The notes below the pieces were generated by a model. The model was not told the DNA's origin, searched no databases, and saw only the letters and a program-made list of their open reading frames with translations. A stretch of DNA of 64,000 nt from Tribonema minus (lineage: Eukaryota > Sar > Xanthophyceae > Tribonematales > Tribonemataceae). The stretch covers positions 62,001 through 126,000 of the forward strand of contig JAFCMP010000334.1 in assembly GCA_017506865.1 (NCBI GenBank), read 5' to 3'. Of this stretch, positions 1-64,000 are shown piece by piece. Both the position numbers and the translations under genes were made by a program. Every line of letters begins with the position of its first letter. Position 1 is the stretch's first letter.

Positions 1-112
1 CATGCGGTATGCATGTTAGCATGCGCAACGTACGAATGGCGTGCCCCAATCGATATCATCAAGACTGCTGGTGGCATTGCAGTGTGACACTTGCTTGCGT
101 GATGTTGCGCAG

Positions 113-3100
113 GCGTTGGCGCGCGTCGCCACCAACCGACAGCTGGACTGGGAAGGAGCCGTCAACAGGGTGCTGCGGGGGGAGGTACCCGCAGGGGGAC
201 AGGCGGGGGGCTCCAGAAGAGGTACATCCAGGGGGGGGGGCACATGGAGGAGGACGTAGGGGAGGACCCCGAGATGCCATTTGGCGGCGGCGGCGTTTGA
301 GTGGTTGTCGTTGCGACGCTTTCAGACTGTCATACGACATGTAGATTCCTTACAGCTAGATGCCAATCATCTGGGCTTTTTCGCGCCCTGAGCGAGAATT
401 AATAAAAAGTACATACTGCAGTTAATAATAAGAGGTACATACTGTAGGGTGCTGCGGGGAGAGGTACCCGCAGGGGGACAGGCAGGGGGCCTCCAGAAGA
501 GGTACATACTGTAGGCGCGAAAGTCACACTGGTGTATTGTTCGCAGCGAATTCTGTTTGATCAGGCAGTTGTTAAATACCCACCAAGTGCTCCTGATCTG
601 GGCGCAGAGGTGAATGCCGCATAGGGCATGGACCTGCCGCATCTGATGGGTACTTCAAAGTACTTTAACACGTAACGTTCCAATGTGCAAGGTGTCCGAG
701 TACACTCGCACTTGAACGCACTGCGCAGGCTGTGTAATGGGCGCAGTCGTGGCCGCCGCCTAACCCTAACCTTGATCCCAACCCTAACCCCTAATCCACC
801 TTGCTTCAAGTTCTGTTCATAGCCTTCACGAAATTCGGATACGTGTTGTGCTGCGTTTGTCACTGACTTCTTGATGGTGCGTCCATCCAGCCAAACTGTA
901 CTTGAAGTTGAAGATAAATACTCAGAGTATCATGTGCACAAGTCGGCAGCCGCTCTTGCACTGATACACACAGCATTTGGAGGCTCTGAAAGCAATTGAC
1001 CACCTACTAGCCATCACGCTGTGCTCGTACGCATTCGCGTACTGCTTGTGTACTGCCGCCACCGCAACCGCCAACGCACTACACTGTAGTCATCGCGCAC
1101 TGTACTCAACGCATGGGTGCACTGCTTATGTACTGCTAATGTACTGCACCACCACAGCAAGCGCCGTGGCGGAGGCCAAGGCAGATGGCCCGCCACCAGC
1201 CGACGGCCGCCGCAGCAGTGGCAGCAAGGGGCAACCTGAGGAGCCACCGCCGCAGCAACTGCAGGTAAGCAATTCGAAGTCCAACTCATCAGAATTGCTA
1301 TGCTGCAGTAAGCCTTAATTTTAAATTACAGTCCAACTGGACTTCATCAGAATTGCTACGAGCACTCTTGCTGCCGCTGGGTAAATATTTGTGTGCGAGT
1401 GTGCGGCCCGAACCATGGCAAGTACGCAAAGTACTCGGGGGTGAAATGTTTTGTAATGCGCAAGGATCCATTTTCACGAACTAGCGAGGAGCTACCGCCT
1501 CAGCAGCTGCAGGTGAGCGATCCGATGGTAGTTGCAGGAAGCAGATCTGGCGAAGAAGGGTGTACAGGCCTAAGATAATTCAGCGTTGTACTTCAACCTT
1601 GAAGTTTAAGTTCAAGTTTCTCAAAGGCCACGGAATTCGAACGATGTTATTCGGCGCGTGTAAGCCGTCGCAGGGGCTCAGGCTATGGCCTGGTGCAGAT
1701 TGGCACAGATTTTTTCAGCTGCGTGTGTGTGTTATCAAAGCGCTGCAAGCATCGAGCCCACATGTATGCTTTGCTCACTGCAGAGACTGCTAGAGGGTGA
1801 TGGCGATGGCGCCGCCGCTGCAGCAGCGTTCGATTGTGTAGGCGCAGATCCTGGTCGTGGCCCGAACCCTAACCCTAACTCCTCCCCCCCCATGCTCCGG
1901 CAGTTGCTTGTTCACCGATCGAGCGACATGGTCGTTGCTGCCTGCGCGTTTTGTTTAGGGTTAGGGTTAGGGTTAGGGTTAACCAAACCCTAAGGCAACG
2001 GCTGCGCCCGTGTGCATGTCTGCGGCAGCGCTCACTGGCATTCCGCATGTATCACACTCTAAGCGTGTGTTGCGAATTCGAGGGTTAGGGTTAGGGTTAG
2101 GGTTAGGGCAACGCCGCCGACTGCTAATACTTTGCACTGCTTCAACGCAGTCTTCAGCTGATACTTTACACTGCTTCAACGCAGTCTCCTGCCAGATGTG
2201 CATGAGATTGCGTCCCGCACGCCAAGTTGAAGTTGTGAAATTGTCGCACCGACCAGATGTACGTGTACATTATACGTCTGGAGTGTGTATTTATACATGT
2301 AGGTAAAAATGTATGCATGGCGTGGTCGCTGCAGGCCAAGGGCGACGGCGGCGGCGCCGCTGCAGACGCGGCGGCGCTCGCGGCGCAGCAGCAGCAGGCA
2401 CGGCGGCCGCGTGCGGCGTCTCGGGCCGGCTCCAGGTACGCTTGTGAGGCCTGATAACCCTACTCAATCACATAGAAGTATAGAAGTATATATAACCTCT
2501 GGAAGTGGCACATATCTGACCCAATGACAACAGCAGTACACAGTCGAGGCCTGACGGCCTCACGCTACTGTATGTAGTACTTGACCCTAATTAATTGCAG
2601 CAGCAGCGGGCATGGCGGCGGCCTCGCGCGGCGTCTCGAGCTGGCTCCAGGTACAACTGCGAGGCCTGATGACCCTAACCCTCGGACCTGGCCCTACTGA
2701 TAAGAGCGGTACACTGCTGAGGCCCGGACAGACTAACCTTTTCGAAGCCGTGACTCAATAATAACAGCAGCAGCAGGCACAGCGGCCTTGCACCGCATCT
2801 CTAGCTGGCTCCAGATACACCTGCGAGGCCTGGTGACCTAGGTGAACTGTTGAGGTCTTATGACCCTGACCCTAGGACCTGACCCTAGTAAAGTACAGCA
2901 GCAGCAGCGAGCAAGGCGGCCAGCGCGGCGTCTCGAGTCGGCTCCAGGTACACTTGCGAGGTCTTGCAACCCCAACCCTGAAGCTGACCTGATCTCAGGC
3001 CAGATGATGCTTTGGTCAAAGTGTAACCAGTGCTTTGGTCAAAGCGCAATCACTGTGCTGATGGAAGCTTTTTCAAAGTGTAAATAATGCTTCGGTCAAA

Positions 3101-4168
3101 GCGTACTTTCTGTGCTGACAGTCCCAGATGTCAGGGTGGTGCAGCTGCACGCCGCGTGCTGCTTCGATATACAGTTGAACCTATCAGGATGTAGAGAAGG
3201 CAAAGCAGCAGCAGCAGCCTGCTTGAAATTCGTTGTGCGCCCTGATACTACGCATCTTGAAAGCTACTAATGATAACAACAATAGTCGCCGCGTATGATG
3301 CGTGAATTGGTGCTACCGGTATGTATGCATCCTGCAGGTAGGTATCCTATAGTGCCACGGCGCCTGGTGTGCGCATCTGGCAGCCACAGACATGGGCCGA
3401 CACGGTGTCAAGAGTATCCTTGTCACAGCTCACTTTTTTGCTAAAAACGGCACACCAATGTTTACTTGTCTTGCATTTCCGCACAACACGATAATGCCGT
3501 CAACTCATTCATCAGTAGATTATTCACTGGCGTTCAACCTTCACAGGAGCGAGTCTGGGGGGTATGGACGTCATGCTGCTCGTTGCTTGAAAACAGCATA
3601 CACACGAAAGTTGCGTTTATGCATGCAGCATCATCACTCACGCATAATCATCCACAAAACTGCAGTCATGGATGATGGTTCACGGGCATTCGCCCCTTAC
3701 AGGAGCGAGTTCAGGGGGGGGGGGGCGGGGGGTAGGGGGCAAGGAGGGGTAGACATGGTGCTGCTCGCTGCTCACGTTGAAGCGCACAACGTTGCAAAGC
3801 AGCATCATACATGCAGAAACATTCGTAAATCTGCAGTCACTGATGGTGATTTGCCGGCGTTCACCCCTCACAGGAGCGAGTTCAAGGGGGGCGACATATG
3901 GACATGGCCCCCATGCAGCTCGTTGCTCTTTAATCGCGTGCAAATTTGAAATGTTGCATTTCTGCATGCAGTATCCTCACTCATGAAATGATCGTTCATG
4001 AAACTGCAGTCAGTAATGATGACTCGCCTTCACAGGAGCGAGTTCAAGGGGGGCGACATGGACATGGCCCCCCCGGCTGCGGCGGCCGCAGGGGGTGCGG
4101 CAGGGGGGCGGGGGGGGCACGCCATCGACCTCAGCGCTCAGATAGAGATTTGCACCGGGGATGTGCAG
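113..4168 (+). CDS. Upstream exons, probable 5' part of the IFT54 transcription unit (partial)
   Basis: Four candidate exons bounded by AG/GT: 113-184, about 1182-1264, 2335-2435 and 4036-4168. Phases fit: 113-184 ends in phase 0, 2335-2435 ends in phase 2 and 4036-4168 restores it, ending in phase 0 exactly as the first IFT54 exon at 4867 needs. The first exon (24 codons, ending NRVLRGE) resembles the end of the calponin-homology-like domain of IFT54, which in animals ends RRVLAGE. The other exons are low complexity: Pro/Gln-rich, then Ala/Gln/Arg-rich, then an Ala/Gly run ending in EICTGDVQ. Either this is an N-terminal extension of IFT54 carrying a second CH-like domain, or the tail of an upstream gene (reading past 4168 reaches a stop at 4207). 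An ATG at 4058 could be an alternative IFT54 start. The window cuts the 5' end. The acceptor of the second exon (AAG) is weak. Confidence 0.45.
280..410 (+). repeat. Dispersed repeat family A
   Basis: The block GGCGGCGGCGTTTGAGTGGT, ACATGTAGATTCC, ATCTGGGCTTTTTCGCGCCC and TGAGCGAGAATTAATAA is shared with 22658-22800 (same strand), 18475-18600 and 26995-27115 (opposite strand), and, for the last half, 9250-9325, 9330-9375 and 9665-9725. Copies are in introns of two different genes and near gene ends, so this is a mobile or transposable-type repeat rather than a local duplication. No coding capacity seen. Confidence 0.8.
1954..2113 (+). repeat. Interstitial TTAGGG (telomere-like) tracts
   Basis: Two short TTAGGG arrays (1954-1982 and 2082-2112) with a CCCTAA tract at 1863-1882 just before. 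Similar tracts in either orientation are at 766-790, 4242-4335, 5010-5060, 6495-6515, 7038-7065, 9946-9998, 10270-10295, 10373-10395, 10502-10540, 11015-11035, 11763-11800, 15020-15062, 15104-15140, 15617-15645, 15925-15966, 17770-17784, 21550-21566, 27823-27860, 28708-28780 and 54274-54310. They are intronic or intergenic, two to five units each, so this is not a chromosome end. Confidence 0.95.
2335..2955 (+). repeat. Exon-edge echo array (donor side) after exon 2335-2435
   Basis: The exon end (Gln/Arg-rich, ending GGCTCCAG) with its donor and about 40 bases of intron recurs near 2595-2700, 2765-2850 and 2890-2985. Two of the three copies keep AG|GT; the middle one has changed to AG|AT. Each copy also begins with CAG runs that look like acceptors, so each could act as a mini-exon of about 50 nt. 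Units are separated by CCCTAA-like sequence. Confidence 0.88.
3537..4060 (+). repeat. Exon-edge echo array (acceptor side) before exon 4036-4168
   Basis: The acceptor border, CACAG followed by GAGCGAGTTCAAGGGGGGCG, is preceded by three copies at about 3540, 3697 and 3870. The copies carry the same CAG acceptor and 30-60 bases of exon-like sequence, progressively changed with distance. Period about 155-170 bp. The copies share an intron part with ACTGCAGTCA and TCATG words. Confidence 0.87.
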
Positions 4169-4872
4169 GTGAGATCATTGTGCGACCCTTGTCTGTTGTA
4201 CTTGTGCTAGAAGGAGAAATTTTTCTAAAGCATAGCTAACCTAACCCTAACCCCTACCGAGTGGGGGAGACGGGAAAAATACTGAAGGTGTCCGGGTTAG
4301 GGTTAGGGTTAGGGAAAGAATTGGGGTTAGGGCTAGGTTGACCTCACGGCACACATGGAGGCATGCAGGGAGGTGGGTAGGGTCAGGGTTGGCGACGGCT
4401 GTCGTCACATGTGTACATGTGAGCAAACTACATGAAGGCGTGTGCAGACACTAGTAACGCAGTTTACTGGCCTGCATTGCGCATGACGATGGCAGCACGA
4501 GTTTTTGATGGCCAAGCTGCGCCCTGCGTAGGTTGGAGCAGTCTTTCTCGGTGATTTTGAATCTTTGGCAGTGTGTGCGCCGGGGTGTATGTATGTTTGC
4601 CGTTTGAGGTGCCATGCGGGCAAGGTGTGCATGCAATAACGGCATAGGTTGGTGTTGGCAGGGCCCAGTGTCAGGAGTAGGTTACTTTCACCCTCACCCT
4701 AGGGGCTACCACTCCCCTGACCCTGGCCCGGTTCCTCAGCCTTTCATGCTTTGACGTAACAGCAGAAGCACAACAGGTGCTTGTTAGCCCTAACCCTACC
4801 TCTCATTCACGTGACCACCTCACCGTAGCTGCACGACTGCTGTAATGCTCGACTCCGCATGAGCAGGTGACG

Positions 4873-7800
4873 ATGACCATGATGGAGCGGCTAATCTCGC
4901 GCCCCAAGATGTCAGAGAAGCTGCTCAGCAAACCGCCGTTCCGCTTCCTACACGACATCATCAGTGAGGTCACCAGGGTGACAGGTGCGTATTGCGTATT
5001 ACGGTTAGGTTAAGGCTAAGGGTAAGTCTAGGATTACGTTGGAGTTAGGGTTAGGTATAGGGGTAGGGCTGGCTTAGTCAGCTGAGCCGCTCATTTAGCC
5101 GCCCTTCTGGTTTGCATGACACCTTCAGTGAGCTACATAGCTCTCTGGGGAGACAGCTGCGAATGCGAACTAGGGTTACGCTCGGGCGTAGGGCTAGGGT
5201 TAGATGTAGGGTTAGGGGTAGGGGTAGCGTGTGTAGTCAGCATGGTTGCCAGGGTGACAGGTGTGCAATAGGGCTACATAGGGCCAGGATTGAGGGTAAG
5301 GATTAGGGGAAGGTTTATTTCCAGGGCGCACCTCAAGTGTGCCCCTGAGCCATTGTATTAGGATCAGGGGTCAGGGGCAGGTTAAGGTCAGAGTTAGGCT
5401 CCCGCAGACGAACACTTCAGTTAGTTCAGTTGCAAGTCGTGTGGCTTGTCAGCTTATGCATACGCACACATCATCATTCATGTGCGTCATATGGCAGATT
5501 TAGGTGAGGAACGTGAAAGCCTTCAAACCACCTCCAACGGCCGCTAGCCTTGTGCCCCGCCAGGACTGAACTTCCCTCTATTTCTGGAGTGCATTCGAAG
5601 TAACACCAAGGCTAGACGGGATGCCTTCGGTGTCCATCCTTGCTGCAGGTGGACACCTTTCCATCTTGATTGCTGCGTGCCACAGCGGATATGGCAGCAG
5701 CAGCTGACGAGTGCTTCAACTTCGATTTACGTCAACTTTGTAGCTGACGCCAGCTATTTCTCTCTTTACAGAATGCTCAACCGTGTTATTGTGTTATTGT
5801 GTGCACCATTGTGTGCATTGTGTGTGCCATTGTGTGCAGGCTTTGCCGAGGGGCTGTACGGCCCTGATCTGCTGGACTCTGCGCAGGTCAAGGACAAGAC
5901 TGCCAAGGTAAAAGAATACTTCAAGTGCAAGGTAAAAGAGTACTTCAAGCACTTGATAGAGAAAGCAGGTCATGGATAAGACTGCCAAGGAAAAATAATA
6001 CTTCAAGTACTTTTTTGAAGTGCGCAAGGTAAATGAATACCGCAAGTGCTCGATGTAGGGTCAAGGACAAGACTGCCAAACTAAATAATATGTCTAGTGC
6101 TTGAAGTGCGCAAGGTAAAAGAATACTTCAAGTACTTGATGTGAATAGCAGGTCAAGTCAAGACTGCCAAGTTGAGTCACTCAAAATGAAACAAACACAC
6201 TGCAAGCACTTCAAGTATATTGTTCAACTGGAGAGCCGTCCAGGCAGCTCGCAGCTCAATTCTTTCGAGTTGCAGCTGTCAATTTCGCGCTCGTGCCTTC
6301 ATCACAGATAGTGCCCTCTGCGGATGCGTCATAGCTTGCTCTGAGGAATTGGAATGCTTGCAGGCGTGCACACCACAGAACATCATATTAGCGAGTTGCG
6401 ATGCTCACTTTTCGCCTGCAAAACAAAATAGTAATGTCCCTCCGCGCTGACCTTTGCAGCTGCTGACATGGGGGATTGCGAGCATGGGTGTACGGTTAGG
6501 TTTAGAGCTAGGGTTAGGGTTAGAGCACACTGCAGGACAGCACCTCGCCTGCTGCCGCACATAGGGCCTAAGGTACTCTTGGTGTTTGGAGGCAACGTTG
6601 GAATGCATTCATCCGTGCATACGGGTTAAGGTCAGGATTAGGGTTGGGTTGGGAACGGCATTGCCCCTGATCTATACGCAGATTGAAGGCACAGACTAGG
6701 ATCGATCAGTCTAGTCCAGATACTACTTCGAGTTTGTGGTTGTATGTGCCATCTCACACACCAAACAGCAGTGTGCCAGCAGCTGCTGACGCAGACGCCG
6801 ATGATGATCCTGCATCACCCAATGATCCCGACTTTGTTGCTGAAAACTCAGATGCAATCAGTTGATTCCTCAATGCCACCCAAAAATTCTGCTGAGCGCA
6901 GATGCTACACCTGCAGTAACCCATGAGTTCGATGTGGCCTTTGATACCTGATGGACAATAATACTGCTTATCCTCCACTTCTTCATGCACATGCGCTATT
7001 TGCAATATCTGATGCCTCTGGTTCGCCTTTGATGACTGAAGGGTTAGGGTTAGGGTTAGGGTTTTGCATGGCAAAGTACTGCGTATTGCTCCACTTCATT
7101 CAATATAGCATGCCTCAAATGCTATAAAGCTTGCACACTGAAGTCTTTTTGACTACTGTGGGTATGGTGGCAGTGTTTGACACGTGGCCGATTGCCGCAG
7201 CAGCGGCGGCCACGGTCATTGTTGGAAGGCATTTAATCTTACGGCTAACCACACCTTGTCACCTAGAGCTCTGCGATGTTTTGATTCGTTTCCATAAAGT
7301 GATTTTCTCATGCTGCTGTGTCCGCCCAATAATACTTCTGCGCGCAGATGCTGTACCTGGAGAGGATAATCAGGGAATTGGCCTTCGGCGCGTGATATGC
7401 AATGGTTCTGCTTATTCTCCCATTACCTTGCCCAGATGCTCTCCCTGCAGTGAGTATTCCTCCATCTCATTATGTGATAATGCTGTGGTGTCGCCGATTG
7501 CTGAGCGCAGATGCTGTACCTGGAGAGGATCGTCAGGGTGGTGGGGACGCAACTCAACACACTCGTCGACGCTCGCCCCGGCAAGATTGTGGCTGGGCTC
7601 GAGGTACTTTTACTCCATTCAATCATTAAGTTTTGATTGCTGAAGTTGAAGTGACTTTCTTTCTCGCAGTGTGCTTTTTTGAGTCGTGTGACATCATGAG
7701 AGAATAGAACGGCGACGCGCGTCCCGGCAAAATTGTGCTTTTATTCTATCAACACTTGAAGTACAAATTCCTGTGTGCTATTTTTAGAGGCGTGATATTC

Positions 7801-10800
7801 ATGAGAGGAAAACCCTGTATGCATGCCTTGACAAATTTGTGGCTCGACCCATGAGGTACCGACTTTATTTTACTCTAATCAACACTTGATGAAGTAAGGT
7901 CTGTGTTCATGTGCAACTGCAAGTGGTGTGATGGCGTGAGGTGAGAAACCGCGGACTGAGCCTTGACAAAATTGTGGCTCGACCCATGAGGTACCGACTT
8001 CAACGACATTGACAGTTGAAGTTTCAATATTTGAAGTTGACATAATCTTCATGTTTTGTGGCTAGATGTGAGGTTTTGACGCTCTCATAAATCCCAAATA
8101 CAGGTGTCGATGATTGCCGTCAACTGCAGGCAACTCCACTGGGGCAGTTATTTTGGCAAGATTTTTACTTTCAGGCAGACCCACCTCTTTCCCCCACTGG
8201 TGGGCGCATCTCGGCTCTCTGCTGCTGCGCACTGCTGCATGTCCTCTGCCGCGTCATTGCGCTGCGCAGCCTTTTGCTGAACCCTTCAAACCCGCTTCAC
8301 TTTCTAACATATTCCACCCTAGGTGAACCTTTGCGCTCATTTCAGTCAGGCACATCTAATTTGACTGCTGCTGTATGTCTGACTTTATTCTGCTGCCGCG
8401 CCATCGTGCTGTGCAGCCGGAGAATACAAACCGTTTCCTGCAGCTGCTGGCGCTGGCGGCAGCGGAGATGCCAGACTCCGCCGCCGCCGTGCAGTTTGTC
8501 TTGGGATCTGATGGCGGCGACGGGGCGCAGGCGCCGACGGTAAGCTGATGAGCTGTACATATCGTATAGCCTATACGATATGTATACGGTATAGGTACTT
8601 GTGAGCTATACATACTGTATAGTGTAGTCCGGGCGTCGGCACCGACGGAAAGCTGTTGAGTTGTACCTACGTTATAGTGTATGAGCCATACCTACCGTAT
8701 GATGAGCTATGCATACAGTATAGTGCAGCAGGCATACGTACCGTGTCGATTCACGCGTACCGCATCTCCACGTGTGTCTCTGCTCGTGCGCCAGTGCATC
8801 TGACACAAGCTCGGCACTGCAAGATTGTGCACCATTTGCAGGCCTTCGTTGTGGCTTGCACGTGCGGGGCCCTGTGAAGCTTGCAAGTACTTTGCAAGCA
8901 TTGCATTTGCATCTGCGCGGCGGCGGCGTGCTTGGACAGACGGTGGCATGCACTGCACCTGAGCGCGGCTTGCGCATGCGGGGCACTGTGTACCAACTTT
9001 GCAAGCATTGCCCTCGCGTCTGCACGGCTGCTGCGCGCGTGGAGCTTTCGCTCACAGCTAGACATTTCATTTTCTTAGGGCTAGACTCTTTTTTTGCTTA
9101 GAGTTACATGTGGGCGAGCACTGCCTGCTCCAAAGCATCACTGCGCTCGCTTGTCAAACTCGCGCACATCAACAGCCAAGCGGCTCGCTGGTCCGCCCAC
9201 GCCGCCCCCCCTTTTCACAGTACATCGAGACAGCGTCAACGTGTTCACAAGATGCACGTAGATTCTGGTAGCACGCTGAACATCCACCATCTGGGTTCTT
9301 TCACGCCCGCAGCGAAGGTTTCATAGCACGCTGAACATCCACCATCCGGGCTCTTTCGCGCCCGAAGCGAAGACTTTATAAAGAAGTACATGCGTGCTGC
9401 GCACTGATGCAATTCACGCAACATGGTTGCATGCGGCAAGGTGAGTCAGCGCTCTGCAAGTCAGGGCTCAATGACTGAGCCGGTGCCCAATTCACGCAGT
9501 GCTTCAACGCGTGAGGCAAGGTGAGTCAGCGCCCAGCGAGTCAGTGCTCCATGACTGCGGCAGTGCTCAGTGGACTCAGCGCTTCATTGTGTCGGTGCTT
9601 CATCGCTGCGCAGGAGGCGTACATCGAGACACTTGATGAGGGTGTTCACGTGTCACACGCAGGCTCTGGTAGCGAGCTGTGAATCCACCATCTGGCTTCT
9701 TTCGCGCCTGAGCCAGAACTCATCAAAAGCAGGTGCATGCCAAGCACTGATGCAGTGTACGCAATGTCATCGCTGCACAGGAGGCGCCGCCCGCCGTGGC
9801 CAGAGCGTCATCCGTGGCAGAAGGCTCCGCAGCGCCTGCGCCATCGCCCGTCGCGCCGGAGATTGCCGAGCCACGCGATGGCAGGCTGAACAGGGCTGCT
9901 GCACCAGGTACCACAATCAGCGGTGCTCAGCATGTGATTACTAGGGTTAGTTTTAGCGTTGGGGTTAGGGTGAGGGTTAGGGTCAGGGTTAGGGTTATAG
10001 GGTAGCCGAGCCGCGCAACGTGGCTTGGCAGGGCCGCAGCTGCTGCAGGTCGCGCGCGAGATCGCCGAGCCACGTGATGGCAGGCTTGGTAGGGCTGCTG
10101 CGGCTCCAGGTACCGCGCTGTCAGCAGTGCTTAGGGTTAAGCTCAGGGTTACAGTTAGGATTAGAACCAGCGGCGCCCGAGATCGCCGAGCCGCGCGATG
10201 GCAGGCTCAACAGGGCTGCTGCTGCGCCAGGTACTACGCAAGCAGCAGTGCTCAGCACGTGTTTAGTAGGGTCAGGGTCAGGGTTAGGGTTTAGCCAAAC
10301 CACGGGATGGCAGGCTCGGCAGGGCTGCAGCTGCTCCAGGTACCACGCAAGCAGTGCTCAGTGCGCCTCTACTAGGGTTAGGGTTAGGGTTAGATCTAGG
10401 GTAAAACCGGTCGCGCCGGAGATTGGTGAACCGCGAGACGGCAGGCTTGGCAGAGCAGCAGCGGTGCCACACGTAATCGGCAGTGCTCAGCACGTGTTTA
10501 CTAGGGTTAGGGTTAGGGTGAGGGTTAGGGTTAGGGTGTAGCCCATTCGCGCGAGGGCAGGCTCGGCAGGGCAGCAGCGGCGCCAGGCACCACGCAATCA
10601 GCAGTGCTCAGCGCGCATCTACCAGGGTTAAAATGAGGGTTAGGATTGGTGTTTAGCGGCGCCGGCTCCTTAGGGAAAGGGTTGGTCAATGAGCAGTGGT
10701 GCAGTGATCGCCAGATGTGCACCACTGCATCGCAGCAGCTCGTGCAACCCTTTGGGTGAGGGTGGAAGTTTGGGTTAGCGTTCGTGTTGGCCTTACAGGT

Positions 10801-13800
10801 ACTCCATGAACGCGTACGACGGCCGCTCGCAGCGCAGTCGCCAGCGTGCCAAATGCGCGCCAAACGCGCGACGCCGCCAAGCTATGCAGCAACGCGCGGT
10901 GCGCCTGGCAGTGTCACATTTGAGCGACTCAAGCGGGCTTTTAGGGAGATGTGTATATATATATGTGCAATAAATGCATATATGCCCCGACCGCCCAGCG
11001 GCGTACACGGCGCGCCTAACCCTAACCCTCACCCTAATCCAGGCAAGCCCTGGTGCACTCTTGAAGTACACCCTCTGTCCTCTCTGCGGCGCTATTGAAG
11101 TCAGCCGCAGCATTGACGGTGAGGGTGCAGGCGCAGACAGCACTCGAACGCAGGCCGTCCAGGACTTCTTTCTTTCAGGGACCAACAAGTACCCCCACAG
11201 TGGCCGCTACCATAGTCGCCACTCTGCGCCTGTCAAAGATGTTACGTCAACGCCGGTGCAGTATCTCAAACTGTTGTGCATACGCAAGAGCACCACATCA
11301 CAGGTGAACTGTGCTATCCCAGTGAGTCCACTGCCGACACCTCTGCTTTCAGCGACGAAATACACAGGGCTCGCTGCCCACCCTCAAGCAGAACTCTTGG
11401 TATGGAGGGGCGCTAAGCGGCAGCGCTGGTTTGCAGAGCGGCCGCAGCCGTGATGTTGATATGAATGAGATCGAAGAAGCGCCGCGCTGTCTTAGCATCA
11501 TTTCATGTCAGCAGGCAAGCCAGCTAAGACTGTCCTCCGTACGCAGGGTGGCGCTCCCCGCAAAGAGGCCTGTGACAAGGCGACCGAGCCCAAAAGCGTT
11601 TGCTCGAACCGCAGAGAAGCTGAGCACAATAGGGGCATGTGCCCTGAACCGTACAAAGTCACAAACCACCGGCGCGCAAAGGAGAACAGCACGCCCTCAT
11701 ACGCAACATCCCTCGACCACTTCACTGACCTTCAGAAGTATATTCAGGGACATGCTCAGGGTTTGGGTTAGGGGTAGGGTTAGGGTTAGGGTTAGGGCTA
11801 ACGTGGATCGTCAAGCGGGCTGCTGCCAAGGCAGCAGCCGGCGGTCACACCAGGGGTGCAACCCTGGGGGTAGGCCTACCCCAGCGAGAGCACGAAATGA
11901 AAGCTTGCCTCGTCTGCCGCGGCTGTTGCGTTACTCGGCTCACCCTCAATAAACTGCTGCAGGTCAGTGAAGTGGCAAGGGATGTTGAGTACAAGGGCGA
12001 GTTGTATTCCTGAGCGCACCGGTGGCTTTCAGCATTGCATGGTTCAGGGCACATGCCCCAGTTGTGTTCTGCCATGTTGCAGCTTGAGCATATACTTTGG
12101 GGCTGGGCTGCTTTGTCTTAGACCTCTTTGCGGGGGGCGTCACCCGCCTTACGGAGAGCAGACTTAGCTGGCTTTGCTTGCTGGCCAGAGATATTTGTTG
12201 AGAGAGAGCGGAGCTTCTTCAATTACATTCATGTCAACATCACGGCAGCGGCCGCTGCGGTCCAGGCGCAGCCGTCGAGCCCCCCTACCAACAGTCCTGC
12301 TTAGACGTGAGCGATGAGCCCTGTCCACTTCGTCGCCAAAAGCAGATGTGTCGGCAATAGAGTCGTTAGGGTAACGCAGTTCAACTTCTATTGTGGCGCT
12401 CGTACGTGTGCATGGTTCACAGCGAGAGATTCGCACCAACGTTGAAGTGGCATCTTTGTTAGGCGCGAAGTGGCGACTGACGGTAGTGGCCATTGTGGGG
12501 GTATTGGTCCCTGCAAATGTCCTTTGCTGGCATGCTTTCGAGTGCTGTCTGCGCCTGCATCCTTACTTTAGCGCAGTTCACCTGCCATGTGACGTGGCCA
12601 CTTGATTAGCCAACCACATGCTCGCCAAAACTCGATCATGGTGTTTGGGCGTCGCACTTCCTGCCTTGTTTCATCTGCAGCAGCCGTTGCGCCGTTGCGC
12701 CGGAGCCCGCTGCCGCCGCAACCCACGTGTGCCTGAGCTGCGTATGTGTGTGTGCGTGTGTGTGTTTGTGTGTATATGAATATACAGTACCCGCACATAC
12801 ATGCACTGCAAGTGAAAAAAAAAGTTGAATATTTAGACGTATATTGCATGGCATGGCGTGCGTGTCTCTTGCAAGACACTTGGTAACATTTTGCAGCGCC
12901 CTGCTGAGCATGCCAATTGTGTCATTGCTCATCCGCAGCTGCGGCGGCGCCAGAAGCCGCCGTCGCGGCGTCTGCTGCTGCGAGAACATACATGCTGCAA
13001 TAATATACATGCATACCCCACTAAGCGTGCCATGTGTCATTGCTCATCCGCAGCTGCGACGGTGCCAAACGCCGACGGCGCGTCTGCTGCTGCGAGAACA
13101 TACATGCTGCAACAGCATACATGCATACTCCGCTAAGCGTCCATTGTGTCATTGCTCATCCGCAGCTGCAGCGGCGGTGCCGGCCGCCGCCGCGACGTCT
13201 GCTGCTGATATGCACCCCGACGTTGCGGAGGACAAGACGGGGGTGTTTGCGGGGGGCGATGCGGACCTCGCCGCAGGTGGCAGCGAGCAGAAGAGGTATG
13301 TATGTATGCTTGGGGAAAAACAACCCAAAAGCTCTGCTACTTGAGTAGCAGCAAGTGGGGTGTTCAAACGCTACACATACTTGGTCAAGATGGGGTGTTT
13401 GCAGAAGCGGTATGCATGTATTAACGCTCAAAGGAATTTTTCATGCAAAAACAACTGCATAGACGTACTTCAATGGCAGCAAGCAAAATACGCAAAGAAC
13501 CCCTGCATAGGTGGAATAGCAGCAAGCAGCAAGCGGGGCGTTTTCACGATATAAGCTGAATTGAAAAAAACAAAAAACAAAGATGCACTCTGCATACTTG
13601 AACAGCAGCAAGTGGGGTGTTTCATGGTACATACGCTAAATTGAAAAGGACAGCTTTCAGTCGATCACTTGGCTTACCTGAACAGCAGCAAGCAGGGTGA
13701 AGAAACACTACGCATGCGCCTGATTTCAACATCAAGTCTGTGAGCGCATTCCGGACGGGGAAATGATAGTCATGGAGCGCAGCAGGCAGGGAGGTATACA

Positions 13801-16800
13801 TACCTTCAAATGACGGCGGTGTCTGGTCAGGTTGAGGGTGGCAGTTGCCGAGTCAGGACGTGTAAGCGTCTCAAGTCAAAGTCATGTGGCCCGCGCTGAT
13901 CAGATCCGGTGTGGTGCGCAGGGTTTGGGTTAGGGTTCGTGAGCCTCCGCTACACTGCAACAACCACAGCCAGATCACGATATTGGTGGGATAGTGAGCT
14001 GGAGTGTGCAAAAGTGCTGCTGTGTACTTTGCCAACAGCCAGCTCAGAAGTTTGTGGGATTGTGAGCTGAAAGCTGCAAAAGCACTGCTAAGTGATTGTT
14101 GCATCATGGCGCATGTTTAGTAGATTGCACCTCGACCTGGTGTTCACATACTTCTACATACATACAGGCCTTTGTGTGTGGACATTCCCAGCGTCAATAC
14201 ATATTTCTCTGGTCCTGCAACTCATGGAGAAAAAGATTGAGTGTGTTTCATCACAAAGCATCACTGTGACAACTCAACTTGATGATGTCGCAAATCATTT
14301 GTTTGGATTTTTATTCAGTGTTTTGGAGTGCCTTTTGTCACGGAATGCATACACCAATGCCTTAACTTCAACATGTTGATGTTGCAGATCTATGCGGCCA
14401 AGGACGGCGGGGCGGCGGCCTCCGCCTGTCAAGGACAACACCAAGGAGCCAGAGGCAGGGGCAGCAGGCGTGACAGGTACTTGTGGACTTCAACCGTAAA
14501 AATCAACTCTGAGGTATCCATGTTTACTTGACGGTAATGTTCAAGGGGGGCAGGTGCTCACAAAACTTCAATCATCAGCTTCAACCATTGAAGTCACTTC
14601 AAAGTGTTTTAAAGGGAGTTTACACGGTGGCGGAGGCAATGATGACCGCTTGCTGTCGGCCCTACCTGGCATCCGGTGTAAAGGCTTTCTGCTCCTGGCC
14701 TGAACCACAGACGCTGGCCACGCCCTTTTTTTTTTCAAGGGCAGCTCTCAAGCACGCCCCTTCTGTGTCAGGGGCGTCTACTGCAGCATGTTTGAAGTGG
14801 GCAACGAGGAATGATGGCGGCGCAGAGACGCCGATGCCAATGCAGAGCACTGCTGCGCATGGGACGAGTAGCGAGGGGGGGGGGGGGGGGACAGCAATTA
14901 CCCCTCCATGCAGCAGTTGAACCCGGGTTTCACCTTGAACTTCAACCATGGTCACTGCTCACGTCCTGGCCACAAACCATTGCCTGCTTGGCAGCTGATG
15001 CCAAGGCGGCATCGAGTGGCCTTAGGGTTAGGGTTGCGTTAGGGCTAGGGTCAGGGTTAGGCGGCACTGTCTCTTCAAGTGACCATGGACCCCTCGCGCT
15101 AGCCCTAACCCTAACCCTGACTCTAACCCCTAACCCTGACAGCAAACTTCTTGCCAGCCTGCATGGAACGGAACGCAGCGCTCCTGCTCTGGTTCATGCT
15201 CATGTCTTCTTCACTTGTGTATTCTTTTACTGCTTGCAGCTGATCCAAAGGCGGCACCCAAGCGCGTCAACATCATGCTGGAAGGCGGAGACAAGGACAA
15301 CGACAGCGATGACGAAGCGGTTACGCCAGCGCTGAGCGCTGCTGTGGGGGGCCCCGCAGGGGGTCCCTCGGGGGCGACCGGGGGACATACGTCCATTGTT
15401 CGGGATATCATGGAGGAACAGGCAGCGGAGGCGAAGAAGGCCGACGCTAAGGTATGTGATGTATGTAGTTGCAAAGGTAGAGGTTGATGTTTTAAACCCA
15501 GTTCTGCCCTTGATCATGGTGTGAGGCATTATGGGGGAGCAGGCTGCGGAGGCGAAGAGAGCCGATGCTAAGGTGCATTTGTGGTTGCAAAGGTAGAAAT
15601 TATGCCCGTAATTATGGGTTAGGGTTAGGTTTAGGGTTTGGGGTAGGGTGCGTATGCAGTTGCAAAGGTAGAGATTGATGTTTGAAACCCAGTTCTGCCC
15701 TTGATCATGATTTGAGGCATTGTGGAGCAGGCGATGGAGGTGAAGAAGGCCGATGCTATGGTGCGTATGCAGTTGCAAAGGTAGAGATTGATCGTGATGC
15801 AGTTTTGCCCTGAATGGGTCAAGGCTTGCGTTTACGGTTTGGGTTTGGGGCAGTATGCAGTTGCAGAGGTAGATATTAATGTCAAAACTGTTCTGCGCTT
15901 GACTTTGGTTCAGGATGTTGTGGAGGAGTAGGGTTCGGGTAAGGGTTGGAGTTAGGGTTAGGGTAAGTTGAGGCAAATAAGGCGGATGCTAATGGTACTG
16001 AAAGGATTACTTCTGTGTGTGAAGGGTGCAGTCCTAGGCCTTTTGGTTTTGCCGTTGTTTGCAGATTTGATGTCACCGTGGCAGGTGCGGTCTTGCACTT
16101 CATGCCGCACTTCAAGTAGCCAAAGCCTCTCCTACCTCTTGATAACAATACACTGTACTTTTGCGGCATATTTACTTCAGGATGTCATTTGTGTACGCAC
16201 ATGTGACAGACTGTTGCTGATGCAGCCCTAACCCTACGCAAAGGCCAGAGCATGCGGCGTGCATACCAGACGCGCGGTCCATGTGAAGACAAGAACTTCA
16301 AGTAAACGGTTATATGCATTTACACCTTGGTATACACACATGTTCTTTAAAGTGAAGTACAATCTCATACAATATACAAGAGTACCTATATAGTTCTACG
16401 CATGTATACTTGGTTTAGGTACACACCTTTAAAATATGTACCTTGAAGTGGAGTGCAATCTCATGCAATTCCCCTTCTGTTCATGCCTGCAAGGCTGAGG
16501 ACCCAAGCGCCGCTGGCGCAAAGGATGGTGGCGGCATCAGACTGGGCAGGGTCAAGAGGGCAGGCGGTGCCGGCGCACCCGCTCCAACGGCCAAAACTGC
16601 AACTTCAGGTACAACACCGTATGTAGCGGCTGACATCGCCTTACACAGTCTGTGATGTCACTTTCCTGTTGAAACTGCAACTGTCTGATTGTCCCGCGCC
16701 AATGACCAGAACTGCGACTTCAGGTACAACGCGACTGAAGCGGCTGGCATCGCCTCACACAGTCTGTGACCTCACTTTACGACCAAATTACAATTGCTGG

Positions 16801-19673
16801 TACAAAAAAGGCTTGTGCTTCAACGTAACAATTGTAGCCGGTGTTGCCTTTAACGGTTTGTGATGTCGCTGTACAACTGGATGGTAGCTACAGTGTGTGA
16901 TGCCACTGTTCCATGCGCGTACGCAGGACCGCGCTTGACGTTCAGGCCAGGTGGGGCACTAGCCGTGTTGACTGAATCTGAGACCGTGCTGAAGTCTCCC
17001 ACCGCCATGAGTCGATTCATGCGTCCATTCATCCATCCATCCATGCATGCAGAAGTACACCCATGCATACCACTAAATTATGCTTGTGGAAACGCCGGCG
17101 CCGCTGTGCACGCATGCATGCCGCTGCAGGTGCCGCATGCAACGATATGGATGTTGATACTTCAGAAGTATATATAAGATACGGACATCGAGAAGCTGCG
17201 TGGCGCGGTGCTCTACACACGTACGCGCATGTACACACTGCTACCATGTGTTTTGAAGGCGACGCTGAGAGCCCCGAACCAGAAGTACATACATACGTAC
17301 CGCTGGGTGCTTTGCTAATCACGCGCCGCTTTTGGTGGTGTTGCCACAGGCGCCGCCTACAGCGACACGGACGTTGAGAAGCTGCGTGGTGCCATCCAGG
17401 GGCTGTGCCAGAGCACCAACCCCCTGGGCCGCTGCATGGACCTCGTGCATGAGGACCTATCTCTGATGAACGCCGAGATGGACAAGTGGCAGGTACGCGC
17501 GTAGCAGCAGCGCTCAGTCGCTGCGTGCAGCAGTGCTCAAATGGCATGGATTTTGTGCATGAGGACCTGTCTCCATGTACTAGCCGCTACCTACGTGTTG
17601 TCATGTTAATCGTCTCCAGTAAATGGCGTTACGCCGCAGCGCTCCCGTTCGGGTGATGACTCTTCTTGTATACAAACGAGCCTTGCACTCGCGCCCTTTC
17701 ATGATTGTCGTTCTCAACGTTCTGTGAAAGCGTGCTGTCCTCTTCAGTTGCGTTTGTGCGTATGGGTCTAACCCTAACCCTAAGCCCGCGAACCGGTTGC
17801 TTGTGGACGTCGAAAAGGACAAGTGGCGTATACGCGCCGGGAGCGCGCGTATCGTGCAGCAGTGCTCAGGCATTGACCCAGCCCTGAGTTGTTGCGCCGG
17901 CGCTCAATGCACGCCTGGCGCACGCGAGGATCTGTCGATGAGAATTGCCGACAAGGACACAATTGCAGCTACGTGCGGGGAGCGTGCAGACACAGCAGTG
18001 CTCAGCGTTGCAAGACCTAAGCTTTCTTGCACGCAACGTGTGTGGTGAAGGCCGATCACTTGGGGCCTGCAGGATGTGAAGGATGCACCGCACTCTATGC
18101 TGTGCAAATTCAGGCCGCGGCAACATTGGCGCACCTGACCTGACGAGCACCAGGGACTGCATACCCTGCATATTATTATATACCCATGCTTCATCGCGGA
18201 CAGGTGTCAACTCTACTGGTACGGTAGGTTGAAAACCATGTTTTATATCTCATTCCTGTGTATTATGGCGCGTTCAAGCCCTCAGCTTCTAGATGGAATC
18301 CAACTCCTGTCCTTCCTGTCTTTGCCGTGTATGGTGGCCCTGCTAGGCTGATTACCGCCTCAAGGCTGCTCAACTGGACGAACACAAGAAGAAGACGGAG
18401 GTCGAGTTGCAGCCGCTGCGAGACCAGCTGCTCGAGTTGGACGAGCAGGCAAGTACTCTTTATCGATTCTTTCGTGGGGCGCGAAAAAGCCCAGATGTTG
18501 GATGTCCAGCTTGCAAACTAGAGTTTTGTGTGTCTCTGAGAATGCCTTGAAAATGTCTCAACGCGCATTGCTGATCGCTTCTGAACGACGTTGCCGTATG
18601 GAAGCTCCCCCGCCCTCGAAATCCTCGTTCATCTGCCACCCCTTACGCTACGCCATGTGCGTCACAACAGGCATGAACCGCTGACACAAGTCACCACTAT
18701 ACCACACCATGCTACAGGTTAAGCAGCACTGGAAGGAATTCAAAAGACCAACACTACGTAGAACGCTTGATTTCATCTAGCGCATCCAAGAAGCAGAAAC
18801 AGGCTTGGAGGTCTGTTGCCCTCTGTCTCACTCTTCCTTCACACACAACCGCGCGCTAGGCAGTGATGCACAGCAGTGCTCAGCAATGTTACACAGCAGC
18901 GCTCAGCAATGTTGCACAGCAGCGTTCAGCAGCAACGCACAGCAGTGCTCAGCAATGTTGCATGGTGCCGCCGACATCAATACACCCGCATGGCAATGCG
19001 CAGCAATGCTGCATGGCAGCGCTGCACCAGTGCCCGGCTGAAAGCCCCCAGGCTGCAGTTGTTGCGGATTACAACCATGTACTGAAATCTGCGGAGTACA
19101 TGAAGGGTGGTTGGAGCCTCTGCAGTGATATTCATGCGCAAGGCGCTTTCCGCGCACAAGTTGAGGTTGCAAGGAATCCAGCGTTCACTGCTCGCCTTTG
19201 CATTTTCCAATGCACGTCGCATGGACAACCACAGCAGCTGAAAGTCAGAAATTGCAGGCGGTGGCGGTTCATCGTGGTAGTGGTAGAGGTATCAGTGAAA
19301 GCAGCTCTTTCCCCCAGCTGAATCATGAGAGGTCTGTAGAAAACTGCTTGGGAGTAAGCCAGATATAGACTTATTTAGCCCCTGTGCAGTGCGGTCTTCA
19401 CAGAACGGAACGGCACCAAACACAGCGATGAGTCCGCTGCATGCGTCCAACTGTGCAATGCAGCATACCGCACACCTTTGCAGGCAGGTCTACGCATCAA
19501 GATGGCCGTCGCATTCGTCTCAATTGCTCATTTATGTCCTCGTCTTGCTTGTCAAACGCGAAAACGGTGCGCAGGCGAAGGAGCAGGAGCTGCGCATCGG
19601 CGGAGTGAAGGCGTCCATTGCGCGCAACGAAGAGCGGATACAGCAGCTGCTCAAAATGGTCGTCAAGTCGTAA
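4873..19673 (+). CDS. IFT54: Intraflagellar transport protein IFT54 (TRAF3IP1/MIP-T3 family)
   Basis: Coding exons: 4867-4984 (ATG at 4873 or further upstream), 5840-5907, 7511-7603, 8417-8539, 9781-9907, 13166-13295, 14388-14476, 15240-15451, 16494-16608, 17350-17492, 18347-18448, 19575-19673 (TAA). Joined they give 470 codons in one frame. The N-terminal CH-like domain is clear: [19 protein letters not shown], then [10 protein letters not shown], then KIVAGLEPENTN across a splice. A low-complexity middle follows (residues about 130-260), then the family's VNIMLEGGD and acidic DSDDE stretch, GIRLGRVKR, and the C-terminal coiled coil with [14 protein letters not shown] and [18 protein letters not shown]54 is an IFT-B subunit that binds tubulin/microtubules and IFT20, so the organism almost certainly builds cilia. 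The last intron has a GC donor (18449). The acceptor at 16493 is AAG, so that border could be off by some codons. Coding is about 1.4 kb of 14.8 kb. Confidence 0.93.
5840..6170 (+). repeat. Exon-edge echo array (donor side) after exon 5840-5907
   Basis: The exon end GTCAAGGACAAGACTGCCAA and the following AAGTACTTCAAG-rich intron start recur at about 5969, 6059 and 6150. The copies lose the GT donor. The whole block is full of the near-palindromic motif ACTTCAAGT. Confidence 0.8.
6890..8010 (+). repeat. Exon-edge echoes on both sides of IFT54 exon 7511-7603
   Basis: Acceptor-side copies: CGCAGATGCTGTACCTGGAG recurs at 7343 (well kept) and at 6898 (degraded). Donor-side copies: the segment encoding PGKIVAGLE with its donor recurs at about 7710-7745, 7825-7865 and 7962-8000; the last two share a GAGGTACCGACTT border with the donor GT intact. 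This exon is therefore flanked by echoes of each of its own ends. Confidence 0.83.
7127..7300 (+). repeat. Dispersed repeat family B (about 170 bp, three copies)
   Basis: Copies at 7127-7300, 24262-24395 and 55296-55465, all plus strand, in introns of IFT54, PPR and KCS. Shared text: TACTGTGG-TATGGTGGCA, CGTGGCCAAT, GCGGCGACCACGGTTATTGG, TTGTCACCTAGAGCTCTACG. Similarity about 85-90% between the last two by eye. Non-coding; size suits a SINE-like element, but no Pol III boxes were confirmed. Confidence 0.85.
8556..8584. repeat. Perfect palindrome, 14-bp arms, 1-base spacer
   Basis: Arms 8556-8569 and 8571-8584 are exact reverse complements (TACATATCGTATAG). It sits 17 bases after the donor of IFT54 exon 8417-8539, in a longer TATAC/GTATA-rich stretch to 8735 with further partial copies. 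It could form a hairpin right at the 5' splice site. Confidence 0.9.
9781..10610 (+). repeat. Exon-edge echo array (donor side), six units, after IFT54 exon 9781-9907
   Basis: The last 60-70 bases of the exon plus donor and 30-40 bases of intron recur with donor positions near 10109, 10230, 10339, about 10470 and 10588 (true donor 9907), a period of about 110-200 bp. Units end in TTAGGG-like tracts, so the telomere-like sequence forms part of the repeat unit. The GT is kept in three copies; the last has GC and one has lost the site. Confidence 0.93.
11160..12524. repeat. Large inverted repeat (about 0.59-kb arms) inside an IFT54 intron
   Basis: Left arm about 11160-11751 (+) matches right arm about 11945-12524 in reverse complement, with roughly 75-80% identity by eye. 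Marker pairs: GGGACCAACAAGTACCCCCA versus GGGACCAATACCCCCACAAT, GTGATGTTGATATGAATGAG versus GTGATGTTGACATGAATGTA, and GGCATGTGCCCTGAACC in both. The spacer (about 190 bp) holds TTAGGG tracts. The right arm is open for 109 codons on the minus strand (12164-12493); no protein family is recognised. Could be a fold-back element or two head-to-head copies of one mobile sequence. Confidence 0.85.
12685..13170 (+). repeat. Exon-edge echo array (acceptor side) before IFT54 exon 13166-13295
   Basis: The border TTGCTCATCCGCAGCTGC with 40-60 bases of following exon-like sequence recurs at about 12925 and 13035, with a weaker copy near 12676. Intron sequence with CATACATGCTGCAA and TGTGTCATTGC is repeated as well. 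Period about 110 bp. Confidence 0.85.
15420..15985 (+). repeat. Exon-edge echo array (donor side) after IFT54 exon 15240-15451
   Basis: The exon end encoding [13 protein letters not shown], its donor, and about 50 bases of intron (GTTGCAAAGGTAGAG and TTGATCATG) recur at 15530-15600, 15715-15790 and about 15905-15990. Copies alternate with TTAGGG tracts at 15617-15640 and 15925-15966. The first copy would still read [10 protein letters not shown] followed by GTGCAT. Confidence 0.92.
17120..18000 (+). repeat. Exon-edge echoes around IFT54 exon 17350-17492
   Basis: Acceptor-side copies near 17127-17165 and 17190-17225 repeat the start of the exon (GATACGGACATCGAGAAGCT in the nearer one). Donor-side copies at 17545-17580, 17800-17850 and 17920-17970 repeat parts of the exon end (GTGCATGAGGACCTGTCTCC, GACAAGTGGCGTATACGCG). 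All are degraded compared with the true exon. Confidence 0.82.
18863..18975 (+). repeat. Minisatellite, about 20-27-bp unit
   Basis: The words CACAGCAGTGCTCAGCAATG and CACAGCAGCGTTCAGCAGCA repeat about four to five times in tandem within an IFT54 intron. GCAGTGCTCAGC also occurs singly in many other introns here (for example 9920, 10250, 10490, 17997). Confidence 0.8.
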
Positions 19674-20201
19674 CAGGGCCACCAGTGCCCCCGACTATTT
19701 TCTGTACATTTCGCCTTGCCCAGCACCGTTTTTGCTTTCTCCTGGCTGCTTGCTGATGTCACGCGTGAGTCATACATACAAAAATGCTGCTGCCTGCTGG
19801 TGCTTTTCATGCAGGGTTAGTTGGCGTTACCCGCACTCAGTACGATGTTCCCCTCTGGGCGCATGATCAGTAGTAAAGACTAAATCGAGAGTATTCACGG
19901 TGATGCTACTTTGTAAGGCTGCGACTGCATGATTGTTTGTTGCGATTGGATCTACCATACTCTTTACGTCCAGATTGTGCTCTCGTTGCGGTCTGGTCAT
20001 TAGCAGTGGTGATTGTGCTCGTCTTTGCCTCGCCACGGAAACAAAAACCAAGAGCACAACATCCACAGGCACACAAATGACTCCCTGACATAACGCAACT
20101 CACTATTTACAGTAGTAGCACACCATCACAAGACAAAATTCGCCCTCGGAGCAAGTCACACGGGCAGCCGATTCAAGCACGTGCTGCAGCAACATGCCGG
20201 C
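19674..20201. other. Intergenic, between the convergent IFT54 and PPR stops
   Basis: Contains both 3' untranslated regions. A TGTAA, the polyadenylation signal used by many green algae, is at 19911-19915, about 240 bases after the IFT54 stop; assignment is tentative. No gene or RNA recognised. Confidence 0.5.
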
Positions 20202-23200
20202 TCATTCATCCGACAGGCTGTCTTCATCATCATCGCTTGAACGCGAATCCCGCCGCCGCCGCCGCCGCGCGCGCTCCTCCCCCCGCGCCCCCCCTCTCGG
20301 GCCCAGAACTCTGTACTCTTGCCGGCTCTGCGAATCACCGCGCTGCTGCTCGGATGACGCTGCCTGAGCATCATCGTCATCGTCGCGATGCGGCGCGCCG
20401 CGCACTGCTGCTACCCACGCTTGCCGCCGCTCGTAGGCGAGCTCTCGCGAGCACAGCACGTGCTCTGCAACGACGTCCTCCAGGTCGGCCGGGAGGCGCC
20501 GCGTGCGGTCCTGCGGAGGGGTAGGTAGGTATTGAGCGAATTGCAGACTTCAACAAGCGAAGGTCGGGGCAGAAATTTGAGGTTTGAAGTTCGATTGAGG
20601 TTGGGGCGCCAGGTGCGGTCCTGCACATGGGCAGGTACTGAGCAAAGTACCATCACCGTGATCATCGTGTGTAGTTTTTTTTACTGGCAAAAACTGTCGC
20701 TTGGGACGCAAAAGAGCGGAGATTGTTGATGACAAGCTCGCTACCAGCATGTACGTGCACTTTTCAACAACTTGTAGCATCTCAGTGCGCATCGACAAGG
20801 GTGCGGTCATGCAAAGAGATCAACAGTGAAGCTCCGGGCAGACACTTGAGGGTTGGAGTGGTGGTTGAGGTTGACGTAAAAAGAAAGAAATCAAAAAAGT
20901 GTGTGCACGGCAACCTCAAAAGTAGGGTTGCAATGAGCGGTGGCTGGAGCCTGAGTGTGTGCATGGTGAGCAGTGCGACCTTAAGTAGGGTCAGGGTTAC
21001 AACAAAAGGTGGGTGAGCGTGTGCACGGCAGCTGCAACGTATCGGTGCGGGCGTCTTTCTTCTTTTTTGCGAACAGCGCAGGTCTGCGAGTTTAGACTGC
21101 ATGAACAAACATTGCTGCCGTTGCTATAGAGAACGAGTGCCATGCGCCGTGATACACGATCACGACTTGCCATAGTGCTGCAACAGAGCCACGATGAAGA
21201 GGGGGAGGCCATCCATGATCACAAATATCGGTTGAGACATAGAAGTATGTTGCTACACCGACGATCGGACAACAAGTTGCGCAGTCTCAAGAGCCACGGA
21301 CTTTTATGCAGTGACGCTATGGCCATAATAAACAGGCCCATGCAAAGGGGGCATGCCTGATGCCAGCTGTATACTGCACCTTGCTTCACTGCTGCATGCT
21401 TGTCACCAACATGAGTGGGACACCAACACCTTGATGCACTGGAATTGAGCAAGCACATGCGCCAACATATAGGGTACAACAACACCTCGGCGCACTGGAA
21501 CCGGGCAAGCACGTGCGTCATCAGAAGTGTGGGACATAATTTTGTATACTAAGGGTTAGGGTTAAGCGCCCACCTTGTCGCTGTAGCGCCTGCTCTCGTC
21601 CAATAATGCCTCGCTCTCCTCAAACCTGCAAAAGCAGCGCACCCAAGGCGCGCGGAAGCATTGTCACTAGCAAAATTTCGGTTGAATGCACAAGGCATAC
21701 ACACCACCTAGCAGGTGCCGGCAGGCGATGTGTGGCTGGAACGCTGGCGCTGCGAATTTAGCAGGAAGAAACTAGGTGGCGGTTCTGCCACCACAGAGGG
21801 GCCCTAAGGAGGGCGAAAAGCATCACCCACTGTCATCTCTTCCTATGGAATATCGCAGCCAATAAAACAAGCACGGCGTGTGGCACGCCGCAGCTGCTGC
21901 TCCAGCAGCTCGTACTTCAACGCATGCACACTTGTATGCCTTTCTAGAGCAATTGCACACTTGTATGCCTTTCTAGAGCAATTTCATAGCACATACTTCA
22001 AATAACTTCAAAGGTCCGACCAGTACTTTCGACCACAGTCAATGAGCAGAATGCGCGCCTGCACCGTCCGGCGCGCCGCAGCTGCCAGGCAAACGTCTTG
22101 TACTCCAAAGTACTTGGGAAACGCATCCACTTTCAGTACAAGCAGATCATGTGCAGTACTGCTAAGTACTTTGAAGCCCACGTTTACTACAATACAAAAC
22201 TCTGCAGTCAACGAACGCGTGCACGCACAGGCCGGCCGGCGCGCCGCAGCTGCCACGCCAGCACATCATACACCCAAGCATGTATACTCGCCTTCTTCTC
22301 AGAACAATTTCATTCCTACTTCAACGTACAACCAAGAATCACAACAAATACACGCATGGAACTGACAGACCCACGCGACGTCCGGCGCGCCGCAGCTGCC
22401 ACGCGAGACCCTCGTGCTTCCAGGCATGCATACTTGCACACTTTTCTAGAGTAATTTCAGAGCATACGCGTCAGAGTTACGCCAGCATTCCAATCCACAG
22501 TCAACGAGCGGAACGCGTGCACGCACCGTCCGGCGCGCCGTAGCTCCATGCGAGCACCTCATGCACCATATATACTTGCATTCTCTTTTCAAGATGATTT
22601 CACATACCGCGAAATATACTTCGAAGTACCTCGCGAACCACAAGAAGTACTTATAAAGTCGGCGGCGGCGGCGTTTGAGTGGTTGTCGTCGATACACTTT
22701 CAGAAGTCACACGACATGCAGATTCCGTACAGCAGCATCAAGTTAGACCATCATCTGGGCTTTTTCGCGCCCTGAGCAAGAATTAATAAGCAGTACTTAT
22801 AAAGAAGTAGAGTGAAGTCAATCAACGCATGCACGCACCGTCCGGCGCGCCGCAGCTGCCACGCGAGGCTTTCGTACGCGCTGACCGTGGGCGCGAGGCC
22901 GCGCGCGCGGCACCCACGCAGCAGCGCTTGGGCCTCATCCAGTGCGCCGTACGACGCGGCGACGCGAATGACGCGCTCGTACATGTGCGCGCTGGGGGCG
23001 ACGCCGGCGGCGGCGGCGCTGCGCATGACGGCGAGGAGCTCCGCGTGGCGCGCGCCGGCGGTGGCGATCGCGTCTAGCGTCTGCACAATATGGTTGGCGT
23101 CCAGCTGCGGTGGCGTGTATGGGTGTGTGGGGGAAAGGGGGGGGGGGGGGGGTTGAGACATGTGTTGCGATGGGGAGGTTGAAGTTCGGGGGTGTGACGT

Positions 23201-26200
23201 GCCGAGTGGCGCGCGGCTGCGATGGCTAGCGCGCCTAGCGTCTGCACAATGTGGTTGGCGTCCAGCTGCAGTGATGTGCGTGTTGGGGAGGGGAAAGGGG
23301 GGGGGGGGAGATGATGTGCGGCTGATACACCGTATGGGGCAGTTGAAGTTGCAGTTGAGGGGTGTGACGTGCTGCGTTTGCACGATGTGTTGGCGTCCAG
23401 CTGCGGTAATGTGTATGGGTGGGGGGGGGGACGATGTGCGGCTGAGACACGCGTAGCAGTGGGGCAGTTGAAGCTGAGGGGTATGACGCGCCGCCGTGTG
23501 GCGTGCGCCGGCGCTCGCGAATGCGTCAAGCGCCTGCACGATGCGGTCGGCGTCCAGCTGCAGTGGCGAGTATGGGTGTGTGGGGGAAAGGGGGGGGGGG
23601 TGCGGTTGAGACATGTGTTGCGATGGGGAAGTTGAAGTTCAGGGGTGTGACGTGCCGAGTGGCACGCGGCTGCGGTGGCTAGCGCATCTAACGTCTGCAC
23701 AATGTGGTTGGCGTCCAGCTGCGGCGATAAAAAATGGTGGTGGCGGGGAGGGGGGGTTGTGAGGTTGTGGGGAAGCAAGGTGGGGGCAAGACGTGTGTCA
23801 CACAGCGGCACGTTTGAAGTTGAAGTTAAGGGGTGCAATGTGCCGCCATATGGCGCGCGGGCGGGGGGCAGGGGGGGCCTATTCAGGTGCGCAGAAAGGG
23901 GAGTGGGGGGGGGGGAGAGCAGCAGGTATGTGCGGTTACAGCGTGTGTAACAACGTGTGTACTGTGCAGCGGTGATGAGTCCATTGTCATACCACTCAAC
24001 AAATGTACATTGTGGCAGCCGGAAGAACAGGCACAATTGCCACAACAGCACCCATATGTACGGCGGACTGCAGGTCGCGTGGCGGCTGAGAACAAGAACG
24101 ATGCCCGCAAACACGTGCGAACAGCCACGCGAACAAGCGATCGTTCTGAGCCAGCACTCGACCTGCAATCCGCAGTAAAGTGTGCTGCTGTAGCGCAGAA
24201 GTGCATCCATTGACACTGCGCTCAGCAAATCAGAAGAACAGGCACTGTGCCATTGCGACAGCACCAATATTATTCGTGGCCAATTGCTGCAGCAGCGGCG
24301 ACCACGGTTATTGGTGAAAGGCACTTGCGGCTGACCATCCCTTGTCACCTAGAGCTCTACGATCTTTTGATTTGTGTTCATCATACTTCAAGAAGTGTCA
24401 GAATTCTGTTGACTGAAAGGCAGTGCGTCCATTGTCACAGCGCTCAGCAAGTCAGATGACCATCAACGCTCAGCTCACCTGTACATGCGGATCGTCGCGG
24501 ACCATGTGCAGCACGCGCAGGGCCTCGCGCGGGCGATTCGCGCTGCCGCAGACCTGCACCGGCACAGTGGTATGGGTAGGTATCAAGTCTATGAGCATAC
24601 ATACGCGCTGCCGCACATCTGCACCGGGACAGGGGTACGGGTACGTATCAATAGTAAGCGCATACATACAGAACCACTACTGTCAGGTGCACTGCCACCA
24701 AGCCATGCGCAGCAACACAGTCACGGTCTCACGCAGCTGATTCGCGCTGCTGCAGACCTGCACCGTCACAGGGGCATGGATAGGTTTCAATAGTATGACC
24801 ATACATACAAAACCACACTTGTTAGGTATGCCGCCACCAAGCCATACGCAGCACGCGCAAGGCGTCGCGCGGCACAGGGGTATAGGTATGTAGTCACTTG
24901 CCACATATAAACATACCCCACGTAAGCACGCATGTATATGCACAGAGCCTCAAGAGTTAAACACACTGCGTGTGCCATGCTCGCAGCAAGGCAGTTACAG
25001 CTTTGACTTGCTGAAGAACGGCACTCGCAATTTAACTTTAGCTGTGCACCCAAGTCACCATGTCTGGCACTTAGTTGGTGTGTTGCGCAAAGGACACTTC
25101 TAAATGACAGGGATCAGATCCAACAGGGGTGTCCACTCTGTGTGCGGCGCTGCCTGCGCACTGCTGTCGCCTACCACGGGCACAGAGTCCTAAGGGTGAC
25201 GCAGACAGCAGTTACAGTTACAGTTACATCGGAACAGCAGCTAGATCTCAACGAAACTCTTTTGGATGCGAAGATCGGCTTGAGAGATTGCATGACGGCT
25301 CTGGCGATGTGTTAGGTATAAGTTCAACTTGGAAGTACATGCACAAGCACACGTGAGTACACAAGAGCATACATTATATATACCTTGGAGGACACTTTGG
25401 CATCACTGATTCACTTTGCATGGGTTCGTCGGACACACTCGTATCAGCGATCGGTACGTCTTGGACGACGGCTGCTCTGCATTGCGTGAACCATACGGTG
25501 ACTGTCACGTACCTCAGCACGCACGCACACCCTACTTCAAAACTGGCGTATACACTTCGTCATTTCTGTTAAAATCATACATGCAATTGTAGAGTTGAGG
25601 CGCATCACTGTGTTCAGGCGGCCGAGCGCACCTGTATCAGCGAGCGGTAGGTCTTGGACAACAGTTTGTGCTTCAAAACTGACGTATACACATCGTCATC
25701 ATCATATGGAGCTGCGACAACCTCAACGTTGAAGTTGAGACAGTGTAGAGCGCACCTGTATCAGCGAGCGGTACGTCTTGGATGACGGCTGCACGCCCGC
25801 CGCAACCATCTCCTCGTGCAGCTCGAACGCGCGCTGCGTGGCGAAAGCGCATGACAGAGCGCGACGCGCGGCGGCGACGTGCAGTGGAGTTGACAGTTGC
25901 AATAAGTTCAGCGCAACGACCATGTGCTCTCATGTACATGTTGTGTGCGAGAGCGCAGACGGCACGTGATGCAAGGCGGTGGCTGGGGCGGTCTAGTACA
26001 ACGATGCGTATGCGCTTGCGTACATACATGTCGCGAAGCATGGCACTTTAAACACGTCATGACACTTCAGACACGCGCAGCCTGAACATGACTCCGCCAC
26101 TTGCCGAGCTTGCAGCCAGCGCTGCCGTGCAGTGTTTTTTCTTTCATTCCGCCGACATTCGCACACGTTCAAGAAATGGCTGTGCGGGATTTTCGCGCTG

Positions 26201-29200
26201 TATGGCTCAGTCCCCAACCCTCATCGAAAGCCTATCCTAATTTTAATCCTAACCCTAAAACAACAAGTGGCCACGCCCATCCAGCTGCAGTCGTATATAC
26301 ACTCAACGACTGTGGCGGACCTCATGCTTGAAGTAATCCAAACTGGTGATGAGGAGTGCAGCGCACATATACTTGAAGTTTTATAAACTGATATTGAGGA
26401 GTGCAGAGGGTGGTCACACGGCGCATCACCGCACCAGAGGACTTTGTGCACGACAGCAGCAGACACAGCGCACGGACGCCAAAGCTCAGGGTCACGTGCA
26501 GCCGCGCCGTACTCAGTGTGCGAGCATCGCACGCTTCAAATCACGGTTGAGGAGATGGTAGAGGGCGCACTACTGCACGAGGGGGCTGCGCGCCACGGCG
26601 GCGAATACACATGTCAAGGCCGGCCATACCTCCAAGTCCCTGTGCCGTATGCAGGCCCGCATGAGCATCTCGTAGTGCCCCGCTGTCATGGGAACGCCCT
26701 GAGGAGGCCAAAGGGGGGGGCGCGGGGGGGGGGGGGGGGGGGGGGGGGGGGGTAATGAGCACATCGTTGTCACCGGGGGGCAGGAGAAGGGGAGGGAATG
26801 GGGGGGGTGCAGCGCCACAATTTTGCCAAAGGGGGAATGAGCAGCTGATGCCAAGGAATGGAAAGGCTGGAGGTTGTATCCCACCACCGCCTGATGCTGT
26901 TGGTCTCCCCGTGCCCAGATCTGCAGACAGAACTACCATCTGGGTGATTCATGCGAACGAAGGGCATGACGGCGTCGCATTGACCTTTTTATGAGATCTC
27001 GCTCAGGGCGCGAAAAAGCCCAGATGGTGGACGTCCATGGACTTGCAATCAGAATCTACATGTGCCTCTGTGGACACCTTGAAAGTCTCAATGCGCATTG
27101 CTGACATCAATTCTGAACAGCATTGCGTTGTACTTCACAACAAGCGCGCGGTGCAGCGCGCGGTACACGTGTTTGAGACTGCGGTCACGATGACTAACAC
27201 TAACCCTAGCCCTAACTGCGCACTCGAGGCCGGCGGCGACAGGGGTGCAATTGCGCGCTATCGCGGAATTTAATGGATACGCTACGATAATGCAGTTCAA
27301 CTGCCAGCAGCCGCTTGGCTTTTGCTGCATGGTCCTCCGCAGTTGCTCCAGCAGCACTTGAGGATTGCAAGAACACATGCGGTTGTAACTGCCATGTAAC
27401 TGCGTGTAACTGCCACTCAACCGCTGATTTTCTGCTGCATGGACCTCTGCAGCTGCTCCAGCAGCACTCGAGAACAAGTGCAGTTGTAACTGCCATGTAA
27501 CTGCGTGTACTACCACGTGACCGCTGACCTTCTGCTGCGTGGTCCTCTGCAGCTGCTCCAGCAGCGCCTGCGCGCAAATGCTCTGTAACAGTAACTACAA
27601 TGCAACTGCCTCGTAACCGCTGACCTTCTGCTGCATGGTCCTCTGCAGCTGATCCAGCAGCGCGTGCGCGCCCTCCTTGGCGCAGCTGTGCATGAGCGCG
27701 AGATAGGCCTGCGCGGACAGCGGCGCGCCGCGCGCCTTCTCCAGCTGCGGCAGCGCCTGCGCAGCACCAAGACGCGTTTACGAGAGCATATGCATGATGA
27801 TACTTCAGAGTGCTGTCATCACTTTGGGTTAGGGTTAGGGTTAGGGTTTAGGGTTTGGGTTAATACACAGGGAATATAACGTGAACAACAACTACAACAG
27901 CGGCGCGCCGCATGCGTTCTCTAGCTGCGGCAGCGCCTGCGCAGCGCCAAGTTGCGTCCATGAGAGCATGTTTATTAAGTTATGAAGTATTACTTCAGAA
28001 GGCTGTATCACAGTAATACACATAATAGACACATGTGGCGTTGTCATTCATCGTGGCTGTAAATTATAAAGTTTGCGGGGTAAAAAACATTGACACATTG
28101 CAGTAGTACCAAGCGCTATACTAATCAGCTGAGTATGGTAGCATCGCGCATGCCGTACACCTGCGACTTGAACTTACAGAAGTGGAAGCGTATTGAAGTT
28201 ACAGAAGTGGGAGCGTCACTGCACTTGCCCACGCAAACAGAACATCTCTCTTGCATGAATCTGGTGGTGTGTAGCGCACAGTTTTTTGCTCCGCACATTT
28301 TGACCTGCCTAAAAGTAACGTGTTTCGTCACGAGGTGATTTGTGATGGCAATGACTGGCTTCAAAAATTTTCTGCTTTCTGGGAATTTACGCCCTCCTGG
28401 GTCCAAAAAGGGCCCTTCTCTCCGCTATTTTCCTAGAACCAACAACTGTAATAAGCAGTACATACATACCCTAGCAGCGGCGCCGACTTCGCCTCCGTAG
28501 CGCAGCGCGCGGATGGCCGCCGCAATCAGCCCAGCGCTCAGCTCCTTCCCCTGCGTTTTCTGTGTGTGGGCCGCAGAAAACGAGGCAGGCAGGCAGGCAG
28601 GCAGTGTGACGTGATGATGTGTGAGTGTGCCAGCAGTATGGGTAAAGTGGCTTCATGTGCACCACTTCAAATGCATGAGGCTGGCACGAGACGGAGGCAG
28701 GCTCAAGAACCTAACCCTAACCCTTACCCTAACGCTATCCTAACCCTAACCCTAACCCTAACCCCAATCTAACCCTAACCTAAGTAAAGCATACGCCAGC
28801 AGGTATGCGAAGAGCAGCAGCGTGTGCAGCACTTCCTGCTTGGCACAGACTGGGCCAGCAAGATGGGCTGCAACAGGATGTAGATGTCGCGCTAAGTAGC
28901 ACCAAAAGTGAGCAGGAAAATCAGAGATGGCACGTGGTGCGATTGTCGAACAGGTCGCGAGATTTTTTTTGACAAGTAAGCGTACGAGTATTAAAAAACT
29001 GGTGAGAGCGGCTACGGGTACGAGTTTAACCTGTGGTGTGAGACAACGGGTACGCGTATACTTGTAGAACAGGTTATTGCTGGTCGAACAGTTTTTTTCT
29101 CCTGTTTTCAATGGGTGTTTGAGCTGTTTTTCCAGATTCTTTGTAGCAATGTCCTATTTCATGCATCACAATACAAGACGCTTGAATCTGCCTTGCAAAA

Positions 29201-30500
29201 ATAGTCAGTCAAGGCTTGTTGAGGCTCGAAAGCCGTGCGTGGGTAGGGCACCGAAACAGGTGCAATGTAATAATTCAGATATGAAAGCATTGAGTAGCTG
29301 GCATGCACAATGTAAGTGAAGCTTACTGACATGCAAATCTCTTTAGCAGCAGCTCTCAGCCAGCGCAGCGTGGCGTTGAGCTGTGAGCCACTTAAAACGA
29401 AGCTCGCTATTGCTCGCTATGAGAAGCCACTGCGTCCGAGCCAAGCCGCTGCGGTTTCAGCTATTCAAGAATGATAGATGACAGTTCTCTCATCGGTGCT
29501 TGCTCGCGATCGCAGTTGCAACGCACGCTCACGCTCCTTCCTGCTGTTTGTCGAAGCAAACTTCAGACCAACCCAACTCCAACGGGGTTATTCTCGAGAA
29601 GCTCGCGCGGCGTGCGAAAGCGCTTTAGCGTGTCTACTTATACGAGATTTTCACTCGTACCGTGCGTTATCAGCTGTGGACCAGTGCAGGTTTTACTCGT
29701 TGCCTCACACAACAGGTTACGCGTACGAGTTATTCCGCGGCCACGGGTACAAGTTAAAATGCGCGTCAAAAACTCGTACTCGTACGCATGCCACGGGTGT
29801 ACGCGCCATCTCTGAGGAAAATAGATGACCACTAGATATAGATCAACGCTCCGCGACTGTTCCTGCATGTTCCGCACGGAAAGTACACCGGCAGGCGATG
29901 GGGACACAGTGCCCGTCAGCAGCAGCAAAGAGCGTGCGTGCAGTTGACAACGTGTGATAAGCAGGGGTAGTGGACGCACGTCTCGCCCAGTACCTCAAGT
30001 GACGCACCACTCTGAGACCTCAACAGTAACTACAACTTCAAGTGACCTGCATGTGGCGCAGCAGCCACTCGTCGCTGCGCACATCTCGCCCAGCACTGCG
30101 CAATGCGCAACTGATGCATGACAAGCACGCACCACAAACTTCAACTTCAACCAACCTGCATGTGGCACAGCAGCTGCTAGATGCAGCACACGTCGCCGAG
30201 CGCGCGGCATGCGTTGAGCGCAAACTTCAACTTCAACCAACCTACATGTGGCGCACACTCTCGCCCAGTACCTGAAGTGATGCACATCACTAACTTCAAC
30301 AGTAATTTTAACTTGAACCAACCTGCATGTGGCGCAGCAGCTGCTCGACGCTGCGCACGTCGCCGAGCGCGCGGCAAGCGTTGAGCGCGTGCTTGTAGGT
30401 CTCCTCCGTCGGCTTCAGACCGCGTGACGTCGCGTTGCGGAACAGCTGCAGCGCCTGCGTGCGCAGCTGCCGCGCCTGCGGCGGCAGCGGCGCAAACGGC

Positions 30501-30540
<40 letters not shown>

Positions 30541-32478
30541 GAATGGGCGTTGTTGCGCCCTGGGCTGGAGGACATGAAGGTGAATCAAGCACAGAAAACG
30601 GCGCGTGATGCTATGACGCGGCTGCAGCGACTGCGTGTGTAGGTTGCTGCCGCGCCTGCGCCCGCGATGGCGCAAACGAAGCAGCAGCAGCAGCATGAAT
30701 GGGCTTTGGTGTGCCCTGAGCCAGAGTATCCTCCGACACGGGACGAATGAGGTGACTCAAACACGGAGTCGCGTAATGCTGCAACGCGGCTGCAGCGCCT
30801 GCGCAACGGCGGCGCACATGAAGCAGCAGTGCTTAGAGCGTCCCGAGAGGAAAATGACACTTGTGTCAAGGAAAGCGCCAGCTGTCGCGTGCGCATACCT
30901 CTGCATCGCGCGCGTCGCGGCGGCCAGGAGCAAACCACATACCAACATACCCTGGCTAAATACATACCTGTGCATCGCGCCCGTCGCGGCGGCCAGACTC
31001 CAACCACATACCAACATATTTTAAGCAAATAATCATACCAGATGCATACCTCTTGATCGCGCGCGTCGCAGCGGCCAAGCTGCGACCGCATACCAACATA
31101 CCCAGAGTGAATACATACCCTTAGAGAATACATACATACCTCTTGATCGCGCGCATCGCGGCGGCCAAACTCCAACACATCCAACTACCCGAACAATCAT
31201 ACCAAATACATACCTCTTAATCACGGGCAGCGCGGCAGCCCCACTCCAACCACATGCCAACATCACCTCATTGTACTTCTATAATCATATCGAATCATAC
31301 CTCTTCATCGCGCGCGTCGCGGCGGCCAAACTCTAGATGTCGCGCGGCCTCGTTGAGCGCCTGCATCGCCGAGTCATACACCAGCACGCGGTTGGGGACC
31401 AGTCCCGGCGGGGCCGCTAGCTCGACGTTCTCCACCTGCGCAGGAGCGAGGGCATGTAGGTATGGGTCGGTCTGGGTATGTACGTATTGCTTACCCGACC
31501 AGTGTGTTGCTCAGCATCGGTCAGGGCAGGGCCGCCAGCTCAACGCTCTCCACCTGCGCAATGAGTCAGGGCATGGGTACACACACGTGGTAAAGCTGCC
31601 CTACCCTGAGTGTGTGTTGTTCGGCACCACCTGCGCAATGAGCGTAGACATGCAGGTATGAAACGGGTTCAATTCATTTAAGCGCGCTGCCCATGATCAC
31701 GCAATGTCTGCGTCTGTGAGCAGTCCGCCAACGCGCCGCACCGATTCAGTCATGCCAGTCATCCATTTTCATTTTATTCATGCGCGCTGCCCGCGGTACC
31801 GACCTGTGTGAGCAGGTCGGCAACGGGCTGCTTCTTCGTCTCCATGTTGCACTTCGCTCCCTTGCATGCCATTCCTGCGCACTACCCATGAAACTTATGC
31901 TCCGCATGTTTTCGTCATGCAATTGATTCATGTTCATATCATTCATGCACGCTACCAATGACACCTATGCTCCGCATGCTACCTACCTCTGTGAGGAGAT
32001 GCGCGACGCGCTGCATTGTTCCGATGGCGCTATTCATTCACGTTTGGTTCATTCATACGCGCTACCCATGATACCTACCTACCTCTGTGAGCAGGTCGGA
32101 ACGCGTTGCAGGTCGCACGCGCTATTCATTCATTTTCATGTCATTCATATACATTACCCATGATACATACATACCTCTGTGAGCAAGTCAGCGATTCGTT
32201 GCAGGTCGCGCGCGCGGCCGTACGCCGCCACCAGCGCAGCGTAGCTCAGCACGTCCGGCACCACGCCGCCGCTCACCATCTCCCTGCGACATCGGGGCGC
32301 GCACAGACGCAATGCAGTCGTACTTCAAAGGCAAACTTCAAAGGCATCCTTCAGAAGGCATACCTCAAAGTTGAAGTACACACCACCGTCGCCGTCCACC
32401 ATCTCCCTGCGACATCGGGGCGCACACATTCGCGCTCCTCTCGTACTAAGTTGGATTACTGTCGCGGCGACGCATCAT

Positions 32479-32533
<55 letters not shown>

Positions 32534-35106
32534 GTCAGTGGGTGAACAATCCTACACTTGGTGACTTCTGCGACACAATGCCCATCTCGGCGAGCGCGCG
32601 GAACAGTCCGTTGTGCGCAAATACACCCATATCCATGCCGCCCTGCCACGAGTCGGGCCGCAACATCCACGATTCAAAACGTCAGCTGCCACAAGTCATC
32701 TGGGGTCCTCCGTACCTCAAATTTGAACTTTACCTGAAGTAACGCTCCGCGGCCTTGCCGTCGCCCATCTCGGCGAGCGCGCGGAACAGCCCATTGTGCG
32801 CAACGACGCCCATGTCCATGCCCCTGCTGCGCATCTCCTCCCACAGCTTCATGACCTGGCCAAGCAGGGGTGGGGGGGGGGACAGCATCAGCTTTTAGCA
32901 CATGGCGAGCTTCTCCTGCGATGTACAGAGCTAAAGTTTTCCAAAGTTGAAGCAACATCAGGTTCAGCTCACCTGGTCGCGCTCGCCTGCCACCGCACAT
33001 GCCATTGTGGCGTCCATGTACAGCGTCAAAGCGGGAGGCCGCGTCTTCTCCTCAGACAGTGAGGATATGACGTTAACAAGTGGTGAAGTTGTCAAAGTTG
33101 AACTTTATAATGTGAAGTTCAGCTCTCACCTCGCCGAGATGACGTAAATACAAGTGGCGAAGTTGTCAAAGTTGAGCTTTATGATGTCAAATTAAGCTCT
33201 CACCTCGCCAATGACATCAATACAAGTGGTGAAGTTTTCAAAGTTGAACTTTATAATGTCAAGTTCAGCTCTCACCTCGCCGAGATGACGTTTTAATACA
33301 AGTGGTGAAGTTGACGACATAGTTGAAGTTTATGATGTGAAGTCCAGCTCACCTCATCGCGCTCGCCTGCAACCGCACAGGCCATCATAGCGTCCATGTA
33401 GAGCGCCACAGCGGGAGAGCGAGTCTTTTCCTCGAAGCGCCGCAGCATGGTGAGCGCCTGGCGCCACATGCCCGCGCCCGCTAGTGCCTGAGCAAAGTTA
33501 AGTTGAGGAGGAGTTGGCAGAGAAGATTGACAGAAGAGTTGGCAAGACAAGGAAGGGTAAGACCGATCAAGTGAACATGGAGGCAAAGTTGGACCAATTG
33601 TTGTGGAGGAAAGTGTTGGGTTAGTGTTAGGGTCAGGGGTATGGTGAGGGCCTGCCGGCCACAACGTCCGCGGCCGCCAATGCCTGCGTGCGCCATAAGG
33701 TGAAGTACAGGGGTAAGCAATACTGGGGAGACAGGTGTGCATCGTTCGAGGAGCTGATGCAGCATGCCATGAGCATGGTGAGAGCGCGAGGCCATGTGCC
33801 AACACTGTTGACCTATATAGTACTTCTGAAGTATATGGGTTTACCAACTAACCCTAACTTCAACCTGCTGTGGCAGGGCCCGCTTAAACTGTTTGCCGCT
33901 GCCCGATGCACACAGTGCACGCTTGCGGCCCGGTGCAAGAACGCAATCAGCAACGTCAACCAGCTGCTCACCTGCAATGTGTTTTCCATGGTCGTGAAGC
34001 TGAGGAAACGGCCTGCATTCAGCTGCTCCTGCACCAGCTGCAGTGCCAGAGCTCCATCGCCCAACGACCTGAATGCATAGGGCCAAATTGCCGAGACGCA
34101 CATCACTATCGTGAAAGTGGTCAGGCATGGCTGCGCGCAGATGCACACAGGCAAGCACGGCCTCCCTATCATACACACTGCCTGCGTGCCATGCAGAGCT
34201 TCTTGCCAATAGTTCACAGTGCTCACTGCCAAGGAAGGAGTCGAAAACAAGGCTGGGCACTGTTACACACTGCACATTACCATACCTAGTATAGATATAG
34301 TACTTCAAGCAGCATGACTGACTCATGCACTGCGAGGCACATATAGATACTCACTGCGGAGGCTGTTAGCTATGCCAGGGTGCTGACATTGCTGAAGCTC
34401 TACTGCCCAAAGCCTGACACTTGAAGTACTGTGCAGCTGCAGCCGCGAGGTGGAAGTTTGCTCCTGCCCATGGGGACACGCATGTATAGGAGAGTCACAC
34501 ATGCTGATGGAGCAACACATGCCATCGCAACTGGACTACTGGACAGACACGCATCGCCCCCCCCTGCACCCCGAAGTTGGTGACACATCATCAGATGATG
34601 CTCAGCATCGTATCTGCAGAGCACTGCCGCCTTCCTGTACGCGGCCTCCAGGTCGTTGGCCGTGCCGCCTTGCTTCTTCAACTATCAGCGCTGTTTCGTG
34701 CGCGTTTCACACCCAGGCAAACCGTTACCAGAGAGGCGGCATCTTGCACCACAAGAACCGGCCAAGTGTTCTGCTGATGCTCAGCACCGTACGTACCTGC
34801 CTTGCTGCATGCGCAATGATTACAGAAGTATAAAACTTAACATGCTGAACTTGTCAACTGATCTTTTCGCTCAAAAATAGGAAAAACTTGCTGTGATGAC
34901 GCTCAGCACCGTCCGCACCTGCAGAGCACTGCCGCCTTCCTGTACGCCAACTCCAGGTCGCTGGCCGTGCCGCCCTGCTTCTTGAGCTCCGCCAGGCAGT
35001 CCAGCGCCTCCCTCAGGCGCAGCTGCCGCGACAGGCCGTCCATCTTGCGCACGAGGGGGTGGGGGACGGGGGGTGCGGCGGGGGCGCGCGCGCGCAGGTT
35101 GGGCAT
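20202..35106 (-). CDS. Pentatricopeptide repeat (PPR) protein
   Basis: Fifteen exons in transcription order: 34919-35106, 33972-34068, 33353-33487, 32734-32855, 32175-32283, 31301-31435, 30323-30475, 28470-28550, 27625-27756, 26630-26698, 25756-25833, 24479-24553, 22839-23104, 21574-21625, 20202-20510 (stop at 20202). They join in one frame to 666 codons plus stop. Repeats of about 35 residues with typical PPR helices are plain: GGVVPDVLSYAALVAAYGRA, SRGLKPTEETYKHALNACRA, EEMVAAGVQPSSKTYRSLIQ, AAGVAPSAHMYERVIRVAAS and RARGLAPTVSAYESLAWQLR. The tail is Arg-rich then acidic (DDDD, SSDDDED). PPR proteins bind organellar RNA. The reading frame stays open upstream of the chosen ATG to 35307 and is Ser/Arg-rich there, so a start at 35307 or 35259 would add a plausible organelle transit peptide. 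No DYW or SMR domain is seen. The gene converges with IFT54, with about 530 bp between the stops. Confidence 0.9.
20500..20830 (-). repeat. Exon-edge echoes before the last PPR exon
   Basis: On the plus strand the acceptor border appears as GCGTGCGGTCCTGC (true, about 20500-20514), GGTGCGGTCCTGCACATGGG at 20610 and GGTGCGGTCATGC at 20800. The two outer copies sit inside the intron that precedes the exon and degrade with distance. Confidence 0.75.
21880..22560 (-). repeat. Exon-edge echo array (donor side) after PPR exon 22839-23104
   Basis: The donor border (plus strand: GCACGCACCGTCCGGCGCGC then CGCAGCTGCCACGCGAG) recurs at about 22517, 22375, 22215 and 22050, with a remnant at 21880. The copies keep up to 45 bases of exon. 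Spacing about 145-165 bp inside, with a larger gap to the true border at 22839 that holds a dispersed repeat (22658-22800). Confidence 0.88.
23060..23745 (-). repeat. Exon-edge echo array (acceptor side), about five units, before PPR exon 22839-23104
   Basis: The plus-strand text GCGTCTAGCGTCTGCACAAT-x-TGGTTGGCGTCCAGCTGC, which is the exon start plus acceptor, recurs at about 23225, 23365, 23515 and 23680 (true copy ends at 23104). Between them lies a repeated C-rich (plus strand G-rich) polypyrimidine stretch. These copies make long false minus-strand frames full of LDANHIVQTL-like words. Confidence 0.92.
24553..24905 (-). repeat. Exon-edge echo array (acceptor side) before PPR exon 24479-24553
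   Basis: The border CGCGCTGCCGCAGACCTGCACC with following GGTATGGGTAGG-type intron recurs at 24605-24660, 24730-24790 and, shortened, at 24840-24900. The middle copy retains about 60 bases of exon-like sequence. Confidence 0.83.
25430..25760 (-). repeat. Exon-edge echoes (donor side) after PPR exon 25756-25833
   Basis: The donor border (plus strand: GCGCACCTGTATCAGCGAGC then GGTACGTCTTGGA) recurs at about 25625 and 25440. The near copy keeps the donor and about 35 bases of exon; the far copy has lost the splice site. Confidence 0.8.
26724..26752 (+). repeat. G29 homopolymer (C29 polypyrimidine tract of PPR intron)
   Basis: An uninterrupted run of 29 G on the plus strand ends 26 bases before PPR exon 26630-26698 in the sense of that gene, so it is a C29 polypyrimidine tract upstream of its acceptor. 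Similar C tracts precede acceptors at 23104, 32855, 35106, 53083 and 58782. Confidence 0.9.
27300..27960 (-). repeat. Exon-edge echoes on both sides of PPR exon 27625-27756
   Basis: Donor side: TGACCTTCTGCTGCATGGTC plus CTCTGCAGCTGCTCCAGCAG recurs at 27528, 27422 and 27305, period about 100-115 bp. The 27528 copy keeps GTCAGC as donor. Acceptor side: GGCGCGCCGC with GCTGCGGCAGCGCCTGCGCA recurs at 27900-27950, beyond a TTAGGG tract at 27823-27860. Confidence 0.88.
28900..29830. mobile_element. Possible decayed mobile element in a PPR intron
   Basis: This 0.9-kb piece of the intron between PPR exons 30323-30475 and 28470-28550 lacks echoes and TTAGGG tracts, unlike its surroundings. Text near 28975-29070 (CGTACGAGTATT, GGCTACGGGTACGAGTTTAA, GGTGTGAGACAACGGGTACG) appears as a loose reverse complement near 29635-29800 (GCCTCACACAACAGGTTACG, GCCACGGGTACAAGTTAAAA). 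That suggests an inverted-repeat-bounded insertion, but ends and target duplications are not clear and no transposase was seen. Confidence 0.3.
29985..30835 (-). repeat. Exon-edge echoes and CAG run around PPR exon 30323-30475
   Basis: Donor side: ACCTGCATGTGGCGCAGCAG recurs at 30237 (changed), 30145 and 30045. Some copies carry the CGTCGCCGAGCGCGCGGCA exon stretch as well. Acceptor side: the segment with CTGCAGCG, GCGCCTGCG and a CAG run followed by ATGAATGGGC recurs at 30620-30720 and 30790-30835. A (GCA)13 run lies at 30501-30539 in the intron, upstream of the acceptor in the minus-strand sense. Confidence 0.87.
30885..31310 (-). repeat. Exon-edge echo array (donor side), five units, after PPR exon 31301-31435
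   Basis: The plus-strand text ATACCTCTTGATCGCGCGCG followed by TCGCGGCGGCCAAACTCCAA recurs at about 30896, 30966, 31048, 31138 and 31213 (true border 31301). Period 70-90 bp, the most regular array in the window. Donor GT (plus strand AC) is kept in all copies. Superficially CRISPR-like, but the repeat is exon end plus donor. Confidence 0.93.
31690..32120 (-). repeat. Exon-edge echo array (donor side) after PPR exon 32175-32283
   Basis: The border ACCTCTGTGAGCAGGTCGG with GCGTTGCAGGTCGC and TATTCATTCATTT recurs at about 32083, 31985, 31802 and 31714. The exon part decays with distance while the ATTCATTCA intron part stays repeated. Confidence 0.85.
32427..32564 (-). rRNA. Fragment of nuclear large-subunit (28S) rRNA, about 138 bp
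   Basis: Read on the minus strand, this is the conserved 3' part of eukaryotic LSU rRNA: the block with GTGAGCTGGGTTTAGACCG, then GTGAGACAGGTTAGTTTTAC, and ending at AGTACGAGAGGA next to the sarcin-ricin region. The wording fits nuclear rather than bacterial or plastid 23S rRNA, which reads GGGTTCAGAACGTCG here. It lies in the PPR intron between exons 32175-32283 and 32734-32855, in the same sense as the PPR gene, and one end abuts (at about 32565-32575) a duplicated copy of the PPR exon at 32734-32855. Too short to be a working rRNA; a captured fragment. Confidence 0.9.
32575..33290 (-). repeat. Exon copies around PPR exon 32734-32855 and after exon 33353-33487
   Basis: 32575-32640 is a roughly 65-base copy of exon 32734-32855, lying directly beside the rRNA fragment. 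32965-33062 is a roughly 95-base copy of the last part of exon 33353-33487 with its donor, still readable as a near-identical peptide (YMDA-MACAVAGERD). Between 33065 and 33300 the border AGCTCTCACCTCGCC and AAGTTGAACTTTA recurs three more times, period about 80-85 bp. Confidence 0.87.
34590..34690 (-). repeat. Partial copy of the first PPR exon
   Basis: About 80 bases repeat the end of exon 34919-35106 (KKQGGTANDLEAAYRKAAVL versus KKQGGTASDLELAYRKAAVL) about 300 bp downstream of it. The donor equivalent reads GATACG instead of GTGCGG, so splicing there is unlikely. A shorter remnant lies near 34780. Confidence 0.85.
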
Positions 35107-35307
35107 CTGCCTGCAGGGGGTAGGGGGAGGGGGGATAAGGTGTGTAAATTTTAGCGCTGTAGCAAGGACTTTAGTGCTGCAGCGTCTCACAAGATTGCGA
35201 CTGCAGTGTATCGAAGATCGATGGGGAAGGGGGGGAGCTCCTCTGGTACGCCGTCTCATCCCAGGATGGTAGACATTATTACTGCTGGAATGTAGCAGCA
35301 ACGACAA

Positions 35308-37109
35308 AATGAAAGACAGAGTGGAGAGCTCAGGTGGTCAGTGAGGTGACAGCGAACACTAGCCCTAGCCCCAGCCCTACCCTTTGCTCAAACCCTGGCG
35401 TCCACCAAGAGGCAGTTCCGCGGTCTTGCCACTCGAAGCATGGCGGTGTGGTGCTGAAGGTGCCATAGTTGCGCGCGAAACTCCTTGGATCTCAAAGGTT
35501 TGTAAACTAGAGTTCAAAAATTGCTTCGGCGTTGTGATTTATTGAGGACCAGTCAGAGATTGGGGCATATCTGTACTGACATGTAAACTTCCAGCGCTCA
35601 ATGCACTCCACTGACAAAAAAGAGCGGCTTCAAACATCGCCGCTGCCAAGTGCAAAGCCCGTAACTGCTGGGCGCTGTAGGATGACCACGGCTGGTACCA
35701 CTTGCTGTCTGGTGCGGCGTGCGCCGCAAAATTGAACTTTGACCATTTATTTAAAAACAGTTGCTCAACTGCGCAGGCGTCCAATGCAGCGCACGCAGCA
35801 GGTGAGCAGCGTTGGCTGCTACAGCGGGCGTTGGCGGCCGCAGTGTGGATGTTAGTGGCTGTGTTGGTGCAATGGCACCAGGGTACGAGACCCATGCCGT
35901 GTCAGGCATCTGAGCTGAGAATGTGACTGCATTTCGAACAGGACATCTGTCGCCTCTACGCTTGCTGTCTTTGACAGATAGCTGCTGTTGGCGAGCGGAT
36001 TGTATGACGTCCAGGGAAACACCGGAACAGGAGCCTGTGATGGGATGGTCGGTCTGAGGCATATACTTTTTCCATGCACATAGGCCCAGTTGCTTTGAAA
36101 TTCTATGTAAAGTCCTATGAACATCACATGGAGTTTGGCTCATCGATGGGTCGGCCATCGTCATATTTCTCGTACCCTGTATGTCAAAGAGTTGAGCTGC
36201 GGGTTATGATGCGGCAGCACTGCATGCAATCCTTTGGGTCGCGGCGCTAAATGCCTGCTCAATCCTGCTTCTCGCTGCAGCCTCATGAGCAATCACCTGC
36301 GGCCCCTTGCGGCCCCTGCCATTGCCAAAACTGTTGTTGCCATGCGGTCAACGAACCGCATTGCTATCAACCCCCTAAAATCATTTTGTGTGCTCTGAGT
36401 GTACTTACTGCCTTCGGGCTTCCTATTTAAAGTTCCATATTTGAAAGTTGAAGTTTGTGTGTGTTGGCGAGTCAGCTATATCGCTGTGCCGAAACTCAGC
36501 GATGTGGCAGTGCGCGGCAAGTCACGTATGCGACATCTAACCTGTACAATCCCTTGGTGCGTGGCCTGCAAGGCCAGATCAATTCTGCCTTCGGGTCCAG
36601 CCCCATAAGCCATCGCTCAGGCCCCTGTGATTTGTCCAAGCTCCACGCCACCTTCTGTGCAGCATTCGAATTCGCTGATGGCGCTGCTGCCGCGCCATCA
36701 GCGTTCTCCTCGACCGCTGCTGCTGCGGAAAATGATCGGCGCGTCGCCTTCCGAACTGTGACAGTGTTGCTCCAGAGCCTGCGCATGGCTGCTTCCTGAC
36801 ACCTCCATGCAAGAGCGATGCTCAGAGTAGAAGAATAATTAACAGCACTTCCGACTCCAAGCTGATTGGTACAGGGAGGAAGGACTAAAGCCTCAACTCA
36901 ACTGTCCAAACTTCAAGTTACCTTGACTCAGACCTAAACTCGCCCTGAGGATTGCTCCTTTGCCCGGAGCTGACTTTAGCAGAGACACTTGACGCAGGCG
37001 GGTACAGGTGCTACGAGAGGAGCTTGTTGCTGTTCAGGAAGCTTTTCTGGGAGCGCGAGCGGCGATCGGAGACCTCTAGCTTAACGCAGCATCTATCGGA
37101 ATCAACACC
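35308..37109. other. Intergenic, divergent PPR / prohibitin starts
   Basis: Should hold both promoters and 5' untranslated regions. No TATA box or known motif could be assigned. A plus-strand frame of 114 codons at 36455-36799 is Ala/Ser-rich (DGAAAAPSAFSSTAAAAEND) and ends LLQSLRMAAS, but it has no recognised family and may be chance. Few echoes or TTAGGG tracts are present, in contrast to the introns. Confidence 0.5.
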
Positions 37110-40100
37110 ATGGCTGACAGGCTTCTCTCGGCTGCCACAAGAGTGGGCGTGCTGGTGGCGGGCGCTGCAGCAGTGTTAGTACTGAGTGGAAAACGTTTAG
37201 CATCTTTCCACTTCTCTGGTCAGGATCTCGCACTCCTTCAGCGGATTGCTCGCTTTGCAACACGTTCGTGGATCGAGACATGCTGTTGCCATCACGACGG
37301 CAACATATTGTGTAAGCTCGAGCTTCAGCGTTAAGTTTGTTGTCTGCTGAGGTTGCTTCATTTCCCATGACTTGTCGAGTGCAGGGACCTGTGCTTGTAC
37401 ACCGTGGACGGAGGGGAGCGGGCAGTCATATTCGACCGCCTGGCTGGTGTCAAGGACGATGTCGTGGGGGAGGGAACACACTTCTTGATACCGGGTCTGC
37501 AGGTAATTGGCAGCTCATATACGTGTACATCAAAATTTCTATGGTAACCATGGGCGCTTCAGGTGGTATGGGCAGCCATCGTTGACAACACGTGCACTTT
37601 TCCAACTTCAATTTGTGTCAGGATCTTCAAAACTCACAAGGTTAACGCAGGCAGGCTATGTGCATGCTGTGTAGTTACACTTGAATCAAGCATGGTGTCA
37701 ACACATATTCTGAGCAGCCACTCCCCTGATGGCTCTGCAATGACTGCAGCCCAAAGCCTGTTGACATGCAGAATTTTACGTATTATTGCAGCCGCAAGCT
37801 CAGCCTTTTGCTTTGCTGACAGCGACGCCTTGTGGTCTTGGCCTATGTGCCGATTACTAGCGTGAAAAAATTGTAGCAGAGAGTGCTGCTGCTGCTGCAG
37901 TTCGCATCCGCTAACTTGCCGTGCGCAATGCATTCGGCATGATCACTTGGCTTGCCGCCACAGCGCTCCCGAGCTCATACACATGTGACCTTTCTTTACT
38001 TCTGGATCCAGAGTGCCTGTAAGTGCCTTCTCATGTACAGTTCGTCTAACAACGCTCTAAGTTCAAGTGTGGCATCAAATTTCATGGTACTGCTTGCAGC
38101 AGAGCGCTTCGCCACACATGCGGCTGGGCAGTCGACACCTGATCAACATCAGTTTGTTTGACGACTGCCATCCACTGCAGCAGCGAATGTACAGCTTTTG
38201 TCGGCATTATTGGTAAATTATCAGGTGCTGCTACAGCTTGCGGTACCGGCCTCGACAAACAACACCATTCAGTTGCTTTAACGCCGGCTTGGTAATGGAC
38301 ACTCTATCCAGGGTTAAGGGGCTATAAGTAGGGTTGCGCCAAAGCCAGAAGCTGCTGTGAAAGGGACAGGGACTGTAACGAACAAGGTTGAGGAACGCTA
38401 TTTGTGCAGTGCAAGCAGCACATGTCCCATCTTCAATTATCAACGGTACACTCAGCAACAGCATAAACACTGGTGTGGAGGCTTGCTTATTCAGCCGCGG
38501 CTGACTACTCAACACGCAGCACACAAACTAAACATGGGATCATCATTCGCCTTATACTGCCATGGTCACGTGCTTTGTTGAAGTACCTCATGCAGCCGTG
38601 CGGAACCGGCCCCCTCAGGCCTTGCATGTGACTCTGACGCTGACTCTGAGCTTGCCGCTCCATCAAGTAGGCTCAGTTCCTTGTCTCACAAGGGCACAGT
38701 GCAGCATCAAGTAGCCTCAGCTCTTTGTCTCACAAGGGCACTGTGCTGCTTGATTTGACGCCAATGCATAGGACAACAAGCACTTCACGCATGCAAGCAC
38801 ATGTGCGACCGTACGCACCTCACCCAACCCTAACCTTAACCAACCCCCAATTTCATCGCCAACGCTTGCTCTTCTTTGTGTGCAGACACACCCATCATTT
38901 TGGACGTGCGCGACCGCGCGCGCGTCATCACCTTTTGCGGACACTTTAACTTCTACTCTTGACTCGGACTCATCCTCATCACCTTCTGCGGACACTTGAT
39001 AACTCAAGACCTTCTGTGGACACTTTAACTTCAACTTCTGAACTTGAACCCCCCTCCTTGGCGCAGACGCCTATCATCATGGACGTGCGCGACCGCGCGC
39101 GCATCATCACCTTTGCAGACATTTCAACTGCAACTATGAAATAACCCTAACTTAAACCCTCCTTGTGCACGCAGACGCCTATCATCATGGACGTGCGCGA
39201 CCGCGCTCGCGTCATCAACTCCGTCACGGGTACCAAGGACCTGCAGACGGCAAACATCTCGCTGCGTGTGCTGAGCCGCCCGGATGAGGCGAAGCTTGCT
39301 CTCATCTTCAAGCAGCTCGGGCAGGATTACGACGACAGGGTGCTGCCTTCGCTGGGCAATGAGGTGCGTCACATGTTGAAGTTGGGGATTGATTGAGGGA
39401 GGGCTGCTCCCTCGCTGTGGTCAATGAGGCATTTCGCTTTGTGACGTTTTGCGTTTCAAAAGGTATGCCCCCCTTATCACCGCTACAGCAAATCTCCTAG
39501 CTCCTCAAGCCTGGGCCCGAAAGCGCGGAGAGGATAACCCTTTCTGCCACATTGTGGATCAGCCGGGTTCACAGGAAAGGCTTCCGTCAGTGCAATGGAG
39601 CTGATAGAGGTGTGCACTCGGTGTGCGCCATCTAGGTCAGGAGAGATGCTTTGCTCAAAACTGCAACGTGTACATTGGGGAATTGGATGCGGAGGCTAGC
39701 GCGTCGCTGCCGCTAGCTGCGGGGCGCCAGGCGTATCTGGTGTGCATCAAGGGCAAGGTGGTAATGGGGTGGTGTCTGAATTGGTAGCTTTACAGCAGCG
39801 CATAAACTATGCATACATTTCATCCATACACAGCACACAATCAGCTGGCGACGCTCACGCATCTACTGCATCAATGCCACGCGCGCCACACACCACCAAC
39901 TTCAAACCCGCAGGCGCTCAAGGCCGTCGTGGCCAAGTACAACGCCAAACTTCAGCTGGCGACGCTCACGCATCACTGCTCGCTGCCACGCGCCACAAAC
40001 CCCCAAACCTGCAGGTTCTCAAGGCAGTCGTGGCCAAGTACAACGCGGAGGAGCTGCTGTCTAAGCGTGAGACCGTCAGCCACCAGGTGCGCGAGGAGAT

Positions 40101-42289
40101 CATGGCGCGCGCCAAGCAGTTCAACCTCATCCTGGATGACGTGTCCATCACCCACCTCACCTTCGGCCGCGAGTTCACCAAGGCCATCGAGAACAAGCAG
40201 GTGGCGCAGCAGGAGGCGGAGAGACAGGTGAGCGCGCGGCCCCATAAACTTCAAGCTGAAACCTTGCACCAAACTTGAAGTTTGTATTTTTGCAACTTCG
40301 AAGTCTAACTTGAACATTACTTGAACATTACACTTTCTGGCTGCAAAATTCATTCCTTGTAGAGGTGTCGCGCGTGTGTGGCGCCTGTATTCGTGATGGT
40401 CCCTTGACACTTTTTCGGCGGCGACTGCAAGCCCGCCTGGTGCAGCAGGCAGAGTCAGAGTTGGAGTCGTGATGGTCCGCATCCCTCTCACCACTGACAC
40501 TGCTAGTCTATCATCACTGCAAGCGGTACAGACAGTCTTTTACCAGAATGGCGACTTGGTTGCTCCGCCACGTACATACAAGACACAGTTGCACACCGTA
40601 CATACATAGAAGTACATGCGAACACTCGCCACCTCTCTCTGCATGTCTCTTGTGGCTTGGCGGACTTTATTACCATTACAGTGTAGCCCCTTCTACAATG
40701 ACTGCGCGTACAGGCGTATGCATCCGAAGCTGGTGCCTTGTTACTTCTGCTCGCTTTGTCACTGACACGCAGTGGCCGACCCCCTTTTCATGCATGTATG
40801 TATGTATGTATGCTCTTTGTGGCACCGCAGGTATACCTTGTGCAGAAGTCGGAGCAGGAGCGGCAGGCGGCAGTCATTAGGGCAGAGGGAGAGGCAGAGG
40901 CAGCAGACCTTATCTCCAATGCCCTCAAGAGCAGCGGTTCCGGTCTCATTGAGGTATTTCAAATCGAAGTAAATGCTATCATGCGTCCTGGCAATGATGA
41001 GTATTTAGATATGTGTCATAGTTGAGCTGTGGTCATCAGGGCAGAGGGAGATGCAGAGGCAGCAGACTTGAATTTCAATGCCCTCAAGAGCAGCGGTTCC
41101 GGCCTCATTGATGTACATTAAAGTGAAGTTGATACTACCCATTGTGCCGTTGTGGCAATCACGAGCATTTGAAGATGCATCATAGTCAAGATGCGGTCAT
41201 AGCAGGGCAGAGGGAGAGGCAGAGGCTGCAGACCTCAACTTCAATGCCCTCAAGAGCAGCGGTTCCGGTCTCATTGGGTACTTGAAAGCGAGGTTGATTC
41301 TACCCATTGTGCCGTTGTAGCAATGAGGAGTGTGGAAAGATGCTATAGAATCAAGTTGGAATTCACAGCAGCAGCATAGCTCATGTTAGTTACGCTTCAC
41401 AGCAGCGCTTCCAGCCTCTTGGAGGTTTTATCGAGGCAATGGCATTGCACATTCAAAGAAGCGTGTGTCTAGCGCATGTTGTGATGGAGACGTACTTCAT
41501 TGCTGCATCAAGTTGTTTCAAGGTTAAGTACAACTGCATCTGAAACGCTCTCTAGGGCGGCGACACCGGCCTTGTTGATGTAAGTTTGATTTCATTGCAG
41601 ACTCGAGCCTCTGGGCGACGGGCCACGACGAGGTCAATGCTGCACTCTGGTGTGCGGTTCAATTCGATCCAGGGTCGCTTTGATTTGATGCCATTGATCG
41701 ATAGTGTACGCGGGCATGAAGTACATCAAGCCTTGTGTCCATCCAGGCGAGGCGATATTTCTTGACATGTAGATGTTTTAAGCTGACATCTGGGCCCGAT
41801 TGCTGTTGCCATGCAGCATTCGCTCCTCTCATCAACTTGTGCCTCTGCTCGAGTGACTTGGTGACTCACTCAGTTCCTCTTTGACACGTTGCCGTGCACT
41901 GCTGCATCACCATGCACTCAGGCGCGCCATGTATTGACGCGTTCGAGGAGAGACTGCAGGGACTCATTGACTCACTACATAACCATAGACTCACTGCTGT
42001 GCGCTGCTGCTCGTGACCCCGAGGAGACTGTAGGGACTCATTGACTCAGTACCCATCGGCCCACTGCTGTGCGCTGCCGCGCACGCAACCCCGTGTTGCA
42101 TGTGCGCCGTCATCATCCATCAACTCATTGCTGTGCGCTGCCGCGTGCATGACCCTTTTTTTTCAGGTGCGCCGTATCGATGCCGCCAAGGAGATCGCGG
42201 AGACACTCGCCAACGGCCGCGGCGTTACCTACCTACCCGCGGGCCAGGGGGGCGCCAACATGCTGCTGAGCGTCGACCCCAGCCACTAA
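37110..42289 (+). CDS. PHB1: Prohibitin (PHB1-type), mitochondrial inner membrane
   Basis: Six exons: 37110-37178, about 37380-37502, 39175-39363, 40015-40227, 40831-40953, 42167-42289 (TAA), giving about 279 aa, the usual length. Landmarks in order: hydrophobic N-terminal anchor ([15 protein letters not shown] region), [117 protein letters not shown], and near the C terminus TYLPAG. This order and wording is diagnostic of the PHB1 branch of SPFH proteins, which form rings with PHB2 in the mitochondrial inner membrane and act as scaffold and chaperone. The exon 1/2 border is the least sure: the donor after residue 23 is GTACTG and the best in-phase acceptor is GAG at 37379. The remaining borders join in phase. 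Introns 2 to 5 contain border copies. Divergent from the PPR gene, about 2 kb apart. Confidence 0.95.
38879..39125 (+). repeat. Exon-edge echoes (acceptor side) before prohibitin exon 39175-39363
   Basis: Two copies at 38884-38935 and 39062-39120 repeat GCAGACGCCTATCATCATGG and ACGTGCGCGACCGCGCGCGC with their own CAG acceptors. The near copy is identical to the exon for about 40 bases. Both stop matching after the VIN codons. Confidence 0.93.
39905..39955 (+). repeat. Exon-edge echo (acceptor side) before prohibitin exon 40015-40227
   Basis: CCGCAG at 39909-39914 is followed by a copy of the exon start that still reads [11 protein letters not shown] against [11 protein letters not shown] in the true exon 101 bp downstream. 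The intervening intron text (ACGCTCACGCATC, GCCACGCGCCAC) is duplicated as well, with one more partial intron copy near 39850. Confidence 0.92.
41029..42160 (+). repeat. Exon-edge echoes in prohibitin intron 5
   Basis: Copies of exon 40831-40953 (end part, GCCCTCAAGAGCAGCGGTTC) lie at 41029-41112 and 41205-41280, with remnants at 41395-41430 and 41545-41580. The first still reads [12 protein letters not shown] and has a GT donor. Before the last exon, acceptor-side text (CTGTGCGCTGCCGCG, CATGACCC) recurs at 41995 and 42065; the 42100 copy includes GTGCGCCGT, the start of the true exon. Confidence 0.9.
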
Positions 42290-43942
42290 CTTCAACACCA
42301 AGTTCAACATTAGGCTGCCCCCGCGATCTCTTGCTTCAACCTGAGGGTCGGTGCGCTGCGTGTTTGCCTGGCCCTAGATGCGCCTGTTTGAGCTGTTCGC
42401 ACCTGATTGTGCACCTGGCCCGCACGGCTGATGTCATCAGCCTGCCTGCCTAGTAGCTCCCCGGCCCGGGAAGGCACTGTGTGCGCGCGTCGGAGAGGCA
42501 GGAGCAGTCGATGCGTGTATGCAGTGGGCAGCAGATGGGCGGATGCGGCGCTGCTAATCAGCAGGTGCCAGCAACACAGTGCACTGGGGTGATGTGCATG
42601 CAAGCGGAAACTTCATTTTTGGGGGGCTGGTAGCAGGGGGCAGACGGGGGGGGGGGTGGTTGCTTTGAACCGCCGCAAATGTACAACATATGCACCTGTT
42701 GTGTGTCCTCTGTGTGACATGTGCTATATGTGCAGCATGTTGCAGTGATGGCCATGCGTGACAAGTCGTTATGCCTGCCATCATTGATTGAGCCTCGAGT
42801 GAGTGTCTATTCCGTGTGCGCTGCGTGTTCCCGATAGAGCATGATGTGAAGAGCATGGAGCGCAGCCGCGTGTGTATGTGCTGCTTGGGTGTGGTGCAGT
42901 GTTGTCATCTTCATGTGATTTTAGCCACAATCACTTGCTTGACATTGTGTGTGGGCATATCTCAGCTTGCAACAGTCATCTCAACGTCCACAACTCGATG
43001 CCCCAACTGCTCGCGGCAGAGATTTATCATGGTGTATAAGTGCTCAGTGAATTTGCCTACCTCCAACATGCCCTAGGCCGCAGCCGCGCATGAGTCGCCG
43101 CCGCTTGCAAGTGTGCTGAAGGACTGCGGCAGCACGGTGACACTGCTTGGGCCTGAGAACCAAGACAAGCCATGCGCCCATTTGGCGCTTTCTTGTGCCG
43201 CATGAGGGTGCATGAGCAACTGCAAAATCAGCACCGTGACATGTATGTTGCTCTGGAATGATGCGCCCATTGAATTGCTCTGCCGCATGAAGTTCATGAG
43301 CAACTTCAACGTCATGAGCAGTCCCCCTTGCACCCTCAATTGCGGCGCCTGCAGCTTTCTCCAATGTGTGCCCTATGCATTCAAATGTACTGATAATATG
43401 GCATAGCATTTACGTCACTGCATGATCAGCACACGTGCATCCCACGGCAAGGGCTCCATTCCACAGGGACACTCCAGTGATCGTCATCTGACGCAAAGGG
43501 CCATACTGTGTGATTGCTGTATTGTATCAGCGGTTGTAGACATGTGAACAAAGCACAATATTCAGCGGCTTGAAGGTGCGACAGCTGAGTGCATACTATC
43601 ACACATACCAAGAGCAGCGCTCAACAACCTCAGCAGCCAGCAACCGCGTTCAGCAGGTGCGCAAAGCGTAATTCCTTGTGACATGTGCAACACATTGCAT
43701 TGTGCATATTCCAACCGAGATGTCTGAGTGGACCTTATGCTGGAGCTACAGTAGGCTACGCTGAACCAGTGTCATGCGCAAATGTCGACTAAACCCACAC
43801 TGCCAGGTGCTACGGGCTCAAGAGACCCCTGTATTGCCTCCGCACCTCACTCAACAGAGGGGGATCCCCTCCACTTGGGGCAAAGTGGGGGAAGCGCAGC
43901 ACTTCACGAGATATTAGCTACAAGTGGCGCACACAATTTTGC
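42290..43942. other. Intergenic, prohibitin 3' side to fascin-like gene
   Basis: No gene recognised. A local duplication GCCGCATGA-GTTCATGAGCAACT lies at 43198-43222 and 43284-43310. A G10 run is at 42648-42657. Frames on both strands are short and without family resemblance. Confidence 0.5.
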
Positions 43943-44714
43943 TCAAGCTTCAATGACCTCGAACTGCTCCCAGGCCTGAGCCACCTGTGGCTGACAGTCC
44001 AGGTTGCCACTCAAGCCTGCACGGATGTATCTGCCATGCACAGATCTGAAACACGCCTTGCCTGAGGCCAGCACCTCTACTGCAAACAACTCCCACATAT
44101 GGGGGTTCTTGGCGTCGCCTCGGATCTGGCCATCAGGGGTGGCACACAAGTACCTGCCGGTTGCAAAGAGAGTCGGGGTAAGAGACGCCGTTCAGCTCGG
44201 ACGACAGGGGATCTGTAACCAATTGCAAGCGGCTTTGGCATGTGCTCTGAGTTGAAGTTGTCTTGCATGTCACTTGAGCATGAAGTCTTTATCCCAGCGA
44301 TCAAGCAAGTGTATTGTACGTACGCACCTGCCATGCGCGGTGCGAATATTGCATAGGCCGCGGCCCACAAACTCCAGCGTGAAGACCTCCCACGCTTGCG
44401 CAGCTTCGGTGGAGAAGAGCTCCCAGCCGCGGTCTGCATGCAGCGCCGACGAAGCGCCCGTGGTGACTCTTCAGCATGACTGTCTTGCGCAGCAGCACGC
44501 AGCTCTTAAGGTAGGCCACTGCATGTGCAAGGGGCTTGCTACCAACTTGCACTTCTAGCAGAAGCGCGACGTCGGCGATGCTTGTGGCGACAGGAACAGC
44601 AGTGCCGACTGCAGCATCGTAGCTGCTGCAGCCACTGGGGGTGCTGCTGCTCCAGAGATACATCGCATCCTCCTGCACGTCAGATTGCACTGCAGGCTCT
44701 TTCGCCTTCGTCAT
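43943..44714 (-). CDS. Fascin-like / actin-cross-linking-domain-like protein, possibly frameshifted
   Basis: Two exons are visible: 44328-44714 (candidate ATG 44714) and 43943-44153 (TGA). The splice is supported by phase: TAHG then a split Arg then YLCATPDGQIRGD. Repeated beta-trefoil wording is seen three times: LKSHHGRFVGA, IRTAHGRYLCATPDG and RSVHGRYIRAGLSG, each followed by an aromatic-rich WELF/WEVF/WEQF strand. That is the pattern of fascin-like actin-cross-linking folds, here with about three repeats and a short N-terminal part rich in Ala/Val. Between LKSHHGRFVGA and DRGWELFS the frame shifts by one base near 44435, so exon 1 is not open in a single frame as given: a real lesion, a sequence error, or a misread splice. 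A further short open frame starts at 44913 and could hold a 5' exon, but no in-phase donor was found. Family name is tentative. Confidence 0.6.
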
Positions 44715-44914
44715 CTGGCAAACAGCAAGACAAACAACACGTGCATGAGGAACCCAATGCTGCCAAAGCAATCCTCACGCTAGCTGATCGAATCTCACTA
44801 AACTTATGATCGACGAGCTGTGCTGGTGTGCGCACTCTCCGAGCGGCATGAATGGCAGCCTCGCCCGAAGACTGCCGCGGCAATGAAGGAGCCGCATTGA
44901 TGGAATCGGACATG

Positions 44915-45521
44915 AATCATTTGACGCAGGTACGTTGCGCTGGTGATCAGCGACGAGCTGACTAGCTTGCATGGCTGCGGCGTGATCAACGCATGGTCGC
45001 CACTTACCTCTATTGAGCGTGTGAGCGTCAGCGAACGCGTGAACGAAATCACTGAGCGTTCGCCAGTGGTCACGAGAGCACAGGAGCCTTGCACAAAAAA
45101 TCGTCCCCGCCCCCCCCCCCACCCCCCCCGTTTACCAAAGCAGGCTCGCTCAGCGTCGATGACATCACTGTTTTCGGAAATATGAGGCATCAATTGAGTG
45201 CCCACAAGCATCTGCTGCCGCTACGCGCACTCTATGATTGTCTCTGGCGGCGTCACTGGTGCCATTGCCAGTACATGAACCACGCATGGTCAAGCGCTTC
45301 ATGCATCCATCATCCGTGTGACAGAGGGCCTCCCTAGCGCGGGGCTCTAGTGACTGCATCTTGGTAACGTCTCTTGTGATGCAAGCCTCTGATCCTTGCT
45401 TGCGACACTGCAATGCGAGCTTCTGATCCCCGCTTGCGACTCAGCACACATTTTTAATTGAAGCTTTCCTGAACTTTCCTGAACTTCTGTCATATTATTG
45501 TTTGGGACAGCTGTGATGGCA
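44915..45521. other. Intergenic, between fascin-like and leucine-rich genes
   Basis: Probably the 5' side of the fascin-like gene and the 3' side of the leucine-rich gene. A C10-A-C8 run at 45111-45129 is the only simple repeat. No coding sequence recognised. Confidence 0.4.
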
Positions 45522-46823
45522 TCATGACAATGGGACTGCAAGTGCGGCTGCACTGTGCTGCGCTGATTCAACAGACCACTCTAACTCCAACAAGCGCTTC
45601 AAGTTAAGGTCAACAAGCAATGCCCGCGCCAAGGCTTGACGAACGTTCAAGTGCCTGCTGGGCACTTGTGGTAGGTAGACTTGACAACATGTTGCCGCTC
45701 CAAAGTATCCTCTACCACACGTCCGGCACATGGCCTGACGCATACTCCCGCAGTAGCGGCGGCTCGTTCGCGGCACAACCGTGACTGCCATGCCTGCGCG
45801 CCCGCAGCAGAACGTCTGCCCCACGCAGTGCGGACCGATGGTCAGCTGCCGCAGCGACGCGGGCAGGCGTGTGTCTTTCGGCAGTACTGCGCCGTTGAGC
45901 GCTAGGAATCGCAGCTGCTGCAGGCCGCCTGCCGGCACCGCCAGCTCCAGCGGCGGCGCACGACCTGTGCCAGTGGCGGCAGTCGTCCATATGACAGCGC
46001 GCGTGAGCCCCGGCGCCAGTGGCAGCACGAGGCCCGGCGGCACCCGCCAGTGAACCGCTATCTCCATCTGCGTCAGCGAAGCGAGCGGGCCCAGTGCGCT
46101 GACCAGACTGTGCCACACGCCGCGGCCGCGGTCTTCCAGCTCGTACCCCGGCCAGAGCTCCTCTAAGACAAAGGAGGTCAGATTCGGCGGCAGCACGGTG
46201 ATGCGCTGGGCGTCGTGGCTGTCGAAACACTCCGGCCGCAGGTCCTCCAGGCTTGTGGCTCCATCCAGCACGGCCGACAGCGGCTGGTGCCACCCCTCCA
46301 TGCCGATGTGCAGCTGGCGCAGCCGCGGCGGCAGCGGCACCGACAGCGTGGCGCCAAAGCGGTTGCCGGACTCAACTTGAATGAGCAGGCTCTCGAGCGT
46401 GGCCGGCAGGCACAGCTCGCCTGCAGACGCATTGCCGTCTTGGTCGTGGTCGTTCCGAAACGCGCGCAGCTCCGTTATCTCCAAGCGCTGCAGGTTGGGC
46501 GGCAGAGGCGGCAGCGCCAGGCGACCGTCGGCCGTCGGGTACACCCGCGCCGACATCCGCAAGTGGGTGAGGTTGTCGGGGAGCACCGTGCCTGGCGCCA
46601 GCAACAGCGCGGCCACCTCCAGCCGCTCCAGAGCCGGCGGCCACGGCCACCCGTCCGTGTCCACCGGCAACGCAGTTGCGCAGTGCCCGGGGGGGCGCAC
46701 GATGAGCGTCCGCACCGCTGGCGCGCACTGCAGCAGCGGCGGCACGAGATCGTCCTGGCCCTCGTAAGTGATGGTGTATTGCAGGGTGTGCACGTGCGGC
46801 GCACGCGCCAGGGCTCGGCGCAC
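45522..46823 (-). CDS. Leucine-rich repeat protein (LRR/FNIP-like), 5' end unresolved
   Basis: The longest uninterrupted frame in the window: 433 codons. It is built of irregular repeats of the form LP-x2-L-x2-L-x-I/M: LPPNLQRLEITEL, LPATLESLLIQ, LPPRLRQLHIGM, LPPNLTSFVLEEL, LRFLALNGAVLP and LPASLRQLTIG, spaced about 30-60 residues. This is the look of LRR or FNIP-repeat proteins, which serve as protein-binding scaffolds; the partner is unknown. No in-frame ATG lies near the 5' end and the first codon at 46823 is GTG, so the coding frame probably continues upstream (open to about 46925) into a spliced exon, possibly via the CAG just before the codons for HAEAWERVVRRA. The last 90 residues lose the repeat pattern, gain Cys, and may be read-through into an intron. 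The opposite strand shows a 253-codon shadow frame, typical of GC-rich coding DNA. Confidence 0.72.
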   Translation of the reverse strand: MRRALARAPHVHTLQYTITYEGQDDLVPPLLQCAPAVRTLIVRPPGHCATALPVDTDGWPWPPALERLEVAALLLAPGTVLPDNLTHLRMSARVYPTADGRLALPPLPPNLQRLEITELRAFRNDHDQDGNASAGELCLPATLESLLIQVESGNRFGATLSVPLPPRLRQLHIGMEGWHQPLSAVLDGATSLEDLRPECFDSHDAQRITVLPPNLTSFVLEELWPGYELEDRGRGVWHSLVSALGPLASLTQMEIAVHWRVPPGLVLPLAPGLTRAVIWTTAATGTGRAPPLELAVPAGGLQQLRFLALNGAVLPKDTRLPASLRQLTIGPHCVGQTFCCGRAGMAVTVVPRTSRRYCGSMRQAMCRTCGRGYFGAATCCQVYLPQVPSRHLNVRQALARALLVDLNLKRLLELEWSVESAQHSAAALAVPLS

Positions 46824-47039
46824 GACCCGCTCCCATGCCTCTGCGTGCTGTGCATTGCCGAGCGAGGATGCGCGCGCAAGGCAGGAGCACGCGCACGAGA
46901 CAGTGTGTCACACCGGCAGCAAGAGAGCTCGCGACACAGCCGCAGGCTGCGCGGTGCACATGTAGGTGTTGCGTAGGTGGCATGTTGGCATTGTGTGGTG
47001 TGCATGTGTGTATGGGTGGGCTTGGAGCCGTTACGGCAG

Positions 47040-47240
47040 CCAAGCACATTGTGCACAGCTGCACGCACGTATTAGAGGGGTTTCGGCGACCAGAGTGGTG
47101 AGGTGGGGCAAATCACCAGGCACGCCAGCATCCAGCAGTCGCCTAGGATCTGGATTGTTGCCATCAATCGTCAACTGCTTCACTCTCCTGCTGCTCTCTC
47201 CTGTTAGCTGGCAAGGCCACGAGTCTGACCGGACCCAAAT
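47040..47240 (-). CDS. Candidate upstream exon of the leucine-rich protein
   Basis: A short minus-strand frame contains RRVKQLTIDG and later DLPHLTTLVAETP, a spacing and wording that match the LP-x-L-x-T-L repeats of the protein encoded just downstream at 45522-46823. It lies 0.2-0.4 kb upstream of that frame, where a 5' exon is needed. A possible donor (GTGCGT) lies near 47068, but I could not find an acceptor that joins the two in phase, so the link is a proposal only. Confidence 0.3.
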
Positions 47241-48048
47241 GGGCACCATGCATGCTGCCCTGTACGCCTCTCTGTTGAGGCCCCAAGCCCTTCACCAGCC
47301 ACCTCTGCGGTGCCATGACCTCCCACACCGATGGCTGTGCCTCATGGTAGCCGTCTACCGCCTCCATTGCCTCCAATTCCTCTGCTCTCCCTGACCAGGA
47401 CACTATGGTACTCAGAGTCTGCCAAGTGCACGTTCGGCCAAAGGGAGGAGTGTCAGTGCGAGCCTGTGATGCACGTTACAGCTGCCTCTCATTGGCTCTC
47501 GTTGGGCAGATCAGGTTAGGTAAATGCATTCATTGCCATCATGGTAGAGCACCGCAAACATGAGAGTGTGATTATACGCTGTGCCGCATGAAGCTTCGAT
47601 GGTGCATGAGCATGCTAGCACTTCGCGGATGCGAGTTCAACACAGCCTGTTGAAGTCTAGGATGGCTTTTGGCAGGCTCGCTACGAGACAGAATGGACTC
47701 GGGGGCCAGTATACTCGATGGGGACGGGAGCACAGCGGCTCCGCCTTTGTAGTAGTGGATGGAAGTCTCCGTGCTGCCGTCACATGGATTCCCCAGGATT
47801 GCGCGAAGCTTGTCTGATTGAATATGAAAACGTTTGTAAACATTTCCGTGGCTGCCATCTCCGCCGTGGCTGCCAGCTGCTCCGCCGCGTGTGGTGGCGC
47901 TGCTACCTACCGGCGATTCCGCCTGCCGCACTGCCACTGCTGCAGGCGGTCGCCGCAGCGGATTCGCCGGCATCGCAGCCAGTCCGGCTGCAGCAGCTGC
48001 GTCGTCCATTGGCAAGTGCTGCAGCTCGCTCCAACTTGAAGTCCTCAG
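47241..48048. other. Stretch with only weak coding signs
   Basis: A 147-codon minus-strand frame (47572-48015) begins MPMDDAAAAAGLAAM, is Ala/Pro-rich and then Gly/Ser/His-rich; after about codon 50 it looks like non-coding read-through. It lies downstream of the RING-like frame on the same strand and could hold one of its exons, but no splice could be fixed. Confidence 0.3.
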
Positions 48049-48780
48049 CTAATCATCCTTCAGCTCTGAGAGTTTGCGACATGCTGCTGCAGCGCGTCGC
48101 GCTCCTCCACCGCCACATCTGCGGCAGGCGACGCCCGCATCGGCGTGCCGCAGCGCACGCCGGCGGCCACTCCCCCATCCGACCGCCGCAGCAGCGCCTC
48201 CCGCTCCCCGGGCCGGACCGGCTCCGCGTTCACGTCTGCTCCGTCTGCGGCCGTGGCCACGCCCCTTGTGCGCCGCCGCCGCTCGTCCCAGGCTCCGCAG
48301 CTTGAGCAACCACTTTGCTGCACGCACCCGCTCGTCCACCGCTCGTACGACCTCAGGCTGCAGCTCGAAACGCGCCGTCTGCAGCTCCTGCCTGAGGCCG
48401 CCCCAAAATTCTTCGCCCTCTGCTCCCCTCTAGCACAGCACCATGGCGATCAGCAAGTCGCGCCACACGCAGTGGCCAGGGCACAGCGGACATGCGAACT
48501 CGCGCTCGGAGCAAAGCAGCCTGTCCATTGCGCAGGTCATGTGCAAGGCGTGATCGAAGCCGCCGGCGCATCGATGAACGCGCATTGCGTCTCCCATCAC
48601 TAACATAGCTGAACAGGCGCGGGCAGAGCAGACACTTGGGCTGTCCCGCAGCTGCAGCGGTCGGCGCATGAGCACCGCGCGCGCCTCTGCCAGGGTCGCC
48701 TCTGCTTCAAGTTTGATGCCGGCGCCGAGCACAGCCTCCGCTTGGCGGCCGGCCGCGGCGGCATCATCGCCCCGGGCCGT
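48049..48780 (-). CDS. Cys/His-rich (RING-like) reading frame with an in-frame TAG
   Basis: From about 48780 down to the TAG near 48430 one frame reads an Ala/Glu-rich helix (LEAEATLAEARAVLMRR), then Cys and His in a zinc-finger-like order: VCSARACSA, RVHRCAGGFDHALHMTCAMD, FACPLCPGHCVWRDLLIAMVL. The end CPLC-x4-W-x-DLL recalls the last knuckle of SLX1-type or other RING-variant fingers, but no GIY-YIG nuclease domain was found, so SLX1 is not claimed. After the TAG the same frame continues open to 48049 with helix-like sequence (EEFWGGLRQELQTARFELQ, VVRAVDERVRAAKWLLKL). A better first knuckle (KCLLCPRLF) exists in another frame at about 48605-48630, hinting at a frameshift. Either a decayed gene, a misread intron, or readthrough. 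Upstream sequence to 49010 is Gly/Ser-repeat rich in one frame. Confidence 0.35.
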
Positions 48781-49528
48781 CCACGAACGGCGTGATGCGT
48801 GTCACAGTGGACGCCGCCACCGCTGCCGCTGCCGCTGCCGCTGCCACCGCCGCTGCTGTCGAGCCGAATGTCTGCTGAGAGCGGGGGTGCCGCTGCTGCA
48901 TCGCAGCCACTGGCAGCGCCGCTGTCGCTATAGCGTATATGCACGCTATGCGCCTCGCCGCCGCCGTCGCCGCGCCCTTGACCATAATGGACATACACGG
49001 TAAGCCCCATCGCCAGCAGGTGCTGCCGCTCCCCCCAGCTCTGGCGCCTCGTCTAGCCGCCCTTGTTAATCAGCTTGAAGTTGGTCTCCTTGATGACGCG
49101 GACGGTGTGGGTGGGTGTGTGCGGCGCGGCAGCGGCGGCTGAGTCGCCGCCGCCGCCAAAACACACTGTCAGTCAAGCAGCGCCAGCAGTGTGTCCTGCA
49201 GCAGTTGCCGCCACCACTGCCCGCCAGCAGCATGCCGCCCGTGCCGCTTTCGTACACGTGAAATCAACCACTGCATACCATCCTGCCTGGCAGTGCGTTT
49301 TCTCGTGTACACCCCTTCAGCAACACACCACATCACAGCATCATATGTCCACACCAGTAAACCTGATGAGTCGAAGTAAGTTCAAGACTTAAGTTTGCAT
49401 GTGCCACAGTGTTCGTAGTGGTTGCAACTTTAATGCCTGTTGACAACCATGGCAGCTCAACATTCTTCGGCTTGTCCATGCACACACATGGTTTTTCCTA
49501 CATCAACTTTCGCAATCGACCTGCACTA

Positions 49529-49564
49529 GGGGAAAATGTGAGTAGGAAAACTCACATTTTCCCC
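49529..49564. repeat. Perfect hairpin, 14-bp stem, 8-base loop
   Basis: GGGGAAAATGTGAG at 49529-49542 and its reverse complement at 49551-49564 with loop TAGGAAAA. Lies in a gene-poor stretch. Could be a small-RNA hairpin or the end of a decayed element; nothing else identifies it. Confidence 0.85.
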
Positions 49565-51925
49565 TTGGATCGCAAATCAATTTCCTCAGCTTGAGCACTC
49601 TGATGAAGGCGCTCTCCAGCATTGCGCTGTCACACCTCTCCACACCAATGCACCTGGAAGCAGTTGACTTCAGCAGCGTCTTTATCCAGCCCTGTCACTG
49701 GATGCTCGCCATCATCGCTTCGATCGGCGAGTTCGCAGCCACCATCAAGGCGTGCCTGGTCGTGAGCGAAGCTATCGCGCCTGCGCTGCAGTAACAGTGG
49801 GTAGTAGAGGCCTGCAAACACTATAGGTGAGCGTCAATTCCGTTCACATAGATGAGGACGCGCTGAGCAGGCTGACACTCGCGCCTTCGAAGGATGCACG
49901 CCAAAAAGTAAACTTCACGTCGCAGTCGCATGAGAGGCGCTGCCATCAACACATGCAATTGGTGATAGAGTCGGCGCTGGGAATGCGCCCCACTGAACCT
50001 GCAGACCATGATGATTTTCAAGGCACCCATCGCAATTCCACATCGGTGCAGTCAATGTAAGCTCTCTGCTTTGCTCGGTGAGGCTGGCTGGCAGGCCCCA
50101 AAACCACTTTTTACCCTCTTGATCACACCGCCCTGACACGCCTGGTCAAGAGGCGACCATTGCATGACAGATGAGCTGACATTCGCAATTAATTTCATGT
50201 AAGCTGCACAACAGGAGTCACACGCCATCATGATGGACACCAAGCAGAGCTGGACTCTACATCAGCTGCTCAAGCGATGCTGCCGCCGATCCACGACTGC
50301 TACTACCAATACCTTGCCTATGGCGATGACATGCAGCTTCTCCTTTTCCCCCTTGTGGTACTCCAAGCTTTCTCATCCCACCCCTTCCCAGACTCTGAGG
50401 CCCATTAAATTGGCTAGGCGCAAGGTGTAAACACAGAAGAAGAAGCAGCTATGCAGCTCTCAAGCTCTTGGGAACAGGCTGCCACACTGTAATCATCCTC
50501 AATGTAGCCAGCATGTCTGTGGTTGTGTGCGTGCAAGTGGTGCCAGCACTGCATGCCCAAGTGCATTAGTGTGCTGTTGTGTCTAAGTAGGGCCATTGTA
50601 GCCTGACTCTGGTGTAAATAGCGCCCGCTCCATGCTCATGTCCTTTGGCTTGGGTTGCTCAAAGCAGCAAGAGCGCAGCCGCAACGACCCCCCCCCACTC
50701 CAACACCCGGCCGGTTTCCCTATTTTCCTACACACGCAACACACACCTGTGCGTATGGGCAGCGTTCCAATGGTAACATACTACAACAAGTCAGTCACCA
50801 GCGTTCGCTCTTCTGCTCGATGTGCTGCCATGTTACATAGCATGTCTAGCATATGTCTAGGGTGTGGTTGGCAGGTGCATTTAAGCAGGCCAACTTCAAA
50901 GTTGACATTGTGCTGCCCTCAGAGGCACATGCTGACCGGAACAGGCCCAGCGGGCAGAGTAAGATGCGCAGATCACTCTCATCGCAACCTCAAGTGCTTG
51001 CCAACCATGCTGTCATTATGCTGACCATGCTCACCATGTTGACGGAGGAGATCATGAGGACGGTGCGCAACGCCACAGTCAGCATATGACTTATAAAATA
51101 GTTGCTGCGACAGTAAGACGACAGACAAGAAGACCCTTGTCGGACGGCATTGGTGGGACCGCATGTGGCTGGTTTCACGCTGAAAGTCTCAAAGCTGAAC
51201 TCTCACTTTCTGAAGGTTATACTATGTGGCCTGCTGTACACTGAGCGTTGCTGTAGTGAAGAAAAACGGCGAGGCCAGGAATGTCAGGATGTGCACCTTG
51301 ACACCAGTCATGAAGGTGCAGCTAGAATTGTAGAAGTGTGATTTCGTGGCATGTGGCTTGCGGTGCACAACATCTCTTGGGCTAGGCAAGTCAACAAAGC
51401 GAGCTCTGACACCACAAAGCTCGTGGACATGGTGCTGAGCTGTGCTTGTGCAGTGTAAAATTGGCGATCTAAACCCGTTCTGCGCAGCATCAGGTATCCT
51501 ACCAGTGCCCATCATTGTGCATGACGACAGTCAACATCAGCACATCGTTTGCCGTTGCGAGCACAATGCATCAGCTCTGGTGCCGCTTGTGTAGGCGAAC
51601 CATGACCACCAACAGACATGTGTGCAAATGAGCAGCGGATTTGGGTGCACCGGCACAGAGATTTCCAACAGGGAAGGACTGCAGCAGTCAGCAAGAAACG
51701 GTTCCTCATGGAAGATGGTGTAAACTGTGAAATGAGCTTCTAACACATACGACTGCTACCGCACTTACATAATCGTGCCGTCAGTTGCCTCTCGCGGGCA
51801 ACTGCGCGCTGCTGCAATGGAACCTCAATGCGTGACGCCCCCATATACGTCTGTGAAGTGTGACAATTGCCCCCGGTGCAGCTCCCCTTCGGAGGCAGCT
51901 GCAACGCATATGACATGCTTGACAA

Positions 51926-52070
51926 GGGGGGGGGGGGGGGGGGGGGGGGGCAACAGCGGCTAGCGCACTAGGGGTGCAGCTAGGGCTGGGCGAACCGAAA
52001 TGCTCACCTCAAACCGACTCTATACATGCTTCAGGCGAATTATCGCTTCACCGACTCACTGCATGCTGAG

Positions 52071-52103
<33 letters not shown>
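51926..52103. repeat. G25 run followed by C33 run, 120 bp apart
   Basis: G from 51926 to 51950 and C from 52071 to 52103. The two homopolymers are complementary and could form a G-C stem with a 120-base loop, or slip. No exon border was recognised here, unlike the other homopolymers. Confidence 0.9.
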
Positions 52104-52104
<1 letters not shown>

Positions 52105-52385
52105 CTTGCCCCCTTCCTACGCTCACTTCAACATGCACGGCTTCGTCTCCACTTCACGTCGCACATGTAGTCCAAGCAGCGAGCCTACGCACCGCATGCA
52201 ATTTCAAGGTACCAGCTGATACCTAACCGCTGTCGCGGGCTTGTGCCTTTGCACAGGCACAGGCGGGGGGCGGGGAGGGGGGGGTCCTCCAAGCCCAAGA
52301 GGGGCTTATTTGGGGCAGGGTGGGTAGAAGGGGGGGTGACGGGGAGTGACAGCGATCAACGCTGATGCCGTTACGCGTAGGTAGG

Positions 52386-55300
52386 TTACTTGTGGGTGTT
52401 GAGGCACAGCCAGACCGCGCTGTTGCACTTGAAGCCGGAGCCAAAGGCGACCTGCGCACGCGGCCGGATGACGACGAGGTTGAGCGTCAAGTTGAAGTTA
52501 TGACAGATGTTGATAGTTGTGTGACTGGCATTCCACAACAGAACAACGCAAAATGTGCTGTCCACAGGCAGCGCCGCATCACCGCAGTGCTGGAAAAGCG
52601 CCGCTTGCAGTGATGCGCAGTGAAATTTGAAAGGTGAGGTTTCACAGGGAGGAGGCGACACACCACAATAGATGACGTGAACAGCTGGTGATCTGCGTGT
52701 CGGGGCGCCTCCAGTCATGACATGCGGCACGCTGACTGTCAATGACGGCGCGTCACTTCAACTGATGAAGTTGAAGTTAAACTGACGAGATGTAAGAATG
52801 GTGTGCGCGTCAGACATGGCAACCGCCTCACGCGCCAGCAGGACGCTGGCCGCGCTTGACGTCCTGATTGTGCAGGATGAAGTAACACCTTATCACGTAA
52901 CCTCAATATCAACTTTAGACAGTGCGTACCTGCAGGATGCGCTGGCCGCGCTTGAGGTCCTGGTTGTGCAGGATGAAGTCCATCTCGTACCAGATGGACG
53001 ACGACGACGTGTTGCCGTAGCGGCTCAGCGCCTCGCGCGACGGGAGCGTCTGCTTCTGGCTCAACTTCAACGTCTTCTCGATCCTGCAGAGGGGGGGGCG
53101 GGGGGCACGACAGATACCGCGTGAGCTGCCTCCGAACATGCGGGCACAGGTTTGAAGATGCAGGTTCGATAAGGCAAACAGGCGTTCACTTGAGCGTACG
53201 TGGACGCACCATGCGTCGCGGTGGACACCCTTTGCACGCTGCGAAGTTTGGCAGCAGCGAGCGGCACTCGTCAAAACGCAGGAAGCGGAAGGGGTAATGG
53301 ACCGTCAACTTTCCCAGCCTCTAGTCAGTGCCGCCTTTTCCCCTGAGTTGGCAGAGGAGTTGCCTTGACAGGACGACAACGCGTCGATTCAGCCATTGGA
53401 TGCCCCACCAATGAGGGTGACTCACCCATCAATGACGCCCCTGCATGTACGCAGAAGTGGTCGATGCCGCGATTGAAGTCGGATTTGTAGGTACGACTCC
53501 TTCAATTGAGGTTGACTCACCAATCGATGACGCCCCTGCCGCCCGCGTGTGTGCAGAAGTGGTCAATGCCGCGCTTATACAGGAATACAACAGACACATT
53601 TGAATTACGCAGAGTGGTAAATGCCGCGCTCATACGTGAACACAACAGACACATTTGAACAACGAGTTTGACTACTTGAACAATTGAAGTTGACTCACCC
53701 ATCAATGACGCCCCTCCCCCCCGCGTGTATGCAGAAGTGGTCGATGCCGCGCTTGAAGTCGGGTATGTAGGTGCGCGGGCGCGGCACCTTGGCCGCGAGC
53801 GCGGGATTGCGCTTCTCCAGCACGCGCGTGAGCCGGCGGCACAGGTACTTTGCTGCGTAAGACTGTAAACACAATCGTGAGAGATAAACACAAGGTAGCA
53901 GCATTGAGATGGTGCGTGGGAGAAGATAAGAGGTACCAACATTGGAAGTAAGGGAGCGCTAAGCATGGGGTGCGCTTCTCCAGCACGCACGTGAGCCGGC
54001 GGCACAGGTACTTTGCCGCGTATGACTGCGAACACAATGGTCCGTAAGAGAATATGAGAGGTAGCAGCGTTGAGATGGTGCGTGAGCGAAGTAAAGAGGA
54101 GGCAGCATTGAGACTGAAGGAGCGCTGATGAGAGAAGGGAAACCAATTGTGAGACAGGAGAAACGTAAAAGAGACAAAACACGAATTGATGGACCTTGAT
54201 TGGTGGACTCCTGTGCAGATGATCACGATGGTCCAATACGCTGGTGAAGTGGTTGCAGTCCAGTGGGTCTCAGTCTTAGGGTTAGGGTTAGGTTAGCCTA
54301 ACCCTAACAGTCACAACAGACCTAGGCTGCGGAGACCTGGGGGTCCACACACGGACCCCGTGCCTGGAGGTATGCACTTCGAAGTAGAAGTATGATTATA
54401 TGCGGCCCCTCTCACTCAGCGCCCGCAAAGACACCTGGGCTTTCTTCTACACAGAGGACCGACACAGGTGCTGCGCAATGTGATTGTTGCTACATGAAGA
54501 CTTCAAGAACAATAGATGCGGTTGCCTGCAGAAGGGGTGTGCTCACCTTGATGGTAGGTATCTGTTCCGACAGCGGCAGAACGTGCGGCCCCAGCGCCGT
54601 GAAGTTGTCCTGCATGGCCTTCCCCGCAACTTCAACAATCTGCAGCACAGGCCAGAGGAACAATGGCATGGAGACTGAGAAAGACGTGCTTCGCTGTGCA
54701 TCAGCGCAATACATGTCAGTGCTCAGCACTTGTGTGGAAGTAGTATGTTGCTCCGCACTTGTCCTCAAGTACTCAACAACACTTGGTATGCCTGTTGCCG
54801 AAGCAAACCAGTCAATTCTGCGTGCAAGTAATATCCTAAAGACATTAGGGCTGTGGTCAAGCTGAGCATCGCCATCGCCTGCTCGCTCGCCCCATCTCAA
54901 CCTCGCGCTTGGAGACACACTCTACGTACTTTGCATGATGAGGAGCGCAACGCATGTTGTGCTCAGCACTTACACAGAAGTAGTGTTTGCTCAGTTGCAA
55001 ATCTTGACAACACTTGATAGGCCTATTCCCCAAGCAAAATAAACAATCCCGCATAGAGGTACTTATTCTAGAAACCTACTACTAGGGCTATGGTCAAGAG
55101 GAGCATCACCATCACCTGCTTGCTGAACCCCCCCAACCAAGCTCCTTCCCGCCCTCAAGATTGCACTCTATATGACTGTTACACATGTGTACATTGCAAA
55201 GTCAGATGGAGCATCGACACACCACCTCCTTGACCTCCTCTATGCATATATATACTTCGAAGTAACATACTGAACACCCATGCCTCGAACGCTAAAAAGC

Positions 55301-58300
55301 GTGCACACAGAAGTCTTTTGCCTACTGTGGTTATGGTGGCACTGATTGACTCGTGGCCAATGACTGCAGGAGCGGCGACCACGGTTATTGGTGGAAGGCA
55401 CTTGCGGCTGACCATCCCTTGTCACCTAGAGCTCTACGATCTATTGATTCGTTTTTCATACATGTACACATTGAGCGATAGGTGCTAGGTCAGCGGAGCG
55501 TCACCATTACCTGCTTGCTGAGCCGTACCCCCCTGTGCCCCAGGTCGTCCTCGCACTCAAAGACGCACTCGTAGGCATCCAGCCCCTCGCCCTGCGTCCT
55601 GATGGTGGTGAGCAACTTGAACTTGGCGCGCATGGCGTCCTGCCACTTGTTGCTGCGCGTGAGTGACGGCGCAAGGTGCAGCAGCTTCTCGTGAGGATTC
55701 CATGTGACAACTCCAAGTCTAGATACACTTGAACGGCGCACAGTGCAGCAGCTTCTTGTATAAGGATTTCATGTGACAACTTCAAGTCTAAATGAGACTT
55801 GAACTTGGCACGCATGGCGTCCTGCCCACTTGTTGCTGTGAGGGATGGCAAACGGTGCAGCAGCTATCTCGTGAGGATTTGGTGCGACAATTTCAGCTCT
55901 GAAAAATAAGCTGATGCTCACTCAGAGTTTTGAAAAACATCAAGTCTGACCTCAACTCTCTGCGTCACCCTTTGTGCCAGCTCTGACTCTGAATCAGGCA
56001 GCTGACTTCAACTGTGAACAAGAACTTGGCACGCATGGCGTCCTGCCACTTGTTGCTGTGCGCGAGTGACGGCGCACAGTGCAGCGGGTGCTCGTGAGGA
56101 TTTGATGCGATAACTTCAAGTTTCAATGAGACTTGAACTTGTTGGCGCGCACGGCGTCCTGCCACTTGTTGCTGCGTGTGACTGACGGCGCATGGTGCAG
56201 CAGCTGGTCGGCGAGGATTCGATATGACAACCTCAACTATGAACAAGTCGGTACTCACACAAAAGCTCGAGTCAAAACATCAAGTCGACCTTAACTTCCA
56301 GAGTCACAAGCCAGCTCCAGCTCTGAAACTAGTCAACTTGCAACGCTGAACGTTCATCCATTCGTTGCTGCATGTGACGGCGCATGGTGCAGCAGCTGCT
56401 TGTCAGGATTTGATGCAGCAACTTCAACTCTGAAGAGTGGGCGCCACTGCAACAGTGCAGCAGTTCAACACTCACCTGAGCACAATGGCCGCGCCGCCGC
56501 AGCGGAACAGCGTGTTCTGCAGCAGCATGGAGCGGTCGTTGCCGTGGTACAGGTTCTGCGTGAGGTTCTCCGTGGAGACCACCAGCGCGATGCTGTTGGG
56601 GCGCGCCATGAGAAGATCGCGAGCCAGGTCCTGGTGAAGCATGAAAGCAGGGGGGGGGGGGGGGTCATCATGGGGGGTGGGTCCATCAAGATGCACTGGG
56701 TCTGGATTGTCACTGTGCTCAACTTGTACTGTTGATTTTTCAGTTCAGCACAGATCAGTCGGGGCACGCCATGAGAAGATTGCATGCCAGGTCCTGGTAA
56801 GGCAAAAGGGGGGGGGAGTGTTATCAAGATGTACTGGGTCTGAGTTGTCAGTGTACTCCGCGTGACAGTTGATGTGAAGGTCAGCAGTGATCAGTCTGGG
56901 GCGCACTCTGACAGTATCCCTTCTCAGGTCCTGGCGGCAAGCATACGAAGCAGGGCACACTCGAACTGAACTGTGTGTGAACTCAATCTGAACAGTCCAT
57001 GCACGCAATCTGGGATGCTTGATACGCAGAACAGCAGCTTTGCATGGGCTTGTCCGCGTGAGCCTCTGGCACAGTGGTGAGTTCTCAGATGCACAGTTGA
57101 AGTTGAAGTTACACTTGAACTCACCACCGCGATGATGCCCGCGCTGCAGCCCATGCCCGCCAGGTTGAACGAGCGCACGTCGCTGCGCAGGCCAAACTTG
57201 TGGATGATCATGGAGCACAGGGACGGCGTCGGGCTGAACAGACTGTTGAAGTTGAACAGGAGAGGAAGGCAAGTCAGCACTTGAAGTCAGCACGCGAACC
57301 GGCTGAGATCAAATGTGGCAGGAGTGCCGTGGCTCGTTGTGCAGTTTGTGCTTTGGTCAGGGCGGAGCACGACGATAGGCCAACCTGGTTGATATTTACA
57401 TATGAAGCACAACCGAGGGCGTCTGGCTGAATAAGACTGTTGAGGGTGTCACGGGCAGCAATGGGTGCACAGTGAGCATGTTGAGCTCGAACCTTCAGTG
57501 AGGGGAAGTTTGGCGACAAAAAAGGTTGTTGCCCAATACATAGGTGGAGCCATCATGCATGGGGCTGAGGAGCCAGCAACGGTGCAACCGAATCAAACAA
57601 AGTTGAACAAAACTGGGGAAGCAATTGCGTGTTGCCTCTTGCCTGCAGCTGACAACCCGGCCGAGCCATCGGTGGCTACAACAAATCCGAGCAAAGTCGA
57701 ATGAAACAAAACCTTACATGCGTGCTGTCCCTTGCCTGCAGCTCACCACAGGATGTCAGTGTCCCCTGATGCTGGTGCATGCGTTACGAACTTCAGTAGA
57801 GCCGAGTTACAGGTACTTCTATACCACATGAGGAGCTTCAAAACTTCAAGTGCATGCCATCTTTTGCCTGCAGTTCACCACCAGTTTGTCATCACGGGTC
57901 AAGTGCATTTCACCAGCCACAACGAGCAAGTGTGCTGCAACAATGCCAAATGAGCGCTCAAAACTTCAAGTGTGAGCCGTCGCTTGCCTGCAGTTGACGA
58001 CCAGTATGTCAATGTCCCTGGGGTCTGTGTGCGTCTTGGCCAGCGCCTTGGCGACTATGTCGTACATTACCGCCTCCGCCTCCGCACGGGCCCCATCCAC
58101 AGATCTGTGAGACGACATTGAGCAATGTACTTCAGCATGATAAAGCATGACAAGTGGCTCTGGCTGGTTTGCATGCCCTCACCGTAACCTAGCCCTGAGA
58201 AATGGGCAGAGGACAGCGCAGTTCAGCAGCGTGACGCTTCACAAGTGGCTCTTGCTGGGCCATGCACATGAATTGGCCAACAACGCTCAACATCCATATC

Positions 58301-61300
58301 ATACCATACGTACGTACCTGTTGGAGGCGGGGGGGCTGTCCTGCAGGCAGCGCGTGAATAGAGGGGGCCCGCACGCCATACATACAGCGCTCACCACACA
58401 CATCATACCATACCTACGAACCTGTCTGAGGGGGGTGAGCTCTCCTGGAGGCAGCGCGTAATGGAGGGGGGCCACGCCGTGGACTGAGCCGTGCCACAAC
58501 TGGCCACAACGCTCAACAACAATAAACTGTACCATACCTACGTACCTGTCAGAGGGCGAAAACATATGCCATCAAACCAAGCCATGCCAGATTTACCCAC
58601 AACGCTCAACACAAAACCATACCATACCTGCGCACGTACCTGTCAGAGGGGGGCGAGCTCTCCTGGAGGCAGCGCGTGATGGAGGGGGGCCAGGCCGTAG
58701 ACTGAGACGTGCCCGAGTTCGCCAGGATCCGCGCCATGAACTCAATGCTGTCGTGCGTGAAGCACTTCTGCCGCCGCATGATCTGCGCGAGAGCGCGACA
58801 ATCAGGGGGGGGGGGGGGGGGGCTGTGCTGAGCGCTGTGATAGCAGCAATTTTTGGCGACAACGGGGGGTGCTTCAGGACTGGCGAGTCGGCCGAGCCGC
58901 CCCATCTATCGGTGCCCACGAGCAAAGCGGTGCTCGCACGCTGATGACCCCCCCCCCTAGCCACAGCAGCGCCGGCGTCGACAGCAACGGCAGTCCCTCG
59001 CGCGTCGCAGCAGCGCTCTTCGTCGGAGCACTGAGCACGACACTGCACAGCTCAGCGCCGCATAGGGGGGGGGGGTTAGAGGCAGGGTTAGAGGCAAAAA
59101 TCGTGCACGTGCGTCCCACTCAGTCGCCTCTGGCGCGAGCATCTACTGGGCGCCCAAGTGGCCCGCCTCAATGAGCTACGTAAGTGTGGCGTGCTACTCG
59201 CAGGCGGCTCAAACACTCCCAACTAGCAGGTACAGCATGCTTATACTTCAACATGTATGTATAGCATCAAGCAACTAACATCAATGAGCTGATTGTGCGT
59301 GACCGCATAGCTCCACAAAGATGAAGTACCATACTACTACTTCAAGTGCAAACATGTATACCACCTACTTGTGCCATATAGGTACCAAAGCAACTAACCT
59401 CAATCAGCTGCTGGTGCGCGTGACCTTCCAGCTCGACGCTGATGAAGGTGCCATACTTCTACTTCAAGAGCATACTCATATACCACCTACACCAACTTAC
59501 ATGCATTTACCTCAGTGAGCTGCTTGTGCGTGACCTGCCAGTTCTGCGCTGATGAAGCACCATACTACTACTTCAAGTGCATACACGTATATACCTAGAC
59601 TACACCCATTGGTACTTCGAAATATGTACTAACCTCAATGAGCTGCTCATGCGTGACCTTCCAGCTAGCGGGCGGCTCAAACTGGGCAAGCCACACCTAC
59701 TAATAATCATAATGAAAACGATTCAAAAGATCGTAGAGATCCTCAGTATCATACATTTGAATCTGTACATATGTACTGACCTCGATGAGCTGCTCGTGCG
59801 TGACCTTCCAACTAGCAGGCGGCTCAAACACGGCAAACTACACCTATTAATATCCATCATCATATCTCTATTTAAATAGAAATACTTCTATGTAAACAAG
59901 TACTTGCCTCAATGAGCTGCTCATGCGTGACCTTCCAGCTAGCGGGCGGCTCAAACACGGCAAAGTCCAGCAGGTACACTGGCGTGCGCCTGTGCCCCAG
60001 CCACCAGAGCGCTGCCACCACCAGCGCCGTTGCGCGCCACCCCAGGCCCACCGCAACCGCCGGCGACGTCGACAGCGCGCTGCGGTAGCCATCATATGCC
60101 ACCTGAAACGACACCACATAGAAGTAGTATAATTGTTGATTGGAACTTTTCTTTGTTTGATCATAATGGCAATATGGCGAATATGTGCTGGATTCATTGA
60201 TGTGATGTGTTGAGAAATGCTGCCACCACCAGCGCCGCCCACCGCCACCGCCGGCGATGTCAACAGTGCGCTGCAGTAGCTATCGTACGCGACCTGAACT
60301 TACACCACACAAAAAATGTGCTGAAGTTGTGCGTTTGCTGCTTTGAGAAATGCTGCCGCTATTGCTCAGTCATGTGCACAGATTGAGCACTGCCACCGCA
60401 GGCAACGTCGACAGCGTGCTGCGGTTGCCGTCATGCGCCACCTAAATCGACACCAGAAAAATACGTGCTGAATTCATAAATGAGTTTGCTGTGTTGAGAA
60501 ATGCAGCGACGCAAGCACGTCATGTGCATGGGTTGAGCGGCGATATCGACAGCGCGCTGCGGTAGCCGTCATATGCCACCACTAGAAAACATATTGTTCA
60601 CTGGAATTTGTTCTGAATGGCAAGACAGTAATACATGTGCTGAGTTCATCAGTTTGCTGTGTTCAGAAATACTGCAGCTATTGCTCAGCACACAAGCATG
60701 TCATGTGCACAAGTTGAGCATTGCCACTGTCGGCGACGCAGACAGCGTGCTGTTCAATGCAACGCACTCTCTGCACCAGATTCGTCACCGCTGTGCCTCC
60801 GTTGCAAGCAAAGGCGGCTGTGTGCCGCGCTTCCCCAGTCATGAGCAACTTCAACTATGACGCGCCGGCGCACCAAGCGGCACCGCAGAATGCAGGGGCC
60901 ACCTCCTTGCGGCAGTGCTCCACGAATGAATATATGCACAGCGCTCAGCAGCAGCGCTTCAATGTATGGGTATGTATGTATTGTTCGCGGCAGCGCTCAA
61001 CAGTCGGCAGCGCGCTGCACTCCGGCGCTGCAACTGTCATGGTGACAAGGATTTTTCAGCAAATTATCAACTGAGGCATCAGACACTGCGAGTGTTTAGT
61101 TAGGTAACGATGTATTGTAGAGCTGTCTGTTCAGATCTACTCAGGACCCCTGCAACTGCCATCACGATTGTGCCAGTCCAATGGCGACAAGCACCACACA
61201 GATGTTGCACAATCTGGCCAACAAAGTGCGAAAAAGTCCACAAAGACCACCGCGCAGCTGCTAGTGGCATCCGGAAGCCTATGAACTTCAGACGAATAAG

Positions 61301-63005
61301 TTACGTATATTCAATGCATGTGCTACTGCGGACAATGAAATCGACACCGCCAAGTACTTCTGATGATGGTGCACTTTGTTGTCTTTCCCCCCTTGCCCCG
61401 TGGCATAGAAGCCACTTCCGCTGCCTCGGCTGCACCTGAACTGCAGCATCTGCACTATAGGCCCAGTTCCGCAGAACGCTACAATACTCAAATTCTGACT
61501 CACCGCCAGGGAGGCCCTGTTGGCCACCGCTTCCTGCAGCATCTGCTCGCGAGGCCCACTTCACTGATTGCTGAAACCACTCAGACTGCGACTCACCATC
61601 AGGGAGTCCCTGTTGGCCACCGCCTCCAGCAGCATCTGCACTCTAGGCTCACTTGAGCACAACACTACACTCAGACTTTGACTCACCGCAAGAGAGTCCC
61701 AGTTCGCCACCGCCTCCTGCGCCACCTGCGCCACCAGCACGCCCACCGCCGCCAGCAGCAGGTAGGGTAGGTATGTAGCGCTGACAGTCCACCAATTCAC
61801 CAGCCGTATCATGCGCGACTTGCGCACATGGTACACCTGCAAGCAGACGAAGCCGCGGCACAATGAGCTATGCATGTATTATGTATTATGTTTGCATGTT
61901 TGTGTGCATGTTTGTAACAGTATGTATGTACAACAAGTCATACACGGAGCCGCGGCGCGAGGAGTATGTAGGCATGTACGTATGTAGGTACGTTTGTATG
62001 TATGTTACAGTATTTCTGTCCAACAAGTGACACACCTGCGCGCCGACAAAGCTGTGGCGCACTGAGGTATTCATGTACATGACTATAACAGCATCAATGT
62101 GCACACAATCAAGCGACAGGGTTGCGCGTGGGGGCGGGAGTCTATTGGTGGTGACGCTCAGAGTGGTAGGCGGGCTGGCCAGTGAAGTACACCGCACTTT
62201 GAATCAATACATGTGTACTTCAACAGTACAGACCGTGGGCGCGACAGTGAGTCGTCAGAAGCCTTGCCAGGTATGGCCTGTGCCGCAGATGTTTTGGCGG
62301 TCACATTGCGTCAAACGATGTTTACCACAGCATGGTCGTGGTCGTGCTGCATCAGCGGCGTTGACCGGAGCAGTGCGCTGGAATTAGGGCTACGATTCGT
62401 GGCAAAGCTGATTCATGGCAGTTACTGTTGCATGGCAGCTACTACACGTGTATTGCGGCACGCCGCAAAGAGGAACAGCATGCGAGCTTTCTGAGACAGT
62501 TAAAACACTGTGCACTCACAATTTCCTACACCGTGCATGTGCTGCACGGCTCTGAGAGAGCTTCAATGTGCTCACTTGTGATGGCAGCTACAGATGTACG
62601 TTCGTGACAGCCCCCTGCTCCAGCACCACGCTTCTGTTTAATTGTCAGACGGCATGCTGTATTGGTGAGGCGCAGTTGTGATTTGCACAGTTCAGCCTGC
62701 AGTTAGCGACGAAAATCGACCCTTGTTATTTTGGGGGACTCGGTGCGTGCGACACAGCTTGTTGTACTGAAGACTTGCCCGTCAACAGTATTATGTACAA
62801 CTAATGATGCGTGTATGACGACTAAAGATAGCACAGTGGCAATTGTACCCATGTCTAACGAGCAAGAGCGTGTGCGGTGAACTGCACAAGTGCTGCAGGC
62901 TACTGATCGTGAGCATTTGACAGCATGGGCAGGGTGATCTGACATCGCAGCACGGAGCATTTGACAGCATGGGCAGGGTGATCTGACATCGCAGCACGGG
63001 AGACT

Positions 63006-63037
<32 letters not shown>

Positions 63038-63141
63038 GCAAGCTCGTCGCTTGCCTTGGGGTCATTGTCCACTCCCGACAAGTCCGTCATCGACACATCG
63101 TTGCGCCTCATACGCGGCGCCCCGTTCTCCCTTTCCCCCAT
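52386..63141 (-). CDS. KCS: 3-ketoacyl-CoA synthase (plant-type fatty acid elongase, FAE1/KCS family), complete
   Basis: Twelve exons in transcription order: 63055-63141 (ATG 63141), 61687-61836, 59908-60102, 58640-58782, 57988-58104, 57125-57242, 56476-56630, 55511-55652, 54547-54639, 53699-53862, 52930-53083, 52386-52451 (TAA). All join in frame to 527 aa; plant KCS are about 490-530. Two hydrophobic segments (residues about 51-70 and 95-118) should anchor it in the ER. Then [44 protein letters not shown] (catalytic Cys about 263), [48 protein letters not shown] (His about 446), [13 protein letters not shown] (Asn about 479) and [13 protein letters not shown]. The His-to-Asn spacing of 33 equals that of FAE1 (H391, N424). 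It condenses malonyl-CoA with long acyl-CoA, the first step of very-long-chain fatty acid elongation. Introns 1, 3 and 5 have GC donors. Confidence 0.97.
52825..54050 (-). repeat. Exon-edge echoes around KCS exons 52930-53083 and 53699-53862
   Basis: 52828-52882 copies the donor end of exon 52930-53083. At 53415-53480, 53505-53580 and 53610-53700 the donor end of exon 53699-53862 (plus strand ACTCACCCATCAATGACGCC, GTGGTCGATGCCGCG) is repeated, so the catalytic-His region is copied three times. At 53960-54030 the acceptor end (GTGAGCCGGCGGCACAGGTA) is repeated. Confidence 0.92.
54845..55135 (-). repeat. Exon-edge echoes (donor side) after KCS exon 55511-55652
   Basis: The plus-strand text AGCATCACCATCACCTGCTTGCTGAACC at 55095-55125 and a weaker version at 54855-54890 copy the donor border at 55500-55525. 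They are about 240-400 bp apart; a dispersed repeat (55296-55465) lies between the true border and the first copy. Confidence 0.78.
55735..56410 (-). repeat. Exon-edge echo array (acceptor side), four to five units, before KCS exon 55511-55652
   Basis: The block CATGGCGTCCTGCCACTTGT then TGCTG-x-GTGACGGCGCA-x-GTGCAGCAGC and TCGTGAGGATT recurs at about 55812, 56030 and 56150, with a shorter copy at 56365. Each has about 35 bases of exon, the CTG (CAG) acceptor, and about 60 bases of intron. Units are joined by ACTTCAAGT-type text. Confidence 0.93.
56755..56950 (-). repeat. Exon-edge echoes (acceptor side) before KCS exon 56476-56630
   Basis: CGCCATGAGAAGAT followed by GCCAGGTCCTGGT at 56765-56800 copies the exon start at 56605-56635. 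56905-56940 has a weaker copy ending TCTCAGGTCCTGG. The nearby GTACTGGGTCTG-x-TTGTCA intron text is doubled too. Confidence 0.85.
57625..57965 (-). repeat. Exon-edge echo array around a GC donor after KCS exon 57988-58104
   Basis: The true border reads (plus strand) CGCTTGCCTGCAGTTGACGA. Copies lie at 57640, 57730 and 57860 (CTTTTGCCTGCAGTTCACCA). In all copies the donor equivalent is GC, not GT, so the unusual donor predates or travelled with the duplication. Period about 90-130 bp. Confidence 0.88.
58300..58565 (-). repeat. Exon-edge echo array (donor side) after KCS exon 58640-58782
   Basis: The border ACGTACCTGTCAGAGGGGGG plus AGCTCTCCTGGAGGCAGCGC recurs at 58313, 58418 and 58543. Spacing about 100-125 bp. 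The 58418 copy keeps about 70 bases of exon; the 58313 copy keeps the donor. Confidence 0.92.
59160..60760 (-). repeat. Exon-edge echo arrays on both sides of KCS exon 59908-60102
   Basis: Donor side: CTCAATGAGCTGCTCATGCG with TGACCTTCCAGCTAGCGGGC recurs at 59637, 59778, 59510, 59398 and 59280, period 112-141 bp, similarity falling with distance. Acceptor side: GACAGCGCGCTGCGGTAGCC with the ATATGCCACC border recurs at 60260, 60405, 60545 and 60735. This exon therefore has about nine echoes. Confidence 0.94.
61410..61675 (-). repeat. Exon-edge echoes (donor side) after KCS exon 61687-61836
   Basis: CTGACTCACCGCCAGGGAGG then CCACCGC and GCAGCATCTGC at 61495-61555, and a second copy at 61588-61645, repeat the donor border at 61678-61740; a remnant lies near 61430. 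The donor GT is kept in both main copies. Confidence 0.9.
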
Positions 63142-64000
63142 AGCTGACGCCCCTCAGCCTCTGCGGTCCCAGGCCTGAGCGGATCGCTGTATTTCGTAGT
63201 TGATGTCCGCCAGTAGCGCTCCCGCCCGCACAACACCTGCAAGGGCTGAAATGAGGGGAGGGCAAGTCGAAGCAGTGAGCGTCGACGCGAGCGCTAGCTG
63301 TGTGGCTGGCGCTGCACAGTGGTTATCGCCAAAGTAATGCAGAAGGAAAATGTGCCTGCAGCACAGCAGCGGATACATGTGTCTTTGTGCTCAAGCCCAG
63401 CTGTTTGTATGCAGCAACATGTTCAGGCGTAGGCATCAGCGCTTTCACAGAACGCCAGAATCACAGCTCACCTGAGTCACAGCCTGTAGTAGAGGGCCTC
63501 GACCTGCCTAGTGCCCTGCAATCGCGCTGCCGTGTAGTCCACAATCGTCCAAGCACGTGCGTGATCACCCTGATGTTCAAGTCACACATCATCAAAATAA
63601 CGGAAAAAGTGTACTCGCGAGCCGGCAAGCCGGTGTGGAGAAGCAGCGTGGTGTGCCTATGGTGCAGTGCCAGACGCGGACGCACTGGAATGGCAGCGCG
63701 CACACCAGGAACACCCCAGCGATAATATCCTTCACGCCAACATTGGTGCCAGCAACAGCACCTGCACCCAGTAGCACAGGCGCTCCGAGGGAAGCAGCGA
63801 GGACGAATGTTGACGATGTCAAGGTCGGTGCATTGACTTCGGTTTACACATCTATGCACGAAAATGTATTCCACGATCATCTGGAACAGCCAGACGTGCC
63901 AGTCCTAGTCCTATTTGCTGAGACAGTAATGTTAATTCCAGTTCATTTATTCTTGGTATGCACAAAGGTGTTGATAGCCGATCTGTGTGCTATATGAAAT
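63142..64000. other. Upstream flank of KCS
   Basis: Presumed KCS promoter and 5' leader next to 63141. Apart from the weak membrane-protein-like frame at 63592-63822 nothing is recognised. A short CAG run (63007-63035) lies on the other side, just inside KCS intron 1. Confidence 0.4.
63592..63822 (-). CDS. Possible membrane-protein exon, unrecognised
   Basis: A 76-codon minus-strand frame, 450 bp upstream of the KCS start, reads two hydrophobic stretches: VLAASLGAPVLLGAGAVAGT and then DIIAGVFLVCALPFQCV. The length and spacing would suit a pair of membrane helices. No family is recognised, the frame ends after Cys-rich sequence that is probably intronic, and the opposite strand is also open. 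It might be one exon of a neighbouring gene running off the window. Confidence 0.2.
   Translation of the reverse strand: MTSSTFVLAASLGAPVLLGAGAVAGTNVGVKDIIAGVFLVCALPFQCVRVWHCTIGTPRCFSTPACRLASTLFPLF

What the first reader, a model, noticed from the sequence alone, without database searches (positions are those of the whole stretch)
1..63141. Exon-edge echoes: introns built from tandem, decaying copies of their own exon borders
In all four well-modelled genes (about 40 introns) most introns carry one to six copies of a block made of exon end + splice site + adjoining intron. Copies lie at 70-250 bp spacing, on the donor side, the acceptor side, or both, and generally become less alike with distance from the true exon. 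Clear cases: 9781-10610 (six units), 30885-31310 (five extra units of 70-90 bp), 59280-59908 (five donor echoes), 55652-56400 (four acceptor echoes), 23104-23745. That is far more than chance or ordinary intron repeats, and it is border-centred. The inference is that introns in this genome grow by repeated local duplication of the exon-intron junction, outward from the exon, with older copies drifting. I know of models of intron gain by tandem duplication of AGGT-containing segments, but not of a genome where nearly every intron shows border echo series.
Basis: partly seen in the sequence, partly recalled or inferred. Interest (0 to 1): 0.95.

Follow-up and report, generated by a model that had tools for sequence, protein, structure and literature searches.

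The report
Repeated exon edges inside algal introns
In this yellow-green alga many introns contain tandem, slowly decaying copies of the exon edge next to them, a widespread case of the exon-border repeats ("mirages") known from a few amphioxus genes, and a natural test of how splicing picks the right site among near-identical ones.

Summary
The echoes are real. In three genes modelled here 23 of 29 introns carry border-linked tandem duplications. In 97 introns (those genes plus kinesin and HSP70 genes elsewhere) 57 of 193 borders and 45 of 97 introns carry a strict echo: common, but not in nearly every intron, and uneven between genes.
Copies are direct and local. The exon half has diverged 0.5-0.65 times as much as the intron half, as expected if the exon is fixed and the copy drifts. 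With exon letters excluded, border-touching families still exceed a uniform-duplication model, 30 of 70 against about 15%: a bias of roughly 6-fold (2-12), for units above 50 nt; shorter repeats, which that method misses, are mostly interior.
Not supported: decay with distance, outward growth, intron birth by duplication.
Best reading: mirage-type minisatellites, as known from amphioxus, founded by duplications straddling splice junctions, tolerated because the original sites stay in use. Why junctions are favoured is open.

The parts
52389..63111 (-). 3-ketoacyl-CoA synthase (KCS, fatty acid elongase) gene, 12 exons, 11 introns; 9 of 11 introns with a border-linked duplication family
   Evidence: Spliced alignment of public T. 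minus protein P0001 (517 aa, no gaps); families
59160..59964 (-). donor echoes of KCS exon 3 (edge at 59908; true donor is GC): four strict echoes at 127, 274, 397, 507 nt, and a fifth 744 nt away found with a longer exon query; exon depths 57, 56, 31, 33, 71 nt
55615..56434 (-). acceptor echoes of KCS exon 8 (edge at 55652), three strict ones at 183, 403, 519 nt; the linked family covers 95% of the intron 55653-56475
60046..60752 (-). acceptor echoes of KCS exon 3 (edge at 60102), three copies with exon depths 67, 54, 42 nt
58271..58713 (-). donor echoes of KCS exon 4 (edge at 58640), three copies
53808..54126 (-). acceptor echo of KCS exon 10 (edge at 53862), one copy 166 nt away
61441..61729 (-). 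donor echoes of KCS exon 2 (edge at 61687), period about 93
57730..58011 (-). two donor echoes of KCS exon 5 (edge at 57988, GC donor), 120 and 253 nt away
20205..35909 (-). pentatricopeptide-repeat protein gene (16 exons used here, 15 introns); 12 of 15 introns with a border-linked family
   Evidence: Spliced alignment of P0121; three annotated exons set aside as possible echoes; the first exon's donor is doubtful
30893..31333 (-). five donor echoes of PPR exon 31301-31435 at 87, 161, 251, 333, 402 nt, sharing nearly one exon breakpoint (28-33 nt)
23041..23767 (-). four acceptor echoes of PPR exon 22839-23104
27299..27671 (-). three donor echoes of PPR exon 27625-27756; the annotated protein uses one echo-like stretch (27529-27567) as an extra exon
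39169..42290 (+). prohibitin gene (part): exons 39169-39363, 40015-40227, 40831-40953, 42167-42290
40873..41343 (+). donor echoes of prohibitin exon 40831-40953, period 159, exon part 75-81 nt
39841..40046 (+). acceptor echo of prohibitin exon 40015-40227
9781..10653 (+). six-unit array; looks like donor echoes of an exon about 9781-9908; gene not modelled
   Evidence: reading frame and splice sites by eye only

Best explanation
The echoes are mirage-type minisatellites. A local tandem duplication (units spaced mostly 85-250 nt) straddles a splice junction. Because the original splice sites next to the full exon remain in use, the extra copy becomes intron, the protein is unchanged and the duplication can persist; duplications wholly inside an exon are removed by selection. 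The array then turns over like any minisatellite (units gained anywhere in the array, not only at the exon), while intronic copies drift and the exon edge stays fixed. Founding duplications hit junctions several times more often than intron interiors. Shown by computation: copies, direct local orientation, frozen exon, drift of the copies, junction excess for units above 50 nt, link to intron length. Inferred: that RNA uses the outermost site, that exon-internal duplications are purged, that the excess is mutational, and any link to transcription or splicing.
For: 57 of 193 borders with at least one strict echo (cut-off 34; null maximum 26 in 579 trials). 251 direct against 4 inverted self-matches. 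Exon part of echoes 88.9% alike, intron part 81.2%; donors 0.878 against 0.746 at +7..+30, acceptors 0.874 against 0.805. Coverage by local duplicates falls to 0-0.1% at 90-120 nt inside exons. 40 border-linked against 18 interior-only families. Intron-only test, free of the frozen-exon advantage: 30 border-touching of 70 (gene bootstrap 0.29-0.56) against 0.15 (range 0.10-0.25) in 8 uniform-model runs; simulated bias 4-7 fits. Nearest-echo offsets mod 3: 19, 16, 20, so no reading-frame filter. Echo splice dinucleotides mostly intact among aligned echoes (GT or GC 58 of 63, AG 41 of 44). Youngest pair not tied to the border.
Against: Raw border coverage is no higher than deep-intron coverage. 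In the intron-only test KCS (3:9) and prohibitin (0:3) show no excess; it rests on kinesin/HSP70 (19:19) and PPR (8:9). That test is blind to periods of 50 nt or less; Tandem Repeats Finder shows those mostly inside introns (2 border, 10 interior, 1 other) and, for periods from 50 nt, 8 border against 9 interior arrays, though it catches only the more alike arrays and some of its interior ones are parts of border series. The simulations assume a size distribution, deletions and a steady rate. No RNA reads were seen, so use of the outermost sites rests on annotated proteins and homology. Copy-number difference between alleles was not shown: one haplotype pair (3.5 kb) has no array-sized indel in its aligned part, and I did not check whether it holds an array.
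Confidence: 0.78

Rival explanations
1. Uniform local tandem duplication with no junction preference. Duplications arise everywhere, exon-internal ones are purged, and border ones only look more frequent because the fixed exon keeps them recognisable.
For: Flat coverage along introns; exon half clearly more conserved than the intron half; short-period repeats lie mostly inside introns (2 border, 10 interior). Visibility is a real effect.
Against: Uniform simulations that include the frozen exon give 15:31, 13:80 and 43:102 linked to interior families against 40:18 observed; with exon letters left out 0.15 expected against 0.43. About 8 kb between window genes has no local duplicate with a period above 50 nt and one 44-bp two-copy repeat, but that sample is small.
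Confidence: 0.17
2. One reading: the junction itself is copied again and again, each new copy laid down next to the exon, so similarity falls with distance.
For: Some borders have echoes with different exon breakpoints, as in KCS exon 3 donor (57, 56, 31, 33, 71 nt) and acceptor (67, 54, 42 nt). Border and nearest echo are the most alike pair in 14 of 32; by my own arithmetic about 7 are expected if any pair is equally likely and about 12 if any adjacent pair is.
Against: No significant gradient; most alike pair includes the border in 21 of 32 against 17.5 for random pairs; adjacent identities 0.818 (border-nearest) and 0.792, p 0.25. Many series share one breakpoint (L036 54-56 nt; L049 23, 23, 23; PPR 825-nt intron 28-33).
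Confidence: 0.1
3. The exon DNA, not the junction, is the hotspot for tandem duplication; selection removes everything except duplications that reach into the intron. A variant of the best explanation that differs in where the lesion arises.
For: Would give the same border excess; exon edges are richer in G+C (0.63-0.65) than the adjoining intron (0.51-0.54).
Against: Not separable from the best explanation here. No tendency for deep-exon units: median exon depth 43 nt, 95th percentile 72, though selection could cause that.
Confidence: 0.15
4. Echoes are kept by selection as spare or decoy splice sites.
For: Echo dinucleotides mostly intact among aligned echoes: GT or GC 58 of 63, AG 41 of 44; AG kept at 86 of 92 aligned positions, exon positions 0.874.
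Against: GT positions are kept like exon positions (0.870 and 0.878), the neutral expectation against a fixed source; the counts omit echoes whose alignment stops before the site.
Confidence: 0.05
5. Intron birth by duplication of an AGGT-containing exon segment, or a mobile intron (introner), leaves these copies.
For: Both are established routes of intron gain (PMC4974935 passages; PMC9860276 abstract start and one passage).
Against: The birth signature (exon end against intron end, exon start against intron start) is absent: 0 of 96 and 0 of 97. Exon edges do not recur in sampled introns of other genes (2 of 79, 0 of 79 at p<0.001; none of 579 at the strict cut-off).
Confidence: 0.02
6. Assembly artefact or chance.
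For: None found.
Against: Copies mostly differ by 10-30% from each other, which assembly errors do not produce; shuffled sequence gives zero.
Confidence: 0.01

Closest known systems
Mirage minisatellites of amphioxus (Adh3; globins BflGb6 and BflGb9), PMC3087553, abstract and passages read; the original Canestro 2002 paper is not held
   Same: Minisatellite-like tandem copies spanning exon-intron boundaries, at donor or acceptor, lying in the intron; units of similar length (150-160 bp in globins); many but not all units keep AG/GT.
   Different: Reported there for single genes, with allele and somatic length changes and RT-PCR. Here a xanthophyte alga, 57 of 193 sampled borders, junction excess measured; RNA not tested and allele variation not shown.
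Potato RdRp intron gained by a duplication crossing an intron-exon boundary, PMC4974935, abstract and passages read
   Same: A tandem duplication that crosses one intron-exon boundary.
   Different: One event that made a new intron with a new donor; here no new intron is seen and the existing one grows.
Intron gain by duplication of AGGT proto-splice segments (Rogers model; Drosophila cases, PMC2891723, passages read)
   Same: Tandem duplication involving splice signals.
   Different: Source is wholly exonic and yields a new intron; that footprint was tested and not found.
Small tandem duplications by fill-in and end joining of breaks with 3' overhangs, PMC8355091, passages read
   Same: Local direct duplications; a possible founding mechanism.
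   Different: That paper speaks of insertions under 100 bp in the human genome; units here are often longer and end chemistry was not testable.

Membership tests
Mirage minisatellite (amphioxus type) | Tandem direct repeat units that span an exon-intron boundary | tested here: met
   57 of 193 borders, 251 direct v 4 inverted matches
Mirage minisatellite (amphioxus type) | Both 5' and 3' boundaries can be affected | tested here: met
   33 of 96 donors, 24 of 97 acceptors
Mirage minisatellite (amphioxus type) | Units from tens to about 160 bp, partly degenerate | tested here: met
   Spacing median 133 nt (5-95%: 85-250), so some units are longer; exon part 88.9%, intron part 81.2% alike
Mirage minisatellite (amphioxus type) | Many but not all units keep AG/GT signals | tested here: met
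   GT or GC 58 of 63, AG 41 of 44 aligned echoes
Mirage minisatellite (amphioxus type) | Regular splicing is not disturbed | tested here: inconclusive
   Annotated KCS protein fits the outermost sites without gaps, but P0121 includes echo-like exons; no RNA data
Mirage minisatellite (amphioxus type) | Copy number differs between alleles | tested here: inconclusive
Mirage minisatellite (amphioxus type) | Turnover among units rather than ordered growth from the exon | tested here: met
   Most alike pair includes the border in 21 of 32 v 17.5 expected; homogenisation within clusters itself was not tested
Intron gain by AGGT duplication | Intron end matches upstream exon end, intron start matches downstream exon start | tested here: not met
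   0 of 96 and 0 of 97
Introner or other dispersed element | Same sequence in introns of other genes | tested here: not met
   Exon edges in one random intron of another gene: 2 of 79 and 0 of 79 at p<0.001; none of 579 at the strict cut-off; not a whole-genome search

The most novel reading that the evidence does not exclude
Splice junctions themselves are hotspots for small tandem duplications in this genome, through a transcription- or splicing-linked lesion, so that introns grow mainly from their ends; a genome-wide junction-borne mutational process of this kind would be new.
Probability: 0.35. Interest if true: 0.85.

Novelty: new member of a known kind. Interest (0 to 1): 0.6.

Why it matters
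Junction-spanning minisatellites were described for a few amphioxus genes; here they occur at 57 of 193 sampled borders of an alga far from animals, so the process is not a cephalochordate oddity. Each echo is a near-identical decoy splice site of known relative age in its native gene, which makes two open questions testable: how the spliceosome tells a real site from a copy with much the same 40 or so flanking bases, and how introns gain length. The fixed exon edge gives a built-in reference for dating each copy. In-frame echo-like stretches already appear as exons in one annotated protein, so they may feed exon and repeat gain, or mislead gene prediction.

Tried and rejected
Tandem Repeats Finder alone misses most diverged arrays. 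Motif association: poly-C/G, telomere-like and TTGAAGT-type motifs within 100 nt of a border do not differ between borders with and without echoes (Fisher p 0.59, 0.49, 0.70). Exact breakpoint homology could not be read because copies are too diverged (simple two-copy cases; the junction listing gave no obvious motif by eye). Paralogous HSP70 genes L053 and L060 (aligned blocks 82-92% alike) differ by roughly 120 nt between aligned blocks in one intron, but the extra stretch was not analysed. PF00501 and PF00069 rows were not used for borders. IFT54-like gene at 9-17.5 kb (name by recall from one exon): no protein found. LRR gene P0122 (44-49 kb) fits with odd splice sites in its first exons and was left out of the counts. 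Structure prediction was not used.

Found on checking: the self-match search used for families and coverage does not see tandem repeats with a period of 50 nt or less (planted pairs of 30-50 nt were missed, 55 and more found). All family counts therefore concern longer units; the simulations were scored by the same search.

Rows dropped before counts: 8 of 90 bracketed exon pairs gave no acceptable splice pair; 14 of the 93 assigned introns failed score, frame or length limits (79 kept). For the PPR gene three annotated exons (32973-33050, 32364-32406, 27529-27567) were set aside as possible echo exons before counting, which favours echoes there. Echo dinucleotide counts leave out echoes whose alignment stops before the site.
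Full report
WHAT THE WINDOW IS. The window lies in a 158-Mb assembly of 554 contigs. A protein joined from window exons by eye matches the 3-ketoacyl-CoA synthase of Tribonema minus (Xanthophyceae, by recall) at 99%, and the contig length of that record (2,043,622) equals that of the window's contig. Two more T. minus proteins, a PPR protein (P0121) and an LRR-like protein (P0122; the LRR label is by eye), come from a contig of the same length.

GENE MODELS. Spliced alignment of P0001 gives KCS with 12 exons and 11 introns, no gaps, 3 of 11 donors GC. P0121 gives the PPR gene, with its 3' exons placed separately. Prohibitin was modelled from window peptides. For the rest of the genome I used kinesin and HSP70 exons found by Pfam models, fetched 46 gene regions and placed splice sites between exons with consecutive model positions: 82 introns plus 11 of KCS, of which 79 passed quality limits. 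With PPR and prohibitin the final set is 97 introns. These borders rest on homology and annotation, not on RNA reads.

THE OBSERVATION. The last or first 30 exon bases recur in the own intron (p<0.001) at 25 of 79 donors and 20 of 79 acceptors, 36 of 79 introns at one or both ends; against a random intron of another gene 2 of 79 and 0 of 79; exon bases 90-120 nt inside 0 of 68 and 0 of 66. With a stricter 42-base query and a cut-off above the largest of 579 null scores, 57 of 193 borders and 45 of 97 introns have echoes, one to five per border, spaced mostly 85-250 nt. In the window genes 23 of 29 introns have a border-linked family. Genes differ strongly: none of 5000 permutations reached the observed heterogeneity; HSP70 genes L050-L053 have 2 of 44 borders, L049 6 of 10.

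BORDER-CENTRED OR NOT. Raw coverage says no: borders are spanned at 21 of 79 and 16 of 79, deep intron points at 549 of 2175. But most of that deep coverage belongs to arrays that include a border copy: 23.7% of intron bases against 3.6% in interior-only families, 40 against 18 families. Uniform-duplication simulations with a frozen exon gave 15:31, 13:80 and 43:102. Visibility matters: in junction-crossing alignments the exon part is 88.9% alike and the intron part 81.2%, in the direction and near the factor of two in divergence expected when one copy is fixed and both drift in the intron. To remove that advantage I repeated the analysis on introns alone. Observed: 30 border-touching, 40 interior; uniform runs pooled 92:448. 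With eight runs per setting the border fraction is 0.15 (bias 1), 0.27 (2), 0.38 (4), 0.44 (7), 0.55 (12), against 0.43 observed (gene bootstrap 0.29-0.56). I take the bias as about 6, plausibly 2 to 12. The result is carried by kinesin/HSP70 (19:19) and PPR (8:9); KCS (3:9) and prohibitin (0:3) alone do not show it.

LIMITS OF THAT TEST. The self-match search cannot see tandem repeats with a period of 50 nt or less. Tandem Repeats Finder finds such short repeats mostly inside introns: 2 border, 10 interior, 1 other; for periods of 50 nt or more it finds 8 border, 9 interior and 1 other, but it catches only the more alike arrays, and several of its interior ones (for example in the KCS 535-, 823- and 1125-nt introns) are parts of border series. 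So the junction excess is claimed for the longer units only. Three stretches between the window genes, 8 kb in all, hold no longer-period duplicate and one 44-bp two-copy repeat at 38661-38746, a small sample.

HOW IT WORKS. Copies are direct (251) and almost never inverted (4), and several simple pairs lie nearly end to end, others with gaps up to about 150 nt: tandem duplication rather than insertion. Exon depth of the units has median 43 nt, quartiles 33-55. Nearest-echo offsets are even modulo 3 (19, 16, 20), so echo sites seem rarely used. Aligned echoes mostly keep GT or GC (58 of 63) and AG (41 of 44), for GT at the rate expected from drift against a fixed source (GT positions 0.870, exon 0.878), for AG somewhat above it (86 of 92 against 0.874). 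Introns with border families are longer by about the length of their arrays (963 against 603 bp; arrays 414 bp). Echoes of one border often share a breakpoint, sometimes not; the most alike pair includes the border in 21 of 32 cases against 17.5 for random pairs, and is border plus nearest echo in 14 of 32 (about 7 expected for random pairs, about 12 for random adjacent pairs, my arithmetic); no significant gradient with distance. That fits arrays founded once, sometimes more than once, turning over internally, rather than steady outward growth. Intron birth by duplication leaves a footprint that is absent (0 of 96, 0 of 97).

WHAT IS KNOWN. [quoted passage not shown] That is the same anatomy. 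A potato intron arose from a duplication crossing an intron-exon boundary (PMC4974935, abstract and passages); human repeats at exon-intron boundaries may make introns (PMC2812944, passages). Ten searches of the open library listed no report that I recognised of such repeats in Tribonema or of a genome where about half the introns have them; listings were capped and most subscription papers are not held, so this is weak evidence of absence. The T. minus genome announcement did not appear in those listings.

VERDICT. A real and striking feature, a new and apparently genome-wide instance of mirage minisatellites. The junction preference is supported for longer units but its cause is unknown; I cannot separate a junction hotspot from an exon hotspot filtered by selection. 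Annotated P0121 contains in-frame echo-like exons (32973-33050, 27529-27567), either real exon gain or a gene-prediction error.

Noticed in passing
Retroposon-like, unclassified.
   Followed up: partly
window 32494-32584, minus strand: A 28S ribosomal RNA fragment (Rfam RF02543, 67.6 bits) inside a PPR intron.
   Followed up: no
window, 16 tracts, e.g. 1955-1978, 2085-2108, 28744-28761: Short interstitial telomere-like (TTAGGG)n tracts of two or more perfect units, some carried inside echo units of the 9.8-10.6 kb array.
   Followed up: partly
97 introns of the sample: The octamers TTGAAGTT/AACTTCAA and poly-C are strongly over-represented in introns against base composition; no link with echoes found.
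   Followed up: partly
window 32973-33050 and 27529-27567: Annotated exons of public protein P0121 that look like in-frame echoes of the preceding exon end.
   Followed up: partly
KCS donors after exons 1, 3 and 5: GC donors: 5 of 97 in the whole set, 3 of 11 in KCS. At exon 3 the true donor is GC while the echoes read by eye carry GT.
   Followed up: no
L054 (C179) and L055 (C90): The assembly seems to hold some haplotype pairs on separate contigs (97.9% alike), useful for allele tests.
   Followed up: partly
window 44039-48985: LRR-like gene region (P0122) with no local duplicate above a 50-nt period and only two short ones (22 and 18 bp), in contrast to its neighbours.
   Followed up: no
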